This document shows, piece after piece, positions 1-64,000 of a DNA stretch of 64,000 bases. Every line of letters begins with the position of its first letter. Positions within the stretch are counted from its first letter, which is position 1. Made by a program: the position numbers and the translations under genes. The notes beneath the pieces are model-generated. The model did not search any database. It was given only the letters and a program-made list of their open reading frames with translations, and was not told the origin of the DNA. The stretch covers positions 6,538,824-6,602,823 of the forward strand of contig NC_049982.1 of assembly GCF_000003815.2 (NCBI RefSeq), given 5' to 3'. Source of the stretch: Branchiostoma floridae. Its lineage: Eukaryota; Chordata; Leptocardii; Amphioxiformes; Branchiostomatidae.

Positions 1-394
1 CCTTTCATCCCCCCCCCAAATTGTCTCCCGAGATGTCAATGCAGATCGCCATGATCTAAGCAACAATATCATTATGAGTGCTCTTATATTGAAGTAGTAT
101 GTAGGTAAACTAGAATGAAGCTGTAACATCTACATGTATGTACTCATAGAATCCTCCTGTATCATCTGAAGGAGGAAGACAATCAACACCGTTTAACTTT
201 TGTGAAAAATGTTTCTGTTGACAGGTTTTCCACCATATCTGTCAGTTTTCTACAATAATCATCTGTTGCCATCAATGCATTTTTTCAGATGTCTATTGTC
301 TTTGAACATCACAGAATAAAGTACAACATGTGGCTTCAACTCCACCTTGCAAGATATCTTTTATTGGATATTAGGATAGTGGAGAGGACTGCAT

Positions 395-620
395 GTGAGA
401 GTGAGTGAGTGAGTGAGTGAGTGGGTGAGTGAGTGAGTGAGTGAGTGAGTGAGTGAGTGAGTGAGTGAGTGAGTGAGTGAAAGAGTGAGTGAAAGAGTGA
501 GTGGGTGAGTGAGTGGGTGAGAGAGTGAATGTGAGAGTGAGTGGGTGAGTGACTGAGTGAATGAGTGAGTGGGTGAGAGAGTGAGTGAGTGAGTGAGTGA
601 GTGGGTGAGTGAGTGAGTGA
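395..620. repeat. (GAGT)n microsatellite with variants
   Basis: Runs of gagt/gtga with occasional gggt and gaaagagt units. Its partner in the inverted arm is the cact-rich stretch at about 11,400-11,545. The THSL repeat peptide it appears to encode on the minus strand is an artefact. Confidence 0.95.
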
Positions 621-857
621 GTCCTCAATCTCAGGAGCCTGATTGAGAGACTAATGTGGCATCAGGGATGAGCGTTAGACAGTTGAAGGAAGGAGGTATC
701 CATAATACAAGTGACTTGGAAGGAAACGGAAGTATGATAATTACCTAGTTACCTCATCCCCTTATAATAACACACAGAAAGAAGACGAAAAATGACAGAC
801 TGAGTACTCAAATTAAAAAATATCGTTGAAGAGGTTCATCAGTCACGTATGCATACG

Positions 858-1035
858 GTTACAACAATTTTCTTCAATCAATGACTGTTTTTGTAAAGGT
901 ACAGTGCATACCTCTCACATGTTCGACATCGAAAATTTGGGAGGTATGTACTGTGCCTTTACAAAAACAGTCATTGATTGTCATCATCGAAGTGACGATG
1001 GACATCCAACATTGATTGAAGAAAATTGTTGTAAC
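858..1035. mobile_element. Nested hairpin element (MITE-like)
   Basis: Outer arms 858-883 and 1,010-1,035 are perfect 26-bp inverted repeats. Inner arms 876-914 and 941-979 pair at 37 of 39 positions, and the two systems share the string aatcaatg. This makes a foldback of about 180 bp with no coding capacity. Confidence 0.75.
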
Positions 1036-1299
1036 TCAAATTAAAGAATTCATACACACATCTTCCATTCACCCCTATACAAATATCTCCTGAGCCTCCC
1101 TTTCCAGTAGACAGCGATTACTGAGTGACCAAGATTGGATTTATGTGCAGCCATTGAATTAATTAACTCCAGGAGTATGATGCACGATGAACAAGAACGA
1201 CTTCAAGGACCGTAGAACACACAAAACGTAAAAGAATTAGTTCTTGATATACATGTATCTGCGAAATGTGTCGAGGGATCTGATTGCTGAGGGGCGTTC

Positions 1300-1450
1300 G
1301 TGGGTCCGTTAACATCATGGCCCGGCCCCGTATCGGAATTGGGACCTAAACCTTATGTGGGCTCGCGTAGGGAAAGGCACTTTACACGACTTCCCTCACT
1401 CCACCCAGGTATAAAAATGGGTACCTGACTTCGGATGGGGAGCTCAAGAC
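1300..1450 (+). mobile_element. SINE-tail-like segment
   Basis: It contains ggcactttacacgacttccc, ctcactccacccaggt and atgggtacctgact, strings I recognise from widely dispersed SINE 3' domains in marine invertebrates. No tRNA-like head is visible. This is a family-level guess. Confidence 0.35.
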
Positions 1451-3239
1451 ACAGTGGTATAGTGGATAGCAACCCACTGCCCCTACGTCTTAAAAAAATA
1501 AAGGAAACTTTACCCTTGCCTACCTATCTCCTGCTGCATAGACAAGCGCTAGGCGGTAGGGGTCCAGAATCCTATCATTTTTTGATATGTCCAGACATTT
1601 TCAATTACCAAATGTCATGAAAAATCCATTCTCAACGTTTCCAGGGACATGGTCACAGACAAACATATGGTGAAGGTAGTTCGGCTGGATAATACCCAAC
1701 CTGTCTGGTTCAAACCTATCCTCAGGGAAAAGAAGGGGGTTACAATGGGGGTCACCAGTCATGCGCAGGACTCGCAGTCAAGACTGTCTCTCAAAGTTTC
1801 ATGAACCTCTGTACTGTCAAAACGTGTGCACTAGCGTCTCATTTTAACCAGACTCTGATTAGTTAACGTGAACTATAACTGCACAGTATGAGTGTGCCCG
1901 TGTGGCCCTAACGTAGGTCTTCTGAAGTTTGAAAGGCGTGCCGTTTCCTTGTGGCGTTCCACCTGTAGAATACACCTGGAACCACGTGCGTTCATTGTTG
2001 AATATGCATCACCTACATGTACATTTTGTACCATTCAGGTCAGTAACGTTGATTCTATCTCATTCACAGAAATGTGATACAAATGTCTCTTACGTTATGT
2101 GTTGGGAACGGTATACTGATATTGTAACCCCTCTCTCCTCAAGGGACTTAATTTAGAGGCTTACCGACCGAGTATCCTGTGGCAATTTGCAAGTGCATTT
2201 AAGTTTTCGGTTTCCAGCGGACGCCAACTTTTTACAGAAAGCAGCTCATGGTAAGAATAAATGAATGCATGAATAAACCGAGCAGGGCCGAAAGCCTGCT
2301 ATTAAATTAAAGAAGGCCAACCTCTTTTGAGTAGTACTGCCCAGTGAGTAGTTATTAACGTTACATTGAGATTACCTATTCCAACATATAGGCCAGTTAT
2401 GGCTATTCTGTACCAAATCAAGACGGAATCATTTTTTTTCAAATCAGAGTGAATTTCTGTGCTGGCGACTGTAGTAGAGAATTCATTCAAAATTCAACCA
2501 ATTGCCTGGAGGCTAGGTGGCGACGGTTACAGGCATGAAGTACGGCATAGTTGTGGTCAGGACATTCCGGGCCGGTTATTAGCATCTATAGACCTAGACC
2601 TATCTTACCGAATTCATCATGTTATACTTTGTATAGTACAGTTTTGATAGTTTGGTGAATTTCAGACATGATCACGTGGTAACTGTGTAAGTGAGAACTA
2701 GTCCAGAGTCAGCTGCAGGGATGAACCTTTCGGGTTCAAGGCCATGTCATGCGAAGAGCCGAGAACCTAATGACGTTTGAACTATCAGAGGTGTAAGTAG
2801 ACCCCCGACAGGAGTAGATTCTAGCCCGCTACACCCGCCATCTGAGGGAAGGCAATGAAAAACAGTTTGTATCAGCCTAACACGTGCTTCACCCAATCAA
2901 GTATTTATCACCCAATCATGACAGAGTCAGCCAAGCGCACGTGCAGCTTGAGTAGTGTTGAGCCTGAGGGTTCGGGTTCATGACCCGGCTACCAGATAGA
3001 GGTATTGTATATAAAACGCCTGATGTACAGGCCACTGAGCAATTAAGAAGCAAAGCATTCCTTAATAGTAGATAATGATGTGTATCAGCCTAATCACGTG
3101 CTTCGTTCACTTATCATACATGTATATATGACGTGGTTCAGCCAAGCGTAGATCCAGTTCACTAATGATGAATCAAAGTCTTGTGTCTTGTTTTTTAAGT
3201 AGCGGTATAAAGATATTCGTATACTCGTCACTAATCATA

Positions 3240-5050
3240 TATATTCGTTGCCGCTTGTGTGTTTGTTTGAGGACAGCGTCCATGTAACCCGAGAAACTAT
3301 GGATGATCTTTATGTTGATTTTTGGTATGTTGGTAGTTGTCAGCAAAACGAAGGGGTCCCTGGCGGCTGTCTATGATACAGCAGCAGACCTTCCGGCTTT
3401 GGTATTTCATGTTCTAGACATGCTAAAGTCGTAATTTTTAAGAGGTAGATAACTACTGGGCTGACGGAAAGAAGCCAACCCCCCACCCCCCCCAGCAACT
3501 TGTTCAGAGGGTTCCTTTTACGATTTTGCTGTAGTGCAGTGAGCTAGTGCAGTCGTGTTTGTCTGTCTGTGTGTTAACAGCATAATTCGAGAAGCCTTGG
3601 ATGGATCTTAAGTGTTTAGTAGGTGGGTAGGAGTCATGAAAACGAAGGCCAAGTTTGATAATGGGCCTCCTAGCGACTGGTACTGCTACTGTACTGCATC
3701 GGGACTTCCATTTTTTATATCTCGTGTTCTGGACATACCGTGGTCGTGGTAGATAGCACTTGGAGCAGAGAGTAAGTGTTGTAAGTTTGGATTTCCTAGC
3801 GGCTTTTTTTGGAACTGCAGGCGCCGATTTCCTTTCAAACTATGGACGAGAATAACTCGAGAACGTGTTGACGGATCGTCAAGATTTTTGTTTTGTAAAT
3901 AGCTTAAGTGGTGACTTATATAATGAAATAATAATTGTGCAAATCAACTACTAATTTGCATAATTAATGAGGAAAGTTTATAAATCCTCTGCATTCCATG
4001 ATAGGACTCTCTAACGTGTCACATATGCAACTGAGAAAAATGGCAACTGAGAGAAATATCAATAGATAATACCACTATTGAATTACAATATTTTCTCATT
4101 AATTATGCAAATGAGGTCTTGATTAGCATAATCAATGAGAAAATATTGTAATTCCATAGTGGTACATGATGGGCATGCCATACTTACACCATTACGAAGC
4201 TTAGTAAAGGTGAATATTTGTAGACATACATCATGCAAATTAGTGTAATATTTTTATGATTAATGAGTAAACACTAAAATGGCCTTCTCTGCTACGATAA
4301 GACTTTCATACTTTGAACTTGTGCCTCTAGAGAGGATGATCAACCGAGACAAATTATGCAAATCAGGACCTTATTTGCATAATCAAATGGGAAACTTTTA
4401 TAAATACTTTACTCGAAAAGATTTAAACCATTTGGTGAAGGTATGAGGTCGTGGAACCCTAGTTTTGCAATTAAACAATATTCAAGGTCAAGTTCGATAA
4501 TGGGACTTCTTGCGGCCTCCCATGGTAGTACAGCGGGCTGTGTATGTCTGTCTGTATATATCTGTGTTTGTTTGTATGTTAGCAGAATAACTCTAGAAGC
4601 TGTGGGTGGATATTCGTGATGTTTGGTAGGTTCGTACCTGGTGCCGGGAAAACGAAGGACGCATTCGAAAATGGGATTTTCTGGCATTGGAGCGGAATGT
4701 CAAAGTTTGAGGTATAATTATTTGGAAGTGTTGTGGCCTTGACTTTTGGAGTGGTTGATAGCTCTTGGGAGTTTTGCCACATAGCGACTTGTTTGGAACT
4801 GCAGCGGCCGGTAATGTGACAAAATAGCTCACGAAGGGGCAAACAGATCGTCGTAATGTGTATTTGGCAAACGATGAGGGTTTAATTTGCATACCTTATA
4901 AGGAAATTTTGTAAATCAAACAGGAGCATTACTTGCATATTTGATGCGAAAATATTAGTCTAATTTTCATGTGGTACATAATGTGACATGTCTAAGTTAG
5001 AGGTGCAGGTGTACATCACTATGCATGATAGTGCGGGAGTCACTACGAGA
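3240..5050. repeat. Degenerate repeat block, with AT-rich palindrome
   Basis: Several diverged units share tgtttgt..gtctgtatgtt, cgagaagc.. tggatgg and aacgaagg (about 3,240, 3,560 and 4,550); a reversed relative is at 28,230-28,380 in an intron. This segment is missing from the right arm of the inverted duplication, so it is probably an insertion. I see no gene in it. Confidence 0.45.
4071..4163. repeat. AT-rich hairpin
   Basis: Arms 4,071-4,112 and 4,122-4,163 pair at 39 of 42 positions around a 9-nt loop. Each arm carries atgcaaat/atgctaat. Confidence 0.7.
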
Positions 5051-5509
5051 AGGGAGCCACCTCCTGAAGGCGTATTCATAATTTGTTTTATTTTGATTCT
5101 TCACAAATACAGTTTTTTGTAATTTAGATGTAGGAGAATGTCAATTTAGATATGTTATGCTTATTACCATGTTTGTATAATCGAGAAGAAAATATGAGAC
5201 AAGAAATTTATGAAAGGTATGAAATCTCCCTTGTCTTGTTCTTAATTAAATGCTAACTATGGAACTCAGGACCTAAGTTTGTACAGATATTTTCAAACAT
5301 TAATCTTTACCATATGCCATATACCTCAACTTATACCTTCACGTATATATTAACCTTAACTTATAAGATCCTCATGTGAACCATTGCATCTTAGTGGCTA
5401 CTTGAAAACCATCAAAAACTCATCCCATTAAAAATGTTTGTTTAGATTTTCCGATTTAGATTTACCGTTTAAGACACTTCAATTTATTTTGTAACAAACC
5501 TCAATACAC

Positions 5510-7560
5510 ACAAATGGTAAATTTTGGTAATGTGGAAATGTAGCTGGTTTACCTATTGGATACATTTGCATACGACCATTATGAGTTAGTCACTCAATGT
5601 TCTTAACCGTTTTTTCCGGTTAGCCATGTTACATTATTTTTTTGGGGGGGGGGGGCTTTATTTGTTTTTCGCCAGCTTCTTATGAAATTGGCTAAAATGT
5701 TAATTGTCAACTTTCCAAAACATTTTCGCTAACCTGAATTTCTGGTAAAATCAAAGGTTGCCCTGGTAGAATTCCGGATTCTTCTGCAAATTACTTGTTT
5801 GAAAATTTAAGGTTTAATAAGCTAAAGTATATAATAAAGTACTAGTACTATTGTACACCAGTGAGTAATATACAGCATTTTCTTAACCTTGAATTGTCAG
5901 AAAAAAAGGATAAAACCTCCATTGTTTAGTCTTTTAGAAATTCTTAGTTAGCAGTAGATAAAGATACTGATATACACTAGCGAGTAATATACAGCACACT
6001 ACTGAGTAGTGTACAGCACATTAAGTCTTATAAGCTATGAGTTGTACACAACACATTAAATCCTTTGTTATATTGTAATGTAATTGAAACTTTGAATCCA
6101 CTTCTGGGAGAATCAAACATTGTCCTGGTAGCATTCCAATCTCTCCTAGGAGATTTTCGGATCCCTCTAGGACCGATTGGAATTCCAATCGTCTCTAGAG
6201 GAGGTTGGAATTTTACCAGAACTCTACTGGAACTTCAATCTCTCTACCATTTGTTATGTAGTTATCACCCAAATCAGGCCATTTTGTACAGGTACAAAAA
6301 ACAACATACAGTCAAACCTGCCCAAGCGAGCACCTCTTCTTAGCGACCACCTGGCCATTACGACCTCTTTTTCTCGGTCCCGAAAATTTTCCCCATTGAT
6401 GTAAGCATTAAACGACCTTTTCACAGTGACCACCTGGTTAACGCGACCGCGACCGCCAAAAATTGGGACCGCACAGGACGAAATCCTTGCCCATAATGAC
6501 CTCGTCATTTTCAACCTTGCGGTGTCATCGATTTTCGATGATATTTAGCACGATGTTTTGCCGAATTCAGCCAGTTTCCGTCGGATTTTGACTGCCATTA
6601 CTATGTTATGTGCAACATAAAGATGACGGTGGATGCACGTGCGTGTGCTTGCTATTTGCCATTAAACACAACGGAAACAATTTATACTATGCATCGGGCA
6701 TGTTGTGAGTCGATACTCTTCTAATCGACCACCTGTCCAAATCGACCGCTTTTTCCCGGTCCCCCGTGAGGTGGACTTGGACAGGTTTGACTGTATGTCA
6801 CTGTTTTGGACATGCTCAAATCAGAGAAAATGGCTCGAAAACCTGTATAGCCCGTCACTTTGGCAACAAAGCACGATCATTTTGCAAAATATGACACCTG
6901 TCATCATTGTTTGATCCTAACAGACATTTCTTCGTCCTTGATGTCATTACTCATTGACAAGTTTTTCGTTAGTACAATGGATACCGTATGGACATGGTCA
7001 TATGAGACATGGTCACATAAAAGTTTAGATAACATCCGGAGTTAGATATGCAGGGCTTACTCCACAAATGTGGGATTTACTAAGAACGACAAAGACGTCT
7101 CGTGATATTTGTCTATACAATACAAGAGTATTCCGGGCATGTTTGATAATGTTTGTCCAAGGCACCAAATGCCGAAAGCAAACAATCCCAAACGCACCTG
7201 GCATCTATCACCTTAAGTAGACCCCGTTCTTCGCACACTGACAGTGACACCTCATTTCGACAACACACCCACCGTCACCTTTCCACCTTGCATACTTAGG
7301 ACTGTCAGTCTTTTGTCTGTGTCTGTCTCTTTGTCCGAGTGCACTGGGCAGAAGCGACATCAGCTCCTCATCAATAAAAGTATCGAAGTACAAAGATGTC
7401 ACATCAAGTCATATGAGTTTGTCTATACGGCATCCATCACACTTTCGAAAAACCGTGGGAATGATATCAAGAGCAAATGTCCGTAATGATAAAATAATGG
7501 TGGCAGGTGTCAAATTTTGTGGATCAAGTACTCTCACTGAGCTAAATATGAGCCAGCTCG
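5510..7560. repeat. Composite repeat also present at 59.7-62.5 kb
   Basis: This is the spacer of the inverted duplication. 5,510-6,290 matches 61,150-61,320 and 62,060-62,510 in reverse orientation; 6,800-6,970 matches 60,955-61,090 in reverse; 7,150-7,540 matches 59,700-60,020 and 60,960-61,010 directly. It contains many cctaggag/attccaatc palindromic blocks. No protein-coding frame is credible. Confidence 0.6.
6309..6793. mobile_element. TA-flanked MITE, CAGTCAAACCTG ends
   Basis: The 485-bp element starts CAGTCAAACCTG and ends with its exact complement, flanked by TA on both sides, as expected for the Tc1/mariner/pogo supergroup. Subterminal sequence (cgaccacctg) is also inverted between the ends. 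A relative is at 40,425-41,002. Confidence 0.8.
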
Positions 7561-7884
7561 ACTCTGACCGGTGCATGCCACCATTGTTTGAACATGTATC
7601 AGACATTTGCTCTAAAAGCCTGTTGACTTGACACATTGAGCAGAACAACATAAACAAGCTGCAACCCTTTTTGCGGACATCAAAAGCTACCCACCAATAA
7701 CGAGTCAAGAACGTAACATGTCCAGTGCAAACTATTAAAAAACCATACGTTCTGTTGCAGTGCCAAGGAAAGTTGACAGAAGGCCCATAATCGACCTTGA
7801 CCTTTATCTCTCCTACAGGTACCTAGTACATACAGTCATTAAAATCCAAGTTGTGTTGACTACAAATTTCAGGAAACACGAACA

Positions 7885-7980
7885 ACACAAACGCACACAA
7901 GCACACACAAACACACACACAAACGCACACAAGCACACACAAACACAAGCACACACAAACACACACACACACACAGACAA
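7885..7980. repeat. (AC)n microsatellite
   Basis: Imperfect cacacaaac/cacacaagc units. A second AC tract lies at 8,355-8,436 and a GT tract at 27,215-27,330. Confidence 0.9.
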
Positions 7981-8092
7981 GTGCGCCAAAAACTATAGCT
8001 TAATTTTTCATGAAGATAAATATACATTGCAAAATATTACACTGTTTAGATTTGCTGAAATGAAAACCAAAGTGTCTTAAACAGATGGAAAA

Positions 8093-11000
8093 TCTTAAAA
8101 CAAACAGTTTTAATGTGATGAGTTTTTGATTGTTTACAAGTAGCTATAATCATGCAATGCTTCACATGAGGATCTTATAAGTCAAGGTTGAGATTTATGA
8201 TATGTAAATGGAGGTATATAACATGTGTTAAAAATCATGTTTGAAAATATTTACACAAACTTATGTCCTGAGCTCCATAGATTGCATTTAATAAGTAACA
8301 AGACTTACTGATAAGTAATAAGTAATAAGACTGACTGATAAGTAACATACACTGAGGCACGCGCACACACGTGCACACAACACACACACAACACACAAAC
8401 ACACACACGCACACACACACACACACATACATACACACTCACGAATACAAGGATATCTTTATACGGCTACTTAAAAAAAACAAGACACAAGAATTTTGTT
8501 CATCAGAAGTGTAATGGCCTCTACGCTTGGCTGTACCACTTGTCTATATGATAAGTGAACGTTGGTCACTGGATTAGGCTGATACACATCATTATCTTCT
8601 ATTAAAGAATGCTTTGATTCTTGCTCAGTGGCCTGTATCATCTGATAGCCGGGTTGAGTCTTACTGTTCTTCGCCCGAAAAGGTCATGAACCCGAACAGT
8701 TCCACCCTCAGGCTTAACACCGCGCGTGCGCTTTCAAGACTGACTCCGTCAAAATTGTGTTAGGGACGTGCTAGGCTGATACCAACTGTATTTCATTGCT
8801 CTTCATAAGATGACTGGTGTAGCAGGCTATAATCTACTCCTGCCAAGAGTCTACTTACACCCCTGGTACCGGTAGTTCAAACGCTCTTGGATGACATGGC
8901 AATTAATTAGCCTCCACCAAGCCTTCCTACGGGGGTTCGTAGAATTCGGCACAATTCCTGGAAATGGCCAGGGGAGACAGTCCATGCTTCAATGGCTGCG
9001 CGGCCGACCAGCTTCTCAGGTAGCATAACTCCCCTGGCAAATTACTGTAAATGCAGAACTTTTCGTGGTGGTTTAGTGTTCGCGGTTTTCGCGAGGGAGT
9101 CTTACAGCAAACTTAACCACCGAAAACGTTTTCAATGACAGTATGTGACTACCACGAACTTAAAACCATTGAGGAGAGAGGGACTATAATATCAGCATAC
9201 CGTTTCCGATATCTAATGTTAGGAATATTTTGATCACATCTCTGTGAATAAGATAAAGCCAATCTTACTGACCTGAGACTCTGGTACAGAAGTGTACTTG
9301 TGAGTGATGCATATTCAACTCGTGAACACACGTGGTTGCAGGTGTATTCTACAGGTGGAACGTCAAAGGAAACGGCATGCTTTTCAAACCACAGAAGACC
9401 CATGTTATGGCGTGCAGTTATAGTTCACGTTAACTCTTGGAATCTGGGTAAAATAAGGCACTATTGCAGACGTCTTGACAGTACAGAAGTTCATGGAACT
9501 TTGAGTGACATTTCGGATTGCGAGTCCTGCGCATGACTGGTGACCCCCTTGTAACCCTCTTCTTTCCCCCGAGGATTATAGGTTTGAACCAGACACAGGT
9601 TGGGTATTATCCAGTTGAACTACCTTCACTAAATGTTTGTCTGTGACCATATCCCTGGAAAGGTCGAGAATGGACTTTTACATGACATACATATTTGGTC
9701 TTGACATATCATAGATTATTGACCCCTAACGCCTCTCTTTGGTACTGCACCAGCATATATTATTTAGAGCTAGATGCAATGCGTGTCAAAAGCGGTATTC
9801 TGTCAAATTTCAACTTTCAGCTAAAGGCACAACCCACCGTACGTGCAATTTCTCGGTAAGTTTTTTGGGGAGGCCACGTCCGCCACGTATTCTGAAAACG
9901 TGGAGAACAGGGGTACCTAAGCATTTGCACGAACCCTATGAAATTCGTACGAATATTATGTGATACACACGAATCACTATGCGAAAACGCACGAATATTA
10001 TGAAATTCGCACGAATCACTATGCAAAAACGCACGAATATTATGAAATTCGCACGAATCACTATGTGATTCACACGAACCTTATGAGATTTGCACGATCC
10101 TTATGCGCAACCACTGCCGGGGTCACGTGACAGACGGAGCGGGATTTTCAAGATGGCGGCTTCGATCGGCGGCGACGGAAAATACGATGTAACACGTCGA
10201 AATGAAGCAAAACAGTAGCTCACAGGCTATCAAATACATCTTTGCGACGGCAAATGTCCATTCAATGCCTTGAAATATAAATATCACGGGTAGAAACGCT
10301 CAAAATCATGCCTGACCTCCCGGCCGCCGTTTTTGCATAAGGATCGTGCAAATCACATAAGGCTCGTGTGTGTCACATAGTGATTCGTGCGAATTTCATA
10401 ATATTCGTGCGTTTTTGCATAGTGATTCGTGTGTATCACATAATATTCGTACGAATTTCATAGGGTTCGTGCAAATGCTTAGGCACCCCTGGAGAACGAC
10501 TGGCAAGAGCAGGGAGGGAGTACGTCAACGCACGGCACACAAAGTTCTGCCTGCACGTAAAGTTCTACGGCGTGTCTGTGTGCTCCGTCGGATTCCCTAC
10601 GAGTTCGTATGGAGACGGTACTTACCACTTACGGATACGAAAAGATTGCCCACGTTTTGGCACGTAGACAGCACGTATTTGCACGTACGGCGGGTTGTGC
10701 CCTTAGTAAGTCTGATACTGAAGTATATATGCATTTGCACATACATGTATGATAATGTTAGCGTTATACATTGTCACATATCATCAAGACATTTATTCAA
10801 AGACAAACTGTGTGACAGTCATAAAGGTATCATCAAGACACAATTTTCAGTAGAATTTTATAATAGCGAGGCATCATTGAGAGGGGTGTTATATCATTAT
10901 ACAGCTTGTACAAGTCAATCTGTTTTTGTAATATACGTATCTAAATATATATTCTTTATTTCTCACTTTCTGCAGAATTCACATTTTCCTCTAGCCTCTA

Positions 11001-12003
11001 CCAGCTTCGCGAATTCAATGTGTTGTTTCTCAGATTTTTTTTCGCTCCACCAATTTCTTAGATAACAAATTCTTTATGTTTTGCGTGTTTTACTGTCTAA
11101 ATTTTTAATCAGACCATTCCAGTTCTAAATTCAAGGGACACATCATGGTTCTTCAGCGATCACCGTCTAATCGAAAGGGTTATTTGTAGGGTAGGTGTGA
11201 TTAACAGAATGTATGTATGAATGCTTTACTTTGATGGACGAATGCTGTGACAGACATTTTCTTCTTCTTTGTGAGTGTTTGGGGGAGGGGGGCTGGGTAA
11301 CCTGACGTCCGTTTCCTCCCAAGTTACTAATAGATACCACCCTCCCTCGCCTGTCTAACTCCCCTCCCTGATACCACAAGTCTCACAACTTTAGGCTCCT
11401 CACTCACTCTCACTCATGGCAGGATATTGTCGCTCTCTCTCTCTGAGGAACCCCTCCCTTCAGGAACTACATTCACTCAATCACACATACTCTCACTCAC
11501 TCACTCACTCACTCACTCACACATACTCTCACTCACTCACTTACATGCAGCCCTCTCCACTATCCTAATTACCAACAAAAGATATCTTGCAATCTAGAGT
11601 TGAAGCCACATGTTGTACTTTATTCTGGGATGTTCAAAAGACAATACACATCTGAAAATACATTGATGACATGATGCACCTGGCATCTTACAAAGGAGCA
11701 TTGTTTTGCTGTAATTCACAATATATTTTAAGAATGGAACAGATGGTTATTGTAGAAAACTGACAGATGTGATGAAAAAACTGTCAATGGAAACATTTTT
11801 CACAGAAGTTAAACGTAGTTAATTGTCTTCCTCCTTCAGATGATCCAGGAGGATTCTATGATTACATACATGTTGATGTTACAGCTTCATTCTAGTTTAC
11901 CTACATACTACTTAATATAAGAGCACTCATAATGATATTGTTGCTTAAATCATGGCGATCTGCATTTGACATCTCAGGGTGACAATTTGGTGGGGGATGA
12001 AAG
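8093..12003. repeat. Right arm of the large inverted duplication
   Basis: Reverse-complement partner of 1-5,450. It contains an insertion absent from the left arm: the palindromic element at 9,822-10,705. Since the left arm is cut by the window edge, the right arm probably extends beyond 12,003. Confidence 0.8.
9822..10705. mobile_element. Long palindromic foldback element
   Basis: The outer ends (9,822-9,848 and 10,679-10,705) are 27-bp inverted repeats at 25 of 27 positions; they begin taaaggcacaaccc. Inside, a second inverted pair (about 9,912-10,115 and 10,335-10,490) is built from short tandem units with cgcacgaatattatgaaatt. The centre (10,120-10,330) is CpG-rich and holds aagatggcggc, a perfect YY1-type site. 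There is no coding frame; the 231-codon frame across it is incidental. Confidence 0.75.
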
Positions 12004-12721
12004 GTGTAACAGTTGCTTTGCTCAGCAAAATTGTAGAGAACAAGTCTTCTCTCAAACTTAACTGTGAACAGGTTTTGATGTTGAAATAACACCTGCATAT
12101 GCAGGTTAGTACACTCAGGTAGAATTTTATGAAAAAAGATGTTTGCTTCTGAAGTTGCCTTACACAGTTCATGTTTTAAATTCTGCTGTACAACACACTT
12201 AAGATGGTTCCAAAACACCTTAACAGAATTGTTCGTGTTATGCTTGATTCAGGTGACCCCTCGGTACTAAAAATACTGATCGCCAGGTGAATACTTGTTC
12301 TAAAAAAAGCCGCATACAGTATTAGAAAAAAATTCTTAGTACATACTCAAAGAGTTGTAGTGATGAGAACCATTCCGGTGGAATCAGAACATTCTTTGCC
12401 TTTGGAACTGTGGCATTCTGTAGATCATACAACTGACAACAAGCCGGTGTTTAACACGTTCACCCCATCACATTTTACTTCTCTTGTCTGCAGTACCCTA
12501 TCGTTGCTAACAAAATTGAATAATATGAAGAAGAAAAAAAACTAAAGACAGTCTGTGATAAACCAATCTTCCGAAAGACACAAATTCACGTATTTTGTCT
12601 TGCCTTTTGAGACAACAGATGTTATACATACACAAATCACAGAGCTATCCATTACCTATATATATGATAATACACTCCGTATAATAGCGAGCATAAGCAT
12701 TAAAAAAGTTGAAAACTTAAT

Positions 12722-13610
12722 CTTTGTGATGGTACAATTTCTCTGCATTTGGAGATGACATACCAATGCTAGACAATACAAGATGTTGAACATTCACTGT
12801 CGATTCTCTCATCACAAGGTCCTAACTTGGTCCTTACCATATATGTGCTTATCGTTTCCTAATAGCAAATGCACAACTTGAAAAAAAGCAACTTTCATCT
12901 TTGTGATTTCTATAAAATGCATTGGAGGTGACTTACCAATGCTAAACAATATGTAGATGTTTAAACAATTGTTTTCTCATCACAAGGTCCTAACTTGTTC
13001 CTGACTATTTGCTTATCGTTTCCTAGCAGCTAATGCAGTTAAAGAAAAATGAAAAAAAAACTTAATCATTGTGATGGTACAGTTCTATGCCATTGGAGAT
13101 GACAAACCAATGCCAAACAATATGCAGATGTTAAACATTCACTGTCAATTCTCTCATCACAAGGTCTAATCTTGTTCCTTACTTATTGTTTCCTAATGCA
13201 CACCATAAAAAAGCAAGTTTTAAAATCTTTGTGATAGTACAATGTCAATAAATGCATTGGAGGTGACATACCAATGCTAAACAATGTGTAGATGTTTAAC
13301 AATTGTTTTCTCATCACAAGGTCCTAACTTGTTCCTGGCTATATGCTTATCGTTTCCTAATAGCTAATGCACACCTTAAAGAAAAAAAAATTGTGATGGT
13401 ACAATTTCTATGTCATTGGACATGACCAATAATAAACAATATGCAGATGTTAAACAATTTTCTCATCACAAGGTCCTAACTTGTTCTTCAGACAATATGC
13501 TTATCAATTTTTTGTGATAGCACAATTTCAATAAAGGCATTGGAGATGACATACCAATGCTAAACAATATACAGATGTTAAAAGACTATTTCATAAAAGA
13601 CATGGTTCAA
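12722..13610. repeat. Tandem satellite, about 150-180 bp, 5-6 units
   Basis: The anchor catcacaaggtcctaacttg recurs at about 12,815, 12,975, 13,157, 13,312 and 13,465. Each unit also has ttgtgatrgtacaatt and gacataccaatgctaaacaa. Units are diverged by indels. Confidence 0.85.
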
Positions 13611-14650
13611 ATCTACAAAGGGTAAAGGGTTACCTGAAAACACCCCTAGGATCTCCAGTGGGTCATTTAAAAATAATTATCAAAATTTACCACATAAGGG
13701 GTTGGAAATCCATCTCTATACACCAAAAAGGCAATGGAGGAATGCTAGAATCAATACTGCAGACAATTTGAAAGAAAGATTCAAGGAAATGTAGCTTACT
13801 AGTCTTTACTTTTAAAACCATAACCTGAAAGTATTATAGAAAAAGCAAACGAATGCCTACCTGGCACAAAAGGGCATAAAATCTATTCATGTTTTAGTTA
13901 TTAGTATAAGAACCTGGGTAGCATTTCTTGTAAACAGTTTTCCTGGCTTTAATACCCCAATGGTGAGGGGGTAGTATGGGAGCCCAAAAGGGTTAGGATG
14001 GTACCCAGGTTACTACTCTGCCCAAGTAAAGTGACCAGGATGGTACCCAGGCTACTAGACTGTCCATAAAGAATTTGCAGTTTCAAAGTTGCTCAAGCAA
14101 AAGTACATGCCCAACTATTATCTTATGGCCCTTTGACCAACAAACCATGGAAATTAAATCTACATCAACTATGCAGTTTCAAATTTAGCTGCTCAAGCAC
14201 TAGACACTGAAACATTTCTATCATGTTATGGCCCTGTGTCCAACTGACCATGGAAATCTACATCTACTACATGTAGCTGTTCTAGCCATAAACATACAGA
14301 TGCTGATGAAAATGATGGCGATGCCCATAAAGATAAAGATGCTGATGAAAGGGATGTGGAGCTGATGATACCTACAGCTGATGAATGGCGTTGACGTGGT
14401 TCCGCTCAACGTTGGGGGAGAGGAATCCGTTGCTGCAGTTACTTCTTTCCCTTCACGGCTGCGTGGAGTGTTGAGGAAAATGTCTTTTAAAAGCCAAGAA
14501 TACGACTTGGATCATATAACCCCATCTATTATAGCATTAACATGTAACATAACGGTCGCTCAAATGAAGATGAACAAGCCCTTAAAAGCAAAGCCCAGAT
14601 CCAAAACATCATGCTACATACACTTTGTCCCTGCACCTGATCCTGTGCTA
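13611..14650. other. 3' flank of the mosaic gene, no gene seen
   Basis: AT-rich DNA with short internal duplications (ggatggtacccaggytact twice near 14,000; gatgctgatgaaa twice near 14,300). I find no domain exon and no conserved frame. Confidence 0.4.
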
Positions 14651-14939
14651 CCCTACTCTGTAATCTTTTTATTGCATACAGTACTCTTATAATTGTTCAA
14701 CAACGTTGTCAAATTTTTGTAGTCGGAAATGTAGTCATGAAGCTGTACAATTGTAAATGTCACAATGTGTGTAATTATTGTTACTTTTCAATAAACCCTT
14801 CCTTTATGCACCAAATACTTTTAGCTTTTAAAGTGTAATGTATTCATAATACCACGTCTGCACAATCTGGTTGCAATTACTACATGCTATATCAAAAATT
14901 CTTATACTATATGATGTAGAAACTAGTGGGTTGATTTTG
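14650..14939 (-). terminator. Candidate 3' UTR with polyadenylation signal
   Basis: The minus strand has AATAAA at 14,668-14,673, about 270 nt after the TGA. It is AT-rich and has no further ORF. Caution: a similar stretch with the same signal occurs at 17.86 kb, inside the intron after CBM14 no. 6, so the signal lies in duplicated intron DNA. Confidence 0.4.
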
Positions 14940-15145
14940 TCAGCAGTCTAGTGTGTTCGCTATTCTACACTCACCACAAGTATTTTCACATTCCTCCATG
15001 GTTTTAAAGTTGTTGCCATTTGACTGGCAGCCTCCCCAGGTGAAGTCTTCGCATTGTCCAGTCTCTTTGTTGAAGAACACCCTTGGAATTAATGCCTTGC
15101 ATGGGCCTACCTTCTTGGGATCCAAGCAGCGTCTGGGTATGCGGT
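14940..15145 (-). CDS. Exon 25: Kunitz/BPTI domain and C-terminus
   Basis: The acceptor is tttaag at 15,146. All six Kunitz cysteines are present: RRCLDP, GPCKA, GQCEDF, GGCQSNGNNF, EECENTC. The residue after the second Cys (P1) is Lys, which predicts trypsin-like inhibition. At 14,975 there is a strong phase-1 donor (TGTG|GTGAGT) like those of the other modules; reading on instead adds ECRIANTLDC and a TGA at 14,940. I chose the read-through end because AATAAA follows 270 nt later and no convincing further exon is visible. If the donor is used, the domain exon is 14,975-15,145 and the true 3' end lies elsewhere. Confidence 0.85.
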
Positions 15146-18100
15146 CTTAAAAATAAAAGCAGTGGAATGAAGTTTTAATTGTTACTTTGTAGAAGAAAAC
15201 TCCAGGCACAAATCGAGGCTTGCATGCTTGCATGGTGCTCGCCCCCTAGTGGATCAAGCAGTCATCAATTCAAAAAGAATTATGTGTAAATTCCCCAGTG
15301 GTGTATGTATGTTTTTAACTTTTCAAGTCTTAAGGCCCCCTTTCCACTAGACGGCATCGCACTGCGCTCTCACTGCGACCTAAATATGATATGTAAAACC
15401 TTCGCCTTCACACTGGTTATGTCATTCAAAACGTAAAAGTGTAACTTAAAAGACAACAAAACACAGAAAGTGTAAAAAGATTTGTTTCTTTTCCATACAA
15501 TTCGTTGAGGGATATGTCAAATTTTAGGTCGCAGAGAGAGCGCGGCGAGAGCGCCGTCCTAGTGGAAAGGGGGTATAAGCAGGTGTTCCATTAGATTCCA
15601 AAATAATTTTGCATATTTTGTAGGGGTTCTACCACCAAAATAATCTTTGAAATAATACTTTGTTTAAGAACACTCCTATTAAATAAATATATATATTATA
15701 AAAGACATCAAAATACACAAAATATCAAAATAAGATTCGTGGGCATGATTTGTTTATATTGCTAGGTATACATTTCAATTTTTCGTTTCTTAAAACATAT
15801 GCATCCCGGCCGGGCCCCAGTTTGGAAATGTGACCTAAGCCTTACAGGGATTATTAGCAGTGCACATGGTGTTAGTAACAAGTGATAATGACAAATAAAC
15901 ATACGGAAAATAAAGGTAAAAACACTAAGGAACATAAACAACTGATTTGTGGGTAAAAGGACAAGACACAAGTGGATATAACTTAGTGTTATTTAGTACA
16001 TTATATACAAGGATGTGTAGGGACGACTCAATGCAGCAGAGCCCTCCCCAGTTCAGTTTTGAACTTGAGAGAGACCCCTCCTCCGCCACACCAGGCTCAA
16101 GTTTGTTCCACCCCTGGATGGTGCGAGGGAAGAACTAGAGCCTGTAGAAGTTGGATTTACTCACGATGTTCTGCAGCTAGCTTGACAGCGTGGTTGGTGC
16201 GGTGGGAGCATTGAGTGGCCAGGACCAGTTTAGATGCGTGTGGGACAGAAATGTGCTTGACTGTGGATCATTTTGTACATCTAGTCCGTAGCACGCATAC
16301 ACCATCCTGATGGTGCTCAGTATCAATTTTGTCGACAAGCTTACTTCTTAGCGTGCAATTACCATGCCCGGTGCACCTAGAGAAGTCAAAGGAGGCGTTG
16401 TTTTAACACCTCCTTACTGCAATGTTGTTACATGTATAATGACGACCTCACATTTTCACCTGTACAAATGCCTCGGGCTGTGCATGCACATTTTGAAGTG
16501 CAAAATATGGGGCTGGGAGCTTGAACTTTGCATGTTTTGGCACATTAAAGAACCAAATGAATGTTCGTGTGTGCATGCGTGCATGTGTATGTGTATGCAT
16601 GTGTGGATTTCGATCAAGTCTTGCAGTAACATCAGTAAAGGTCATGATGTATTAAAAGTGAGGAATATGCTGTGATTTCATAGTGTGATGATTTCGTGAT
16701 TGAGAAGTCACCACAAAAAAAACGGCAAAATAAAACCAAAGGTAATAGCTAAATATTTACAGTATAATGATGATGAAAGCAGATATCAATGATTTGACAT
16801 CTAACAAGTAAGTCCTCAGAATTCTTTACCCAAACAGAAGTGGAACTGCCATCTACTCACTTGATGAAGAGTACATTTTCTTGACAGGTAATGGTGCACG
16901 TCCCTTTCCTTTCACAGGTGCCCCTGTTAAGTAAAGAATATGAAGAGAGGTCATATGAATAAAACACAAAATGTCAAAAAAAAAACTACTTACTAGTACA
17001 TGTACATCCTTTTGTTCATAAATAAGAAAACAAGATAATAATATTTCATAAAATGATTTTTCTGAGCTAATGAAAATTTTCTAAAAAGGGCATAAAAGTT
17101 GTCAATGGAATATCATTGGAAAAGGGCAAGGAAAGTTGTTGTTATTATGACATTGTCCAGAGTTACCAGCGGAACCCGAAAGTCAGTTGGTGCATGGCAC
17201 CGCACAGTTTGGAACGTTGAAAATTTTTATGAAACTGATTCCAAAGTTCAAAAACTTTAGAAAGTACTGTGACGACAGTTTCTAATACTTTTCAAGAATA
17301 TGGTGTTTACTAGTCAAATTTACAAATCAGAAAATGAATTTCTCAATGCGAGAAAGCCATGTATATATGAGATTTAAACACAAGAAAATGCAAGTGGATT
17401 AAAACAAGTTAGTTTAGAAATACAGTTGTACTTTAGTCCAAATAGAAAATCTTACTCTCTCTCTCTCCCCATGCAAAAATGGACGTCTAATAAATTATAA
17501 TAGTATGTCAATTTTATCAAACAGAAAGTTCTATGGAAGTAGACGTAAAACAAACCTTTTTTTCCAAAGTCCTACTAGTACCCACATACAGAATATCATA
17601 ACGATCCTGGACCATAACTTTCTGAGTTATGCTGACAAATGTACATGTATGCAGAAACACACCAAAAATAATAACTCCCATGACACTACATATCACCCAG
17701 GCAAAACCCATTTATTAAAATGTGATGATAATTGTCACTAAAATGAAGAGGAAAACAGCACTTAACTATTGGTCCCAGATCCCAAACCTCATGCTTTATA
17801 CAGTGATTTTATGCCTGCACCTGAATTACCATTGTCTGTATTGCCCTACTCTTATATGACTACTCTTTATTGCATACTATTAGTTTTAAATGGTTTACAA
17901 TGTCCATAGCAATGGGATGCTATGGCAAACAAACACTGTTTGTATCATCATGATGATGTTCTTTCAAACTATTAAGAAACAAATGTAAATTTCAACTTAT
18001 AATCTAAACTACATGTACGCACCACAGTCCACATTTGCCGGGTTGTCACACTGATCAGTCTCCTCGTTAAAGTAAAGGCCGTCTGGACACTCCATATGGT

Positions 18101-21100
18101 ACGCTATTCCATTGCTGCAGTCGTAATACATGGTGCAGTCTTCTGGGTCGGCATAGTCACCGTTTGGCTTTCCTTCACAGGAGAAACCTAGACAAGCAAA
18201 TTACAGATCTGGGTTTAGAACAAGTTATATCTAGCAAGTGCGTGATCTCGCTAAATAGTGATACATTTTATAAAAACAACAACTCTAAAACAAAACGACA
18301 TCACAACTGTATCGGGGTTCAAGTGGCACCAACTGACCAGTCCAACTGGTCTGGACCTTTTGGTCTAGCGGTTATGGCGTTGGGTTAGCTGTCAGGCCCG
18401 GGTGCGATCCCAGGGAGCCAGGAGACTGTTTCTACTGACGCCCCTTGCGTTTCAGTGGCTCCTGCATCAACCCTGTGACAAATTACAAAAGTGTGCCACA
18501 CAGGGATATCAAACTCGGAGATTTGAGGACGAATCTGAAAAGGAAAACAAGGAGAAGTGCAACAGTGGGATTCAAGCACCACCAACTGACCAGTCCAACT
18601 CAAAAGTGAAGAACCCATGGCCAACTGCAACAACACGTACATTAATATTGGAGATACCAGTCAGCCACTAAAATGCAAGGTACAAAGTTGCAGACCTACA
18701 TTGTAGCTCTAGCTGCGGCGATTACTCCTCAGCCATTTTCCACTACCTACAATTCATAACCATGCAGGGACAAATACAACATCAAATCTGGTGAGTGTTT
18801 TAGTTGTGTTGGAACAAAGCTCAAACTTTACAACTGTCATGGACTCTACCAAGTTGACACAGATGTGAGTCTTCATTCCAGCTTGGTGAAGGTAATGATC
18901 CAAAATATGCAGCACATTTTCAGGGTATCGATCAGTCTTCTTGTTGTAGTAAAGGCTGTGATAAAAGTAAAATGAGTCTTACCAGCTTCTATTTCACAGA
19001 CGAAGCGAAACTGTCTGTCACAGAATGCATCTGCCCAGTTGTCCCGTCTTTCCCCTTCTTTAGTACCGTAAACGATGTGTGCACAGTATTTGTTCTTTTC
19101 GTTTGGCTCCCCAGGTGCCCAGCTCGCATAACTGCCCAGTGGGATGCCCTTCCCATCTCTCCATACTCCTGCTGTGTTCACTATACCAAGCCAGAACTGT
19201 TGGGCACTATATTCAATGCAGAAATACAGTCATGATACATGTAGCAGTTTGTAATTGCCAATGAAAGAACTCCAAAACATTTTTTCTGTAAATATTATAA
19301 TTTCCTTCAAGAGGGTCTGCATGCTCTTTTCCGTAAGGCGTAGGCCTGCCTTTTAATTTCCCGTAATTCGTAGGGAAGCTATTTTATTTCACGTAATTCG
19401 TAGTGAGGATGGAAAATTTACCGTAAACCATAGCCAGTGTATTTCACGTTAAGTGTGATAGAGCCTAAAAAATTCACGTAAAGCGTAATATAGCCTAAAA
19501 ATTACCCGTACATCGTAGCCTGGTCTCCCAAATTTCCTAAGTCGAAGGGTAGTCTACCAGTAAAGTTTAGTCGCTCAAAACACGGGAAATTGCGTTTCAG
19601 AGGATCAAGATTTCAAAATTTCGCCGGACCTCCCTTGCTAATCCTTTCACATTCGGTCATCGACATGGCAAAAATATGTATCGGGGACCTCGCCCTCACC
19701 TTTTTTGCCGTTAATAGGAATGTTATTGTAGTTAGATAGCTTAGTCTGGCAGCAAAATTTGCCTATCAAAATGCAGGAAATATCATTTTAGAGGTTCAAA
19801 ATTTCCATGGTCCTCCCGTTGCGCCGCCTCGTGCCTTTGGCGCTCGAAATGCTGAAAATGTGTTGGATGTGTCAAACTCAAAGACCTGTTTTGCTAATAA
19901 AAATGTCATTGAAGTTAGCTTACTCTGTCAGCAAAATTAGCCCATCAAAATACAGGAAATATCATTTTAGAGGGTCAAGATTTCAAAATTCCCTTGCGCC
20001 ACCTCGCGCCTTCGGCGCTCAAAATGCTGAAAATATGTTGGGGGATGTGACGTGTCAACCTCAAACACCTTTTTTTGCTGACAGAAATGTGATTAGATTT
20101 AGCTTTATACAATATCCATCAAATCAAAATTTTTCTTAGAAAAACTCAGGATGCGGCGTTTCAGAGGGTCAGGATTTCAAAATTTTCCTGGACTTCCCTT
20201 GCGACGCCTCACCCCTTCGCGCTCGACGTGTGGCGTCACCCTCAAAAGCTTACGCGGAACCCCTGGGAATCTTTAATTAGATATGCCATTTAACATAGCT
20301 TTGTCTGCCTGCAAAAATTTACCCTCAAAATGCAGGAATTTAAGTGTTTCAGAGAGTCAAAATTTTAATCTTCCCAGCGGAGCATGCCCCCGCCTCTGTC
20401 GAGTGTTGCCAGCTTGCCAGCCTTCCAGAATTTAGCGCAAACCGTTGCCAGCCTTTCTGAATTTAGCGTAAAACGTTGCCGGCCTTCGTGAATTTAACGT
20501 AATAAAGTGTTGTCGACCGTCCCGAATTTAGCGTAAAGCGTTGTCAGGACCCCCCATGCAGACCCTCCTTCAACTCCTGAGAGCAGGCAATTATAGTGAT
20601 GCCAAGCCTTGTATTTAAGTTGCCACCGAACCTGTTGACGCAGTTTTTTAGGAACACCAGGCTTTGCTGTTCCTCCTCATTTCTTGGTATTGCAATGATG
20701 CCGCCTTGTTGTCTGCATTCTTGTTGTGCGTCACTATGGGTCTTGGTGTCATCATCTGCGAGGTAGGTCTTACCACTGGGTAGTACCAGGCTGTTGTCTT
20801 GCGGACAGGATGCTTAAAAGATAATGTCAGGAAAAAGATTTCTGGACCAATATGGAAAGATGAACCAAAAGATATCTAACATATTGAAGGCATTATATGA
20901 CATACATCTGAGTGCTCAAAATACCCACTTGCACACTTGCACTATTATCGCAACGACAATTTGCTCTGACTTAAAGCTAAACCCAGGTTGCGCAGTTCTG
21001 CAGCCAGAACACTGCTTTTTCCTCAGGCTCTAACCCAGTACTTAGTGTTGATGGCTCAACTCTCCACACGATATTGTCGGACGAAATCCTAAGGAGATGT

Positions 21101-24100
21101 AGGGAGCACATCCAGCAGCTTTTGAACAGACCATCGACAGTTGATAGTTGTGTATGAGGTCCTGGATGGGCCAAGTACGTGTTACAAGTAAGTCCTCAGA
21201 ATTTTTCAGCCAAACAGGAGTGGAATTGCCATCAGATTTCTACTTACCTGAAGAAGAGTACATTTTCTTGGCTGGTAATGGTGCACGTCCCTTTCCTTTC
21301 ACAGGTGTCCCTGTTAAGCAATGAATATGAAGAGAGGTCATATGAATAAAACATAAATACGACAAATGTGCAGCGCATCTCATTGTACTTGAAGTTAACA
21401 TTACTAGACTAAGTAAGATAATGGAATGGGGTGATCAGATTGCAGGGCTCAAAATTAATTTTTGAGATTAGTTGCACTGGTGCACTCAACCCAAAACTGG
21501 GTGCACCAAAAAATTTTTGGTTGCACCACATAACAAAGTATAACGCAATAATTTTGTACACTGAATGACTTTATCATTAACCATTTCTTAACCCTTGTCC
21601 TGCTGGCTATTATTTACTATTACATCCTCCCTGTGCTGAGCATTTTTTACCCTATTGAAAGAATGGGCACTTCTTTTACTTTGCCCTTTTAAAGTTACTT
21701 TTCTCCCACGTAACCCTAGAAAGTTATACATCATTAGAAAGCTAAAAGCCTCTACTATTTGAAAATGTCAAACAAATGTTACCCAAAGTCATCAATAATG
21801 AGAAACAAGGGCAATAAGGCAATAAAACAAATTATTTTGACAAACTTCTTGTATTATAGTATCTGACACATATTAAAATGATAGTATGAACACTACAACA
21901 TTGCTTATGTATTCTGACAACATCTGAGCTACATGTGGAGGAAAAAAATCACCCAGGTATCACTGCAGGTGAGTTTATGGCCTTTGATTGTCTCGGCACT
22001 GAAATGAAATTTCTGCAGAAAAGGGTGTTCTATTCGACATGCGTATACATCTTTCTGTAGCTTTATAACAAACACTACACTACTTTCCAATACATCAACT
22101 GAAAGCTTACAACTTGTACTGTCTTTCTAGTTTTGTAACATAGTAATAACATATAAATATAAGGCAATTAAGGTATGAAAGGCAATAAAAAGTACATTTT
22201 CTAACATTGGTTCACACAACACTCACCAGCACCACCACATCTGCCTCAATGTGGACTACAAAGCTCCTGACTAGTGTTGACAATGTCAGATAATACACAT
22301 GAAGAGAAAAATGCATGCAGGTATCATAACAGGTAAGTTTATGGCTGTGGACTACCCTTGGTGCTGAACTGGCTAGTCAGCAAAATCCACAAACTTATAC
22401 AAGAGAACATTCTTCATTTTGTGATCATACAATAAAGGAAATACAAACTTTCTGTATATGTCTGGATAGCTTATGGTCTGTACTCTCATGATACATCAAT
22501 ATAGAGTTGTTATCATCTATACTAAAGGTAATAAAGTCATAAAAAGCAATAAAAAATAGATTAGTCCACAATATGTCACAATCATCTCTACAGCACCAGT
22601 AAAAAAACTTCTGACATCAGTACAAAGTTATTGAGGAGTCCTGGGGACATGACAACGATACATGGGAGGTAAGAAAATAAACAGGTATTGCTACAGGTAA
22701 GATAATGATTGGACATTGTCCTTGGTGCTGAATGGAGTATAATCACTATTCTTGTAGTATTGAATAAACTTGGTTCTGGCAATGTCTGGTAAGTGGAATA
22801 TAAGCTTGCTGTACATTAAATTAAAGCCTACAGTCACTATATTGCTTGAGAGTCTATGTTAAGTTGTTTCCACCTATTCTATTGATCATTAAGTCATAAA
22901 AAGCAATAAAAGGTAGATTTTGTCCATAATCCTGCATACCTGCATACTAAGCTCTACAGTACCAGTAAGATAACTTGTGACAACCGTACAAAGTTCCTGA
23001 GGAGTCCTGAGGACATGACAACGATACAAACGAGGTAAGAAAATAGATTCCCACTTCTTGAGGGGCCTACGTCATCACTCCGACTTGTCACTCCGGCGGG
23101 GTCAGCGCCCGGCCTCGCACAATTGCCCCCCTCCCCTCGGCCCCGACTGCATCCCCGACCCGGTTCCTGGCCTCCTCGGTCTTGTACACGGCCTCTCTCC
23201 CGACCACAGCCATGTCGGCCACGGTCAGTCAGTTCCATCCGCCCCACGACTTGCTGTAGCACTATAGGAGCTCTCCGGAGCCCCATGCATTCTGTGTAGC
23301 ACGCCAAACTTGATCATGTCGTCGTCTCAGCTACTCCACTACTTTCCTTGGATTCTCTGCCCAAATCAGGTAAAATGGGATCGGAATCCTTCCATAAATA
23401 TTCGGTGTGAATCTCCGATACCATAAATTGCGGCATTTTTACGTTAAATACTAAAATTTTCCACCGAAAACAGTCAAAACAGCAAGACAAAGCACTTCCG
23501 CGTCTAGCAGACGAAAATAGACGCTCATGAATATTAATTAGCCTCGCAAGGGCCTCTGGGATGACATACTTCCGGTTACGTCACAGGACGTTGACCCCTG
23601 ACCCCTGACCTATTTGCAGACGACACTATTTCACATCCAGGAAGTACCTCGTGCTCGGGGCATTTACGTATTCTGGCCATACCCTCAACCGCACAAATGT
23701 GAGGCGCCGCACTGAGAGCATATATACGCAACCGCACATATGTGACGCGCCGCAGGACTAGGGTTAATGCACAATGGAGCTGACACAAAGCTCACATACA
23801 CAGTTAAGGCATTTTAAATGGCATAAAAAACATTTCGAAATATCAAAGTCTGTCATTTATACTAGAATTTTATCACATGATCCTTTATCATTTGACCAAA
23901 TATGCACTATACAATGTACTTTGCTATGTTAAGTAATTTGAGTCATGCTCACTTGATGATGTTTCCTTGCCATGTACCGGTCGCCTAGTGGGTCTACTTG
24001 GTGTTTGCCTCAGCCTTGCGCCTGTTACATTTGTAGGTAATATCAAACCAAGTCATTGGAAATCATGTACATACTATCATAATGTGACAAATGATGTGGT

Positions 24101-27100
24101 TGATTTCAAAAATAAAATTGCAATTTTCAACATACAATCAATACCACAAACCTGATGACATTTTCCTTGTGGGTTGCACTGTTAAGAAATATGGAAAAAT
24201 AATGTCGCATAAACCATTATGATGCAAGATCTTAAACATTTGCCTAAGGTCCTGATTTGAATAAATTTGCATTTTCTCCCATCCAAAAGACATGATCCTG
24301 ATTTCTATTATCTATGCTTAATTCGTCTGATTATGTCAACCTTCACTTTGATGATTAGGTTAAAAAAAACTCCTTTTAGGGGCCAGAACCTATGTGACCC
24401 TAGCCCAATAACTACATGTACCTGCCACAAAAAGCCATGCTCATAGCACGTACAGAACATGAGATTTTAAAAAAATGAAGTTCTGCTACAGTACAGCTTG
24501 GGGCCTACGATTAAATTGGTCCTTTGTTTTCCAACACCAACCCACATACTAATGAATATTACAAGAATCCACCAACAACATCTTAAATTTTGCTGTCATT
24601 ATAAACAACAAATATACAGACACGTACATTTGCACCAATTTGACCAAATTTAAATATACAAATGGCACCAAAAACATCTTTGTGACTTCAAGATAATGAT
24701 CCAAAATACACACCACAGTCTACATTTGCCGGGTTGTCACACTGATCAGTCTCCTCGTTAAAGTAAAGGCCGTCTGGACACTCCATATGGTACGCTATTC
24801 CATTGCTGCAGTCGTAATACATGGTGCAGTCTTCTGGGTCGGCATAGTCACCATTTGGCTTTCCTTCGCAGGAGAAACCTTCACCTGTTGGAACAAATCA
24901 CAAATATATACATTTAAGTTTGCTGTGAAGGTGATGAAGAGAAATGTGCGCAGTCTCGTAAAAAAACAAATAAAAATGAAAGGCTGTCACTCATACAATC
25001 ATGTACCTACATGTAGTACACAATTCTATTACATGATCCAACAAATGTATATCATTTGAACAAGTATGCACCGTATAGCCTTGATGTACTTTGTTACGTT
25101 ATGTAATTTGAGTCATGCTCACTTGATGATGTTTTTTTGCCATGTACCGGTCGCCTGGTGGGTCTACGAGGCGCTTGCCTCCGCCTTGCGCCTGTTACAT
25201 GTACATGTAGGTAATATCAAACTAAGTCATTGGAAATTATGTAGTACTACATTCTATCATGATCGACAAATGGTTGACTTTCAAACAAAATAATTGCATT
25301 TCAATGTAAAATCAATACCACAAACAAGATGACATTTTCCCTGTGTTATTCTGTTGTACTGTTAAGAACATGGAAAAATTATAATGTTGCACCAAATCTA
25401 ATATGCAAATGGCACCAAAAACATCTTTCAAGGTAATGTTCGAAAATACGCACCACAGTCTACATTTGCAGGGTTGTCACACTGATCAGTCTCCTCGTTA
25501 AAGTAGAGCCCTTCTGGACAGTCCATATGGTATGCTATTCCATTGCTGCAGTCGTAATACATGGTGCAGTCTTCTGGGTCGGCATAGTCACCATTTGGCT
25601 TTCCTTCACAGGAGAACTCATCATCTATTCAAGCAAATTGCAAATCTAGATTTAGAATGACATGTGTGCTGTTGTCGTCTGGTCGTAAATAAGCATTTCC
25701 ATTTTGACATCATGATGGAATGTGTCTGAAAAGTTAAATATCAGGAACATTGAGGATAGTTTCTTGCAGGAATTCTTACTTGTAGAAAAGATGCCAGTTT
25801 GGTGATGAAATCCTACAACTACATTGCATGTATCAACTTGAATGTTTACCACATTGGTAGGAGGATTGGTGTAACCTGGTGATTTTCAAGATGTCCACCT
25901 CACACTGCAGGATGGATGGTCACCCCTACTTACTCTTTTTGACAAGTGTGATGGTCTTCTTAATGTGCTGGAGGTGTGGATTTTCCAAAGATGGCTAAAA
26001 TTACATCACCAGTGTTCTCGCCTTTTCAGCATAGGCCTGGCCCCAGTAGTAGTAGTAGCAGTACTATGTGATTTAGATCCTCTTCACTGTGATTTGGGAC
26101 CTTACACTCTGTTTCAACCAGCAAAGGGGACTTTATAGCTTTTTTTGTAACAAAGCTAAAAAAAATTGGCCCTTATTATATAGGAAATAGTGTTTCTGAG
26201 GGTTATGAATTTAAAAATCTTCAGGGGGAGGATTCCTCCAGATGCCCTCTTAATGCTCATGCCTGCAAGTCACTTACCACTTGACTTTGCTGCATTAAGG
26301 TGCCCCTACTCTGTGAAGAAATCCTGGGGAGAACACTGATCACATCCAAGAGGACGTCCCTAACCAAAGCTTAGTGTTCTTATTTCATCTGAGTCAAGTG
26401 AGGAAATGGGGGTAAATTGCCTTTCCCAATGGCACAACATTGGTACTGGGATTCAAACCTTTAGATTCTAAGTCAATAACCCTGACCACAAGACTACTGG
26501 GAAACTGAACTGGAAAAGAAAACATGGAAAAGAAAACATGATACAATGTAGTAGCCCAGTTACCATGTTGATTGTCCTTCTTCAGGATAACTAATTTCTC
26601 AAAGTTGTGCCAAATAATCATATATTTGCTGTATATGACATATATTTATAGTATTAATGTAAACTGGCTCCTAAACATACATAATTATGCCATAAATAAA
26701 TGTAAGGTGAATGTAGCCAAAGCCTACCCAAAAGCACTTGAACTTCACACAGGGTCAGTATTCGTTCGGGACCAGGAAGACGGATGCCCACATACCGTCC
26801 CTTCATCCCAGAGCATGAGATGGAAACTGACGGCTCGTGCGTGTCAATTTGATGATCACCCCCACACTTGGGGTTCGTGCTGACCTGGCCAGAATCCCCA
26901 ATGTGGATGTTGAAGGGGTTGATTCTTCCCTGACAACAGTCCTGGCGATTGAAGATGACGACTCTGTATGGAAAACAATTACTAGTAATAGATCATAGTT
27001 ACAGCCTGGCAATTGATCATGTTTGCATCTCTCACACACTCTAAAGCAATCCTAAGGACGTTGTGATGTTGGTACTACACATCTACATTTTGTACTTGCT

Positions 27101-30100
27101 TCTGCATGGATGACACAGTTTAGTTCACACTTTACAACAAAAAAGTTTAGATCTACATGACAGAAAATGTTCAACAGTGTTAATATATTAATTGAAAGCA
27201 TATGGGATGCCCATACCCATGTGTGTGTGTGATTGTGTGTGTGTGTGTTGTGCTTATGTACGTGTGTGTGTGTGTGTCTGCATGGCTGTGTGTATGTGCA
27301 TGTTTGTGTGTGATATTTGTGTGTATCCACATTGTAATGACTGATGGACTATAGTATAAATGATGTATACATACCTGCCAACCATATACGATTGACCCAG
27401 ATCCACCCACCAGCTGGGATTATCCTCTCCTGGTACATCTTCAGTATGTGAACAGGAGCCAGCAAAGAAGTCAGTATCTGTGTCCCCATCTACAGCAAGG
27501 CTGGCAGGCCCACCCCAAGAGGTGCTTGTTTGGTATGCTGGCTTCTCCAGGGCAACATTATCATCACCTGTCCAGGGCGAGAAGACTATTCTTAGCAGTG
27601 TCTGAATCCAGTGGATAATTCACTAAATTGAATATGGAATATAAATTTACTAAATACCTATCAGTGCAAAAATTCAAGTACTCCTTAATGAAACACCGTT
27701 TTCTTCCCCACTAGATAGTCCACAAAAGAAATTTCATGGTGTCCAGCATAATCTTAAAATTCCATCTACAGTGCTCGAAACACCACCTGCACATTAAGCA
27801 GGTATTTTGGTGACTACCTGCACCTAACCTGCACTGGTCCATGTACTGGGTTTTATACTTATGTCATATGGTATAGGCGTTATACAGATTGTTATACAGC
27901 TGCATTGAATGTTACCACCTACCATTGTTAACTTTTTTTAAAATAGCCATGGTTCCTGAACATTTTTAGTATAATCCATACTCCCTAAGTTCAGAGTGGT
28001 GTAGGTAATATTTGTCTGGTGCAGGTAATTTTCAATGTTACCTGCACCAGTGCAGGTACGCAGAAAAAAGTATTTTGAGCCCTGCATCTACAATGTAGAC
28101 AGCTCAATCTGCAAAAGAGTTTGCAGACCTTTCCTTACTTGCCAGTACTGGAATCTAATTGGTCAGTACTAGATTCCGATTGGCATAATTAACATCTAAC
28201 TATTTGAAGCATCACTTAAGCTCTCTACATACCAAAGATCATGACCATCCATTGACCCAATCTTGAGTTATTCCCTTACAAAGTCTGACCCTAAAATGGC
28301 TCCTGCAGTTCCAAACCTGTGACTCTCAGCCCCAAGAGCTGACTACCACTCAAAAATCACATCCATAGCCTGTCCAGAACTACATGTATTATCAAAACAT
28401 TAAGTTCCACTGCTGCAGTAGCATAGCAATCCACTAGGGGTCAAAAATCTAATCAACTAGGTCTGAAATATCCATCCAAACATTCTCAAGTTACATTAAT
28501 GTGCATACATGCAAGATCTTCTTGGTGAAGGTGAAATGAGAGAATTCAACGGAGCTAATCATTGATCATGCAAATAACTGCGAATCTGCATTTACAAAAC
28601 ATGCATCTATGCATGGTGACGTTCAACTTTAATTAACTTACTTAATAGTTTTATGCAGTTCAAGAAAAAGCTGTTTGGGGACAGAAACCTAGTACATACT
28701 AGCTTCTTTTCAAGGTTAAACGATATGACACCATAAGATGTCAGAGCCACAGCACTAGCATGTCTATGTCTAGAACAGGACATACAAAAACAGGAAATTC
28801 TGCTGAAGTACCAAAGAAGGCTGCTACAAGGTAAAGAAAAATCAAATTGGAAAGTTTGTATTCCCAAGATCTACAAATCCACATAATTATCGCATTGACT
28901 ACAATCCATAACTTCCTGAGTTACAATGTATGCTGACCAATGTATGCAGAAACATGTCAAACAGATCTACATGTACTAGACATACCAAAAACAGAGTTTA
29001 CATACATGTACCTGTACCTCCCATGAAACTCCCTTTCTATCATCAGCTGACATTACACAGTAGTCCTTACACATTGGAACCAAACAGAAGTGAAATTGCC
29101 ATCTCTACTCACCTGATGATGAGTACATTTTCTTGGCAGGTAATGGTGCACGTCTCTTTCCTTTTACAACACATGTAGAAAAACAGCATAATTATTAGAT
29201 AATTATGGAATGGTTATCTAATGGAATGGGGCGGTTGGTTGAAGTATGGAGTCAAAGGGAGGCTCAAGCCCAGAAGCTGATGTTATTTTCTACAACCCCA
29301 CAATCTTATGAAAATAAAGTTCACAAAGTTTGCAAAGTTCAATCACAGATTAAAAAGGATATAAGTTATCCCAGTATAATCGGGTAACTGAACAGTTTCC
29401 TCCAACACAGAGAATATTGTGTGATGCATGAAGGGAATGGTGACCTGAAGTATATGGATGTGTTCCAATGGCATAATTGCTTATTAAGAAGATCTAGGTC
29501 AATTTTAACTTGAAGCAAGACGAGAATTAGTCTATCAAGGCTCAAAATTTAAAAACAATATGTACAAAGTTAACACACACCTTGCAAACATGGGACTTAA
29601 CAGAGGCTGAGGGTAGACTAAAAGTGGACTTACTGCTGGCAAAAGGGAATAAGTCCCAGAATAAGTCCACCCCATGTTACCATGTCTGAGGGCAGTTGGT
29701 GTTAGCTTTGGTGGACTATTATCTGTACTAAGTCCTTCACACTGATTAAGAGATCATAGGGTGACACCAATTTGTCATGCATCTTAGCTCAACTTACAGG
29801 AACGTCCTGCAGAAGAAAACTATAGATTGCACTTAGTTAGCGTAAGCTGAGTTCACATGGGCTGGTTCATTAAGTTGATTTTGGTCTACAAACAATGCTA
29901 CTTACATGACAATTGTTACCGAAAGGCCAATAGAGAAATGCCATGACCAGTAGCTGTAGTGTCCTGGGGTTTACAGACCACATTTGTTTGTTTAAGGATT
30001 ACAGGCAAGACAGAATTTTAAGGGGTGACTAAAGTCTTGTACTGCTGAGGGACTGCTGGTTACAGAGAAGGAGAGCCCCTGCAATTATTGCATCTTCAAA

Positions 30101-33100
30101 AGTGTTCTTCTACAGGGTACTTCAATATACAGAGGCAAGCGCACTGTAATTGGATCAAGTTTCAGTTTTTCAAATATGATCAGCTATCATGAAAATCAAA
30201 CCTCACCATGTATGTATACATTTGTACATGTATCTGATGTGCTCTGAACAACATTAACACTAACAGGCACTGGTGATTTCCTACTTTTTACAGAATAGAT
30301 AACACCACCAGCCAGACACATACTGTATCATTTGAGACAGTGGTAGACTGCAGGTATCATTTAGAGGCAGCATTAATTTGGTGTGACCACTTCCACTGGT
30401 AAGCTGCCCAGGGACCTGGAGTATCATGTTACATGTTGTGCCTACAATTTCCTTCAGTCCTGTGGAAAAGTCTCATACCTCCAGATTCTTGCAATTGGCT
30501 TATTTATATTTCATCATTCAAATATAATGTGGATTGGGTATGAAGCAACTTGTCTTCTCTTCCAGGCTCATGTTCATCTTTGACAAACCTGATAGCAGTC
30601 TGAACTGACCTTTCAGTGACCTAGAAGCTTCATGACCTCATGACCCCTATCTTAGAGCCCTTCTCTTCACTCAGTACTGGGCCATGTCTTTCTAAAGCAC
30701 AACTCATGAGGGAATGACTGCCCCAGATTCTAGTCAATTCTCCCTTGTCTATGTCTTAGGGTAAGAACTGGAGGAAGTTCGTCAGTGCCTTATGCTCCAC
30801 AGGGAGCAAAGAGGATTAAGTAAGTAAGTATGTCTTAGGGAGGAGAAAGCCACAAATTCTTTAGTTTGTTTCATTTTGGCAACTTGGTATGGAGTGGCCA
30901 GGTCACATGACCTTTCAGGGCACTGCTGGCCTGACCCCTCATGTGACCTGGCCACTCTATTGGTTGGGTAGTGTTGGTGATACTTAGGGACTGCCATTAG
31001 TGTGACAAATGAACAATGTTCTTTCTAGGGGATTACATATGTGCAGAGTTGCATTCTCCAGTTATAACTGTGGACAAAACCTGTCACCTCCAAAAAAGAA
31101 TGGATGTGAACAGCCCAATTCAGTATTAACATAAAAGCAAAATAGATGCAAACCACCTCCCATAATGTAACTAGGGGACAATCAAACCTTGGTAACAAGC
31201 TGATGTTTGGTCTTCTTCAACTAGTCCCAGACCTGAGAGGAGCAGAAAAGGGCACACTGAACCAGCAATCATAGTGTAAACAGACAGTGAGTCTCAATTT
31301 CATGGTACATCCGGCATTACTAATCCAGAAACAACTTAAGGTCTCATTGATGAGTTTCTTCTTTCCATAGACTTGTATGTTATAATTCGTATTTTTCATG
31401 GGTTCGTTCATAATGACGCTACGTAAAATTTTAGCAGATTTTTCATTCTATGTTGAGCACATTTACCCTATATCGTGGGAAAAAATTGTCAACGTAAACT
31501 ATGCGTAGGAACTTTTTTTATAGCAATTACAAACGACGATTAGTCAATCCCCACAAAAGGCACTTTTTTTTCGCTTTGAGTGTACAACCGCACCACTCAG
31601 AACCCAGGGCTGTGTACCTCCGACCTAGCGCGCGGCTGCAAAACTTTACCTGCTAATATCTTCAGTTACAAACAATCTTTCACCAATCTAACTTTTGAGA
31701 TCAGTTCCGCTGGCTAAAAGGGAATTTCTCACCGCTAAAAACACGCGTCCATGCAGCCGTTTATTTTTTGGCTCGGATCTATTTTAGGGTGTCCACTCGC
31801 GGAGTAATACATCAATGAGACCTTCAGAAGCAGCCAGGGGACTCTACTGAGCAGGGCAGCTGGGTGACAGATCCAGCCTGTCCACAGTACATGTAAGTCC
31901 ATGGGAGGAGAAACTGGTCATGGTAATATAAAGCCATCCTCCCTGATTAAGTCCACTTTCAGTGCAATTAAACTACTGTGGGTGAAAAGAGGACCATGGT
32001 CCATGATAAGTTGTTCATAAGTCCCTAGATGTTTTCAAATCATAATACTTTGGGTTTGAATTGGATTATTGACAGAGATCAAAGTCAATTTTGGATTCTA
32101 AGACTGTCACAGTGGACTGTAAATTAACAACCAAGTATAAGTGAGAAAAACATTGCAAGTTATTTTGAAGATTAACCCTGGTATAATTGCATAACACTGC
32201 CCCATTTTAAGTTTATCCAATGGTTGTCTGCAAAATAATATAACATTACTTAAGTGGCTGTAATTTATCTGGAGGTATACTCGTGGGTTATCAGAATATT
32301 TGTTTGTTTGTGCCTTTATTTAAACTTGAAGAAATGCTCCATTCGGCCCTTAAGGTCGAGTCGGGACTCCTGGAGTGTCAGGGGTCAGTAAGTAATGACA
32401 ACTCAGAATCTCTATCGACAATACAAAGAATAGACAAATGATAAATGAATAAGCAAATGAATAACAATAATAATAATAATGAAGCAAGTAATAATCATTA
32501 GTTCATTCGGCCCATATAGCTCTGTAATGCAAATGCTGCTATTCCAAAGTCAGTATTCGGTTACCAAATATAATTTTTGGATTAAGACAAAAAAATTATC
32601 TGCAGAACCAGGCCACTACTCTGGGGTTACGCCTCTCATTGAGTATATAATGTGATATCGTCCACATGTTTTGGAGCTTACTGAGTTACTCAGGTCCAAG
32701 AAAATAACACTAACAGCACAAAGTAGGGTAGAGTTTATGGTCATTTCTACGTAACCATGTTTCTACTGTAAAGTCAAATGTACATTAATGAGCTTAAGTG
32801 TAGTTTACATGAAGATATTCTAGAATACCAGTGGGAGTCGAATACTCCACCAAACAGATTCCTTTGTAGAGAAAAGGACCATATTTTGAGTATCGCCTAT
32901 TCACAAGATTTCACAATCAGGTCCAGGTTCAGGTTCGGACCTGAACCTCTGGACCAGATCCTCTGGACCTGAACCAGACCTGGACCTGAATTTTCTGTAC
33001 CGGTGCTCAACCCTAATCACAGGGCAACCTGGATTTTAGCTTATAATACACTCGTTCTCATTAAAATGTAAAAAATGGCAATTTTTTCTTCGAAAAATAA

Positions 33101-36100
33101 ATCTGCTGATTTTTCAGTGAAACCTACCTGATTGTTTAGGAAAATTCCTCTTTTAACCATAGCCAAAAAATGGAAACTTATTATTTTCTAACTCATTGGT
33201 TTTGTATTACAGGGCAGGTAACAAACGTTACCGGTAACGTTTGTTTCAACAGTAAACTTTACCCTTTTTCTTAGAAATGATTAATATTCTTGGCTATATC
33301 ATTTAGATATCAAGTGCATGTCCCTAGAGACATTTAAAAAGTGGGCACCGTTTTCACACCAGGTCAGATAGAAAGCATCGGTAACGTTTGTTACAGTCAT
33401 TTCTGTACAACATTTTCTTAAGCAAGGTGGGATGCAAATGGCAGTCAAAGACCCTTTCTCGTTTCTTTAGAAACCCAGAAAAGCTGTAAAGCATCACAAA
33501 AACAGCCATTTCTGGTCTTATGTGTAGATAATATATCTGTGGCAACCATCGCACTCGTGGTGGTAACGTTTGTTACCGAATTTGGCGACAGGCAGAAACC
33601 ACCTGGTCAACTCATACTTCTAACAGAGAAGTCATGCAGCGTGCTAAGTCCCTAGTAGGCCCGCGTCCAAGTTTCCTGTCACTAGTGAAAAAGAAGAAAC
33701 TACAGTGGTTTGGCCATGCTACAAGAGCAAAGGGCACTTTGACCCACACTATACTCCAAGGAAGGGCGGAGGGTGCAAGACCTTGGGGTCGTCCACGACG
33801 GACTTGGACTAGTGATTTGAAAGACTGGTCAGGACAGTCAACCATCTTGCAACCTTGGCTGAGGACAGAAAAGGGTGGAAAACTTATGTTGATGGATGTG
33901 CTGCCCCTACGGCCGGTGAGGCTATGGGACCGGTGAGGTGAGGTGAGAAACCACCTTACACAGCCTTCAAGATCAGTGACGGGAGCGATCTGACGTGATC
34001 GGTCAGAGGGCCTGGGTAGCTGGTTTCACCTGCCAAACAATCATTCTGGGAACTGAAATGTTACATTTTTGGCTACTATTTGAATTCTTTGCGTCTTCTA
34101 AGGAGACGGCCATTTTTTAGGGAGTGAAATCCCACCTGTGGCTATGATAACCTTCCAAGCCATCAACCAATAATACGAATTTTGTGGTGCATCTTTAATT
34201 TGTAAAACATTACAGGGGTTGTGGAAAGGACGAAACTAGTGTGACAACAAGATCAGCTCACCTTTTTGTACACCTCTTGCCACATGTTGGCACATGTGCT
34301 TGGGAATGCATCTCTCACCAAACCACACAAAGCCCGGATCACAGGCACATCCTGGAGCGCAGATCCTGGGGCAAGGCGGATTTGGGTCATCACAGGTAGG
34401 GCGACACTTGCCGTTACAACTGGACCAGTGACTGAACCTCGGGCACTCAGCTGCACCTCAAGAATAGGAAATGGTTCCCATTAAAATCGTTATTAACTCT
34501 CTCGCTGCTGTACATTTCAACATAGCAGCCTGCATTTTACAGCTCAACAATTCATTACAAAAATATTGGTATCATTTCAGAGTGACTTAACAACATATCA
34601 AGAGATGTAACACATGTGGCATCTTCAGGCCATTCACATTGGGAAGTTGTGATGCCCATATGTAACCCTCTTGGATATAAGAGAGACTGGACGATATTCC
34701 ATTCCTTGACATGTAAAACTAATGGACAGGTACAGTCCTCTATACTAGGTCAGGGTACATGTAGGTGCCATCTGGCCATCCTTGGCAGGAGAAGTGATCT
34801 CCCATTATACAAATTTCAATAATTTCTTGCCTGAATGACTTTATCATTAACCATTCCTTATGCACAATGGATCCCACTCAAAGCTCACATCAACCATTAA
34901 AGGCAAGCAGACAATAAACAAACAACATAGTGTTTACAAATTTTGTATACGATGCATGTACTAGTAATAATGGAGATGTGATTAATCAATTCTAAGCTTG
35001 GACTTTATCATCTGCATGAGCAGGACCTGGGGGAAGTGCAAAACAAATACCTGATGACGGAGGTGTTCTCTTGACTCGTGAAGTTGGATGGATCATGGTA
35101 CGTGACGTTCGCTTTGCGGCTGTTAATAAACATATGTCCTATCATGGAACAGACTGCTAAAATTGCATTTTCTACTTATATATTATCCGAATAACTTCCT
35201 AATTTGCATAATAACTGTCAATGGTTGTCCCTTCACCTAGTTTGTAAATGTTGCAAGTCTTAGAATGAAAATCCTGTCATTCACCAATAAAGGTAATACA
35301 GTGAAAGCCGCTTAATTGCACACCCAATTTGTCAGCGAATTTCGTGCAATTATCCGGCGTGTGCGATAATGCGGAGTTGGTCATTTGGACCGCATCACTA
35401 CGGGCGGAGGGGCCGAGATGGTGGTATGGGGGATAGGTAGTACAACGCACAGTTTATTTACGTGTTACAGTAGTGCTGTACCTGTTGTGCTCCGGACGTC
35501 ATATACATGTCTTCACGAAACATCGTACTGCAATGCACTTGAAATCAAAACTAAAAGTAAGTTACTGTATACGTTATGTAGCTTCCTGATCACGAAACTA
35601 AAGCACTGCTCCACCGAGGGCAAGTGTTATGTCCGTCTGTAGGCCCGAGTCGCTGTGTTGTTTCCGACTGGCTGCCAAGAACATAAAACCACTGCATAAG
35701 TATTTCCCCACGACCCTAATAACGTAATTAGACAATGGACAGATAGAGAACATTTGTTATTGAGTATGTCATAGCAAGTTGTCTGCCAAATCGTAATGCC
35801 GGCTTTGACGACCTTTAGCGGGCGGGCGTCTCTTCATGGTGCCGACCCCACAATATCGCTTTCTTTTGATCCCAATAACAATTTCATATATTTTGTCATT
35901 ATAGCGACTTCACAAAGGCCGTTATCGGCTTATTTGTACCGTGTCTGTAATTTTTAGCACACATTTTCAGTCAATTTGTCGAGGATGTTTGACAAATTTT
36001 CATGCAATTATCCGGCGTTGGTGATTTTTGTCGTGCAGATAAGCGAAGTCACTAACAATGGAGTGAATGGGAGACGGTTTGGGATTTAGGGATTCCGTGC

Positions 36101-39100
36101 AATTACCCGAAGTGTGCGTTTATCAGAGGTGCAATTAACCGGCTTCCACTGTACTATCATTTCATTTTCTCACAAATAATAGGTAGGAAATCCTAATTTG
36201 AATAATCCTGACTATGTCAACCTTTTCTTTGAAAGCCTCCTACAGTTAATAAAAAAGCTGCAAGGGGGCCAGAACCTATGTGACCCTACCCCAATAACTA
36301 CATGTTCCTGCCACAAAAAATCATGACCATGTAGCATGAACAGAAAGTGAGGCGAGGACCTAGATATTCTGCTGCAGTACCATAGAAAGCAGCTTGGGGC
36401 CTACAATCAAATTTGTCCTTCTTTGTCAATGCCAATCCATATAGCGAATATTACAAGAATCCATCCACAACATCTTAGATTTTTGCCGTCTACAAACCAA
36501 TATACACACTTGCACATTTGCACCAAGTCTAACAATATTACAAGGTAATGATCCCAAATACGCACCACAGTCCACATTTGCAGGATTGTCACACTGATCA
36601 GTCTCCTCGTTAAAGTAAAGGCCGTCTGGACACTCCATATGGTACGCTATTCCATTGCTGCAGTCGTAATACATGGTGCAGTCTTCTGGGTCAGCATAGT
36701 CACCATCTGGCTTTCCTTCGCAGGAGAAACCTTCACCTGTTGGAACAAATCACAAATATATACATTTAAGTTTGCTGTGAAGGTGATGAAAAGAAATGTG
36801 CGCAGTCTCGTAAAAAAACAAATAAATATGAAAGTCTATCACTTATACAATCATGTACCTACATGTACAATGTAGTACACAATTCTATTACATGATCCAA
36901 CAAATGTATTGTATCATTTGAACAAGTATGCACCGTATAGCCTTGATGTACTTTGTTACGTTATGTAATTTGAGTCATGCTCACTTGATGATGTTTTCTT
37001 GCCATGTACCGGTCGCCTGGTGGGTCTACGTGGCGTTTGCCTCCGCCTTGCACCTGTTAGGTAATATCAAATCAAGTCATTGGAAATGATGACTTGTACA
37101 ATGTACATGATGTCTCAAATAATGGTGATGATTTCAAAACAAAATTGCATTTGAAGTAAAATTAATACCACAACCCTGATAACATTTTCCTTGTGGGTTG
37201 CACTGTTAAGAAATAATGGAAAAATGATGTTGCAAAATATTATTATGATGCAAGATCTTAAACATTTGCCTAAGGTCCTGATTTGAATAAATTTGCATTT
37301 TCTACCATCCAAATAACATCCTGATTTTCATTATTTATGCATAATTCATCTGATTAAGTCAATCTTCACTTTGATAGGTTAATACATGTAAATGCTTCTT
37401 AGGGGCCAGAACCTATGTGACCCTAGCCCAATAGCTACCTGCCACCAAACCTCATGCTTATACATGTAACATGAACAGAACACAAGATTTAAAAACAAGT
37501 TCTTTCTAAAAAAGCTGGCCTTTGCTTATTTTAGGTCGTGTACATCATGTAGGTAAAATTGTACTGAATGAGTTTCAAAATGCAAATGCCGTTCCATTGT
37601 GGTATGTTGAAAGGAATTACGCTTCATTTCTTTTCAGAACACGAAATTATTGAGATTTTGATTCATTACGCCAGCGGTTCTGTTATGAGCCACAAACTCA
37701 CTCCGTCGAGCTAGCTTGGAATCTTCCAATTTGAAATCAAATAGATTAAATATAAGTCAGTGTATTTTACATATATCAAAGAGGGATACCATTTGCTGAA
37801 GTTTCTTCCACGAAGATCCCTAAAATTTCGAATAGTAAGCAATTTTCCACATAAGACCGCCTCCCACCCCACGTCAGATTTCTCACACATTTCTGGGTTT
37901 CATAGAGGTAATTCTCCACATTGTTAAGGTTCCGGTTCGGAATTTGAAATGACCGGATGACGAAGTAATCCGTGAAAGTAAGATGCAAATCATACGTCAC
38001 CAACCTAGTTTTGGCTCTCAATTTTTCGGCTACCGCTAAAGCAGTGCATAATCTTTTTTAATTCCGAAAAACATCGTTATCCGTAGCGTTTTTCGGCAGA
38101 TTTTGCTGTGAGGCCAATATTTCCTGATATTAGTGCACAATAGCGGTAACGCGGTTTCGTCGTCTTATGACCCAGATCGTCCATTCTATGTGCGTTGTGG
38201 GCATTTTAGCGCCATCGGAGCTCGCGGAAAACGTATCAGATAACTTTTCTTCCTTTTTCCTCAGTATACAGAGGAAATCTTGGCCTTCTTTGCCATACTA
38301 GTCATTATCCCAGGAAAACGCATTTTTTCACTTAGCGGCCAATTTGTATAAAATACCCAATAATTAGCAATTTAAAAAAAGTATTTATAGATGGTTTTTA
38401 CCAAAAATTGCAGTTTTACAGAAAATGTCAACTGAGTCTTTAGGTCAGCAACAAGGCACCTTTTCTATCGAAAACATCGAATTTTCGGAAAAACAATGTT
38501 TTGAGAAGCCCTTAGCCCTGTTCTGAGAGACTTTCGAATCGGCCCCAATTCGTAAAAAAAAATCTGAACCAAGACCTTAACACATCGAAATCGCAACACC
38601 CCTTCCCATCATGCACCACTCCCTTGAGACAAAATGGTGGCGCCCACGAAGCCAATATAGGTTTTGTTATCGCAAACCTGTAATCAATTGCTATTTGTTC
38701 CAACATTATGCAACTATAAAAAAGTAGCTATATCTCCTTTCTCATCACACATGCAATGTGCGGGCGGGCTCTCTAGCTCTCTCTGGTCATCGACCTTCCA
38801 AAAATTTCCACACGGCTGGGGAGGGCACAAGACGCCGCCAGCGAGACCATTTTTTTGAGAATTAAATTTAGACGTATAATTTTTTTAATTTACTGATATG
38901 AAAAACTAAAACTTACACTTCCATATCTAACCTATTATTTGAAAATCTATCTGAGAAAAGCTTACCTTGCAAGGATGTCTGGCAGATGAACTTCTGTTCC
39001 TCGAAGCACCAGTCATCATTCCATGTGTTTTGTTGTATTATCTCACCGCAGTTTTCATCGCCATACAAATTGTTTGGTTCTCCCGGGCCCCAGGGCTGGA

Positions 39101-42100
39101 AGGTTCCGAGGGGCGTCCCGTCGATGTACCGCCAGTCTCCCTCCTGATCCAGATCATCAAAGCCGAGGTAGAAATGTGCATTACTGTCAACTTGGTTCTT
39201 CAGGTTGATCAGGAAATCGTGAGTGGCCTGGTCGCGGGGCATGGCCAGACTACCTCCATCACCCTGACATGCTGCAGCAGCCTCGTCAAACGTCTTCTTA
39301 TCATCATACGCCTTGTAGCAGTTGCCGCCGTGCTGTTCGTAGCCCACAGGACAGCCTGAAACAAGCCAAAAAAATGACCTCAAGGCAATAAAGCTTGTAA
39401 TAGAATGGGATATAAACGGTACACAATAGGCCGGGGTGGGTACCAATTTTGGTACGGGTCTGGCTAAGGTACAGAAAATCAGGTCCAGGTCCAGACCTGC
39501 ACCTGGACCTGATTGTCTGTGAATGGGCGATATTCAAACCAATGGTCTATTTTGCTACTGTAACAGAGGAATATGTTCAGTGGAATATTTGACTCCAACT
39601 GGCATTTTACAATCATGGTACACCACTTTGTTACTTATTGTGACCTTGTGGTTGACCACCAGGACTAAATCTTAGGTCAATACAGCGTAGGTGTGATGCG
39701 AAGTAAAAGTGCTGAAATTAATATGCACAGTCTGACTGTAATCCAAAAATAATGAAAATCTATATTCAACAACCATCCTTCTGCAAACGATCTGACAAAA
39801 CCTCAGCTAGGACTCTCATGTCAACCAAGCGAAATAATGAAGAAAGCCAACCAAAGATCTACACTGTTCATGCTCCATAAATTCAAACTAAGACAGTTTA
39901 GCCTCTCCCGTGAGAAGTTATGCTCTGTTGTAAGACTTCCGTTTCCCCCACCACAGAGTAAGCCGCACCGGCACGGCACGCAGCTCTTACTACACTGCAA
40001 CAACTGAGGATTGAATCTTTTAGTATTCAAAAACGGGCTTGCCAGACTATCCTTGGTGCCAGATCAATAAACTAGGAGTTCCTCCATCTTAAACATTTGC
40101 CTAAGGTCCCGATTTGAATAAATCACAATGTTGTTGACCCGGATCGCAACCCACATCACACATGTTCTGAGTATGAAAGTCCTATCATGGCACAGGCCGC
40201 TAAAATTGCATTCAATTTTCTACCATCCATATGATATCCTGATTTTCATAATATATGACTTTGTGTAATTTGATTATGTCAACCTTCAATTTGAAAGGCT
40301 CCTGCAGTTAAAAAAGGGGCCAAAAAAGTGTTAAAAAAAAACAGAAGTTCTGCTGCATTACAGCTTGGGGCCTACGATTAATGCTCTTTGTTTTCCAAGA
40401 CCAATCCACATAGTATTACATGTACAGTCAAACCTGTATAAGCGGCCATCATTGCATAGTGACCACCTGGCCACTGCGGTCATTTTTTGTCGGTCCGTTG
40501 CCCTTTGATTTTCCCATTGACCTAAGCATTAAGAAATAGTCTATAGCGGTCCACCTGTCCACTGGGCCGCAGCCACATGATTTCCGGTCCCGTAGATACA
40601 GAGACACTGCCTATTGCGACCATAAGGCGGCCGCATGTCACCCTGTGCCGAGTTTAAAATCGTAGTTTGCGAGGATTTGGAGTTCCCGACAGGGTCATTT
40701 TGGCGGTGGCCGAAGGTACACGTCCCATGAACGTTAGAGCTCAAGTCTTTGTTGACGAATTTACCAACATTGCGCATGGCAATATCAATCATTTCCTGTA
40801 GATTTGACTTTGGCAGGGTCAGTTGAATTTTGAGACGATCGAGACAAAGTTACTTTATGAGAAAGATTAGTGGGTACTGATCTCATGTGTAACATATTGA
40901 TCATGGTCAACTGATCAGCATTTTCTCTATAGTGGCCACCTCTGTCTATAGTGGCCACATTTCTCCAGTCCCTTGATTGGCTGCTATAGACAGGTTTGAC
41001 TGTAATTTATAATTAATATTACAAGAATCCAACAACACCACCTTAGAAGTTAGATTTTGCTGTCTAATAAACAATAAATTAATATACACTCAGCCATGTA
41101 CATTGGCACCAAATCTAATATACAAATGGCACCAAAAACATCTTTCAAGGTAATGTTCCAAAATACACACCACAGTCTACATTTGCAGGGTTGTCACACT
41201 GATCAGTCTCCTCGTTAAAGTAAAGGCCGTCTGGACAGTCCATATGGTAAGCTATTCCATTGCTGCAGTCGTAATACATGGTGCAGTCTTCTGGGTCGGC
41301 ATAGTCACCGTCTGGCTTTCCTTCGCAGGAGAAACCTTCACCTGTTGGAACAAATCACAAATATATACATTTAAGTTTGCTGTGAGGGTGATGAAGAGAA
41401 ATGTGCAGTCTCGTAATAAAACAGATAAATAGGAAAGTCTATCACTTATACAATCATGTACCTACATGTAGTACACAATTCTATTACATGATCCAACAAA
41501 TGTATTATATCATTTGAACAAGTATGCACCATATAGCCTTGATGTACTTTGTTACGTTATGTAATTTGAGTCATGCTCACTTGATGATGTTTTCTTGCCA
41601 TGTACCGGTCGCTTGGTAGGCCTACGTGCCGTTTGCCTCCGCCTTGCGCCTGTTACATGTACATGTAGGTAATATCAAACTAAGTCATTGGAAATTATGT
41701 AGTACTACATTCTATCATGATTGACAAATGGTCGACTTCAAAACAAAATAATTGCATTTCAATGTAAAATCAATAACACAAACCAGATGATATTTTCCCT
41801 GATCATGAGTGTTGTACTGTTAAGAACATGGAAAAATTATAATGTTGCACCAAATCTAATATGCAAATGGCACCAAAAACATCTTTCAAGGTAATGTTCG
41901 AAAATACACACCACAGTCTACATTTGCAGGATTGTCACACTGATCAGTCTCCTCGTTAAAGTAAAGGCCGTCTGGACACTCCATATGGTAAGCTATTCCA
42001 TTGCTGCAGTCGTAATACATGGTGCAGTCTTCTGGGTCGGCATAGTCACCATTTGGCTTTCCTTCACAGGAGAAACCTTCACCTGTTGGAACAAATTAAA

Positions 42101-45100
42101 CAAATCTCAACTTCCTGATTGAGTTCTGATCTACAGCAAGTAGATTGCGCATTCAAGACTTCTTACATTGTGACCATGTAAAAAAAAAACAGTTATTGAA
42201 CTTAATTTTAGTCAATGATATCTTCTTCTTTCCTTTAGTTACTGCTTAGCCCCTGTAACAGGGATTATATAATTATTAGCAGTGCACATGGTGTAACAAG
42301 TGATAATGACAAATAAACATACAGAAAATAAAGGTAAAACTAAAAACACTAAAGGAACATAAACATTACTGATTTGTGGGTAAAAGGACAAGACGCAAGT
42401 GGATATAACTTTAAGTTAGTGTTATTTACATTATATACAAGGATGTGTAGGGACGACTCAATGCAGCAGAGCCCTCTCCAGTTCTGTTTTGAACTGGGAG
42501 AGACCCCTCCTCCGCCACACCTGGTGAGGCTCAAGTTTGTTCCACCCCTGGATGGTGCGAGTGAAGAACCTGTAGAAGTTGGATTTACTCACGATGGTCT
42601 GCAGCTAGCTTGATAGCGTGGTTGGTGCGGTGGGAGCATTGAGTCACCAGGACCAGTTTGGATGCATGTGAGACAGAAATGTGCTAATGTGGATGATTTT
42701 GCACATCTTCCGTAGTTACTTCGTCAAATGCACGCAGTATCAATTTTGTCGATAAGCTTACTTCTTAGCGTGCAATTACCATGCCCGGTGCGCCTAGTGT
42801 GCGGTTACGAGAAGTCAAAGGAGGCGTCGTTTTAACACCTCCTTACTGCAATGTTGTTATAATGACGACCTCACATTTTCACCTGTACAAATGCCTCGGG
42901 CTGTGCATGAACATTTTGAAGTGCAAAATATGGGGCTGGGAGCTTGAACTTTGCATGTTTTGGCACATTAAAGAACCCAATGAATGTTTGTGCATGCGTG
43001 CATGTGGACGTGTGTGCATGTGGACGTGTGTGCATGTGGACGTGTGTGCATGTGTGGATTTCGATCAAGTCTTGCAGTAACATCAGTAACGGTCATGATG
43101 TAAAGTGACGAATTTACTGTGATTTCATAGTGAGATGATTTCGTGATTGAGAAGTCACCACATAAAAAAATGGCAAAATAAAACCAAAGGTAATAGCTTA
43201 AAATATTTACAGTATAATGATGATGAAAGCAGATATCAATGATTTGACATAACAAGTAAGTCTTCAGAATTCTTTACCCAAACAGGAGTGGAACTGCCAT
43301 CAGACATCTACTCACCTGATGAAGAGTACATTTTCTTGGCAGGTAATGGTGCACGTCCCTTTCCTTTCACAGGTGTCCCTGTTAGGTAATGAATATGAAG
43401 AGAGGTCATATGACTAAAACGCAAAATGTCCGAAAAAAAAATACTTACTCAGGGCTCGAAATACCACATGCATATGCAAGTTTGTGCAAGTAAAATTGGT
43501 GTGGTGCAAGTAAGTTTAGACCAAACTTGCACTAGTGCAAGTTACTTTTGTCCTCCAATACCTGACATTAGAAAAAGCTTACACACACCAAGAATATTGT
43601 CTGTAATTGAAAGGTAAAAGAAAATAACACTGAATAAAAATAAAGCTAAATTTGTTATTTCTAAATTTGGTTAGACATCCAGGTAAACAATTTTTTTTAG
43701 ACAAATCCATCTCTACAATGCTAATGATTCCTATGGTGCTGTCTTACCTTGATTTGCATATGAGTTACATTTGCATACAAATTAGTGACTTTAATATGTT
43801 CAACTGGTTTTTCCAGTTATATGTATTGTATTGAGTTGTTCTACCACTTCATTCTGGAGATGCTTAAGACTAGTTACTGTGATGGATGTCACTCGAAGAG
43901 TCCAGAAGAAATCTATGGATCTTATCGAGTTGTAGACATTGAATTGTTTTTAATTGAGCCTAAATTCACAGTTTTTATGAAACAGTTTGTACAATTTCAA
44001 ACCAAAAATAAAATACGCTACGGAAAAACAAATATCCAAACATGTGGTCTTTACCGGTATGTATCCCCATTTACTCACGCGCATTTGCAAATTTTCAGAA
44101 GAGGAGATAAGGGGTTAACAGTTCACTATTTGGGGTTGTGCAAGTAAGTTTCTTTTGGTGCAAGTTACCTTTGGCTTAACTTGCACAGGTGCAAGTTGAC
44201 TGAAAAGTGTATTTCGAGCCCTGTTACTAGTACATGTACATCCTTTTGTTCATAAATAAGAAAACAAGATAATAATATTTCATAAAATGATTTTTCTGAG
44301 CTAATGAAAATTTTCTAAAAAGGGCAGAAAAGTTGTCAATGGAATATCATTGGAAAAGGGGGAGGAAAGTTGTTGTGTTTAAGGGGCATTCCACTCCACG
44401 TTTCTTAAAACATCCCGGCCGGGCCCCGGTTTGGAAATATGACCTAAGCCTTACAGGTATTATTAGCAGTGCACATGTAATAATAACAGTGCACATGTAA
44501 TAATAACAGTGCACATGTAATAATAACAGTGCACATGTAATAATAACAGTGCACATGTAATAATAACAGTGCACATGTAATAATAACAGTGCACATGTAA
44601 TAATAACAGTGCACATGTAATAATAACAGTGCACATGTAATAATAACAGTGCACATGTAATAATAACAGTGAACATGTAATAATAACAGTGCACATGTAA
44701 TAATAACAGTGCACATGTAATAATAACAGTGCACATGTAATAATAACAGTGCACATGTAATAATAACAGTGCACATGTAATAATAACAGTGCACATGTAA
44801 TAATAACAGTGCACATGTAATAATAACAGTGCACATGTAATAATAACAGTGCACATGTAATAATAACAGTGCACATGTAATAATAACAGTGCACATGTAA
44901 TAATAACAGTGCACATGTAATAATAACAGTGCACATGTAATAATAACAGTGCACATGTAATAATAACAGTGCACATGTAATAATAACAGTGCACATGTAA
45001 TAATAACAGTGCACATGTAATAATAACAGTGCACATGTAATAATAACAGTGCACATGTAATAATAACAAATAAACATACGTAACAAGTGATAATAACAAA

Positions 45101-48100
45101 TAAACATACGGAAAATAAAGGTAAAAACACTAAGGAACATAAACAACTGATTTGTGGGTAAAAGGGCAAGACACATGTCCCCTCTACAGTTTTGGTTAGT
45201 CGCATTGTGCTGTCGTTTTTGCTGGCATTTTCCTCCGATTTACCGTCAGTTATTGCCACAACAGAACCAAGAAAAAGTCTGAAATATATGTAAATAATAG
45301 TTTCCGACAAGCCGCTCAGACCCCACGAACTTGCAATATAAAGGGGCGGTGCATGCGCCGCAGAAATCCAGGTACAAATGCTTATTAGGTGTTGTTTGTA
45401 TACACCTTTCTCACGCGGCGGCCATGATAGATCCAAGAAGAGGTCAATGAGGCAAACAGACAAAACTTATTTCTAAAATCAGGTCCCATTTAGTTTTCCC
45501 CCAAACCACACAAATTTTCATGATATAAGATGGAATAATAAATATTACAAGAAGTGTTATGCACCAAAAAATGTAGCAATTTAGAGTAGTGTAGACTGAC
45601 CCCATAGTCCATTTAGAGATGCAAAATAAAAACATAATAATGCAAATTTTTAACGAATTTGCAGCCATTCACTTATTGGTCGATTTCCTAATTGGCAGGC
45701 TACCATTGGTCGAACTGCTAATTATGATGGACAGCCTTTTGTTTGCCACATTGAACTCGTTTTAGATCTATCATGGCCGCCGCATGAGAAAGGTGTATAT
45801 CAAAACAATGAAATAGCTTCTATAAAGCAAATATTTATGTCTCTATGATTATGAAGCAGATATTTATCCCTCTCTAAGCATATATTTTCAGTTTCCCTTT
45901 TTTGTTAGGGGTGAGAGATCTGCTTCGTGATGAAAACCAGCATCATAAGTCTGAGACAAAAAATATTTTCCAAATGTGAGCGCAGGGACTTATTGGCGTC
46001 TTGAATATTTTTTCAAAGTTGATAGAAGGCAGGGAGGGCCTAGCAAAAATAATTTAGACCTAGGGGGAGGGCCTAGCAAAATTTTTCTGACCCGACCCCC
46101 TCACTAAATTCCGTACGGTCCCTAAAGTGAGGAATATGCTGTGATTTCATAGTGTGATGATTTCGTGATTGAGAAGTCACCACAAAAAAAATGGCAAAAT
46201 AAAACCAAAGGTAATAGCTAAATATTTACAGTATAATGATGATGAAAGCAGATATAAATGATTTGACATAACAAGTAGGTCCTCAGAATTTTTTACCCGA
46301 ACAGGAGTGGAACTGCCATCTACTCACCTGATGAAGAATACTTGGCAGGTAATGGTGCACGTCCCTTTCCTTTCACTGGTGCCCCTGTAAAGTGGTGAAT
46401 ATGAAGAGAGGTATTTTTTATGAATAAAACATTAAATACAACGAAAGTGCAGTGCATGTCATTTTGAAGGAAACATTACTTAGTCTATATATGGAATGGG
46501 GTGATCGGAGTGTCATATGGTATAGGTACAAAAAAACAAATGGAAAGTCTTAACAACATTTCTAAAAAAAATTATACATCACACTGATCAAGTGGAATTT
46601 GCATAATGTGCATATCATACATCCATCATTACAGCAACATCCAGGGGTGCGGGTCACAGGGAAAATTGGGTTAAGTCAGTAAAACATAAAATGATGCAGC
46701 TACATGTAGACATGTGCTTGATTGCAATGTATGCAGAGGGCAGAATCAGTATGACAACAAGTTAAGATTACCTTCTTGTCCACCCCCTGGCATATATCGG
46801 CACTGGTGTAGAGGGATGCATCTCTCGCCAAACCACACATGGCCCCAATCACAGACACATCCTGGAACACAGATCCTGGGGCACATTGGACGTGGGTCCG
46901 CACAGGTAGGGCGACACATGCCATCACACTGGGACCAGTGACTGTTCGCCGGGCACTCAGCTGTAGATCAAGAAGAGGAAATGGTCGCCTGTATAATAAT
47001 TTGTAGTCAAGTCAGGGAATGGGGGTTGAGTGCCTTTCCCAATGGCACAACTTTGGTACTGGGGCCTGCTAGGGAATCAAACCAAGAAAGTATAACAGGG
47101 CTTGAAATACTTTTTCTGCATACCTGCACTGGTGCAGGTAACATTGAAAATTGCCTGCACCACTTTGAATTTAGGAAGTATGGATCATACTAAAATTATT
47201 CAGCAACCATTGCTATTTTTACTTTTATACTTTATACTAGTAGGTGGTAACAGTCAATGCAGCTAGTAACAATCCAATGTGGCACATACACCTACTAGTA
47301 CAGCATAGGACATAAAACCAGGACCAGTGCAGGTTAGGTGCAGGTAGACACCAGAAATACCTGCACAGCTCCAACTTTACCTGCACTAACCTGCATATGC
47401 AGGTGGTATTTCGAGCCCTGTATAACTATAAGAAAGTCTATGTCCTTGATTACTCTTTATTGCATAGTTGTAACACCTCCTTACTGCAATGCTGTTGTAA
47501 TGACGACCTCAAATTTTCACCAGTACAAATGCCTCAGGCTTTGCATACACATTTTAAAGTGCGATGGGGTGTGGGAGCTTAAAGTTAAACTTTGCATATT
47601 TTGGCACATTAAGGAACCCAATGAATGTTTGTGTGTGCATGTGTATGTGTGTGCATGTGTGGATTTCGATCAAGTCTTGCAGTAACATCAGTAAAGGCAC
47701 TGATGTACATCGTGAGGAATATGCTGTTATTTCATAGTCACTATAAGTGTGATGATCTCGTGATTGAGATGTCACCCCCCCAAAAAAAAAAGGCAAAATA
47801 AAACCAAAGGGAATTTGAAAATTCATTTACAGCATAAAGCAGATATTACAACCTATTTCTCAGAATCTTTTTAGCCAAACAGAATTGGAATTGCCATCTA
47901 CTCACCTGATAAAGAGTAGGGAGCAGGTAATGGTAAAGTGATGAATACGAAGAGAGGTAATAAGGTTACCACATAAATATGGCAAAGGTGCAGCACATTG
48001 TTGTATTTGAAGATATCTTTTTAATGCAAGATGGAAGTGTCACACAAAGGTGGGATGAAAGGTTGGACATGCAATATAAACGTTTTACTTTGTTATGTTA

Positions 48101-48364
48101 GGTAATTTGAGTAATGATCACTTGTTTCCTCCCCTGGTTGGTGAACGTGGTGTTTGCCTTGGCCCTGCACCTGTTAAGTAATATCAAACCATTGTCATCG
48201 GAAATGATGTATGTGACAAACAGTGTTGTTGGCATCAAGAAAAATTGCATTTGAACGTAAAATTAATACCACAAACCTCTTGGCTGTCCTCTTCCAGTAG
48301 CACGATAAGACGTCACCAGGGCCACGCCTAGCAACGCCAAGACTACAGACAGGAGGTACCTCAT
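14940..48364 (-). CDS. Secreted mosaic protein: six chitin-binding, three lectin and three protease-inhibitor domains (spliced, 25 exons)
   Basis: Seen in the sequence: 25 exons with GT/AG borders on the minus strand, listed individually below. Joined, they keep one open frame from ATG at 48,362-48,364 to TGA at 14,940-14,942 (3,555 nt, 1,184 aa). Domain order is signal peptide, TIL, CBM14, CBM14, C-type lectin, CBM14, TIL, F-type lectin, CBM14, CBM14, C-type lectin, CBM14, Kunitz, separated by short Arg/Lys/Pro-rich linker exons. Known of the families: CBM14 binds chitin, CTLDs with EPN bind mannose-type sugars with calcium, F-type lectins bind fucose, and TIL and Kunitz domains inhibit serine proteases. 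Inferred: an extracellular protein that coats chitin or mucus, captures glycans and resists proteolysis. Every module is phase 1-1, so exon skipping keeps the frame and many isoforms are possible. The join of neighbouring modules into one transcript is not proven; two adjacent genes cannot be excluded. Confidence 0.72.
15336..15573. mobile_element. GC-ended MITE in the intron before the Kunitz exon
   Basis: The 238-bp element has long inverted ends: ccccctttccactagacggc on the left and the matching agtggaaaggggg on the right, extending about 45 bp through gcgctctc..gcgaccta with mismatches. The target duplication is unclear. Confidence 0.7.
15770..16930. repeat. Duplicated intron block (partners 42.2-43.4 and 44.4-46.4 kb)
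   Basis: The order here (catcccggccgggcccc, single cagtgcacatgg copy, aggatgtgtagggacgactc, gcctcgggctgtgcatg, linker exon) is repeated at 42,245-43,378. A third, partly deleted copy runs from 44,395 with interruptions to 46,390. Copy differences date insertions, see findings. Confidence 0.75.
16861..16923 (-). CDS. Exon 24: basic linker APVKGKGRAPLPVKKMYSSS
   Basis: The 63-nt exon is phase 1-1, with acceptor taacag and donor TCATCAA|GTGAG. It differs from its sisters by Val for Ala in the LPAKK segment and by the last base (A), so it joins the Kunitz exon with an Asn codon. Confidence 0.72.
18023..18187 (-). CDS. Exon 23: CBM14 no. 6
   Basis: The 165-nt exon is phase 1-1, with acceptor gtctag and donor TGTG|GTGCG. 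It is two codons shorter at its start than the other copies (begins GFSCEGKP), otherwise the same six-cysteine domain. Confidence 0.92.
18348..18580 (+). mobile_element. tRNA-derived SINE insertion
   Basis: It starts with an A-box-like tagcggttatgg and B-box-like ggtgcgatcc about 35 nt further on. It is flanked by perfect 20-bp direct repeats (18,328-18,347 and 18,581-18,600, accaactgaccagtccaact), extending to about 30 bp with three mismatches, as left by target-primed retroposition. It lies in the intron between exons 22 and 23. Confidence 0.72.
18983..19206 (-). CDS. Exon 22: C-type lectin domain 2, C-terminal half (EPN / WAD)
   Basis: The 224-nt exon has phase 2 in and phase 1 out. I chose acceptor aatatag at 19,207, not the nearer caacag, because it restores the frame exactly: NSAQQFWLGIVNT. 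It contains APGEPNEKNKYC, then DNWADAFC and FVCEIE. EPN is kept; the usual WND reads WAD with Asn before the Trp, so one calcium ligand may be lost or moved. Sugar binding is therefore less certain than for CTLD 1. Confidence 0.87.
19311..20567. mobile_element. hAT-like non-autonomous element splitting the CTLD 2 intron
   Basis: Its ends gagggtctgcatg (19,311) and catgcagaccctc (20,567) are exact inverted repeats, and ccttcaa is duplicated outside. The interior consists of diverged units with tttcagagggtcaagatttc, tcccttgcgccgcctcg and gcgctcaaaatgctgaaaa, plus short cgtaawgcgtag motifs near the ends. A fragment of the same family lies at 63,235-63,360. There is no transposase frame. Confidence 0.62.
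20632..20812 (-). CDS. Exon 21: C-type lectin domain 2, N-terminal half
   Basis: The 181-nt exon has acceptor tttaag and donor CAACAG|GTTCGG, phase 1 in and phase 2 out. It reads SCPQDNSLVLPSGKTYLADD, then AQQECRQQGG and IAIPRNEEEQQ: the first strand, helix 1 with the conserved Cys, and the A-x-P-R-N-E-E-E helix 2 of collectin-like CTLDs. No N-terminal hairpin Cys pair is seen beyond the first Cys. Confidence 0.85.
21248..21310 (-). CDS. Exon 20: basic linker TPVKGKGRAPLPAKKMYSSS
   Basis: The 63-nt exon is phase 1-1, with acceptor taacag and donor TCTTCAG|GTAAG. It is a near-identical sister of exon 4, with matching intron flanks. It lies upstream of the split C-type lectin. Confidence 0.73.
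21800..23040. repeat. Tandem units of about 360 bp within the TTAA element
   Basis: The mark gcaataaaa recurs at about 21,822, 22,183, 22,545 and 22,903, with caggtatyryt.caggtaag and gaggagtcctgrggacatgac in each later unit. The last unit is interrupted by the CpG-rich segment. Confidence 0.75.
23047..23575 (-). promoter_or_regulatory. CpG-rich, promoter-like segment inside the TTAA element
   Basis: The GC content jumps sharply against AT-rich surroundings. It holds cttccgg and ttacgtca (ETS- and CRE-like) near 23,568 and gcacttccg near 23,490. On the minus strand ATG at 23,212 in GCCGACATGGCT opens a 41-codon frame starting MAVVGREAVYKTEEARNR; I do not recognise it. It could be a captured host promoter and first exon, or just the element's own promoter. 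Confidence 0.35.
23953..24021 (-). CDS. Exon 19: Arg-rich linker
   Basis: The 69-nt exon is phase 1-1, with acceptor taacag and donor TCATCAA|GTGAG. It reads ARLRQTPSRPTRRPVHGKE then TSS, the most diverged of the four Arg-rich copies (Leu for Arg, Glu for Lys). No CBM14 exon follows it; the 2.2-kb TTAA element lies between it and the next linker, so a following CBM14 exon may have been lost. Confidence 0.68.
24714..24884 (-). CDS. Exon 18: CBM14 no. 5
   Basis: The 171-nt exon is phase 1-1, with acceptor caacag and donor TGTG|GTGTG. The peritrophin-A cysteine pattern is complete. It is nearly identical to exons 7 and 10 over the exon and about 100 nt of upstream intron. Confidence 0.93.
25123..25191 (-). 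CDS. Exon 17: Arg-rich linker
   Basis: The 69-nt exon is phase 1-1, with acceptor taacag and donor TCATCAA|GTGAG. It reads ARRRQAPRRPTRRPVHGKK then TSS. It is part of the linker-CBM14 cassette. Confidence 0.72.
25454..25624 (-). CDS. Exon 16: CBM14 no. 4
   Basis: The 171-nt exon is phase 1-1, with acceptor aatag (not caacag) and donor TGTG|GTGCG. The six cysteines are intact. It begins DDEFSCEGKP where the others have GEGFSCEGKP, and has EGLYF instead of DGLYF: the most divergent of the full-length copies. It follows the F-type lectin directly, without a linker exon. Confidence 0.92.
26390..26480 (-). mobile_element. Dispersed short repeat (SINE/LINE tail type)
   Basis: It shares gtgaggaaatgggggt and tgcctttcccaatggcacaa with 46,995-47,065 in another intron. 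This string is common to a dispersed family; head and ends are not visible. Confidence 0.45.
26728..26963 (-). CDS. Exon 15: F-type lectin domain, C-terminal half
   Basis: The 236-nt exon has acceptor atacag and donor TTGG|GTAGG, phase 2 in and phase 1 out. It contains FNRQDCCQGRI, which matches the fucose-binding motif R-x-D-x4-R with the adjacent Cys-Cys, and ends with RYVGIRLPG and LCEVQVLL. The distance from the His in exon 14 to this Arg is 29 residues, slightly more than the usual 26 or so. The sugar-binding residues are intact, so fucose binding is predicted. Confidence 0.92.
27375..27567 (-). CDS. Exon 14: F-type lectin domain, N-terminal half
   Basis: The 193-nt exon has acceptor ggacag and donor GGCAG|GTATG, phase 1 in and phase 2 out. 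It reads NVALEKPAYQTS, SLAVDGDTDTDFFAGSCSH and SWWVDLGQSYMV. These are the family hallmarks: NVAL start, DG-N/D-x-D calcium region, the sugar-contacting His after SCS, and WWxVDLG. Together with exon 15 it makes one fucolectin domain. Confidence 0.92.
27769..28084. mobile_element. MITE with CAGNGCTCGAAA ends, copy 1
   Basis: The 316-bp element has left end CAGTGCTCGAAA, right end TTTTGAGCCCTG, and catcta duplicated on both sides. Internal acctgcac blocks are inverted between the halves. It lies in the intron upstream of the F-type lectin. Confidence 0.75.
29113..29160 (-). CDS. Exon 13: shortened linker KRRAPLPAKKMYSSS (use uncertain)
   Basis: This is a copy of the GKGRAPLPAKK linker. The acceptor AG used by its sisters is mutated (the site now reads ttgtaaaag). 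The nearest AG, five codons further in, keeps phase 1 and would give a 48-nt exon; the pyrimidine tract before it is poor. The donor TCATCAG|GTGAG is intact. It could be a weak alternative exon or a dying one; the frame of the gene holds either way. Confidence 0.42.
29161..33216. other. Part of the largest intron (exon 12 to 13), no exon seen
   Basis: It holds the 30.9-kb hairpin, a cagggagcaaagaggatta LINE-tail-like piece near 30,790, a minus-strand tail ending in AATAAA near 32,315, an (AAT)n run near 32,465 and a ggtccaggt palindromic repeat at 32,890-33,020. I find no domain exon in either strand. Confidence 0.5.
30892..30947. repeat. Perfect 18-bp hairpin
   Basis: gagtggccaggtcacatg (30,892) and its exact complement (30,930-30,947) enclose a 20-nt loop, inside the intron between exons 12 and 13. 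Confidence 0.8.
33217..33577. mobile_element. Element with perfect 16-bp inverted ends GGTAACAAACGTTACC
   Basis: The left end at 33,217-33,232 and the exact complement at 33,562-33,577 bound a 361-bp unit. Two more copies of GGTAACGTTTGTT lie inside (33,231 and 33,380), so the left side forms a perfect 26-bp palindrome at 33,220-33,245. Confidence 0.6.
33600..33945 (+). pseudogene. LINE reverse-transcriptase C-terminal fragment
   Basis: The frame from about 33,634 reads KKKKLQWFGHATRAKG, ILQGRAEGARPWGRPRRTW and SDLKDW: the K-L-Q-W-F-G-H ... G-R-P-R-x-x-W tail found after the RT domain of many non-LTR elements. No RT core motifs precede it, so it is a 5'-truncated copy. It ends near a gtgagg repeat tail. 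It sits in an intron of the mosaic gene, opposite strand. Confidence 0.75.
34262..34450 (-). CDS. Exon 12: TIL domain 2
   Basis: The 189-nt exon is phase 1-1, with acceptor gtgcag and donor AAAAG|GTGAG. It has ten cysteines with the same spacing as exon 2 and the WFGERCIP core. It is clearly a paralogue of TIL 1 but less similar than the CBM14 copies are to each other, so an older duplication. Confidence 0.88.
35051..35119 (-). CDS. Exon 11: basic linker, divergent type
   Basis: The 69-nt exon is phase 1-1, with acceptor taacag and donor ATCAG|GTATTT. It reads AKRTSRTMIHPTSRVKRTPP then SS. It resembles the other linkers in length, charge and the final Ser-Ser-Gly, but not in sequence. The VKRT stretch offers a dibasic site. 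It lies just 5' of TIL domain 2. Confidence 0.6.
35299..36151. mobile_element. pogo/Tigger-like non-autonomous element
   Basis: The 853-bp element has 23-bp inverted ends agreeing at 21 positions, starting CAGTGAAAGCCGCTTAATTG, with TA on both outer sides. The string gcaattatccggcgt recurs inside. The ends and target fit the pogo/Tigger group. No transposase frame is seen. Confidence 0.75.
36566..36736 (-). CDS. Exon 10: CBM14 no. 3
   Basis: The 171-nt exon is phase 1-1, with acceptor caacag and donor TGTG|GTGCG. All six cysteines and the MYYDC aromatic block are present. It is nearly identical to exons 7 and 18, including the preceding intron tail. Confidence 0.93.
36985..37053 (-). CDS. 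Exon 9: Arg-rich linker
   Basis: The 69-nt exon is phase 1-1, with acceptor taacag and donor TCATCAA|GTGAG. It is the same ARRRQTPRR..RRPVHGKKTSS type as exons 6, 17 and 19. It sits upstream of CBM14 no. 3 with cassette-like spacing. Confidence 0.72.
37054..38965. other. Intron between exons 8 and 9, no exon seen
   Basis: The part nearest exon 9 is the duplicated cassette intron. From about 37,530 to 38,880 the sequence has no match elsewhere in the window; it may be a single insertion, but I cannot define its ends. Confidence 0.4.
38966..39355 (-). CDS. Exon 8: C-type lectin domain 1 (EPN / WND)
   Basis: One 390-nt exon (130 codons), phase 1-1, with acceptor tttcag and donor GCAAG|GTAAG. 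It is a long-form CTLD: N-terminal hairpin CPVGYEQHGGNCYK, the WIGL-like FYLGFDD, then GEPNN and NTWNDDWC, and the final FICQ. EPN plus WND is the calcium-site signature of mannose/GlcNAc-type lectins, so sugar binding is predicted. Unlike CTLD 2 the domain is not split by an intron. This suggests that the two CTLDs were acquired separately. Confidence 0.94.
39425..39600. repeat. Palindromic GGTCCAGGTC dispersed repeat
   Basis: Related copies are at 32,815-33,020 and 48,437-48,545. All share gggttgrgtacc/ggtacc, a cagaaaattcaggtcc lead-in and an aggtccaggt.. acctggacct foldback; 39,510-39,590 is an inverted match to 32,815-32,915. Confidence 0.6.
40425..41002. mobile_element. TA-flanked MITE, CAGTCAAACCTG ends, second copy
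   Basis: The 578-bp element has ends CAGTCAAACCTG and CAGGTTTGACTG with TA outside. Cassette introns at about 24,540 and 36,430 lack it at the equivalent place, so it inserted after the cassette duplicated. Confidence 0.8.
41171..41341 (-). CDS. Exon 7: CBM14 no. 2
   Basis: The 171-nt exon is phase 1-1, with acceptor caacag and donor TGTG|GTGTG. The six-cysteine peritrophin-A spacing is as in exon 5. The sequence differs from the others by only a few codons (for example Asp before Cys4 where several copies have Glu), and the flanking introns are also near-identical, pointing to recent tandem duplication. Confidence 0.93.
41581..41649 (-). CDS. Exon 6: Arg-rich linker
   Basis: The 69-nt exon is phase 1-1, with acceptor gtaacag and donor TCATCAA|GTGAG. 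It belongs to the ARRRQTP..RPTRRPVHGKKTSS family that separates CBM14 domains. It is very basic, with RxxR and KK motifs and no cysteines. The copy lies 240 nt upstream of the next CBM14 exon, the same spacing as in the other cassettes. Confidence 0.72.
41912..42082 (-). CDS. Exon 5: chitin-binding domain CBM14 no. 1
   Basis: The 171-nt exon is phase 1-1, with acceptor caacag and donor TGTG|GTGTG. It has six cysteines spaced C-x13-C-x5-C-x9-C-x12-C-x7-C, the peritrophin-A pattern, with the aromatic motif MYYDC before Cys3 and GLYFNEETDQC leading to Cys5. These domains bind chitin in insect peritrophic matrix and in amphioxus VCBPs. It is almost identical to the other five copies here. Confidence 0.93.
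43316..43378 (-). CDS. Exon 4: basic linker TPVKGKGRAPLPAKKMYSSS
   Basis: The 63-nt exon is phase 1-1, with acceptor ctaacag and donor ATCAG|GTGAG. The same peptide, with changes, is coded by exons 3, 13, 20 and 24. It carries a dibasic KK and an RxP patch; see the linker-cleavage finding. Conservation at the peptide level across five copies argues for a used exon. Confidence 0.75.
43450..44223. mobile_element. MITE with CAGGGCTCGAAAT ends, copy 2
   Basis: The 774-bp element has exact inverted ends and ttact duplicated outside (43,445-43,449; 44,224-44,228). The duplicated intron at 16,980-17,010 shows the empty site with one ttact. Confidence 0.85.
44467..45066. repeat. 20-bp minisatellite, 30 copies
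   Basis: The unit is cagtgcacatgtaataataa. It fills exactly 600 bp with, as far as I can see, one substitution (gaacatg at 44,671-44,677). Because 20 is not a multiple of 3, all three minus frames read the same 20-residue periodic peptide, giving false ORFs of up to 339 codons. Confidence 0.97.
45400..45798. mobile_element. Element with 34-bp inverted ends
   Basis: 45,400-45,433 and 45,765-45,798 pair at 33 of 34 positions; the ends contain gcggcggccatgatagatc. Sequence just inside is also loosely inverted. It lies upstream of a cassette remnant. Confidence 0.65.
46328..46384 (-). CDS. Exon 3: basic linker APVKGKGRAPLPAKYSSS
   Basis: The 57-nt exon is phase 1-1, with acceptor ttacag and donor ATCAG|GTGAG. 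It is two codons shorter than its sisters (KM lost before YSSS). There is no fold; it is Lys/Arg/Pro-rich and ends in a Ser stretch. It probably acts as a flexible, positively charged spacer. The surrounding intron is nearly identical to those of exons 4, 20 and 24, so it belongs to a duplicated cassette. Confidence 0.7.
46772..46960 (-). CDS. Exon 2: TIL domain 1 (trypsin-inhibitor-like, 10 Cys)
   Basis: The 189-nt exon is phase 1-1, with acceptor ctacag at 46,961 and donor GAAG|GTAATC. It has ten cysteines in the TIL order: ECP, SQC, GMC, PTC, PMC, RIC, PGC, VC, ERC, HQC. The conserved core reads WFGERCIP. TIL domains are canonical serine-protease inhibitors, and in larger secreted mosaics also structural Cys-rich units, so inhibition is plausible but not shown. 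The sister copy is exon 12, with the same length and cysteines. Confidence 0.88.
47096..47420. mobile_element. MITE with CAGGGCTYGAAAT ends, copy 3
   Basis: The 325-bp element is flanked by tataa on both sides (47,091-47,095; 47,421-47,425). The interior acctgcac blocks match copy 1. Confidence 0.82.
47890..47945 (-). pseudogene. Decayed GKGRAPLPAKK-type linker exon
   Basis: The flanks match those of the intact linker exons at 46.3 and 43.3 kb, and the donor (ATCAG|GTGAGT) is kept. The middle of the exon and its acceptor are deleted: the stretch coding VKGKGRA is missing. It is best read as a relic of the cassette duplication. Confidence 0.5.
48121..48175 (-). pseudogene. Decayed basic linker exon
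   Basis: This is similar to the four intact basic linker exons (RQTP and PTR are readable) and keeps the acceptor ttaacag. Compared with them it lacks several bases near its 3' end, and its donor-like site (AA|GTGATC) would leave the wrong phase. Using it would break the frame into the next exon, so I treat it as a dead copy. Confidence 0.5.
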
Positions 48365-48389
48365 GGTTTCTCCTGGGCTTGTAGACAGT
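48277..48389 (-). CDS. Exon 1 (coding part from 48,364): signal peptide
   Basis: The exon starts after an acceptor (tttcttgacag) at 48,390, has about 25 nt of 5' UTR ending AGGAGAAACC, then ATG. The peptide begins MRYLLSVVLALLGVALVTS, a clear signal peptide with Arg at position 2, a Leu/Val/Ala core and a small-residue cleavage region. It ends in a short basic tail (ATGRGQPR) and a phase-1 donor (AGAG|GTTTGT). Because an acceptor precedes the ATG, at least one noncoding exon must lie upstream; the core promoter near 53.4 kb is a candidate source. Confidence 0.82.
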
Positions 48390-48570
48390 CTGTCAAGAAA
48401 TAAACAGAATTCAACAGTTTGTTAATTGTGCAGACTAGGGTTGGGTACCAGTGCAGAAAATTCAGGTCCAGGTCCGGTTCAGGTCTAGAGGATCAGGTCC
48501 AGGTCCAGACCTGAACCTAGACCTGATTCAGTATGTGAAAACTTGTGGATTGCACAGAAACAAACAAACA

Positions 48571-48640
48571 TGCCGACACCCGGGATCGAACCCGGGTCGG
48601 CAAATCACAAATCCAGTAGTGAAACCACTATGCTAGAAAA
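48571..48640 (-). mobile_element. tRNA-like relic (SINE head)
   Basis: On the minus strand TAGCATAGTGGTT (A box) and GGTTCGATCCC (B box, 48,582-48,592) are well spaced, and the T arm CCGGG/CCCGG pairs. The 5' side does not pair with the 3' acceptor GTCGGCA, so it is not a working tRNA. Confidence 0.6.
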
Positions 48641-49138
48641 GGCTGATTATCCAATATGCGTGGCTGTTTGACACTACTTAAACCCCGCACAGTTACATTG
48701 TGATCTGCCGGCCCGGCTACTATGCTCTACGTTTAATTCAAGCGGTCCCGCTACGAAATACGTAGAATTAAATCCGCCGATTACTCTCTACAGGAAAGGG
48801 CATGGGCGCCCCCCATGTAGATGTAGAACTGTGGCTTTGGTTTGGAACAGTCCATCTTCATCTTACTTTGTGACTGGAGGGTAACCTCCGTCGACAAAGT
48901 ATTGTGAGCGGTCTATGTGTTGAGTGTTTGCACCTATATCTCTATGTTCTGTTTGCCGCATTCGTATGTCGTTTGGCATGTTGTCTGTACTCAGTTGCAC
49001 GATGATGCACATTCCCTTCTTTTTGCAGTAGCTGTTTTTATAAACGAAGTAATACTAATAATTTCAGGAATCACCCCTACAAAATGTACGTCTTTCGGTG
49101 TATTGGTCCAAGTCTGTGTTATCTAGGCCTTTCGGTAA

Positions 49139-49330
49139 TTGGATACGGTCCGGACAGTGCTTGGATGGGGGACCAACCAAGGACGTCCGGATTGCTGTAG
49201 CCTCACGAAGCTTTCCACGAAATCGTCTTCCGGGAGGGACGTAAAACGGGGGTCCTGTGCTCGAGGAGGTGCCTCGACCACATTAAACAGCCTCATTACT
49301 CAACACATTGGGTACCTAGTAGTACTGGCT
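49139..49330 (+). mobile_element. 5S-rRNA-derived SINE fragment
   Basis: agtgcttggatgggggacc and the following gattgctgtagcct match the 3' half of metazoan 5S rRNA (box C region). It continues into gggagggacgtaaaacgggg and gaggaggtgcctcg, typical of a SINE body. The 5' half of 5S is missing. Confidence 0.6.
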
Positions 49331-49899
49331 GGCAAAATACACCAGATGATACTGTCAAGCAGATGTTGCGTGACTTGCATGTTTTGTGCACGTCGTATTG
49401 TCAGCTGTTCACAGCTGTCGCTGTTTATAGGGCACACATCGGTGTTAGGGCTGCTCATTGGAAAGCATGTTGAAATACACGGAATTAAATATGTGTGGTG
49501 TAACGACAACAGCTGACATCGTGGACCAACCGTCTGTTTCTGGTATTCCTGACAAATTTTGTTTACTTTGAGTATCATAATTATCACATATCTATGACTA
49601 TAGTAAACTTATGGCGCACACCACTGAAAACAACACAACTGACAGACTATAAAAATTGCGTCACAAAGTGTGTTACCTACGGTTATTGTTATTGTTGTTG
49701 TGTTGTCCTCGTTTTACGTCTATTATTATGCTACAAGTGGTCTCTTGGTGCTGAGTAACCATGGTTCGTTTTTGAGTCTCTCTTTGTATTCAACTCTTGG
49801 TGCCTAATGTGGGATGGAGAAGGGTGAAATATGCTGTGTTTGCTTGCAAATTTTGCCTTTCTCGTAAATTCCACACGAACTGTTAAAATATGATGATGA

Positions 49900-50340
49900 C
49901 ATATACAACATAGGTTGGTAGTTAGAAGATGCTGGAGTATGTATTCTTGAACAACAATATTTTTAAGACTGTCTGCTACCTGCGCTCTTGGCTGTCCCGC
50001 GATCTGTATTATTCCAAGGCCGCTTTCTACAAAATCTTCCGCTGGAAGCTTGTGGAGTGTCACGGACATGATGGTAATATTCAGCCCTTTCTGCACTATA
50101 CTGGTGAGCTGGTCGCTCAGCCCGCGCTTGGAGATATTGACAACCCATTTTCAACAGTGTACCATACAAGGGCCAGACACGTCGATGGTCAGCCTGTTGC
50201 TGATGCAGTAAAATTATTTTACATGTACATGTTGGTCGAACTTCGTTTCAAGATGGCGGATAGCTCCACGAATTCTCGTTCCCAGGTTCTGGGATCGAAC
50301 CGACGGCGTCTCTGTCCCCGGATAACTCGGTTGTAGCTCG
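49900..50340. other. Overlapping open frames, no recognised product
   Basis: Frames of 135 codons (+) and 121 codons (-) overlap here. The minus frame contains GLNITIMSVTLHKLPAEDF, the plus frame DNPFSTVYHTRARHVDGQP. I recognise neither; one could be an exon or relic. A YY1-like aagatggcgg is at 50,250. Confidence 0.25.
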
Positions 50341-50826
50341 TACGCGATTGGTTGATGATCTTTGTTCTTTCTCCTGGAGCTAGTCTGAGAATTTGGCTGT
50401 CTCTAAAACGAATCGGTCAGCTGACAAGAGCCTTCTTTGCCTTTTGAATGATCATATTATTAGCATTTTCGGGGAGCAGTATTCGCTTATGGCACGCGCC
50501 ATTTAACGGTACATGGTTCAGGTCCACAAAGTGACCCACATCGACGCGGTTGAAGTAATAGTAACGTTAGGGTACACTATAGATGTACGAGAATCGATAT
50601 GTTTGAGTTTGTGACATAATATGCAAAACCATTGAAAATTGTCACAGTGGTTTTATAGTGAGGTCCTCTTCTACTATGGCGTTCAGTGAGCTAGCGGTGG
50701 TCAACGACAATTTAACGGAACTGCAGCCGACTCACTCGACAGGCATTTACGAAATTCGTGCGCATTATCTGTAGTCACAGACTAAATGTAGAAGCCGGAA
50801 GATATAATAAAATTCCCCGTGACCTC

Positions 50827-51205
50827 GTCCATTCTGCCCAAATGAGGTAGAAGACGAACGTCACTTTGTTATGGATTGTTCACGATATAAATTATAATGA
50901 TAAACGCACAAAGCTGTTCACATTACTTTCCGCTTGCTCTAAAGAATTTGATACTCTCCGTTCGATAGATAAATTCAACTAAATTCTGGTAGGAGATAAC
51001 CATTACTGTGTACGATAGCCAAATATATCCACGAATGTTTATACCACAGAACCAATTGTGTAAATGACATGCTAGCGCCAATATGTTGACCTATTCGTAT
51101 CTATAGATATTCATATATTTCTGTTTAGTTGTACTGTAAGTAGTTGTTATAGAGTATATAGACCTTACGAAAGTCGCTGTACTTTTTTCGTGTCAATAAA
51201 GATTT
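50827..51205 (+). pseudogene. LINE 3' end fragment
   Basis: The frame reads RPFCPNEVEDERHFVMDCSR before a stop: the Cys/His tail (x-F-C-x-x-E-x-E-x-x-H-F-x-x-x-C) of CR1/L2-type ORF2 proteins. The remnant of the tail continues with stops, and aataaagatt at 51,194 marks the 3' end. Confidence 0.6.
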
Positions 51206-51209
51206 CCTG

Positions 51210-52920
51210 TTTCTACTAATTCTACGCCACCTAGGTGTAGGCAAACTCCACATTCCAATTCATAAAATCTGAAAGACTGCTTTTTCGTCTATTGTGCTAG
51301 TACAGTTTCTGCCTCGCTAACGTTCGCGATATAATTTCAACGTATATTTTGGTCATAGATAGATACTGGGTTCGGCGACATGTTAAGCTTTAAATCCAAC
51401 GTTAATCGTAGCCGGCCCCCTGTAATTCAACGTTAAGAATTATCGGTAAAGCTTCGTGAAGCGCAAGTGGTTGCTTTAATTTTCCTTTCTTCCTAAATTT
51501 AAGTTAAGCCATGTCAGGATTCCCCTATTCAGTCCCCCTACCGACTCACTATCGCCACCTAACACACTCTCGCCACAGTGCCACAAGAGTCATTTGCCCT
51601 GAAGGAAAAGCTTCAAGGTCAATCAATTACCTGAGCGCGATCGCGAGGTGTGTCCGAACTAATCGACTAACCCGGTAAAAACCAATATTTGGACCAACTT
51701 TAATTTCTAAGTTGTGGGAAATAGTAAGGGCATGAGTGGTGTGGGCGGCCGGCGGGCATACTAAGAATAACACTAATAGGAAATTGCGATAGATCAATCC
51801 AAAAGCTCATAAAAAGCTCAAAAATCGTCGCCGAGGCTTCGCTGAATTCAAACGCAGCTTTCAGGGACCGGCGAACGTCGACCGAGCTGCTAAAAACCGT
51901 CCCAGACCCGCGAAATCGCCAGGACGTCGGTCGTTCTTCGGCGAAATGCCCATTTTGAGCTCACCAACACCTCGGCCGAGCTCAATTCTTTATTTGTGAC
52001 TGGGGTTTAAGAGTGGTGGCCGCCCCATTATGTTGCAAAACTTTGCGATGTGCAGCAAGGCTGATAAATAGCGCTTGTGGCGCGAGGTCCTACCAACTTC
52101 GCCGGCCCCGCCCCCTAGCCACGTACGACAACAAGTATATTTATTATATGGTTGGCGACTGACTTGTGCCTGGTGCGGGCGAGATCCTCGTGTAGAATGT
52201 GCGGAATGAGCGAGGATGACGACTGGCTCGGCCCAGACCGTTGCTGGTACATGGTGCGGCTAAGAAATTTCGCTGTTGCGATGCATGGCTAGTGGATGAC
52301 GACGGCCAACCCACCCAGGTCTGTTGCCAGTACGTGCGGTGGGTAATGCATGACACAAAGTTAGCGGCGACTCAACCCAGTGTGGTTGGTTCGCGGCTCT
52401 GCCGAAAAAAATCAAGAAAGCACGGGTTGGATGTACAGTATGTCAGTAGATCGGTGACTGGCGCATGGCTGCGGATAAGAAATCCAACTAGACCAACTAC
52501 TCTATCAATAGGGAGAATGTTTGTCAGGGGAGTTTGGCCACCACAGGGTAAGACATTTGCCCGCGCAATGATACCCTAAGGCCTTCTCGCGAAACTGGTC
52601 TCCTGGCCAATTTTTCCCCATATTTTACCGAATTCCACTATTCATACTCCCTTAGGAAAACCTGGTAGAGGCTGGCCAAAAATTCGCTGGAGTGATGTGA
52701 AACATGCGCAACATGTGGCTTGTGTTGCCAAGAAATGGTAGGGACGGTGTTCGGTATGGGGTTCGTTTGTCAAATGCCTGTTAAACCGCGATTTGGCAAA
52801 AAAAGTTGAGTAGGTGGTTTGGTCGACGCGACTTCGACTACCGTTGGCATTGTCGCAGCCCAGACGAGGCAACCCATGCAGGGCTGGATTGTGCGACAAA
52901 AACTCAATGGAAGATTGACT
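51210..52920. other. Intergenic, LINE-like scrap, no gene
   Basis: At 52,650-52,740 the plus frame reads GKPGRGWPKIRWSDVKHA, similar to the G-R-P-K-x-R-W-x-D tail of LINE proteins. The rest is GC-richer DNA without a supported frame. Confidence 0.35.
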
Positions 52921-52929
52921 GCCTATTCA

Positions 52930-53217
52930 CTAACTTAAAACACCTGCGATCGCTGTGACGGCAGGTACGTTATTAGGCAGTGTTATAGATGGCGTGATAT
53001 TAATATTCGCAAAATATAAAATCATATTTGACGTCGGGGTATCGATGTTGCGTTCTATGATCGCACCGGCAGCTTCTGTTTTACACTTCGGGTACAGGTC
53101 GAAGGCAACATGAAAAACAGCAAAAAAGACGGCCGTAATCGGTATTTTTATATGACAGCAACTCGATAATGTGCACCACATACCTAGATAGGAATTTAAG
53201 ACAAATAAAACATTCAC
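52930..53217 (-). CDS. Small hydrophobic ORF below a core promoter (95 codons)
   Basis: It starts about 120 nt downstream of the expected start site of the promoter at 53.36 kb. MNVLFVLNSYLGMWCTLSS begins a hydrophobic N-terminal third that continues through IPITAVFFAVFHVAF; the rest is polar with NITPS. It might be a small secreted or membrane protein, or a chance frame in a 5' leader. I recognise no family. Confidence 0.25.
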   Translation of the reverse strand: MNVLFVLNSYLGMWCTLSSCCHIKIPITAVFFAVFHVAFDLYPKCKTEAAGAIIERNIDTPTSNMILYFANINITPSITLPNNVPAVTAIAGVLS

Positions 53218-53330
53218 ACCTTGTCCTACAATGGAGACGCTTCGCCTCTCACGGTTGTCTTGATTTCTTGGGGCGCCTGACGATCGGGTGGACTGGACGT
53301 CCTAACAGGTGTTTTTTCTCCTCTCTTCAC

Positions 53331-53480
53331 CAGAACTGCCAACACTCGGCCGGTAGAGTCCCCTTTTTATAACATAACAGAATAATACAATCAAAGTGGG
53401 CGGAGAAACAGCCTCACTGAAGCCGTAGCTTTCTCTGATTGGCTCCGGCAAAAAACTTTCTTTCTGATGCAAATGTATCT
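53331..53480 (-). promoter_or_regulatory. Core promoter, minus strand (octamer, CCAAT, GC box, TATA)
   Basis: Minus-strand TATAAAAAGGG at 53,361-53,371 predicts transcription start near 53,340. Upstream: GC box at 53,398-53,403, CCAAT (GCCAATCAG) at 53,438-53,442, octamer ATTTGCAT at 53,467-53,474. A donor-like TTCTG|GTGAAG at 53,330 could end a very short first exon spliced to the acceptor at 48,390 of the mosaic gene, or the promoter may drive the small ORF at 53,217. Confidence 0.55.
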
Positions 53481-53589
53481 ATAGGTGTGCCTTCAAGACA
53501 ACCGTAGCTCCTCACCTCGGATCAAAAATAGCATGCACGTACAAGTTTGCGCTCACGCCCCTTGTACACGTACATTTCACTACTGACGC

Positions 53590-55560
53590 CGTAAACACCT
53601 ATTATACCTTTTGTTCTCCTTAAGGTCACAGACAGGATGGCGCGATTCATGCTCTATTACGTCCAATTACTGATAGAAATCACAGTTCATCATATTCTAT
53701 TGCCAGGTCATCTCTAAGTAGATCTTAACAACTTCTGTGCTATCAAGTTCAGGAGACGTCATGCGAAATGACCCTGGAAAGATCTGGAATACCTTTGTCT
53801 AATACTGAATTTAAACCATGCCAATATCAATTATTATCATGATTCTGTTTGGATAAAAATGGTCAACACAAACCAATGTCAGGAGGGAGCAGCCAGTAGG
53901 TCGTTAACTTTGACAAAGAAACATGTTCACATCATGATACTTCGAATATCAAAGCCTAACTTTGGTATTTTAGCCTTCAGGCCATCACCCGCACACTGCA
54001 CGAAAATCTGACAACAATTTACCATTGACAATGCCATTGATGTCACTGAAATGTCACATCGCAGTAAACGCTTATTGTAGAAATGATCCCTTGTTCTCCT
54101 TAATGTCACAGACAGGATGGCGCGATTCATGCTCCATTACGTCCAATTACTGATAGAAATCACAGTTCATCACATTTCCATTGCCAGGTCATCTCCATTC
54201 AGCTCTTTACGACTTCGATGCTAGCAACTTTAGGAGCATGTCAAGCGAAATGACCCTTGAAGAATTTGCAATACCTCTGTCTGAATCTGTCTGAATATAG
54301 ACCAATATCAATTATTATCATGATTCTGTATGAAAGTGATCTACACAAACCAATGTCAGGAGAGAAAGCAGTGGGTCGTTAGCTTTGATTGCAGCAAAGT
54401 GAATGTTCACATCTTGATAATGGTAACGTCAAAGTCTTAACTTTGGTATTTTAGCCTTCAGGCCACCACAATTCATCATTGTCATTGATGTTACTAAAAC
54501 GTGCTGACATGTGGAGGTTGAACTTTTATCTGAAGCTTTCCTTGCTTATGATTTGGCCTCTATGACCAAATATTCCTCCAGACCAATTTCTAATCGATAG
54601 TAACGTTACATTAGACACGTAGTCCTTCAGGAAAGAGCCCTCTCTGAATTATGACCCAGGATTATACCCATTATGCCAATTCAACAATCCTACGTACGCC
54701 TAACTGACCTTGAGCAGCGATCCGTTGGTAGATATGCTAAGAATTCTGACCAGCATGTAACTGCAGCTTCCTTACTGCACTACCAGAAAGTAAAGTAAAA
54801 AAGAAACATTTAAATTGTTGAATGCTATGCTGCCCATATGACTGATAACTAGCTAAGGGACTGATGATGATGATGGTGATGATCTAGACTGAAAGACAAG
54901 GTTGCCGAAGAAAATCAGTTAAATTGCCATGATTGCCAATTGCAAGGGATAAATGAATGAAATAAGACTTTTGTTGGCTCCGTTTCTACCGTACGGTTAT
55001 GCACAGAACATCAAGGACTAGTAACTATTGCAGGAAAGTAATAACCATAGCAGTCTTTGTGCTCAGAACAAATTGCATTCCCTGCACCGTATTGTTCTTT
55101 CAGGTCAAAGACATTAATTTTTGGGATTTTGTTTATTAAGCAGTGGTTATTGGTGTTTGGTTCCTCAGAAACATACCTCTGAGCATTATTGATGGTCTCT
55201 CTTGAAGTGGTCCACTGCGCATGTCACAGCTGGTCATGGCTGGGTCTTGGTTCAAAGGTCATGGCAGGTTCTTGATTTCGAATCCTCATGGCCACCTTAT
55301 CAGGAAGCTTTGGGAATCTTTGGTGAAAACTGTTGTCATCTGATGACGTCTCGACCTGGTAACGAGAAAAGCCATAGCAGAAACGTTTAACATCATGTTA
55401 CCTTTTCCATCAAATCACACGTGGTTGAATAGCGTCAGCTGTATTCAGGACTTAGCATTACAACTCTCAAAGATGATGGTGGTTGAAAACTGTCCATCAT
55501 CAGTGAGTTCAACGCATAAAGCATGAATTTGTCAGACCAGGTCCAAACTATGACGTTCTA
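53590..55560 (-). repeat. Duplicated block A, with internal tandem copy
   Basis: 53,619-54,086 and 54,087-54,480 share gtcacagacaggatggcgcg, tactgatagaaatcacag and agccttcaggcca. The block continues with gaccttgagcagcg (about 54,710), ggttcctcagaaacatacct (about 55,160) and ttgtcatctgatgacgtctc (about 55,335). The order recurs at 57,230-58,420. The last three carry minus-strand donor- or acceptor-like borders in both copies. Confidence 0.65.
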
Positions 55561-55889
55561 TAGTTGTCTCATTTGTTGGCATTCAGGGCAAGGAAAATAT
55601 ACCTCGAAATCGTTATTGTAGATTATTTGTATTTAGGAACAGTGCAATGTTCCTAGATATACTCGTATGTTTTCATTTGCCTGTACCCATAGATTGTCCT
55701 CTCAAATTATTCATTTTAAGCACAAGGTGCTTAATCGCCTTGTTCTTCGTCGCATTTTGATCAGCAGATGTGGATGCTATCTTTATAACAGATCAGTCTG
55801 GTTTTAGGAGAAGCTACTTGTGCACTGATTGATGATGTTCGTCCATCGGGAGTCTATGAGGACCTTGACTTCAGATCAGTTAAAAAAAT

Positions 55890-56290
55890 ATAGAACTTTA
55901 TTGCACGACATTTGTACAAGGTACAATGTATGGCAACAACTATTACACAAAGTACAAAATAGGTGTATAGAATAAGACTTAACATCCTTATTAACATAGC
56001 AAAAAGGGCTAAAACAAGATATAATGTTACAATCGAGTTGGGCTAATCATGGCTTTCATTATTCTTTCTAATAACAAAGCAGTCTTTGATATATTTGCCT
56101 AACTTTGCATTATGGGAGTTGTGGCATCTAAAGATATATACAAATCTGTCTTTAGCATCGAGGTTCTTGAAATCTGCTGTAATAGATTCTAGAAATGTGA
56201 ATAGCTCATTACGTAAAATAGTGTATTTAGAACATTCCATTAAAAAGTGAAATTCATCTTCAATATGCTTTGGACAGAAAGGGCAGAACC
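55890..56290 (-). pseudogene. LINE ORF2 C-terminal fragment
   Basis: The minus frame reads FCPFCPKHIEDEFHFLMECS then KYTILRNELF and ends at 56,043. It is the same Cys/His tail type as at 50.8 kb but a better-preserved copy; RT core motifs are absent. Confidence 0.7.
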
Positions 56291-56433
56291 TTTGGTCAGG
56301 ATCAGTTCAGTGCACTGATTACAGGTACTAAAACACCCACAGGAGTAAAACATCTCTCTTTACATGGTTTTCGTTTATTTCGAGAAGGTTTAATAGTCTG
56401 CACTGTGGCGTCCTCTAAAAGATCTTCAGACAT

Positions 56434-56560
56434 TTACGTATGCTCACCAAATGTTGTCATCAAATCCTTGTATGATGATTTTGAACGCAAAGTCGTAGAT
56501 AACAAATCGGACAAATTCAAAGTAAACACCGTGGTCAAACAAGGATGCATATTGTCATGA
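56434..56560 (+). pseudogene. LINE reverse-transcriptase scrap
   Basis: The frame ends KFKVNTVVKQGCILS followed by TGA. V-x-Q-G-C-x-L-S is the conserved motif just before the RT catalytic palm region. The stop occurs right after the motif and downstream similarity fades, so it is dead. Confidence 0.65.
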
Positions 56561-57169
56561 AATATTGTACCGATCATTGATTTCCGTGACAAACGTCCAA
56601 ACGTCAATAAAGACGAACAAAAGGCATACAAGCACAGTGGACGATTAGCACAGTCATCTCGACTACGAAGACTACTTTGGTATACTCTAGTCTGTACCAG
56701 ACTCTCGCCCGGCCGAATAGGGGACTTTGATCAAGTTAGGAATAAAGACTAGTGGTAGTAATAATTGGCCTAGGCGTTTTGGCCGGCCTGGCGGCAAACT
56801 GTACTCCTCGACCATCTAACTCCTCGTGTTTTCTGTCTTATTTGGCCAATTTCTACTATTTTTCCAGCAACCTGTGGAGCCTGGTAGAGGCTAGGTACAC
56901 TCTCAAGCAGACATTGCGACACACAAGAGAAAACAGAAAAGCTCAATGTGACATCCAACACTATCGGCACCCAAATGAACAAGGAAAGACCCAAATACCA
57001 CAAGCAACAGTCAACGTTTCTCATAAATTCATTTGTGTATCTAAGGACAAAATGAAGAGGTTGGGTAAACAAACAAATATACAAGTAATTAATTTACTTG
57101 ATAAACACTGCCAATACAAGGATGTATTCGCAAATTTGTTTTTCTACAAGACCATCTTCTCAGACATTT

Positions 57170-58420
57170 CTTTGTGTGCACGTATTTGCGCTCACGCCCC
57201 TTATGATTAACTTTAGTCACGTAGTTTTCACAGGTGACGCCGTAAACACCTATTGTAGAGATTTGTTCTTAATGACAATAATGTCACAGACAGGATGGTG
57301 CGTTCATAGTTCACTGAGCAGTCACAGTTTAACTCTTTTGACTTGCCAGCCCATCTATATTCAGCTCTGTGCGACTTAGTTGCTAGCTAGCAACTTTAGG
57401 ATGTCAAGCGAAATGACCCTTGAATAATTTGCAATACCTCTGTCTAGTACTGAATTTATACCAAATTCATAATTCTGTTAGTGTAAAAGTGGTCAACACA
57501 AACTAATGTCAGGAGGAAGAAAGTAGTGGGTCGCTATCTTTCACAGGGCAACAAGCTAAAGGTTCACACCTTGATATTAAGAACATCAAAGCCTTAACTT
57601 TGGTATTTTAGCCTTCAGGCCATCACCGTCACACTACATGAGAATCCGACAACAATTTATCATTGATGTCAAGAATACGCGCTAACATGCATATGTGGGG
57701 GGGGGGGGACTTTTATCTGAAGCTGTCCTTACTTCTTCTTTAGCCTCTAGCTCTGCGACCAAGGACTCCTGTAGACCGAATCTGAAGCGATAGTGACGTT
57801 ACATTAGCAACGACGTTTATCCGTCCTCCTTTAGAAAATGTCCCTCACTGAATAACTACACATAATTACACCTACGTTTCCAATTCAACAAACCCACGTA
57901 AGCAGAACTGACCTTGAGCAGCGAAACGTTGGTAGATATACTAAAAATCTGAACCGCTTGTAACCGCAGCTTCCTTTCTATTGCAGAAAATTTACTAATT
58001 ATAACAGTCAGAGCAAATTTCATTACCTCAAAGGCTATAGTGTTCCGGATTTTAAGGAGTGGTCATTGGTACGGTGCTTGGTTCCTCCGAAACATACCTC
58101 TGAACATTATTGATGCTCTCCCTTAAATGGGTCACCAATCCTCATGACCACCTTCTCCAGGACTGGACGCGATGGCAGACTGTTCGTTGCCGCTTGAACA
58201 CATACCTCGATCTGCTTGGGTGTAGACTGTTGTCATCTGATGTCGTCTCGACCTGAAAACAAAGGAAGTCATTACAGAGACTCTTGTTATTGATAAATAG
58301 ATAACTGTGACATCTTAATCACAGCCTGACACATGTGGTTGATTGGCATCAGCTGTATCCAGGACTTCGGCTCTGAAAGATGGTAGTAGTGGGAGACTTT
58401 TCCCCGTTAGTTTAACATTT
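57170..58420 (-). repeat. Duplicated block B
   Basis: Partner of 53,590-55,560. Conserved minus-strand landmarks: TCAG|GTCGAGACGACATCAGATG near 58,253, CAGAG|GTATGT near 58,098, and GCTCAAG|GTCAGT near 57,915. Conservation of border-like motifs in diverged copies suggests noncoding or 5' exons of an unknown minus-strand transcript. Confidence 0.55.
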
Positions 58421-58569
58421 GTTAAATTTGAAATTGAATGGGAATTTGAAGTACTACGGGAGAATACTACAAACAGCAAACCCATCATTATGAATGGAAA
58501 AACACTGAAACCATGAGCGTTCCAGATCACCGTTCCGAAAAGGGATTTCATCTCTTGTTTTTGTGGCAT
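58315..58569 (-). CDS. Possible type II membrane protein N-terminus (84 codons)
   Basis: Starts MPQKQEMKSLFGTVIWNAHG, followed by a hydrophobic segment FSVFPFIMMGLLFVVF and a Ser/Asn-rich stem with an N-L-T sequon. Cytosolic tail, single signal-anchor and stem is the layout of Golgi glycosyl- or sulfotransferases. No catalytic domain is seen, and the frame stops at 58,315, next to duplicated block B. It could be a first coding exon or chance. Confidence 0.3.
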   Translation of the reverse strand: MPQKQEMKSLFGTVIWNAHGFSVFPFIMMGLLFVVFSRSTSNSHSISNLTNVKLTGKSLPLLPSFRAEVLDTADANQPHVSGCD

Positions 58570-59325
58570 AAATTCAACATTAAGGTGTATTAATATACAT
58601 TATGCCCAATTCTTACGTTGAAATCCTCATCGTAAGTCATTAACATTAACAATAACTGTTACGGTAACTGTCTAAAATACGTTACTCGTATCCCTGGTTT
58701 TCACTATTCAGCTTTGTTATTGTTCGGCACGGCATGACATACATAGGCCAAAATATGCACAGTAATTGTCCCAATAGTAACATATGATCCCTTAAACATT
58801 ATTCATAATCCATAAACATTTCTGTGTGACAACACAGAGCTTTAAAACTTTTGCCAAGATTAATTAAGCCACGACAAAAGTAACAGCATTAATGACTGAA
58901 TTTCTAAAGACCTTCACCACCCATTGCATTACTGGAGGAAACAAAATTTAGTGAAATAAACCATCAGTTGGCAGACATTGCTACAGAACAGTGTCAGAAT
59001 TCGGGGTGCAAATCAAGTCTCGAAAGTACTTCAGGAGGTTGAGTTAAGCTGTAGGCTTTTTTTTTAAATTTACAAAAGTTTGGTTTATGAGTAGGTGCAT
59101 GAGTGGTTAGATTTAATCCCAAAATGCTGGAAATTACATTTCAACTTTGATCCAGAATGACATCTACCAGCACAGATGAACTTTAAAGTTAATACCAGTA
59201 TTTGATTCTTGTTTTCGGTACACTTTTAACAATCACATGGGCGTTGAAGTCTCTTTTATGGTGACGTCATGGAAAAATACTGGTTCTACTCAGTCCCCAG
59301 GGTTTACTTGGCACTACGCCTCCAC
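58570..59325. other. AT-rich intergenic DNA
   Basis: I see no exon, tandem array or terminal inverted repeat here. Confidence 0.4.
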
Positions 59326-59412
59326 CATGAATGAATGAATGGGTGGGTGAGTAAATGAATGACTGAAAGAATGATCAAACCAATGAATGACTGAATGAAT
59401 GAATGAATAGCC
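59326..59412. repeat. (GAAT)n microsatellite
   Basis: Imperfect gaatgaatg units with gggt and gact variants. Confidence 0.9.
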
Positions 59413-60049
59413 TTTATTTAGCGTAAATAGCCATACATACATATATTCTATTGTCTTCAAGTCAACATATTTGAATGTTTGCAGTCTGTCTCTTCCATGA
59501 TTAACCTCACATCTAGACGGTATCTGGTTCACACAGTCATGTAAGAGCTTCGATACTAGTTACACCACGGGTGATCACTCAGAAACCCGGATTTACCAAC
59601 AGTGGCATATGTCTCGCGTGATGTTCGCATGAATAGCATAGTACTCCAATCGTCAAATACAAAATATGCGGGAATTGTCTGATAATGGTTGCCTGAAACA
59701 TCAAATACCAACAGCGCAATCCCAAACGCACCTGGCATCTATCACCTCGATTAGATTCTATTCTTCGCACAGTGACACCTCTTTTCGACAACATGCCCAC
59801 CGTCACCTTTCCACCTAGCAGATATAGACTTAAGCTGTCAGTCAGACTTTTGTCTGTGCATGTCTCTCTGTCTGTGTGCACTAGACACAAGCGATCGGCT
59901 CATCATCAGTTAAAGGTAGAAAAGTGCCGAAGATAAATAAAGATGTCAGATCAAATCAGCTCATCAAGTCACATGAGTATGTCCATACGGTATCCATTGC
60001 ACTAACAAACTAGAAAGGCCGACATTTGCTTAGGAGCAAATACAGCATA

Positions 60050-60870
60050 TTGCAATCCATCTTCATCCTTGAAAAAATCCCCAAATTCAAAAATTTTAAG
60101 TAATGTTTGCTCAATGGGAAAATGAAGTACTGTGGGCACTTGTCCTACACACCTTCATGCCGAATTTTAGGTCATTTGGTTTCAATATAAGGGCATAGGA
60201 GCCCAAAATATACATTTTTTAGTTAAAAATGACTAAAAATCACAAAGTAACTCATTTTATAAGTGCTCTATGAAGAAAGTGTTGATGGGGTGCTGTTGTC
60301 ATATGTCCAATTTACCTTTCTACCAAATGTCAGGTGATTTGGTTTACATACAAGGGCATAGAAGCCAAAAATATATATTTTTAGTCAAAATGGCTGAAAA
60401 CCCCAAAATAACTCATTTTTGAAGTGAGCTATGAAGAAAGTGTTGATGGGGTCCTGTGAGCATATGTTCAATGCACCTCTGTACCAAATTTCAGGTCATT
60501 TGGTTTTAATACAAGGGCATAGGAGCCAAAAATATACATTTTTAGTCAAAATGGCCAAAAACCCTAAAATAACTCATTTTTGAAGTGATCTATGAAGAAA
60601 GTGTTGATGTTTTTTTGTGTTCATATGTCCAATGCACCTCTGTACCAAATTTCAGGTCAATACCTTGTAATACCAGGGCACAGGGGCCCAAAATATACAT
60701 ATTTTGTCTAAAAATGACCAAAACCCCTAAATATCATAAATTCTAAGGCCTCTATCAAGAAAGTGAAAAAACGTCTGGGGGTATTTGCTATTTTTACCAC
60801 TCTGCGAAATTTCAGCTCATTTGGCCAAAAAATGAAAAAATTAATCCCATTTGAAGATTTGACAGGAGAA
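60050..60870. repeat. Tandem satellite, about 160 bp, 5 units
   Basis: The anchor accaaatttcaggtcatttg recurs at about 60,158, 60,322, 60,482, 60,642 and 60,803. Units also carry acaagggcataggagccaaa and ctatgaagaaagtgttgatg. It is inserted in the composite repeat shared with 5.5-7.5 kb. Confidence 0.85.
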
Positions 60871-61139
60871 GAAGAAGAAACCAAGGAAAAACAATATATT
60901 GCATCCCATACTATGTATGGGGATTGCAATATAAAAACTTGTCAATGAGTAATGATATCAAGAACAAATGTCTGTAAGGATCAAACAATAATGGCAGGCG
61001 TCATATTTTGCACAATAATCGTGCTTTGTTGCCAAAGTGACGGGCTATACAGGTTTTTGAGCCATTTTCTCTGATTTAAGCATGTCCAAAACGGTGACAA
61101 ATGTTGTTTTTTGAACCTGTATACAAAATGGCCTTATTT

Positions 61140-62860
61140 TGGGGATCTTCTTCTCCTTCTTCTAACTACACAACAACTGGTAGAATCAAAGATTGTCCTG
61201 GTAGCATTCAATCTCTCCTGGGAGAGTTCCGGATTCTCCTGGAGAGATCGAAGTTCCACTAGAGTTCGGGGAAGATTCCAACCTCCCCTAGGGAAGATTG
61301 GAATGGCCCGTCCCGAAGCCCCGCCACCTGTTCGATGATGTTCTATTTCGAACACCTCCGTCAAAAACAGCGCTTGTCGGACGGAACTGGCCTCCGTCGC
61401 TATTTAGCTGATAAAAACGACTGACTTGTATTTAGCTTTTTTGGCCATGAAATCCTCTCAGACCGGGCCGAAAAAAATACGCTGCCTTCTTTGTTGATGG
61501 CTGCATCCACTGGGTACAGTCGTTTGAGAAGGGGGTGGATATAGATGCGGTAAGGGCATTATAACCGTGACGTTAATTTCAGTCGAAGCGGAAGAGGTAG
61601 GCGCTCCATAGCTTTACCTTGTTGGTGGGCAGAAGTGTCCGGTTTCTGACATGCGGTCGACGCACGTGGAAACCAGAGTAAATAAATCTGTGACAGGGTT
61701 TCTACTGCGTTTGCTGCATGCATAACTGCGGCATGCATACTCATGACAAAAAGGAAACTAAGAAGAAAGCAGCTCGTGCACTCGCAGAGCTTGTATTACA
61801 CGCCAACTAATAAGACCCTTCTACAAAGTCTGCTAGTGCGTCTTTTGGTGTCTTATACATACCCTGCACTACACGTGGATCATGCCCACCAGCAATGTAA
61901 TGCTATGCAGTGGCTCTCTCTCCCAAAACAACTTTACTCGGTGGGTGTAGCCTTCAACAAAGAATAGCATAGCATTTTACTTTGGCCATTTCTGCGTCAC
62001 TGGGGCTGATTTTGACGGAGATGTTCGAAATAGAACAGGGGGTTCTACCTGGTTCTATTTGTTTGATGTCGCGTTCGATCAGGATCGGTCCATTCCAATC
62101 GGTCCTAGGGGGATCCGGAATTCTCCTAGGAGAGATTAGAATGGTACAAGGACAATCTTTGATTCTCCCAGAAGTGGATTCAAAGTTTCAATAGCGTATA
62201 ATACTCAAAATGCTGTACACTACTAACCAGTATGCTGTATATTACTCACTGGTGTACAACAGTACTAGTACCTTTAATCATATACTAGATAGCTTGTTAA
62301 ACGTTAAATTTTCAAACAAGTAATACAGAAAAATCGGAATTCTACCAGGGAAACCTTTGATTTTACCAGAAAATCAGATAAGCGAAATTGTTTTGGATAA
62401 TTGACAATTAACATTTTAGCCAATTTTATAAGAAGCTGGCGAATATTGAGTCACAAACTCATAATGGTCGTATGCAAATGTCTCCAATAGGTAAACCACC
62501 TACATTTCAATACTACCAAGCCAGTCCCAATTTTGAAGAATTTGACAGCATAAAGTATAGTTACAATGTAGCAACTGGTATGACAAAGGATACAATACGA
62601 AATATGAAATAATTCACCTAAAATAGTTTGTAATGTAGGCCTACCCCTTATGGTAGAGTAATCAATTTGATAAAAGTTGTGAAATTATTCAGTCTATTTT
62701 CTCAAACAATTTCACCTAATCTGGATTTATTCTGGTAGAATCAAAGAGTGTCCTGGTAGTATTCCAATCTCCCCCTAGGAGATATTGCAATTCTATTCTT
62801 TCCTAGGAGAATTCCGAATCCCCTGGATTCCAATCTCCCCTGTGACACATACATAACGTT
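61140..62860. repeat. Composite repeat with cctaggag/attccaatc blocks
   Basis: 61,150-61,320 and 62,060-62,510 are reverse-complement matches to 5,510-6,290; 62,715-62,850 is a further piece with tcctggtagtattccaatct. Between them (61,330-62,050) is unclassified DNA. No gene is supported. Confidence 0.55.
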
Positions 62861-64000
62861 ACAATTAGATGAATCCTTGCAAATTTTGTTTTTTTTTGTC
62901 TTCTTAGTGTATGTTGACTACCAAAATTAGGACACTTTTGTGACTTTGGAAAAATTGGAATTTTGCTTTGATATACATTAGGCCACAACAAGTAAATTTT
63001 ATGGATGACATCAGCGCGCGCATTAATTTTCGCCTGATTTCGGGAAAAAAAAAGAAATTTTGTTGCCCTCTGACCGTGGTCAACATGCCAAAAATTGGCA
63101 AATATGACAACTTGATGTAGGTAGAATATATGTTGGATTCATTTGAATGGGCAAATTAAGTCCATACTAGTTCATTAGGAAGAAAACGTACGGTATCCTA
63201 GAGTTGAAAAATCGGTTGGTAGCCCACTCTAACATACTCTTCACTATGTTGAGCGCTGAAGCCGAGATGCGTCACAAGGGAGGTCTGGGAAAATTTGAAA
63301 TCTTGACCCTATGAAACGCCATTTCCCGTATGTTGAGAAGCAAATTTTGCTGGTAGGCTAAGTTTAATGACATTTCTATCATTTACATTTTATAAAATGG
63401 CCAGAACTTTGGACGGTATGTTTTTTCGATGTCCCTCCCCGGCTGAAAAAAAATTTCAATGGCCTCCCCCCAGGCCAAAAAAAAATTCAACTGTCCTCCC
63501 CTCCAGTGCACGAGTCATCGTCTCTGGTCAATTCCACACAGTCCCTTACTCCCAATACCTTAGGCTCCTTTCTGCATTTGTTCTAGTTAGTTAATTGAAC
63601 TGTATGCACATCTTCAAGGACAGTTGAGCATTGACTGTTATACTGAATATAGTCTGAATAAAGTCAAAGTTGAGCATTGACTCAGTTATACTGTGTTCAA
63701 CAGTGTAGTAGCTGCACATATGACCTGCTCTTTTCTACACCTACAAGGGCAGGTAATACTGTTAATACTATAGGAAAAGAAGATCTATTGATTGTGATGC
63801 TTTGTTTTGTCGCTTCATTTCTTGTTTGATAAGGTTTATGGTCTCAAAATTTGAAAATATAGGATCTTGTTTTTTTTTTTTTGCCTGCCTTGTTTTTTCC
63901 CCGCGCTATCTCATTAAATTTGGAGTCTGTGGAGGGTGTCATCAATAGAATTTGCTTGCTGAGGCCTTACCAAAATTTAAATTTGTGTGTATTGAAGGTA
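62861..64000. other. Right end of window, no gene
   Basis: It contains a reversed fragment (63,235-63,360) of the hAT-like family seen at 19.3-20.6 kb, poly-A/poly-C-rich stretches near 63,450 and tandem gttgagcattgact near 63,620-63,680. I see no exon. Confidence 0.45.

Follow-up and report, generated by a model that had tools for sequence, protein, structure and literature searches.

The minus strand of a 64,000-nucleotide stretch of the Branchiostoma floridae genome (the window; contig NC_049982.1, labelled C4, C4:6538824-6602823) carries 15 exons that join in frame into 960 residues, in which F-type lectin (FTL), CTLD, CBM14, TIL and Kunitz modules follow a signal peptide (SP), and in which a pair of CBM14 exons lies within an intron of an old FTL-CTLD gene unit. 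The chances are evenly balanced as to whether these exons constitute one gene, of at least 15 coding exons, for a secreted multivalent mucosal lectin built by phase-1 exon shuffling. Positions without a contig label are those of the window, and the genome searched comprises 513 Mb in 431 contigs.

The exons have AG/GT borders and extend from 48364 to 14975, and since all of them are on the minus strand, the gene would run from 48364 down to about 14940. An earlier note on this DNA had claimed the module order SP-TIL-CBM14x2-CTLD-CBM14-TIL-FTL-CBM14x2-CTLD-CBM14-Kunitz and its in-frame join, and both are confirmed by the 15 exons, by the 960 codons without a stop, and by Pfam, which in the joined protein finds CBM_14 six times (whole-protein E 5.1e-92), Lectin_C twice (1.2e-33), F5_F8_type_C_2 once (6.1e-20, with an overlapping F5_F8_type_C match), TIL twice (1.4e-18) and Kunitz once (9.6e-17), and no further family at E<=0.01. 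Chance is excluded as the source of these domains; Rfam has no match at its gathering score. That each domain would be clear from its binding residues proves right for CTLD1, FTL and Kunitz, and wrong for CTLD2, the CBM14s and the TILs. Phase 1 is found at all 12 module borders, and a phase-2 intron splits FTL and CTLD2 each; borders of this phase are what shuffled extracellular modules generally show, and by themselves are no proof of one gene. The donors of the SP exon (GTTTGT), CTLD2 exon a (GTTCGG), FTL exon b (GTAGGC) and the CBM14 exons (GTGTGT or GTGCGT) are weak; in the C8 and C9 copies of CTLD2 exon a, the donor reads GTAAGG and GTAAAA, versus GTTCGG in the window. The Kunitz exon closes with a good phase-1 donor (TGTG/GTGAGT), so the stop at 14942-14940, which is reached by reading through that donor, is only one possible end; no modules below the Kunitz exon were recognised by eye in minus-strand ORFs of at least 40 residues with at least three Cys, to 12 kb below the window.

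CTLD2 is encoded by two exons (exon a, 20632..20812, phase 1 in and 2 out, identified by Pfam; exon b, 18983..19206, identified from the joined exons and CTLD comparison) and has copies on many contigs. At 19 places outside the window, among the matches listed, exon b is matched with at least 54% identity, and for at least 11 of these close paralogues an FTL lies no more than 15 kb away on the same strand, compared with a mean of 0.12 and at most 2 in 2000 trials of random placement on contigs of approximate size. The FTL is 5' of the CTLD, as in the window, at 8 of the 11 paired places, and 3' at the other 3. Both of the paired places that were read, on C9 and C8, have the order FTLa-FTLb-CTLD2a-CTLD2b, collinear with the window and with similar borders. 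FTL-CTLD2 is an old gene unit in this genome, and FTL with CTLD2-type exons is strongly amplified genome-wide. Two-exon F-type lectin copies occur on most chromosomes (exon b 64-81% identical, among the matches listed), often beside CTLD2-type exons. These statements cover the best 150 of 647 and best 150 of 468 candidates in the FTL searches, and the best 150 of 1204 and best 150 of 867 in the CTLD searches.

The FTL and CTLD are separated by 2.2 kb on C9 and 1.2 kb on C8, versus a 5.9-kb intron in the window, which holds CBM14-4 (25454..25624) and CBM14-5 (24714..24884); between FTL and CTLD of the C9 and C8 copies, CBM14 has no match at E<=1. Over 1112 bp, counting the intron, the block with CBM14-4 and CBM14-5 (25647-24550) shares 91% identity with the block that holds CBM14-1 and CBM14-2 (42107-41010). 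The matching CBM14 exons of the two blocks have dS of 0.16 and 0.11, whereas FTL and CTLD2 differ from their C8 and C9 copies with dS of 0.62-1.12 (dN/dS 0.22-0.31), so the CBM14 insert is much younger than the FTL-CTLD unit, and yet its protein has hardly changed. Between the C8 and C9 copies of CTLD2 themselves, dN is 0.10 and dS 0.09, i.e. there is no constraint. The simplest account would be that an FTL-CTLD gene received a copy of the CBM14 pair in its intron and put it to use, the likely source being 16 kb away; we infer this direction of copying because CBM14 is absent from the two copies that were read (C8 and C9). That a TIL-CBM14-CBM14-CTLD-CBM14 unit was duplicated in tandem as a whole is rejected, as the two CTLDs have different lineages and intron patterns; the modules that are duplicated are the CBM14 exons with their flanks and the TIL exon.

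The FTL (exon a, 27375..27567, phase 1 in and 2 out, identified by Pfam on the joined protein and by structure matches; exon b, 26728..26963, phase 2 in and 1 out) matches FBP32 (3cqo, E 1.7e-47) and the eel lectin (1k12, E 4.8e-19), and conforms to the F-type pattern of H...R-x-D-x4-R/K with a CC pair. The fucose-recognition module that had been proposed looks canonical: the FTL is likely to bind fucose because of its match to FBP32 and eel agglutinin, with which its His and RQDCCQGR (R-x-DCC-x-x-R, in exon b) are aligned. By count, the spacing is H-x29-R, and the x26 of the F-type lectin motif is three shorter. CTLD1 (38966..39355, a single exon, Pfam PF00059) reads GEPN...DENC...TWND, and has all three elements (EPN, the following E and WND) that provide the Ca ligands of a mannose-type CTLD such as that of mannose-binding protein; judged by these motifs, it is the sole CTLD of the gene with a complete mannose-type Ca site. 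CTLD2 probably lacks Ca-dependent sugar binding, since EPN is kept but WND is replaced by WAD and there is no E two residues before the Cys, and since both paralogues read (C8 and C9) likewise deviate from the Ca ligands. Mannose-type recognition, also claimed before, is thus upheld for CTLD1 and not for CTLD2. As judged from 32-38% identity over the matched part and from different introns, the two CTLDs are of different lineages. CTLD1, too, is by comparison a shuffled exon: its nearest copy among the matches listed (C14:3123610) is 81% identical, and 85.7% over 572 bp with flanks (dN 0.11, dS 0.17), and is preceded by a Sushi and another CTLD-like piece.

Pfam PF01607 matches all six CBM14 domains, of which the remaining four are CBM14-1 (41912..42082), CBM14-2 (41171..41341), CBM14-3 (36566..36736) and CBM14-6 (18023..18187), and the six Cys and the P-x-G-L loop are kept. 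Compared pairwise, the six exons have dS of 0.11-0.30 and dN of 0-0.023 on only 28 synonymous sites, and three independent pairs show 17 differences, 5 of them non-synonymous, versus 82.5% expected (p = 2e-6); the CBM14 exons are under purifying selection, i.e. selected as protein. A stretch immediately upstream of TIL2 (34799-34640, minus strand; tblastn E 0.001 over 17 residues) is a weak candidate for a decayed CBM14 exon, as Pfam gave no match.

At somewhat short of an even chance, there may be one gene whose CBM14s do not hold chitin, but serve as spacers or bind another ligand after loss of a key Trp, the product being a soluble fucose/mannose lectin with a Kunitz domain. At the position of Trp465 of chitotriosidase, all six carry Asn (CDNP) and are not of the chitin-binding type, which has an aromatic residue there, whereas Trp (CDWP or CDWA) is present in 6 of the 6 other CBM14s in which the position is readable (four of nearby chitinases and two on C2, the comparison leaving out four partial C2 copies with the position unreadable). 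Trp465 is one of three high-impact chitin-binding residues of chitotriosidase (PMC5459812, PMC4844120), and in one passage its substitution is named the strongest (PMC5459812). The best solved match of the CBM14s is a 25-kDa polyphenol-binding protein of three CBM14 stretches, with no Trp in the two stretches in which the position is printed, and the next-best is a chitinase with Tyr at the Trp position. Against the loss of chitin binding, the strong purifying selection and the kept P-x-G-L loop suggest a ligand, and repetition can offset weak sites. This reading overlaps the one-gene explanation, and the likelihoods stated here are not shares of a single whole. The chitin anchoring of the earlier note is weakened: the six profile matches stand, and the key Trp is replaced in all of them. 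As far as motifs can tell, the lectin part of the mechanism proposed below is well founded, and the chitin part poorly so, because of the lost Trp.

That the FTL, the CBM14s and CTLD2 share a transcript is very probable, because the FTL-CTLD2 unit is old, the CBM14 pair lies in its intron and purifying selection acts; the location of the pair supports the earlier claim of an F-type lectin with chitin-type modules within one gene. The joins to the upstream half and to the Kunitz exon are likely, and one transcript across all modules has a somewhat better than even chance. It is rather doubtful that there are instead two or three adjacent genes with their own starts and ends (SP-TIL-CBM14x2-CTLD1-CBM14, and TIL-FTL-CBM14x2-CTLD2-CBM14 with or without Kunitz); under that division, each product would be a smaller and more ordinary secreted lectin. 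The different lineages of CTLD1 and CTLD2 agree with such a division, as does the finding that CTLD1's closest copy, among the matches listed, is part of a different architecture on C14. Ahead of the Kunitz exon, an SP-like ORF at 17711 leaves room for a separate Kunitz gene; but SP-like ORFs inside the gene number 4, versus 3.7 expected from 29 in 262.8 kb of the same strand, which is the chance level, and a relaxed scan finds no SP-like exon between CBM14-3 and TIL2. A predicted lancelet fusion, Lectin_C-fn2, was refuted by ESTs (PMC4967905), which also favours separate genes, and RT-PCR failed to recover two predicted lancelet VCBP fusions (PMC2632668). The weak donors of the SP exon and CTLD2 exon a likewise speak against a single gene. 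Against division, the CBM14 block is common to both halves. CpG peaks are located at 35-36 kb, before TIL2, at 38-39 kb (1.03), between CTLD1 and CBM14-3, and at 50-53 kb; the first of these, although promoter-like, is rejected as a sign of a second start, being accounted for by a dispersed repeat of about 870 bp (35296-36163) with copies of 89-96% identity on many contigs (best 40 of 2308 candidates). Gaps within the gene are at most 6.7 kb, and the next recognised modules outside it are 17.7 and 21 kb away. Poly(A) signals, looked for after each exon, are uninformative. A 20-bp minisatellite occupies 44313-45192, in the intron that separates TIL1 from CBM14-1. That the shuffled exons form an untranscribed patchwork in decay, to which the weak donors at SP and CTLD2a and the possible CBM14 remnant at 34799 might point, is very improbable in view of 15 exons without stop or frameshift, CBM14 dN of at most 0.023 versus dS of 0.11-0.30, and dN/dS of 0.22-0.31 in FTL and CTLD2.

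The first coding exon (48277..48364), encoding the signal peptide MRYLLSVVLALLGVALVTS... and ending in a phase-1 donor, has relatives elsewhere that share its acceptor within the 5' UTR and resemble it at the donor, at C4:6444771 on the minus strand (80% DNA identity) and C4:6524552 on the plus strand (87%); the SP exon of a chitinase belongs to the same local family and is less alike. The locus C4:6524552-6536100, on the plus strand and facing the mosaic gene, has this SP-family exon upstream of two GON-domain pieces and of a CTLD that is 57% identical to CTLD1. About 5-20 kb above the window, PAN-domain exons are repeated in tandem, each unit measuring approximately 1.45 kb (C4:6608278-6622823, minus strand); some copies are identical over 300 bases, and the array continues past the stretch examined. 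At ten sites the array matches a CBM14 exon's 3' end together with the exon border. Pfam confirmation of the PAN, GON, Sushi and GH18 assignments covers one or two pieces each, the Sushi query being one residue short.

The two TIL domains (TIL1, 46772..46960, Pfam PF01826; TIL2, 34262..34450, identified by Pfam on the joined protein and 67% identical to TIL1) have ten Cys each, and apart from these kept Cys there is little constraint between the copies (dN 0.25, dS 0.30). For TIL1, the only one searched, the nearest solved chain is of FCGBP (E 8.3e-11), followed by a chymotrypsin inhibitor (1ccv, E 2.9e-4), and because of these relatives a structural role of TIL1 appears more likely than an inhibitory one. 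The closest TIL outside the window (62%) is at C4:19179501-19196500. A Kunitz/BPTI inhibitor has, as a rule, six Cys and a basic P1 residue after the second Cys; the Kunitz domain here (14975..15145, Pfam PF00014) has Lys at P1 (GPC-K-A), matches BPTI-like chains and looks canonical. Of the two protease-inhibitor folds previously described, only Kunitz is secure, TIL1 being closest to the mucin-type TILs of FCGBP.

Assembly of the gene may have begun with the arrival of an old FTL-CTLD unit downstream of an SP-TIL-CBM14-CBM14-CTLD-CBM14 gene, and continued with the copying of the CBM14 pair into the FTL-CTLD intron. The signal peptide would direct secretion; the FTL would bind fucose, and CTLD1, with Ca2+, glycans of mannose or fucose type, the targets being on microbes or mucins. 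The six CBM14s might attach the protein to a matrix rich in GlcNAc, for instance the chitinous membranes present in the intestine of B. floridae (PMC6109156), or might serve as rigid spacers, stiffened by disulphides, and so increase valency. The Kunitz domain, with its P1 Lys, would block trypsin-like enzymes and so protect the protein in the gut, and the TILs would be structural, as in FCGBP. By analogy, the product may work in mucus or gut membrane as a multivalent lectin. The full proposal, held tentatively and at well below an even chance, is of one secreted protein that unites six CBM14s, fucose and mannose lectins and an inhibitor of trypsin type; as a VCBP counterpart free of Ig domains it would tie microbes or mucins to gut matrix, and it would still be in the course of assembly, its CBM14 pair being recent and already strongly selected. 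If it is true, domain shuffling has been caught here soon after the event.

None of 30 other CBM14 clusters in the genome, among the matches listed, has an FTL within 50 kb; 2 of the 30 have a TIL near and 1 has a CTLD near, with the large C13 cluster thinned to representatives and CTLDs mostly those on CBM14-carrying contigs. Lancelet genomes hold many shuffled lectins. Whether the high rate of new protein architectures in lancelets is real or a gene-prediction artefact is disputed (PMC4967905, PMC6071037). In the literature covered (titles and the beginnings of abstracts, mostly outside subscription journals), no protein with both CBM14 and an F-type lectin was found. The locus offers a testable case, as a CBM14-free FTL-CTLD unit survives in the same genome, the likely CBM14 source is 16 kb from the insert, and selection on the insert is measurable. 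If the transcript is confirmed, the list of proteins with which a basal chordate could arm its chitinous gut membrane would gain a candidate without Ig domains.

Several known systems share parts of this architecture. FTL-CTLD genes have the same order of the four lectin exons (at the two places read) and a CTLD2 without a full Ca site, but the mosaic gene differs from them in that a CBM14 pair separates FTL from CTLD and that TILs, further CBM14s and a Kunitz domain are added. CTLs, pentraxins, CCP, transmembrane and FA58C domains are frequent partners of the F-type lectin domain, CTLs being named for eukaryotes, and the word 'chitin' is absent from the main text of the review that names them (PMC5712786). 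The tandem genes at C4:19.180-19.196 Mb, with TIL, CTLD and once Kunitz modules together on one strand, have the closest outside TIL as well as Kunitz and CTLD, but no CBM14 or FTL by tblastn at E<=0.05; further Cys-rich pieces without family assignment are present, and the pieces resembling IGFBP and VWC, like the first CTLD exon of this locus, are without Pfam confirmation. Gel-forming mucins and FCGBP-like proteins (Ci-GFM1; lancelet C2:24.90-24.93 Mb) resemble the mosaic gene in the FCGBP-type TIL1 and in having CBM14 beside TIL; it is not a gel-forming mucin (VWD-C8-TIL, cystine knot), as VWD, C8 and cystine knot have no match in the joined protein at E<=0.01. The CBM14-TIL place at C2:24902501-24926500, a large gene-like array of VWD-like, TIL, EGF-like and CBM14 exons (by eye and tblastn), is rejected as a sister gene, being by eye of the VWD/EGF type.

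GH18 chitinases with CBM14 form a same-strand cluster of chitinase-like genes at C4:6368597-6395331, one GH18 piece being confirmed by Pfam and the others by eye; their CBM14s are 45-50% identical to those of the mosaic gene and their SP exon is similar, but the mosaic gene has no GH18 match at E<=0.01 and reads CDNP instead of CDWP. VCBPs consist of two Ig V domains and a chitin-binding domain, whereas the mosaic gene has no Ig match at E<=0.01, so that the VCBP counterpart of the earlier note survives as analogy and not as kinship; the mosaic gene also differs in having six CBM14s from which the Trp is lost. In VCBP-C of Ciona, the CBM14 binds chitin and tethers bacteria to chitin beads (PMC6109156), and it is in the predicted secreted design, with recognition domains joined to CBM14, that the mosaic protein would be like the VCBPs.
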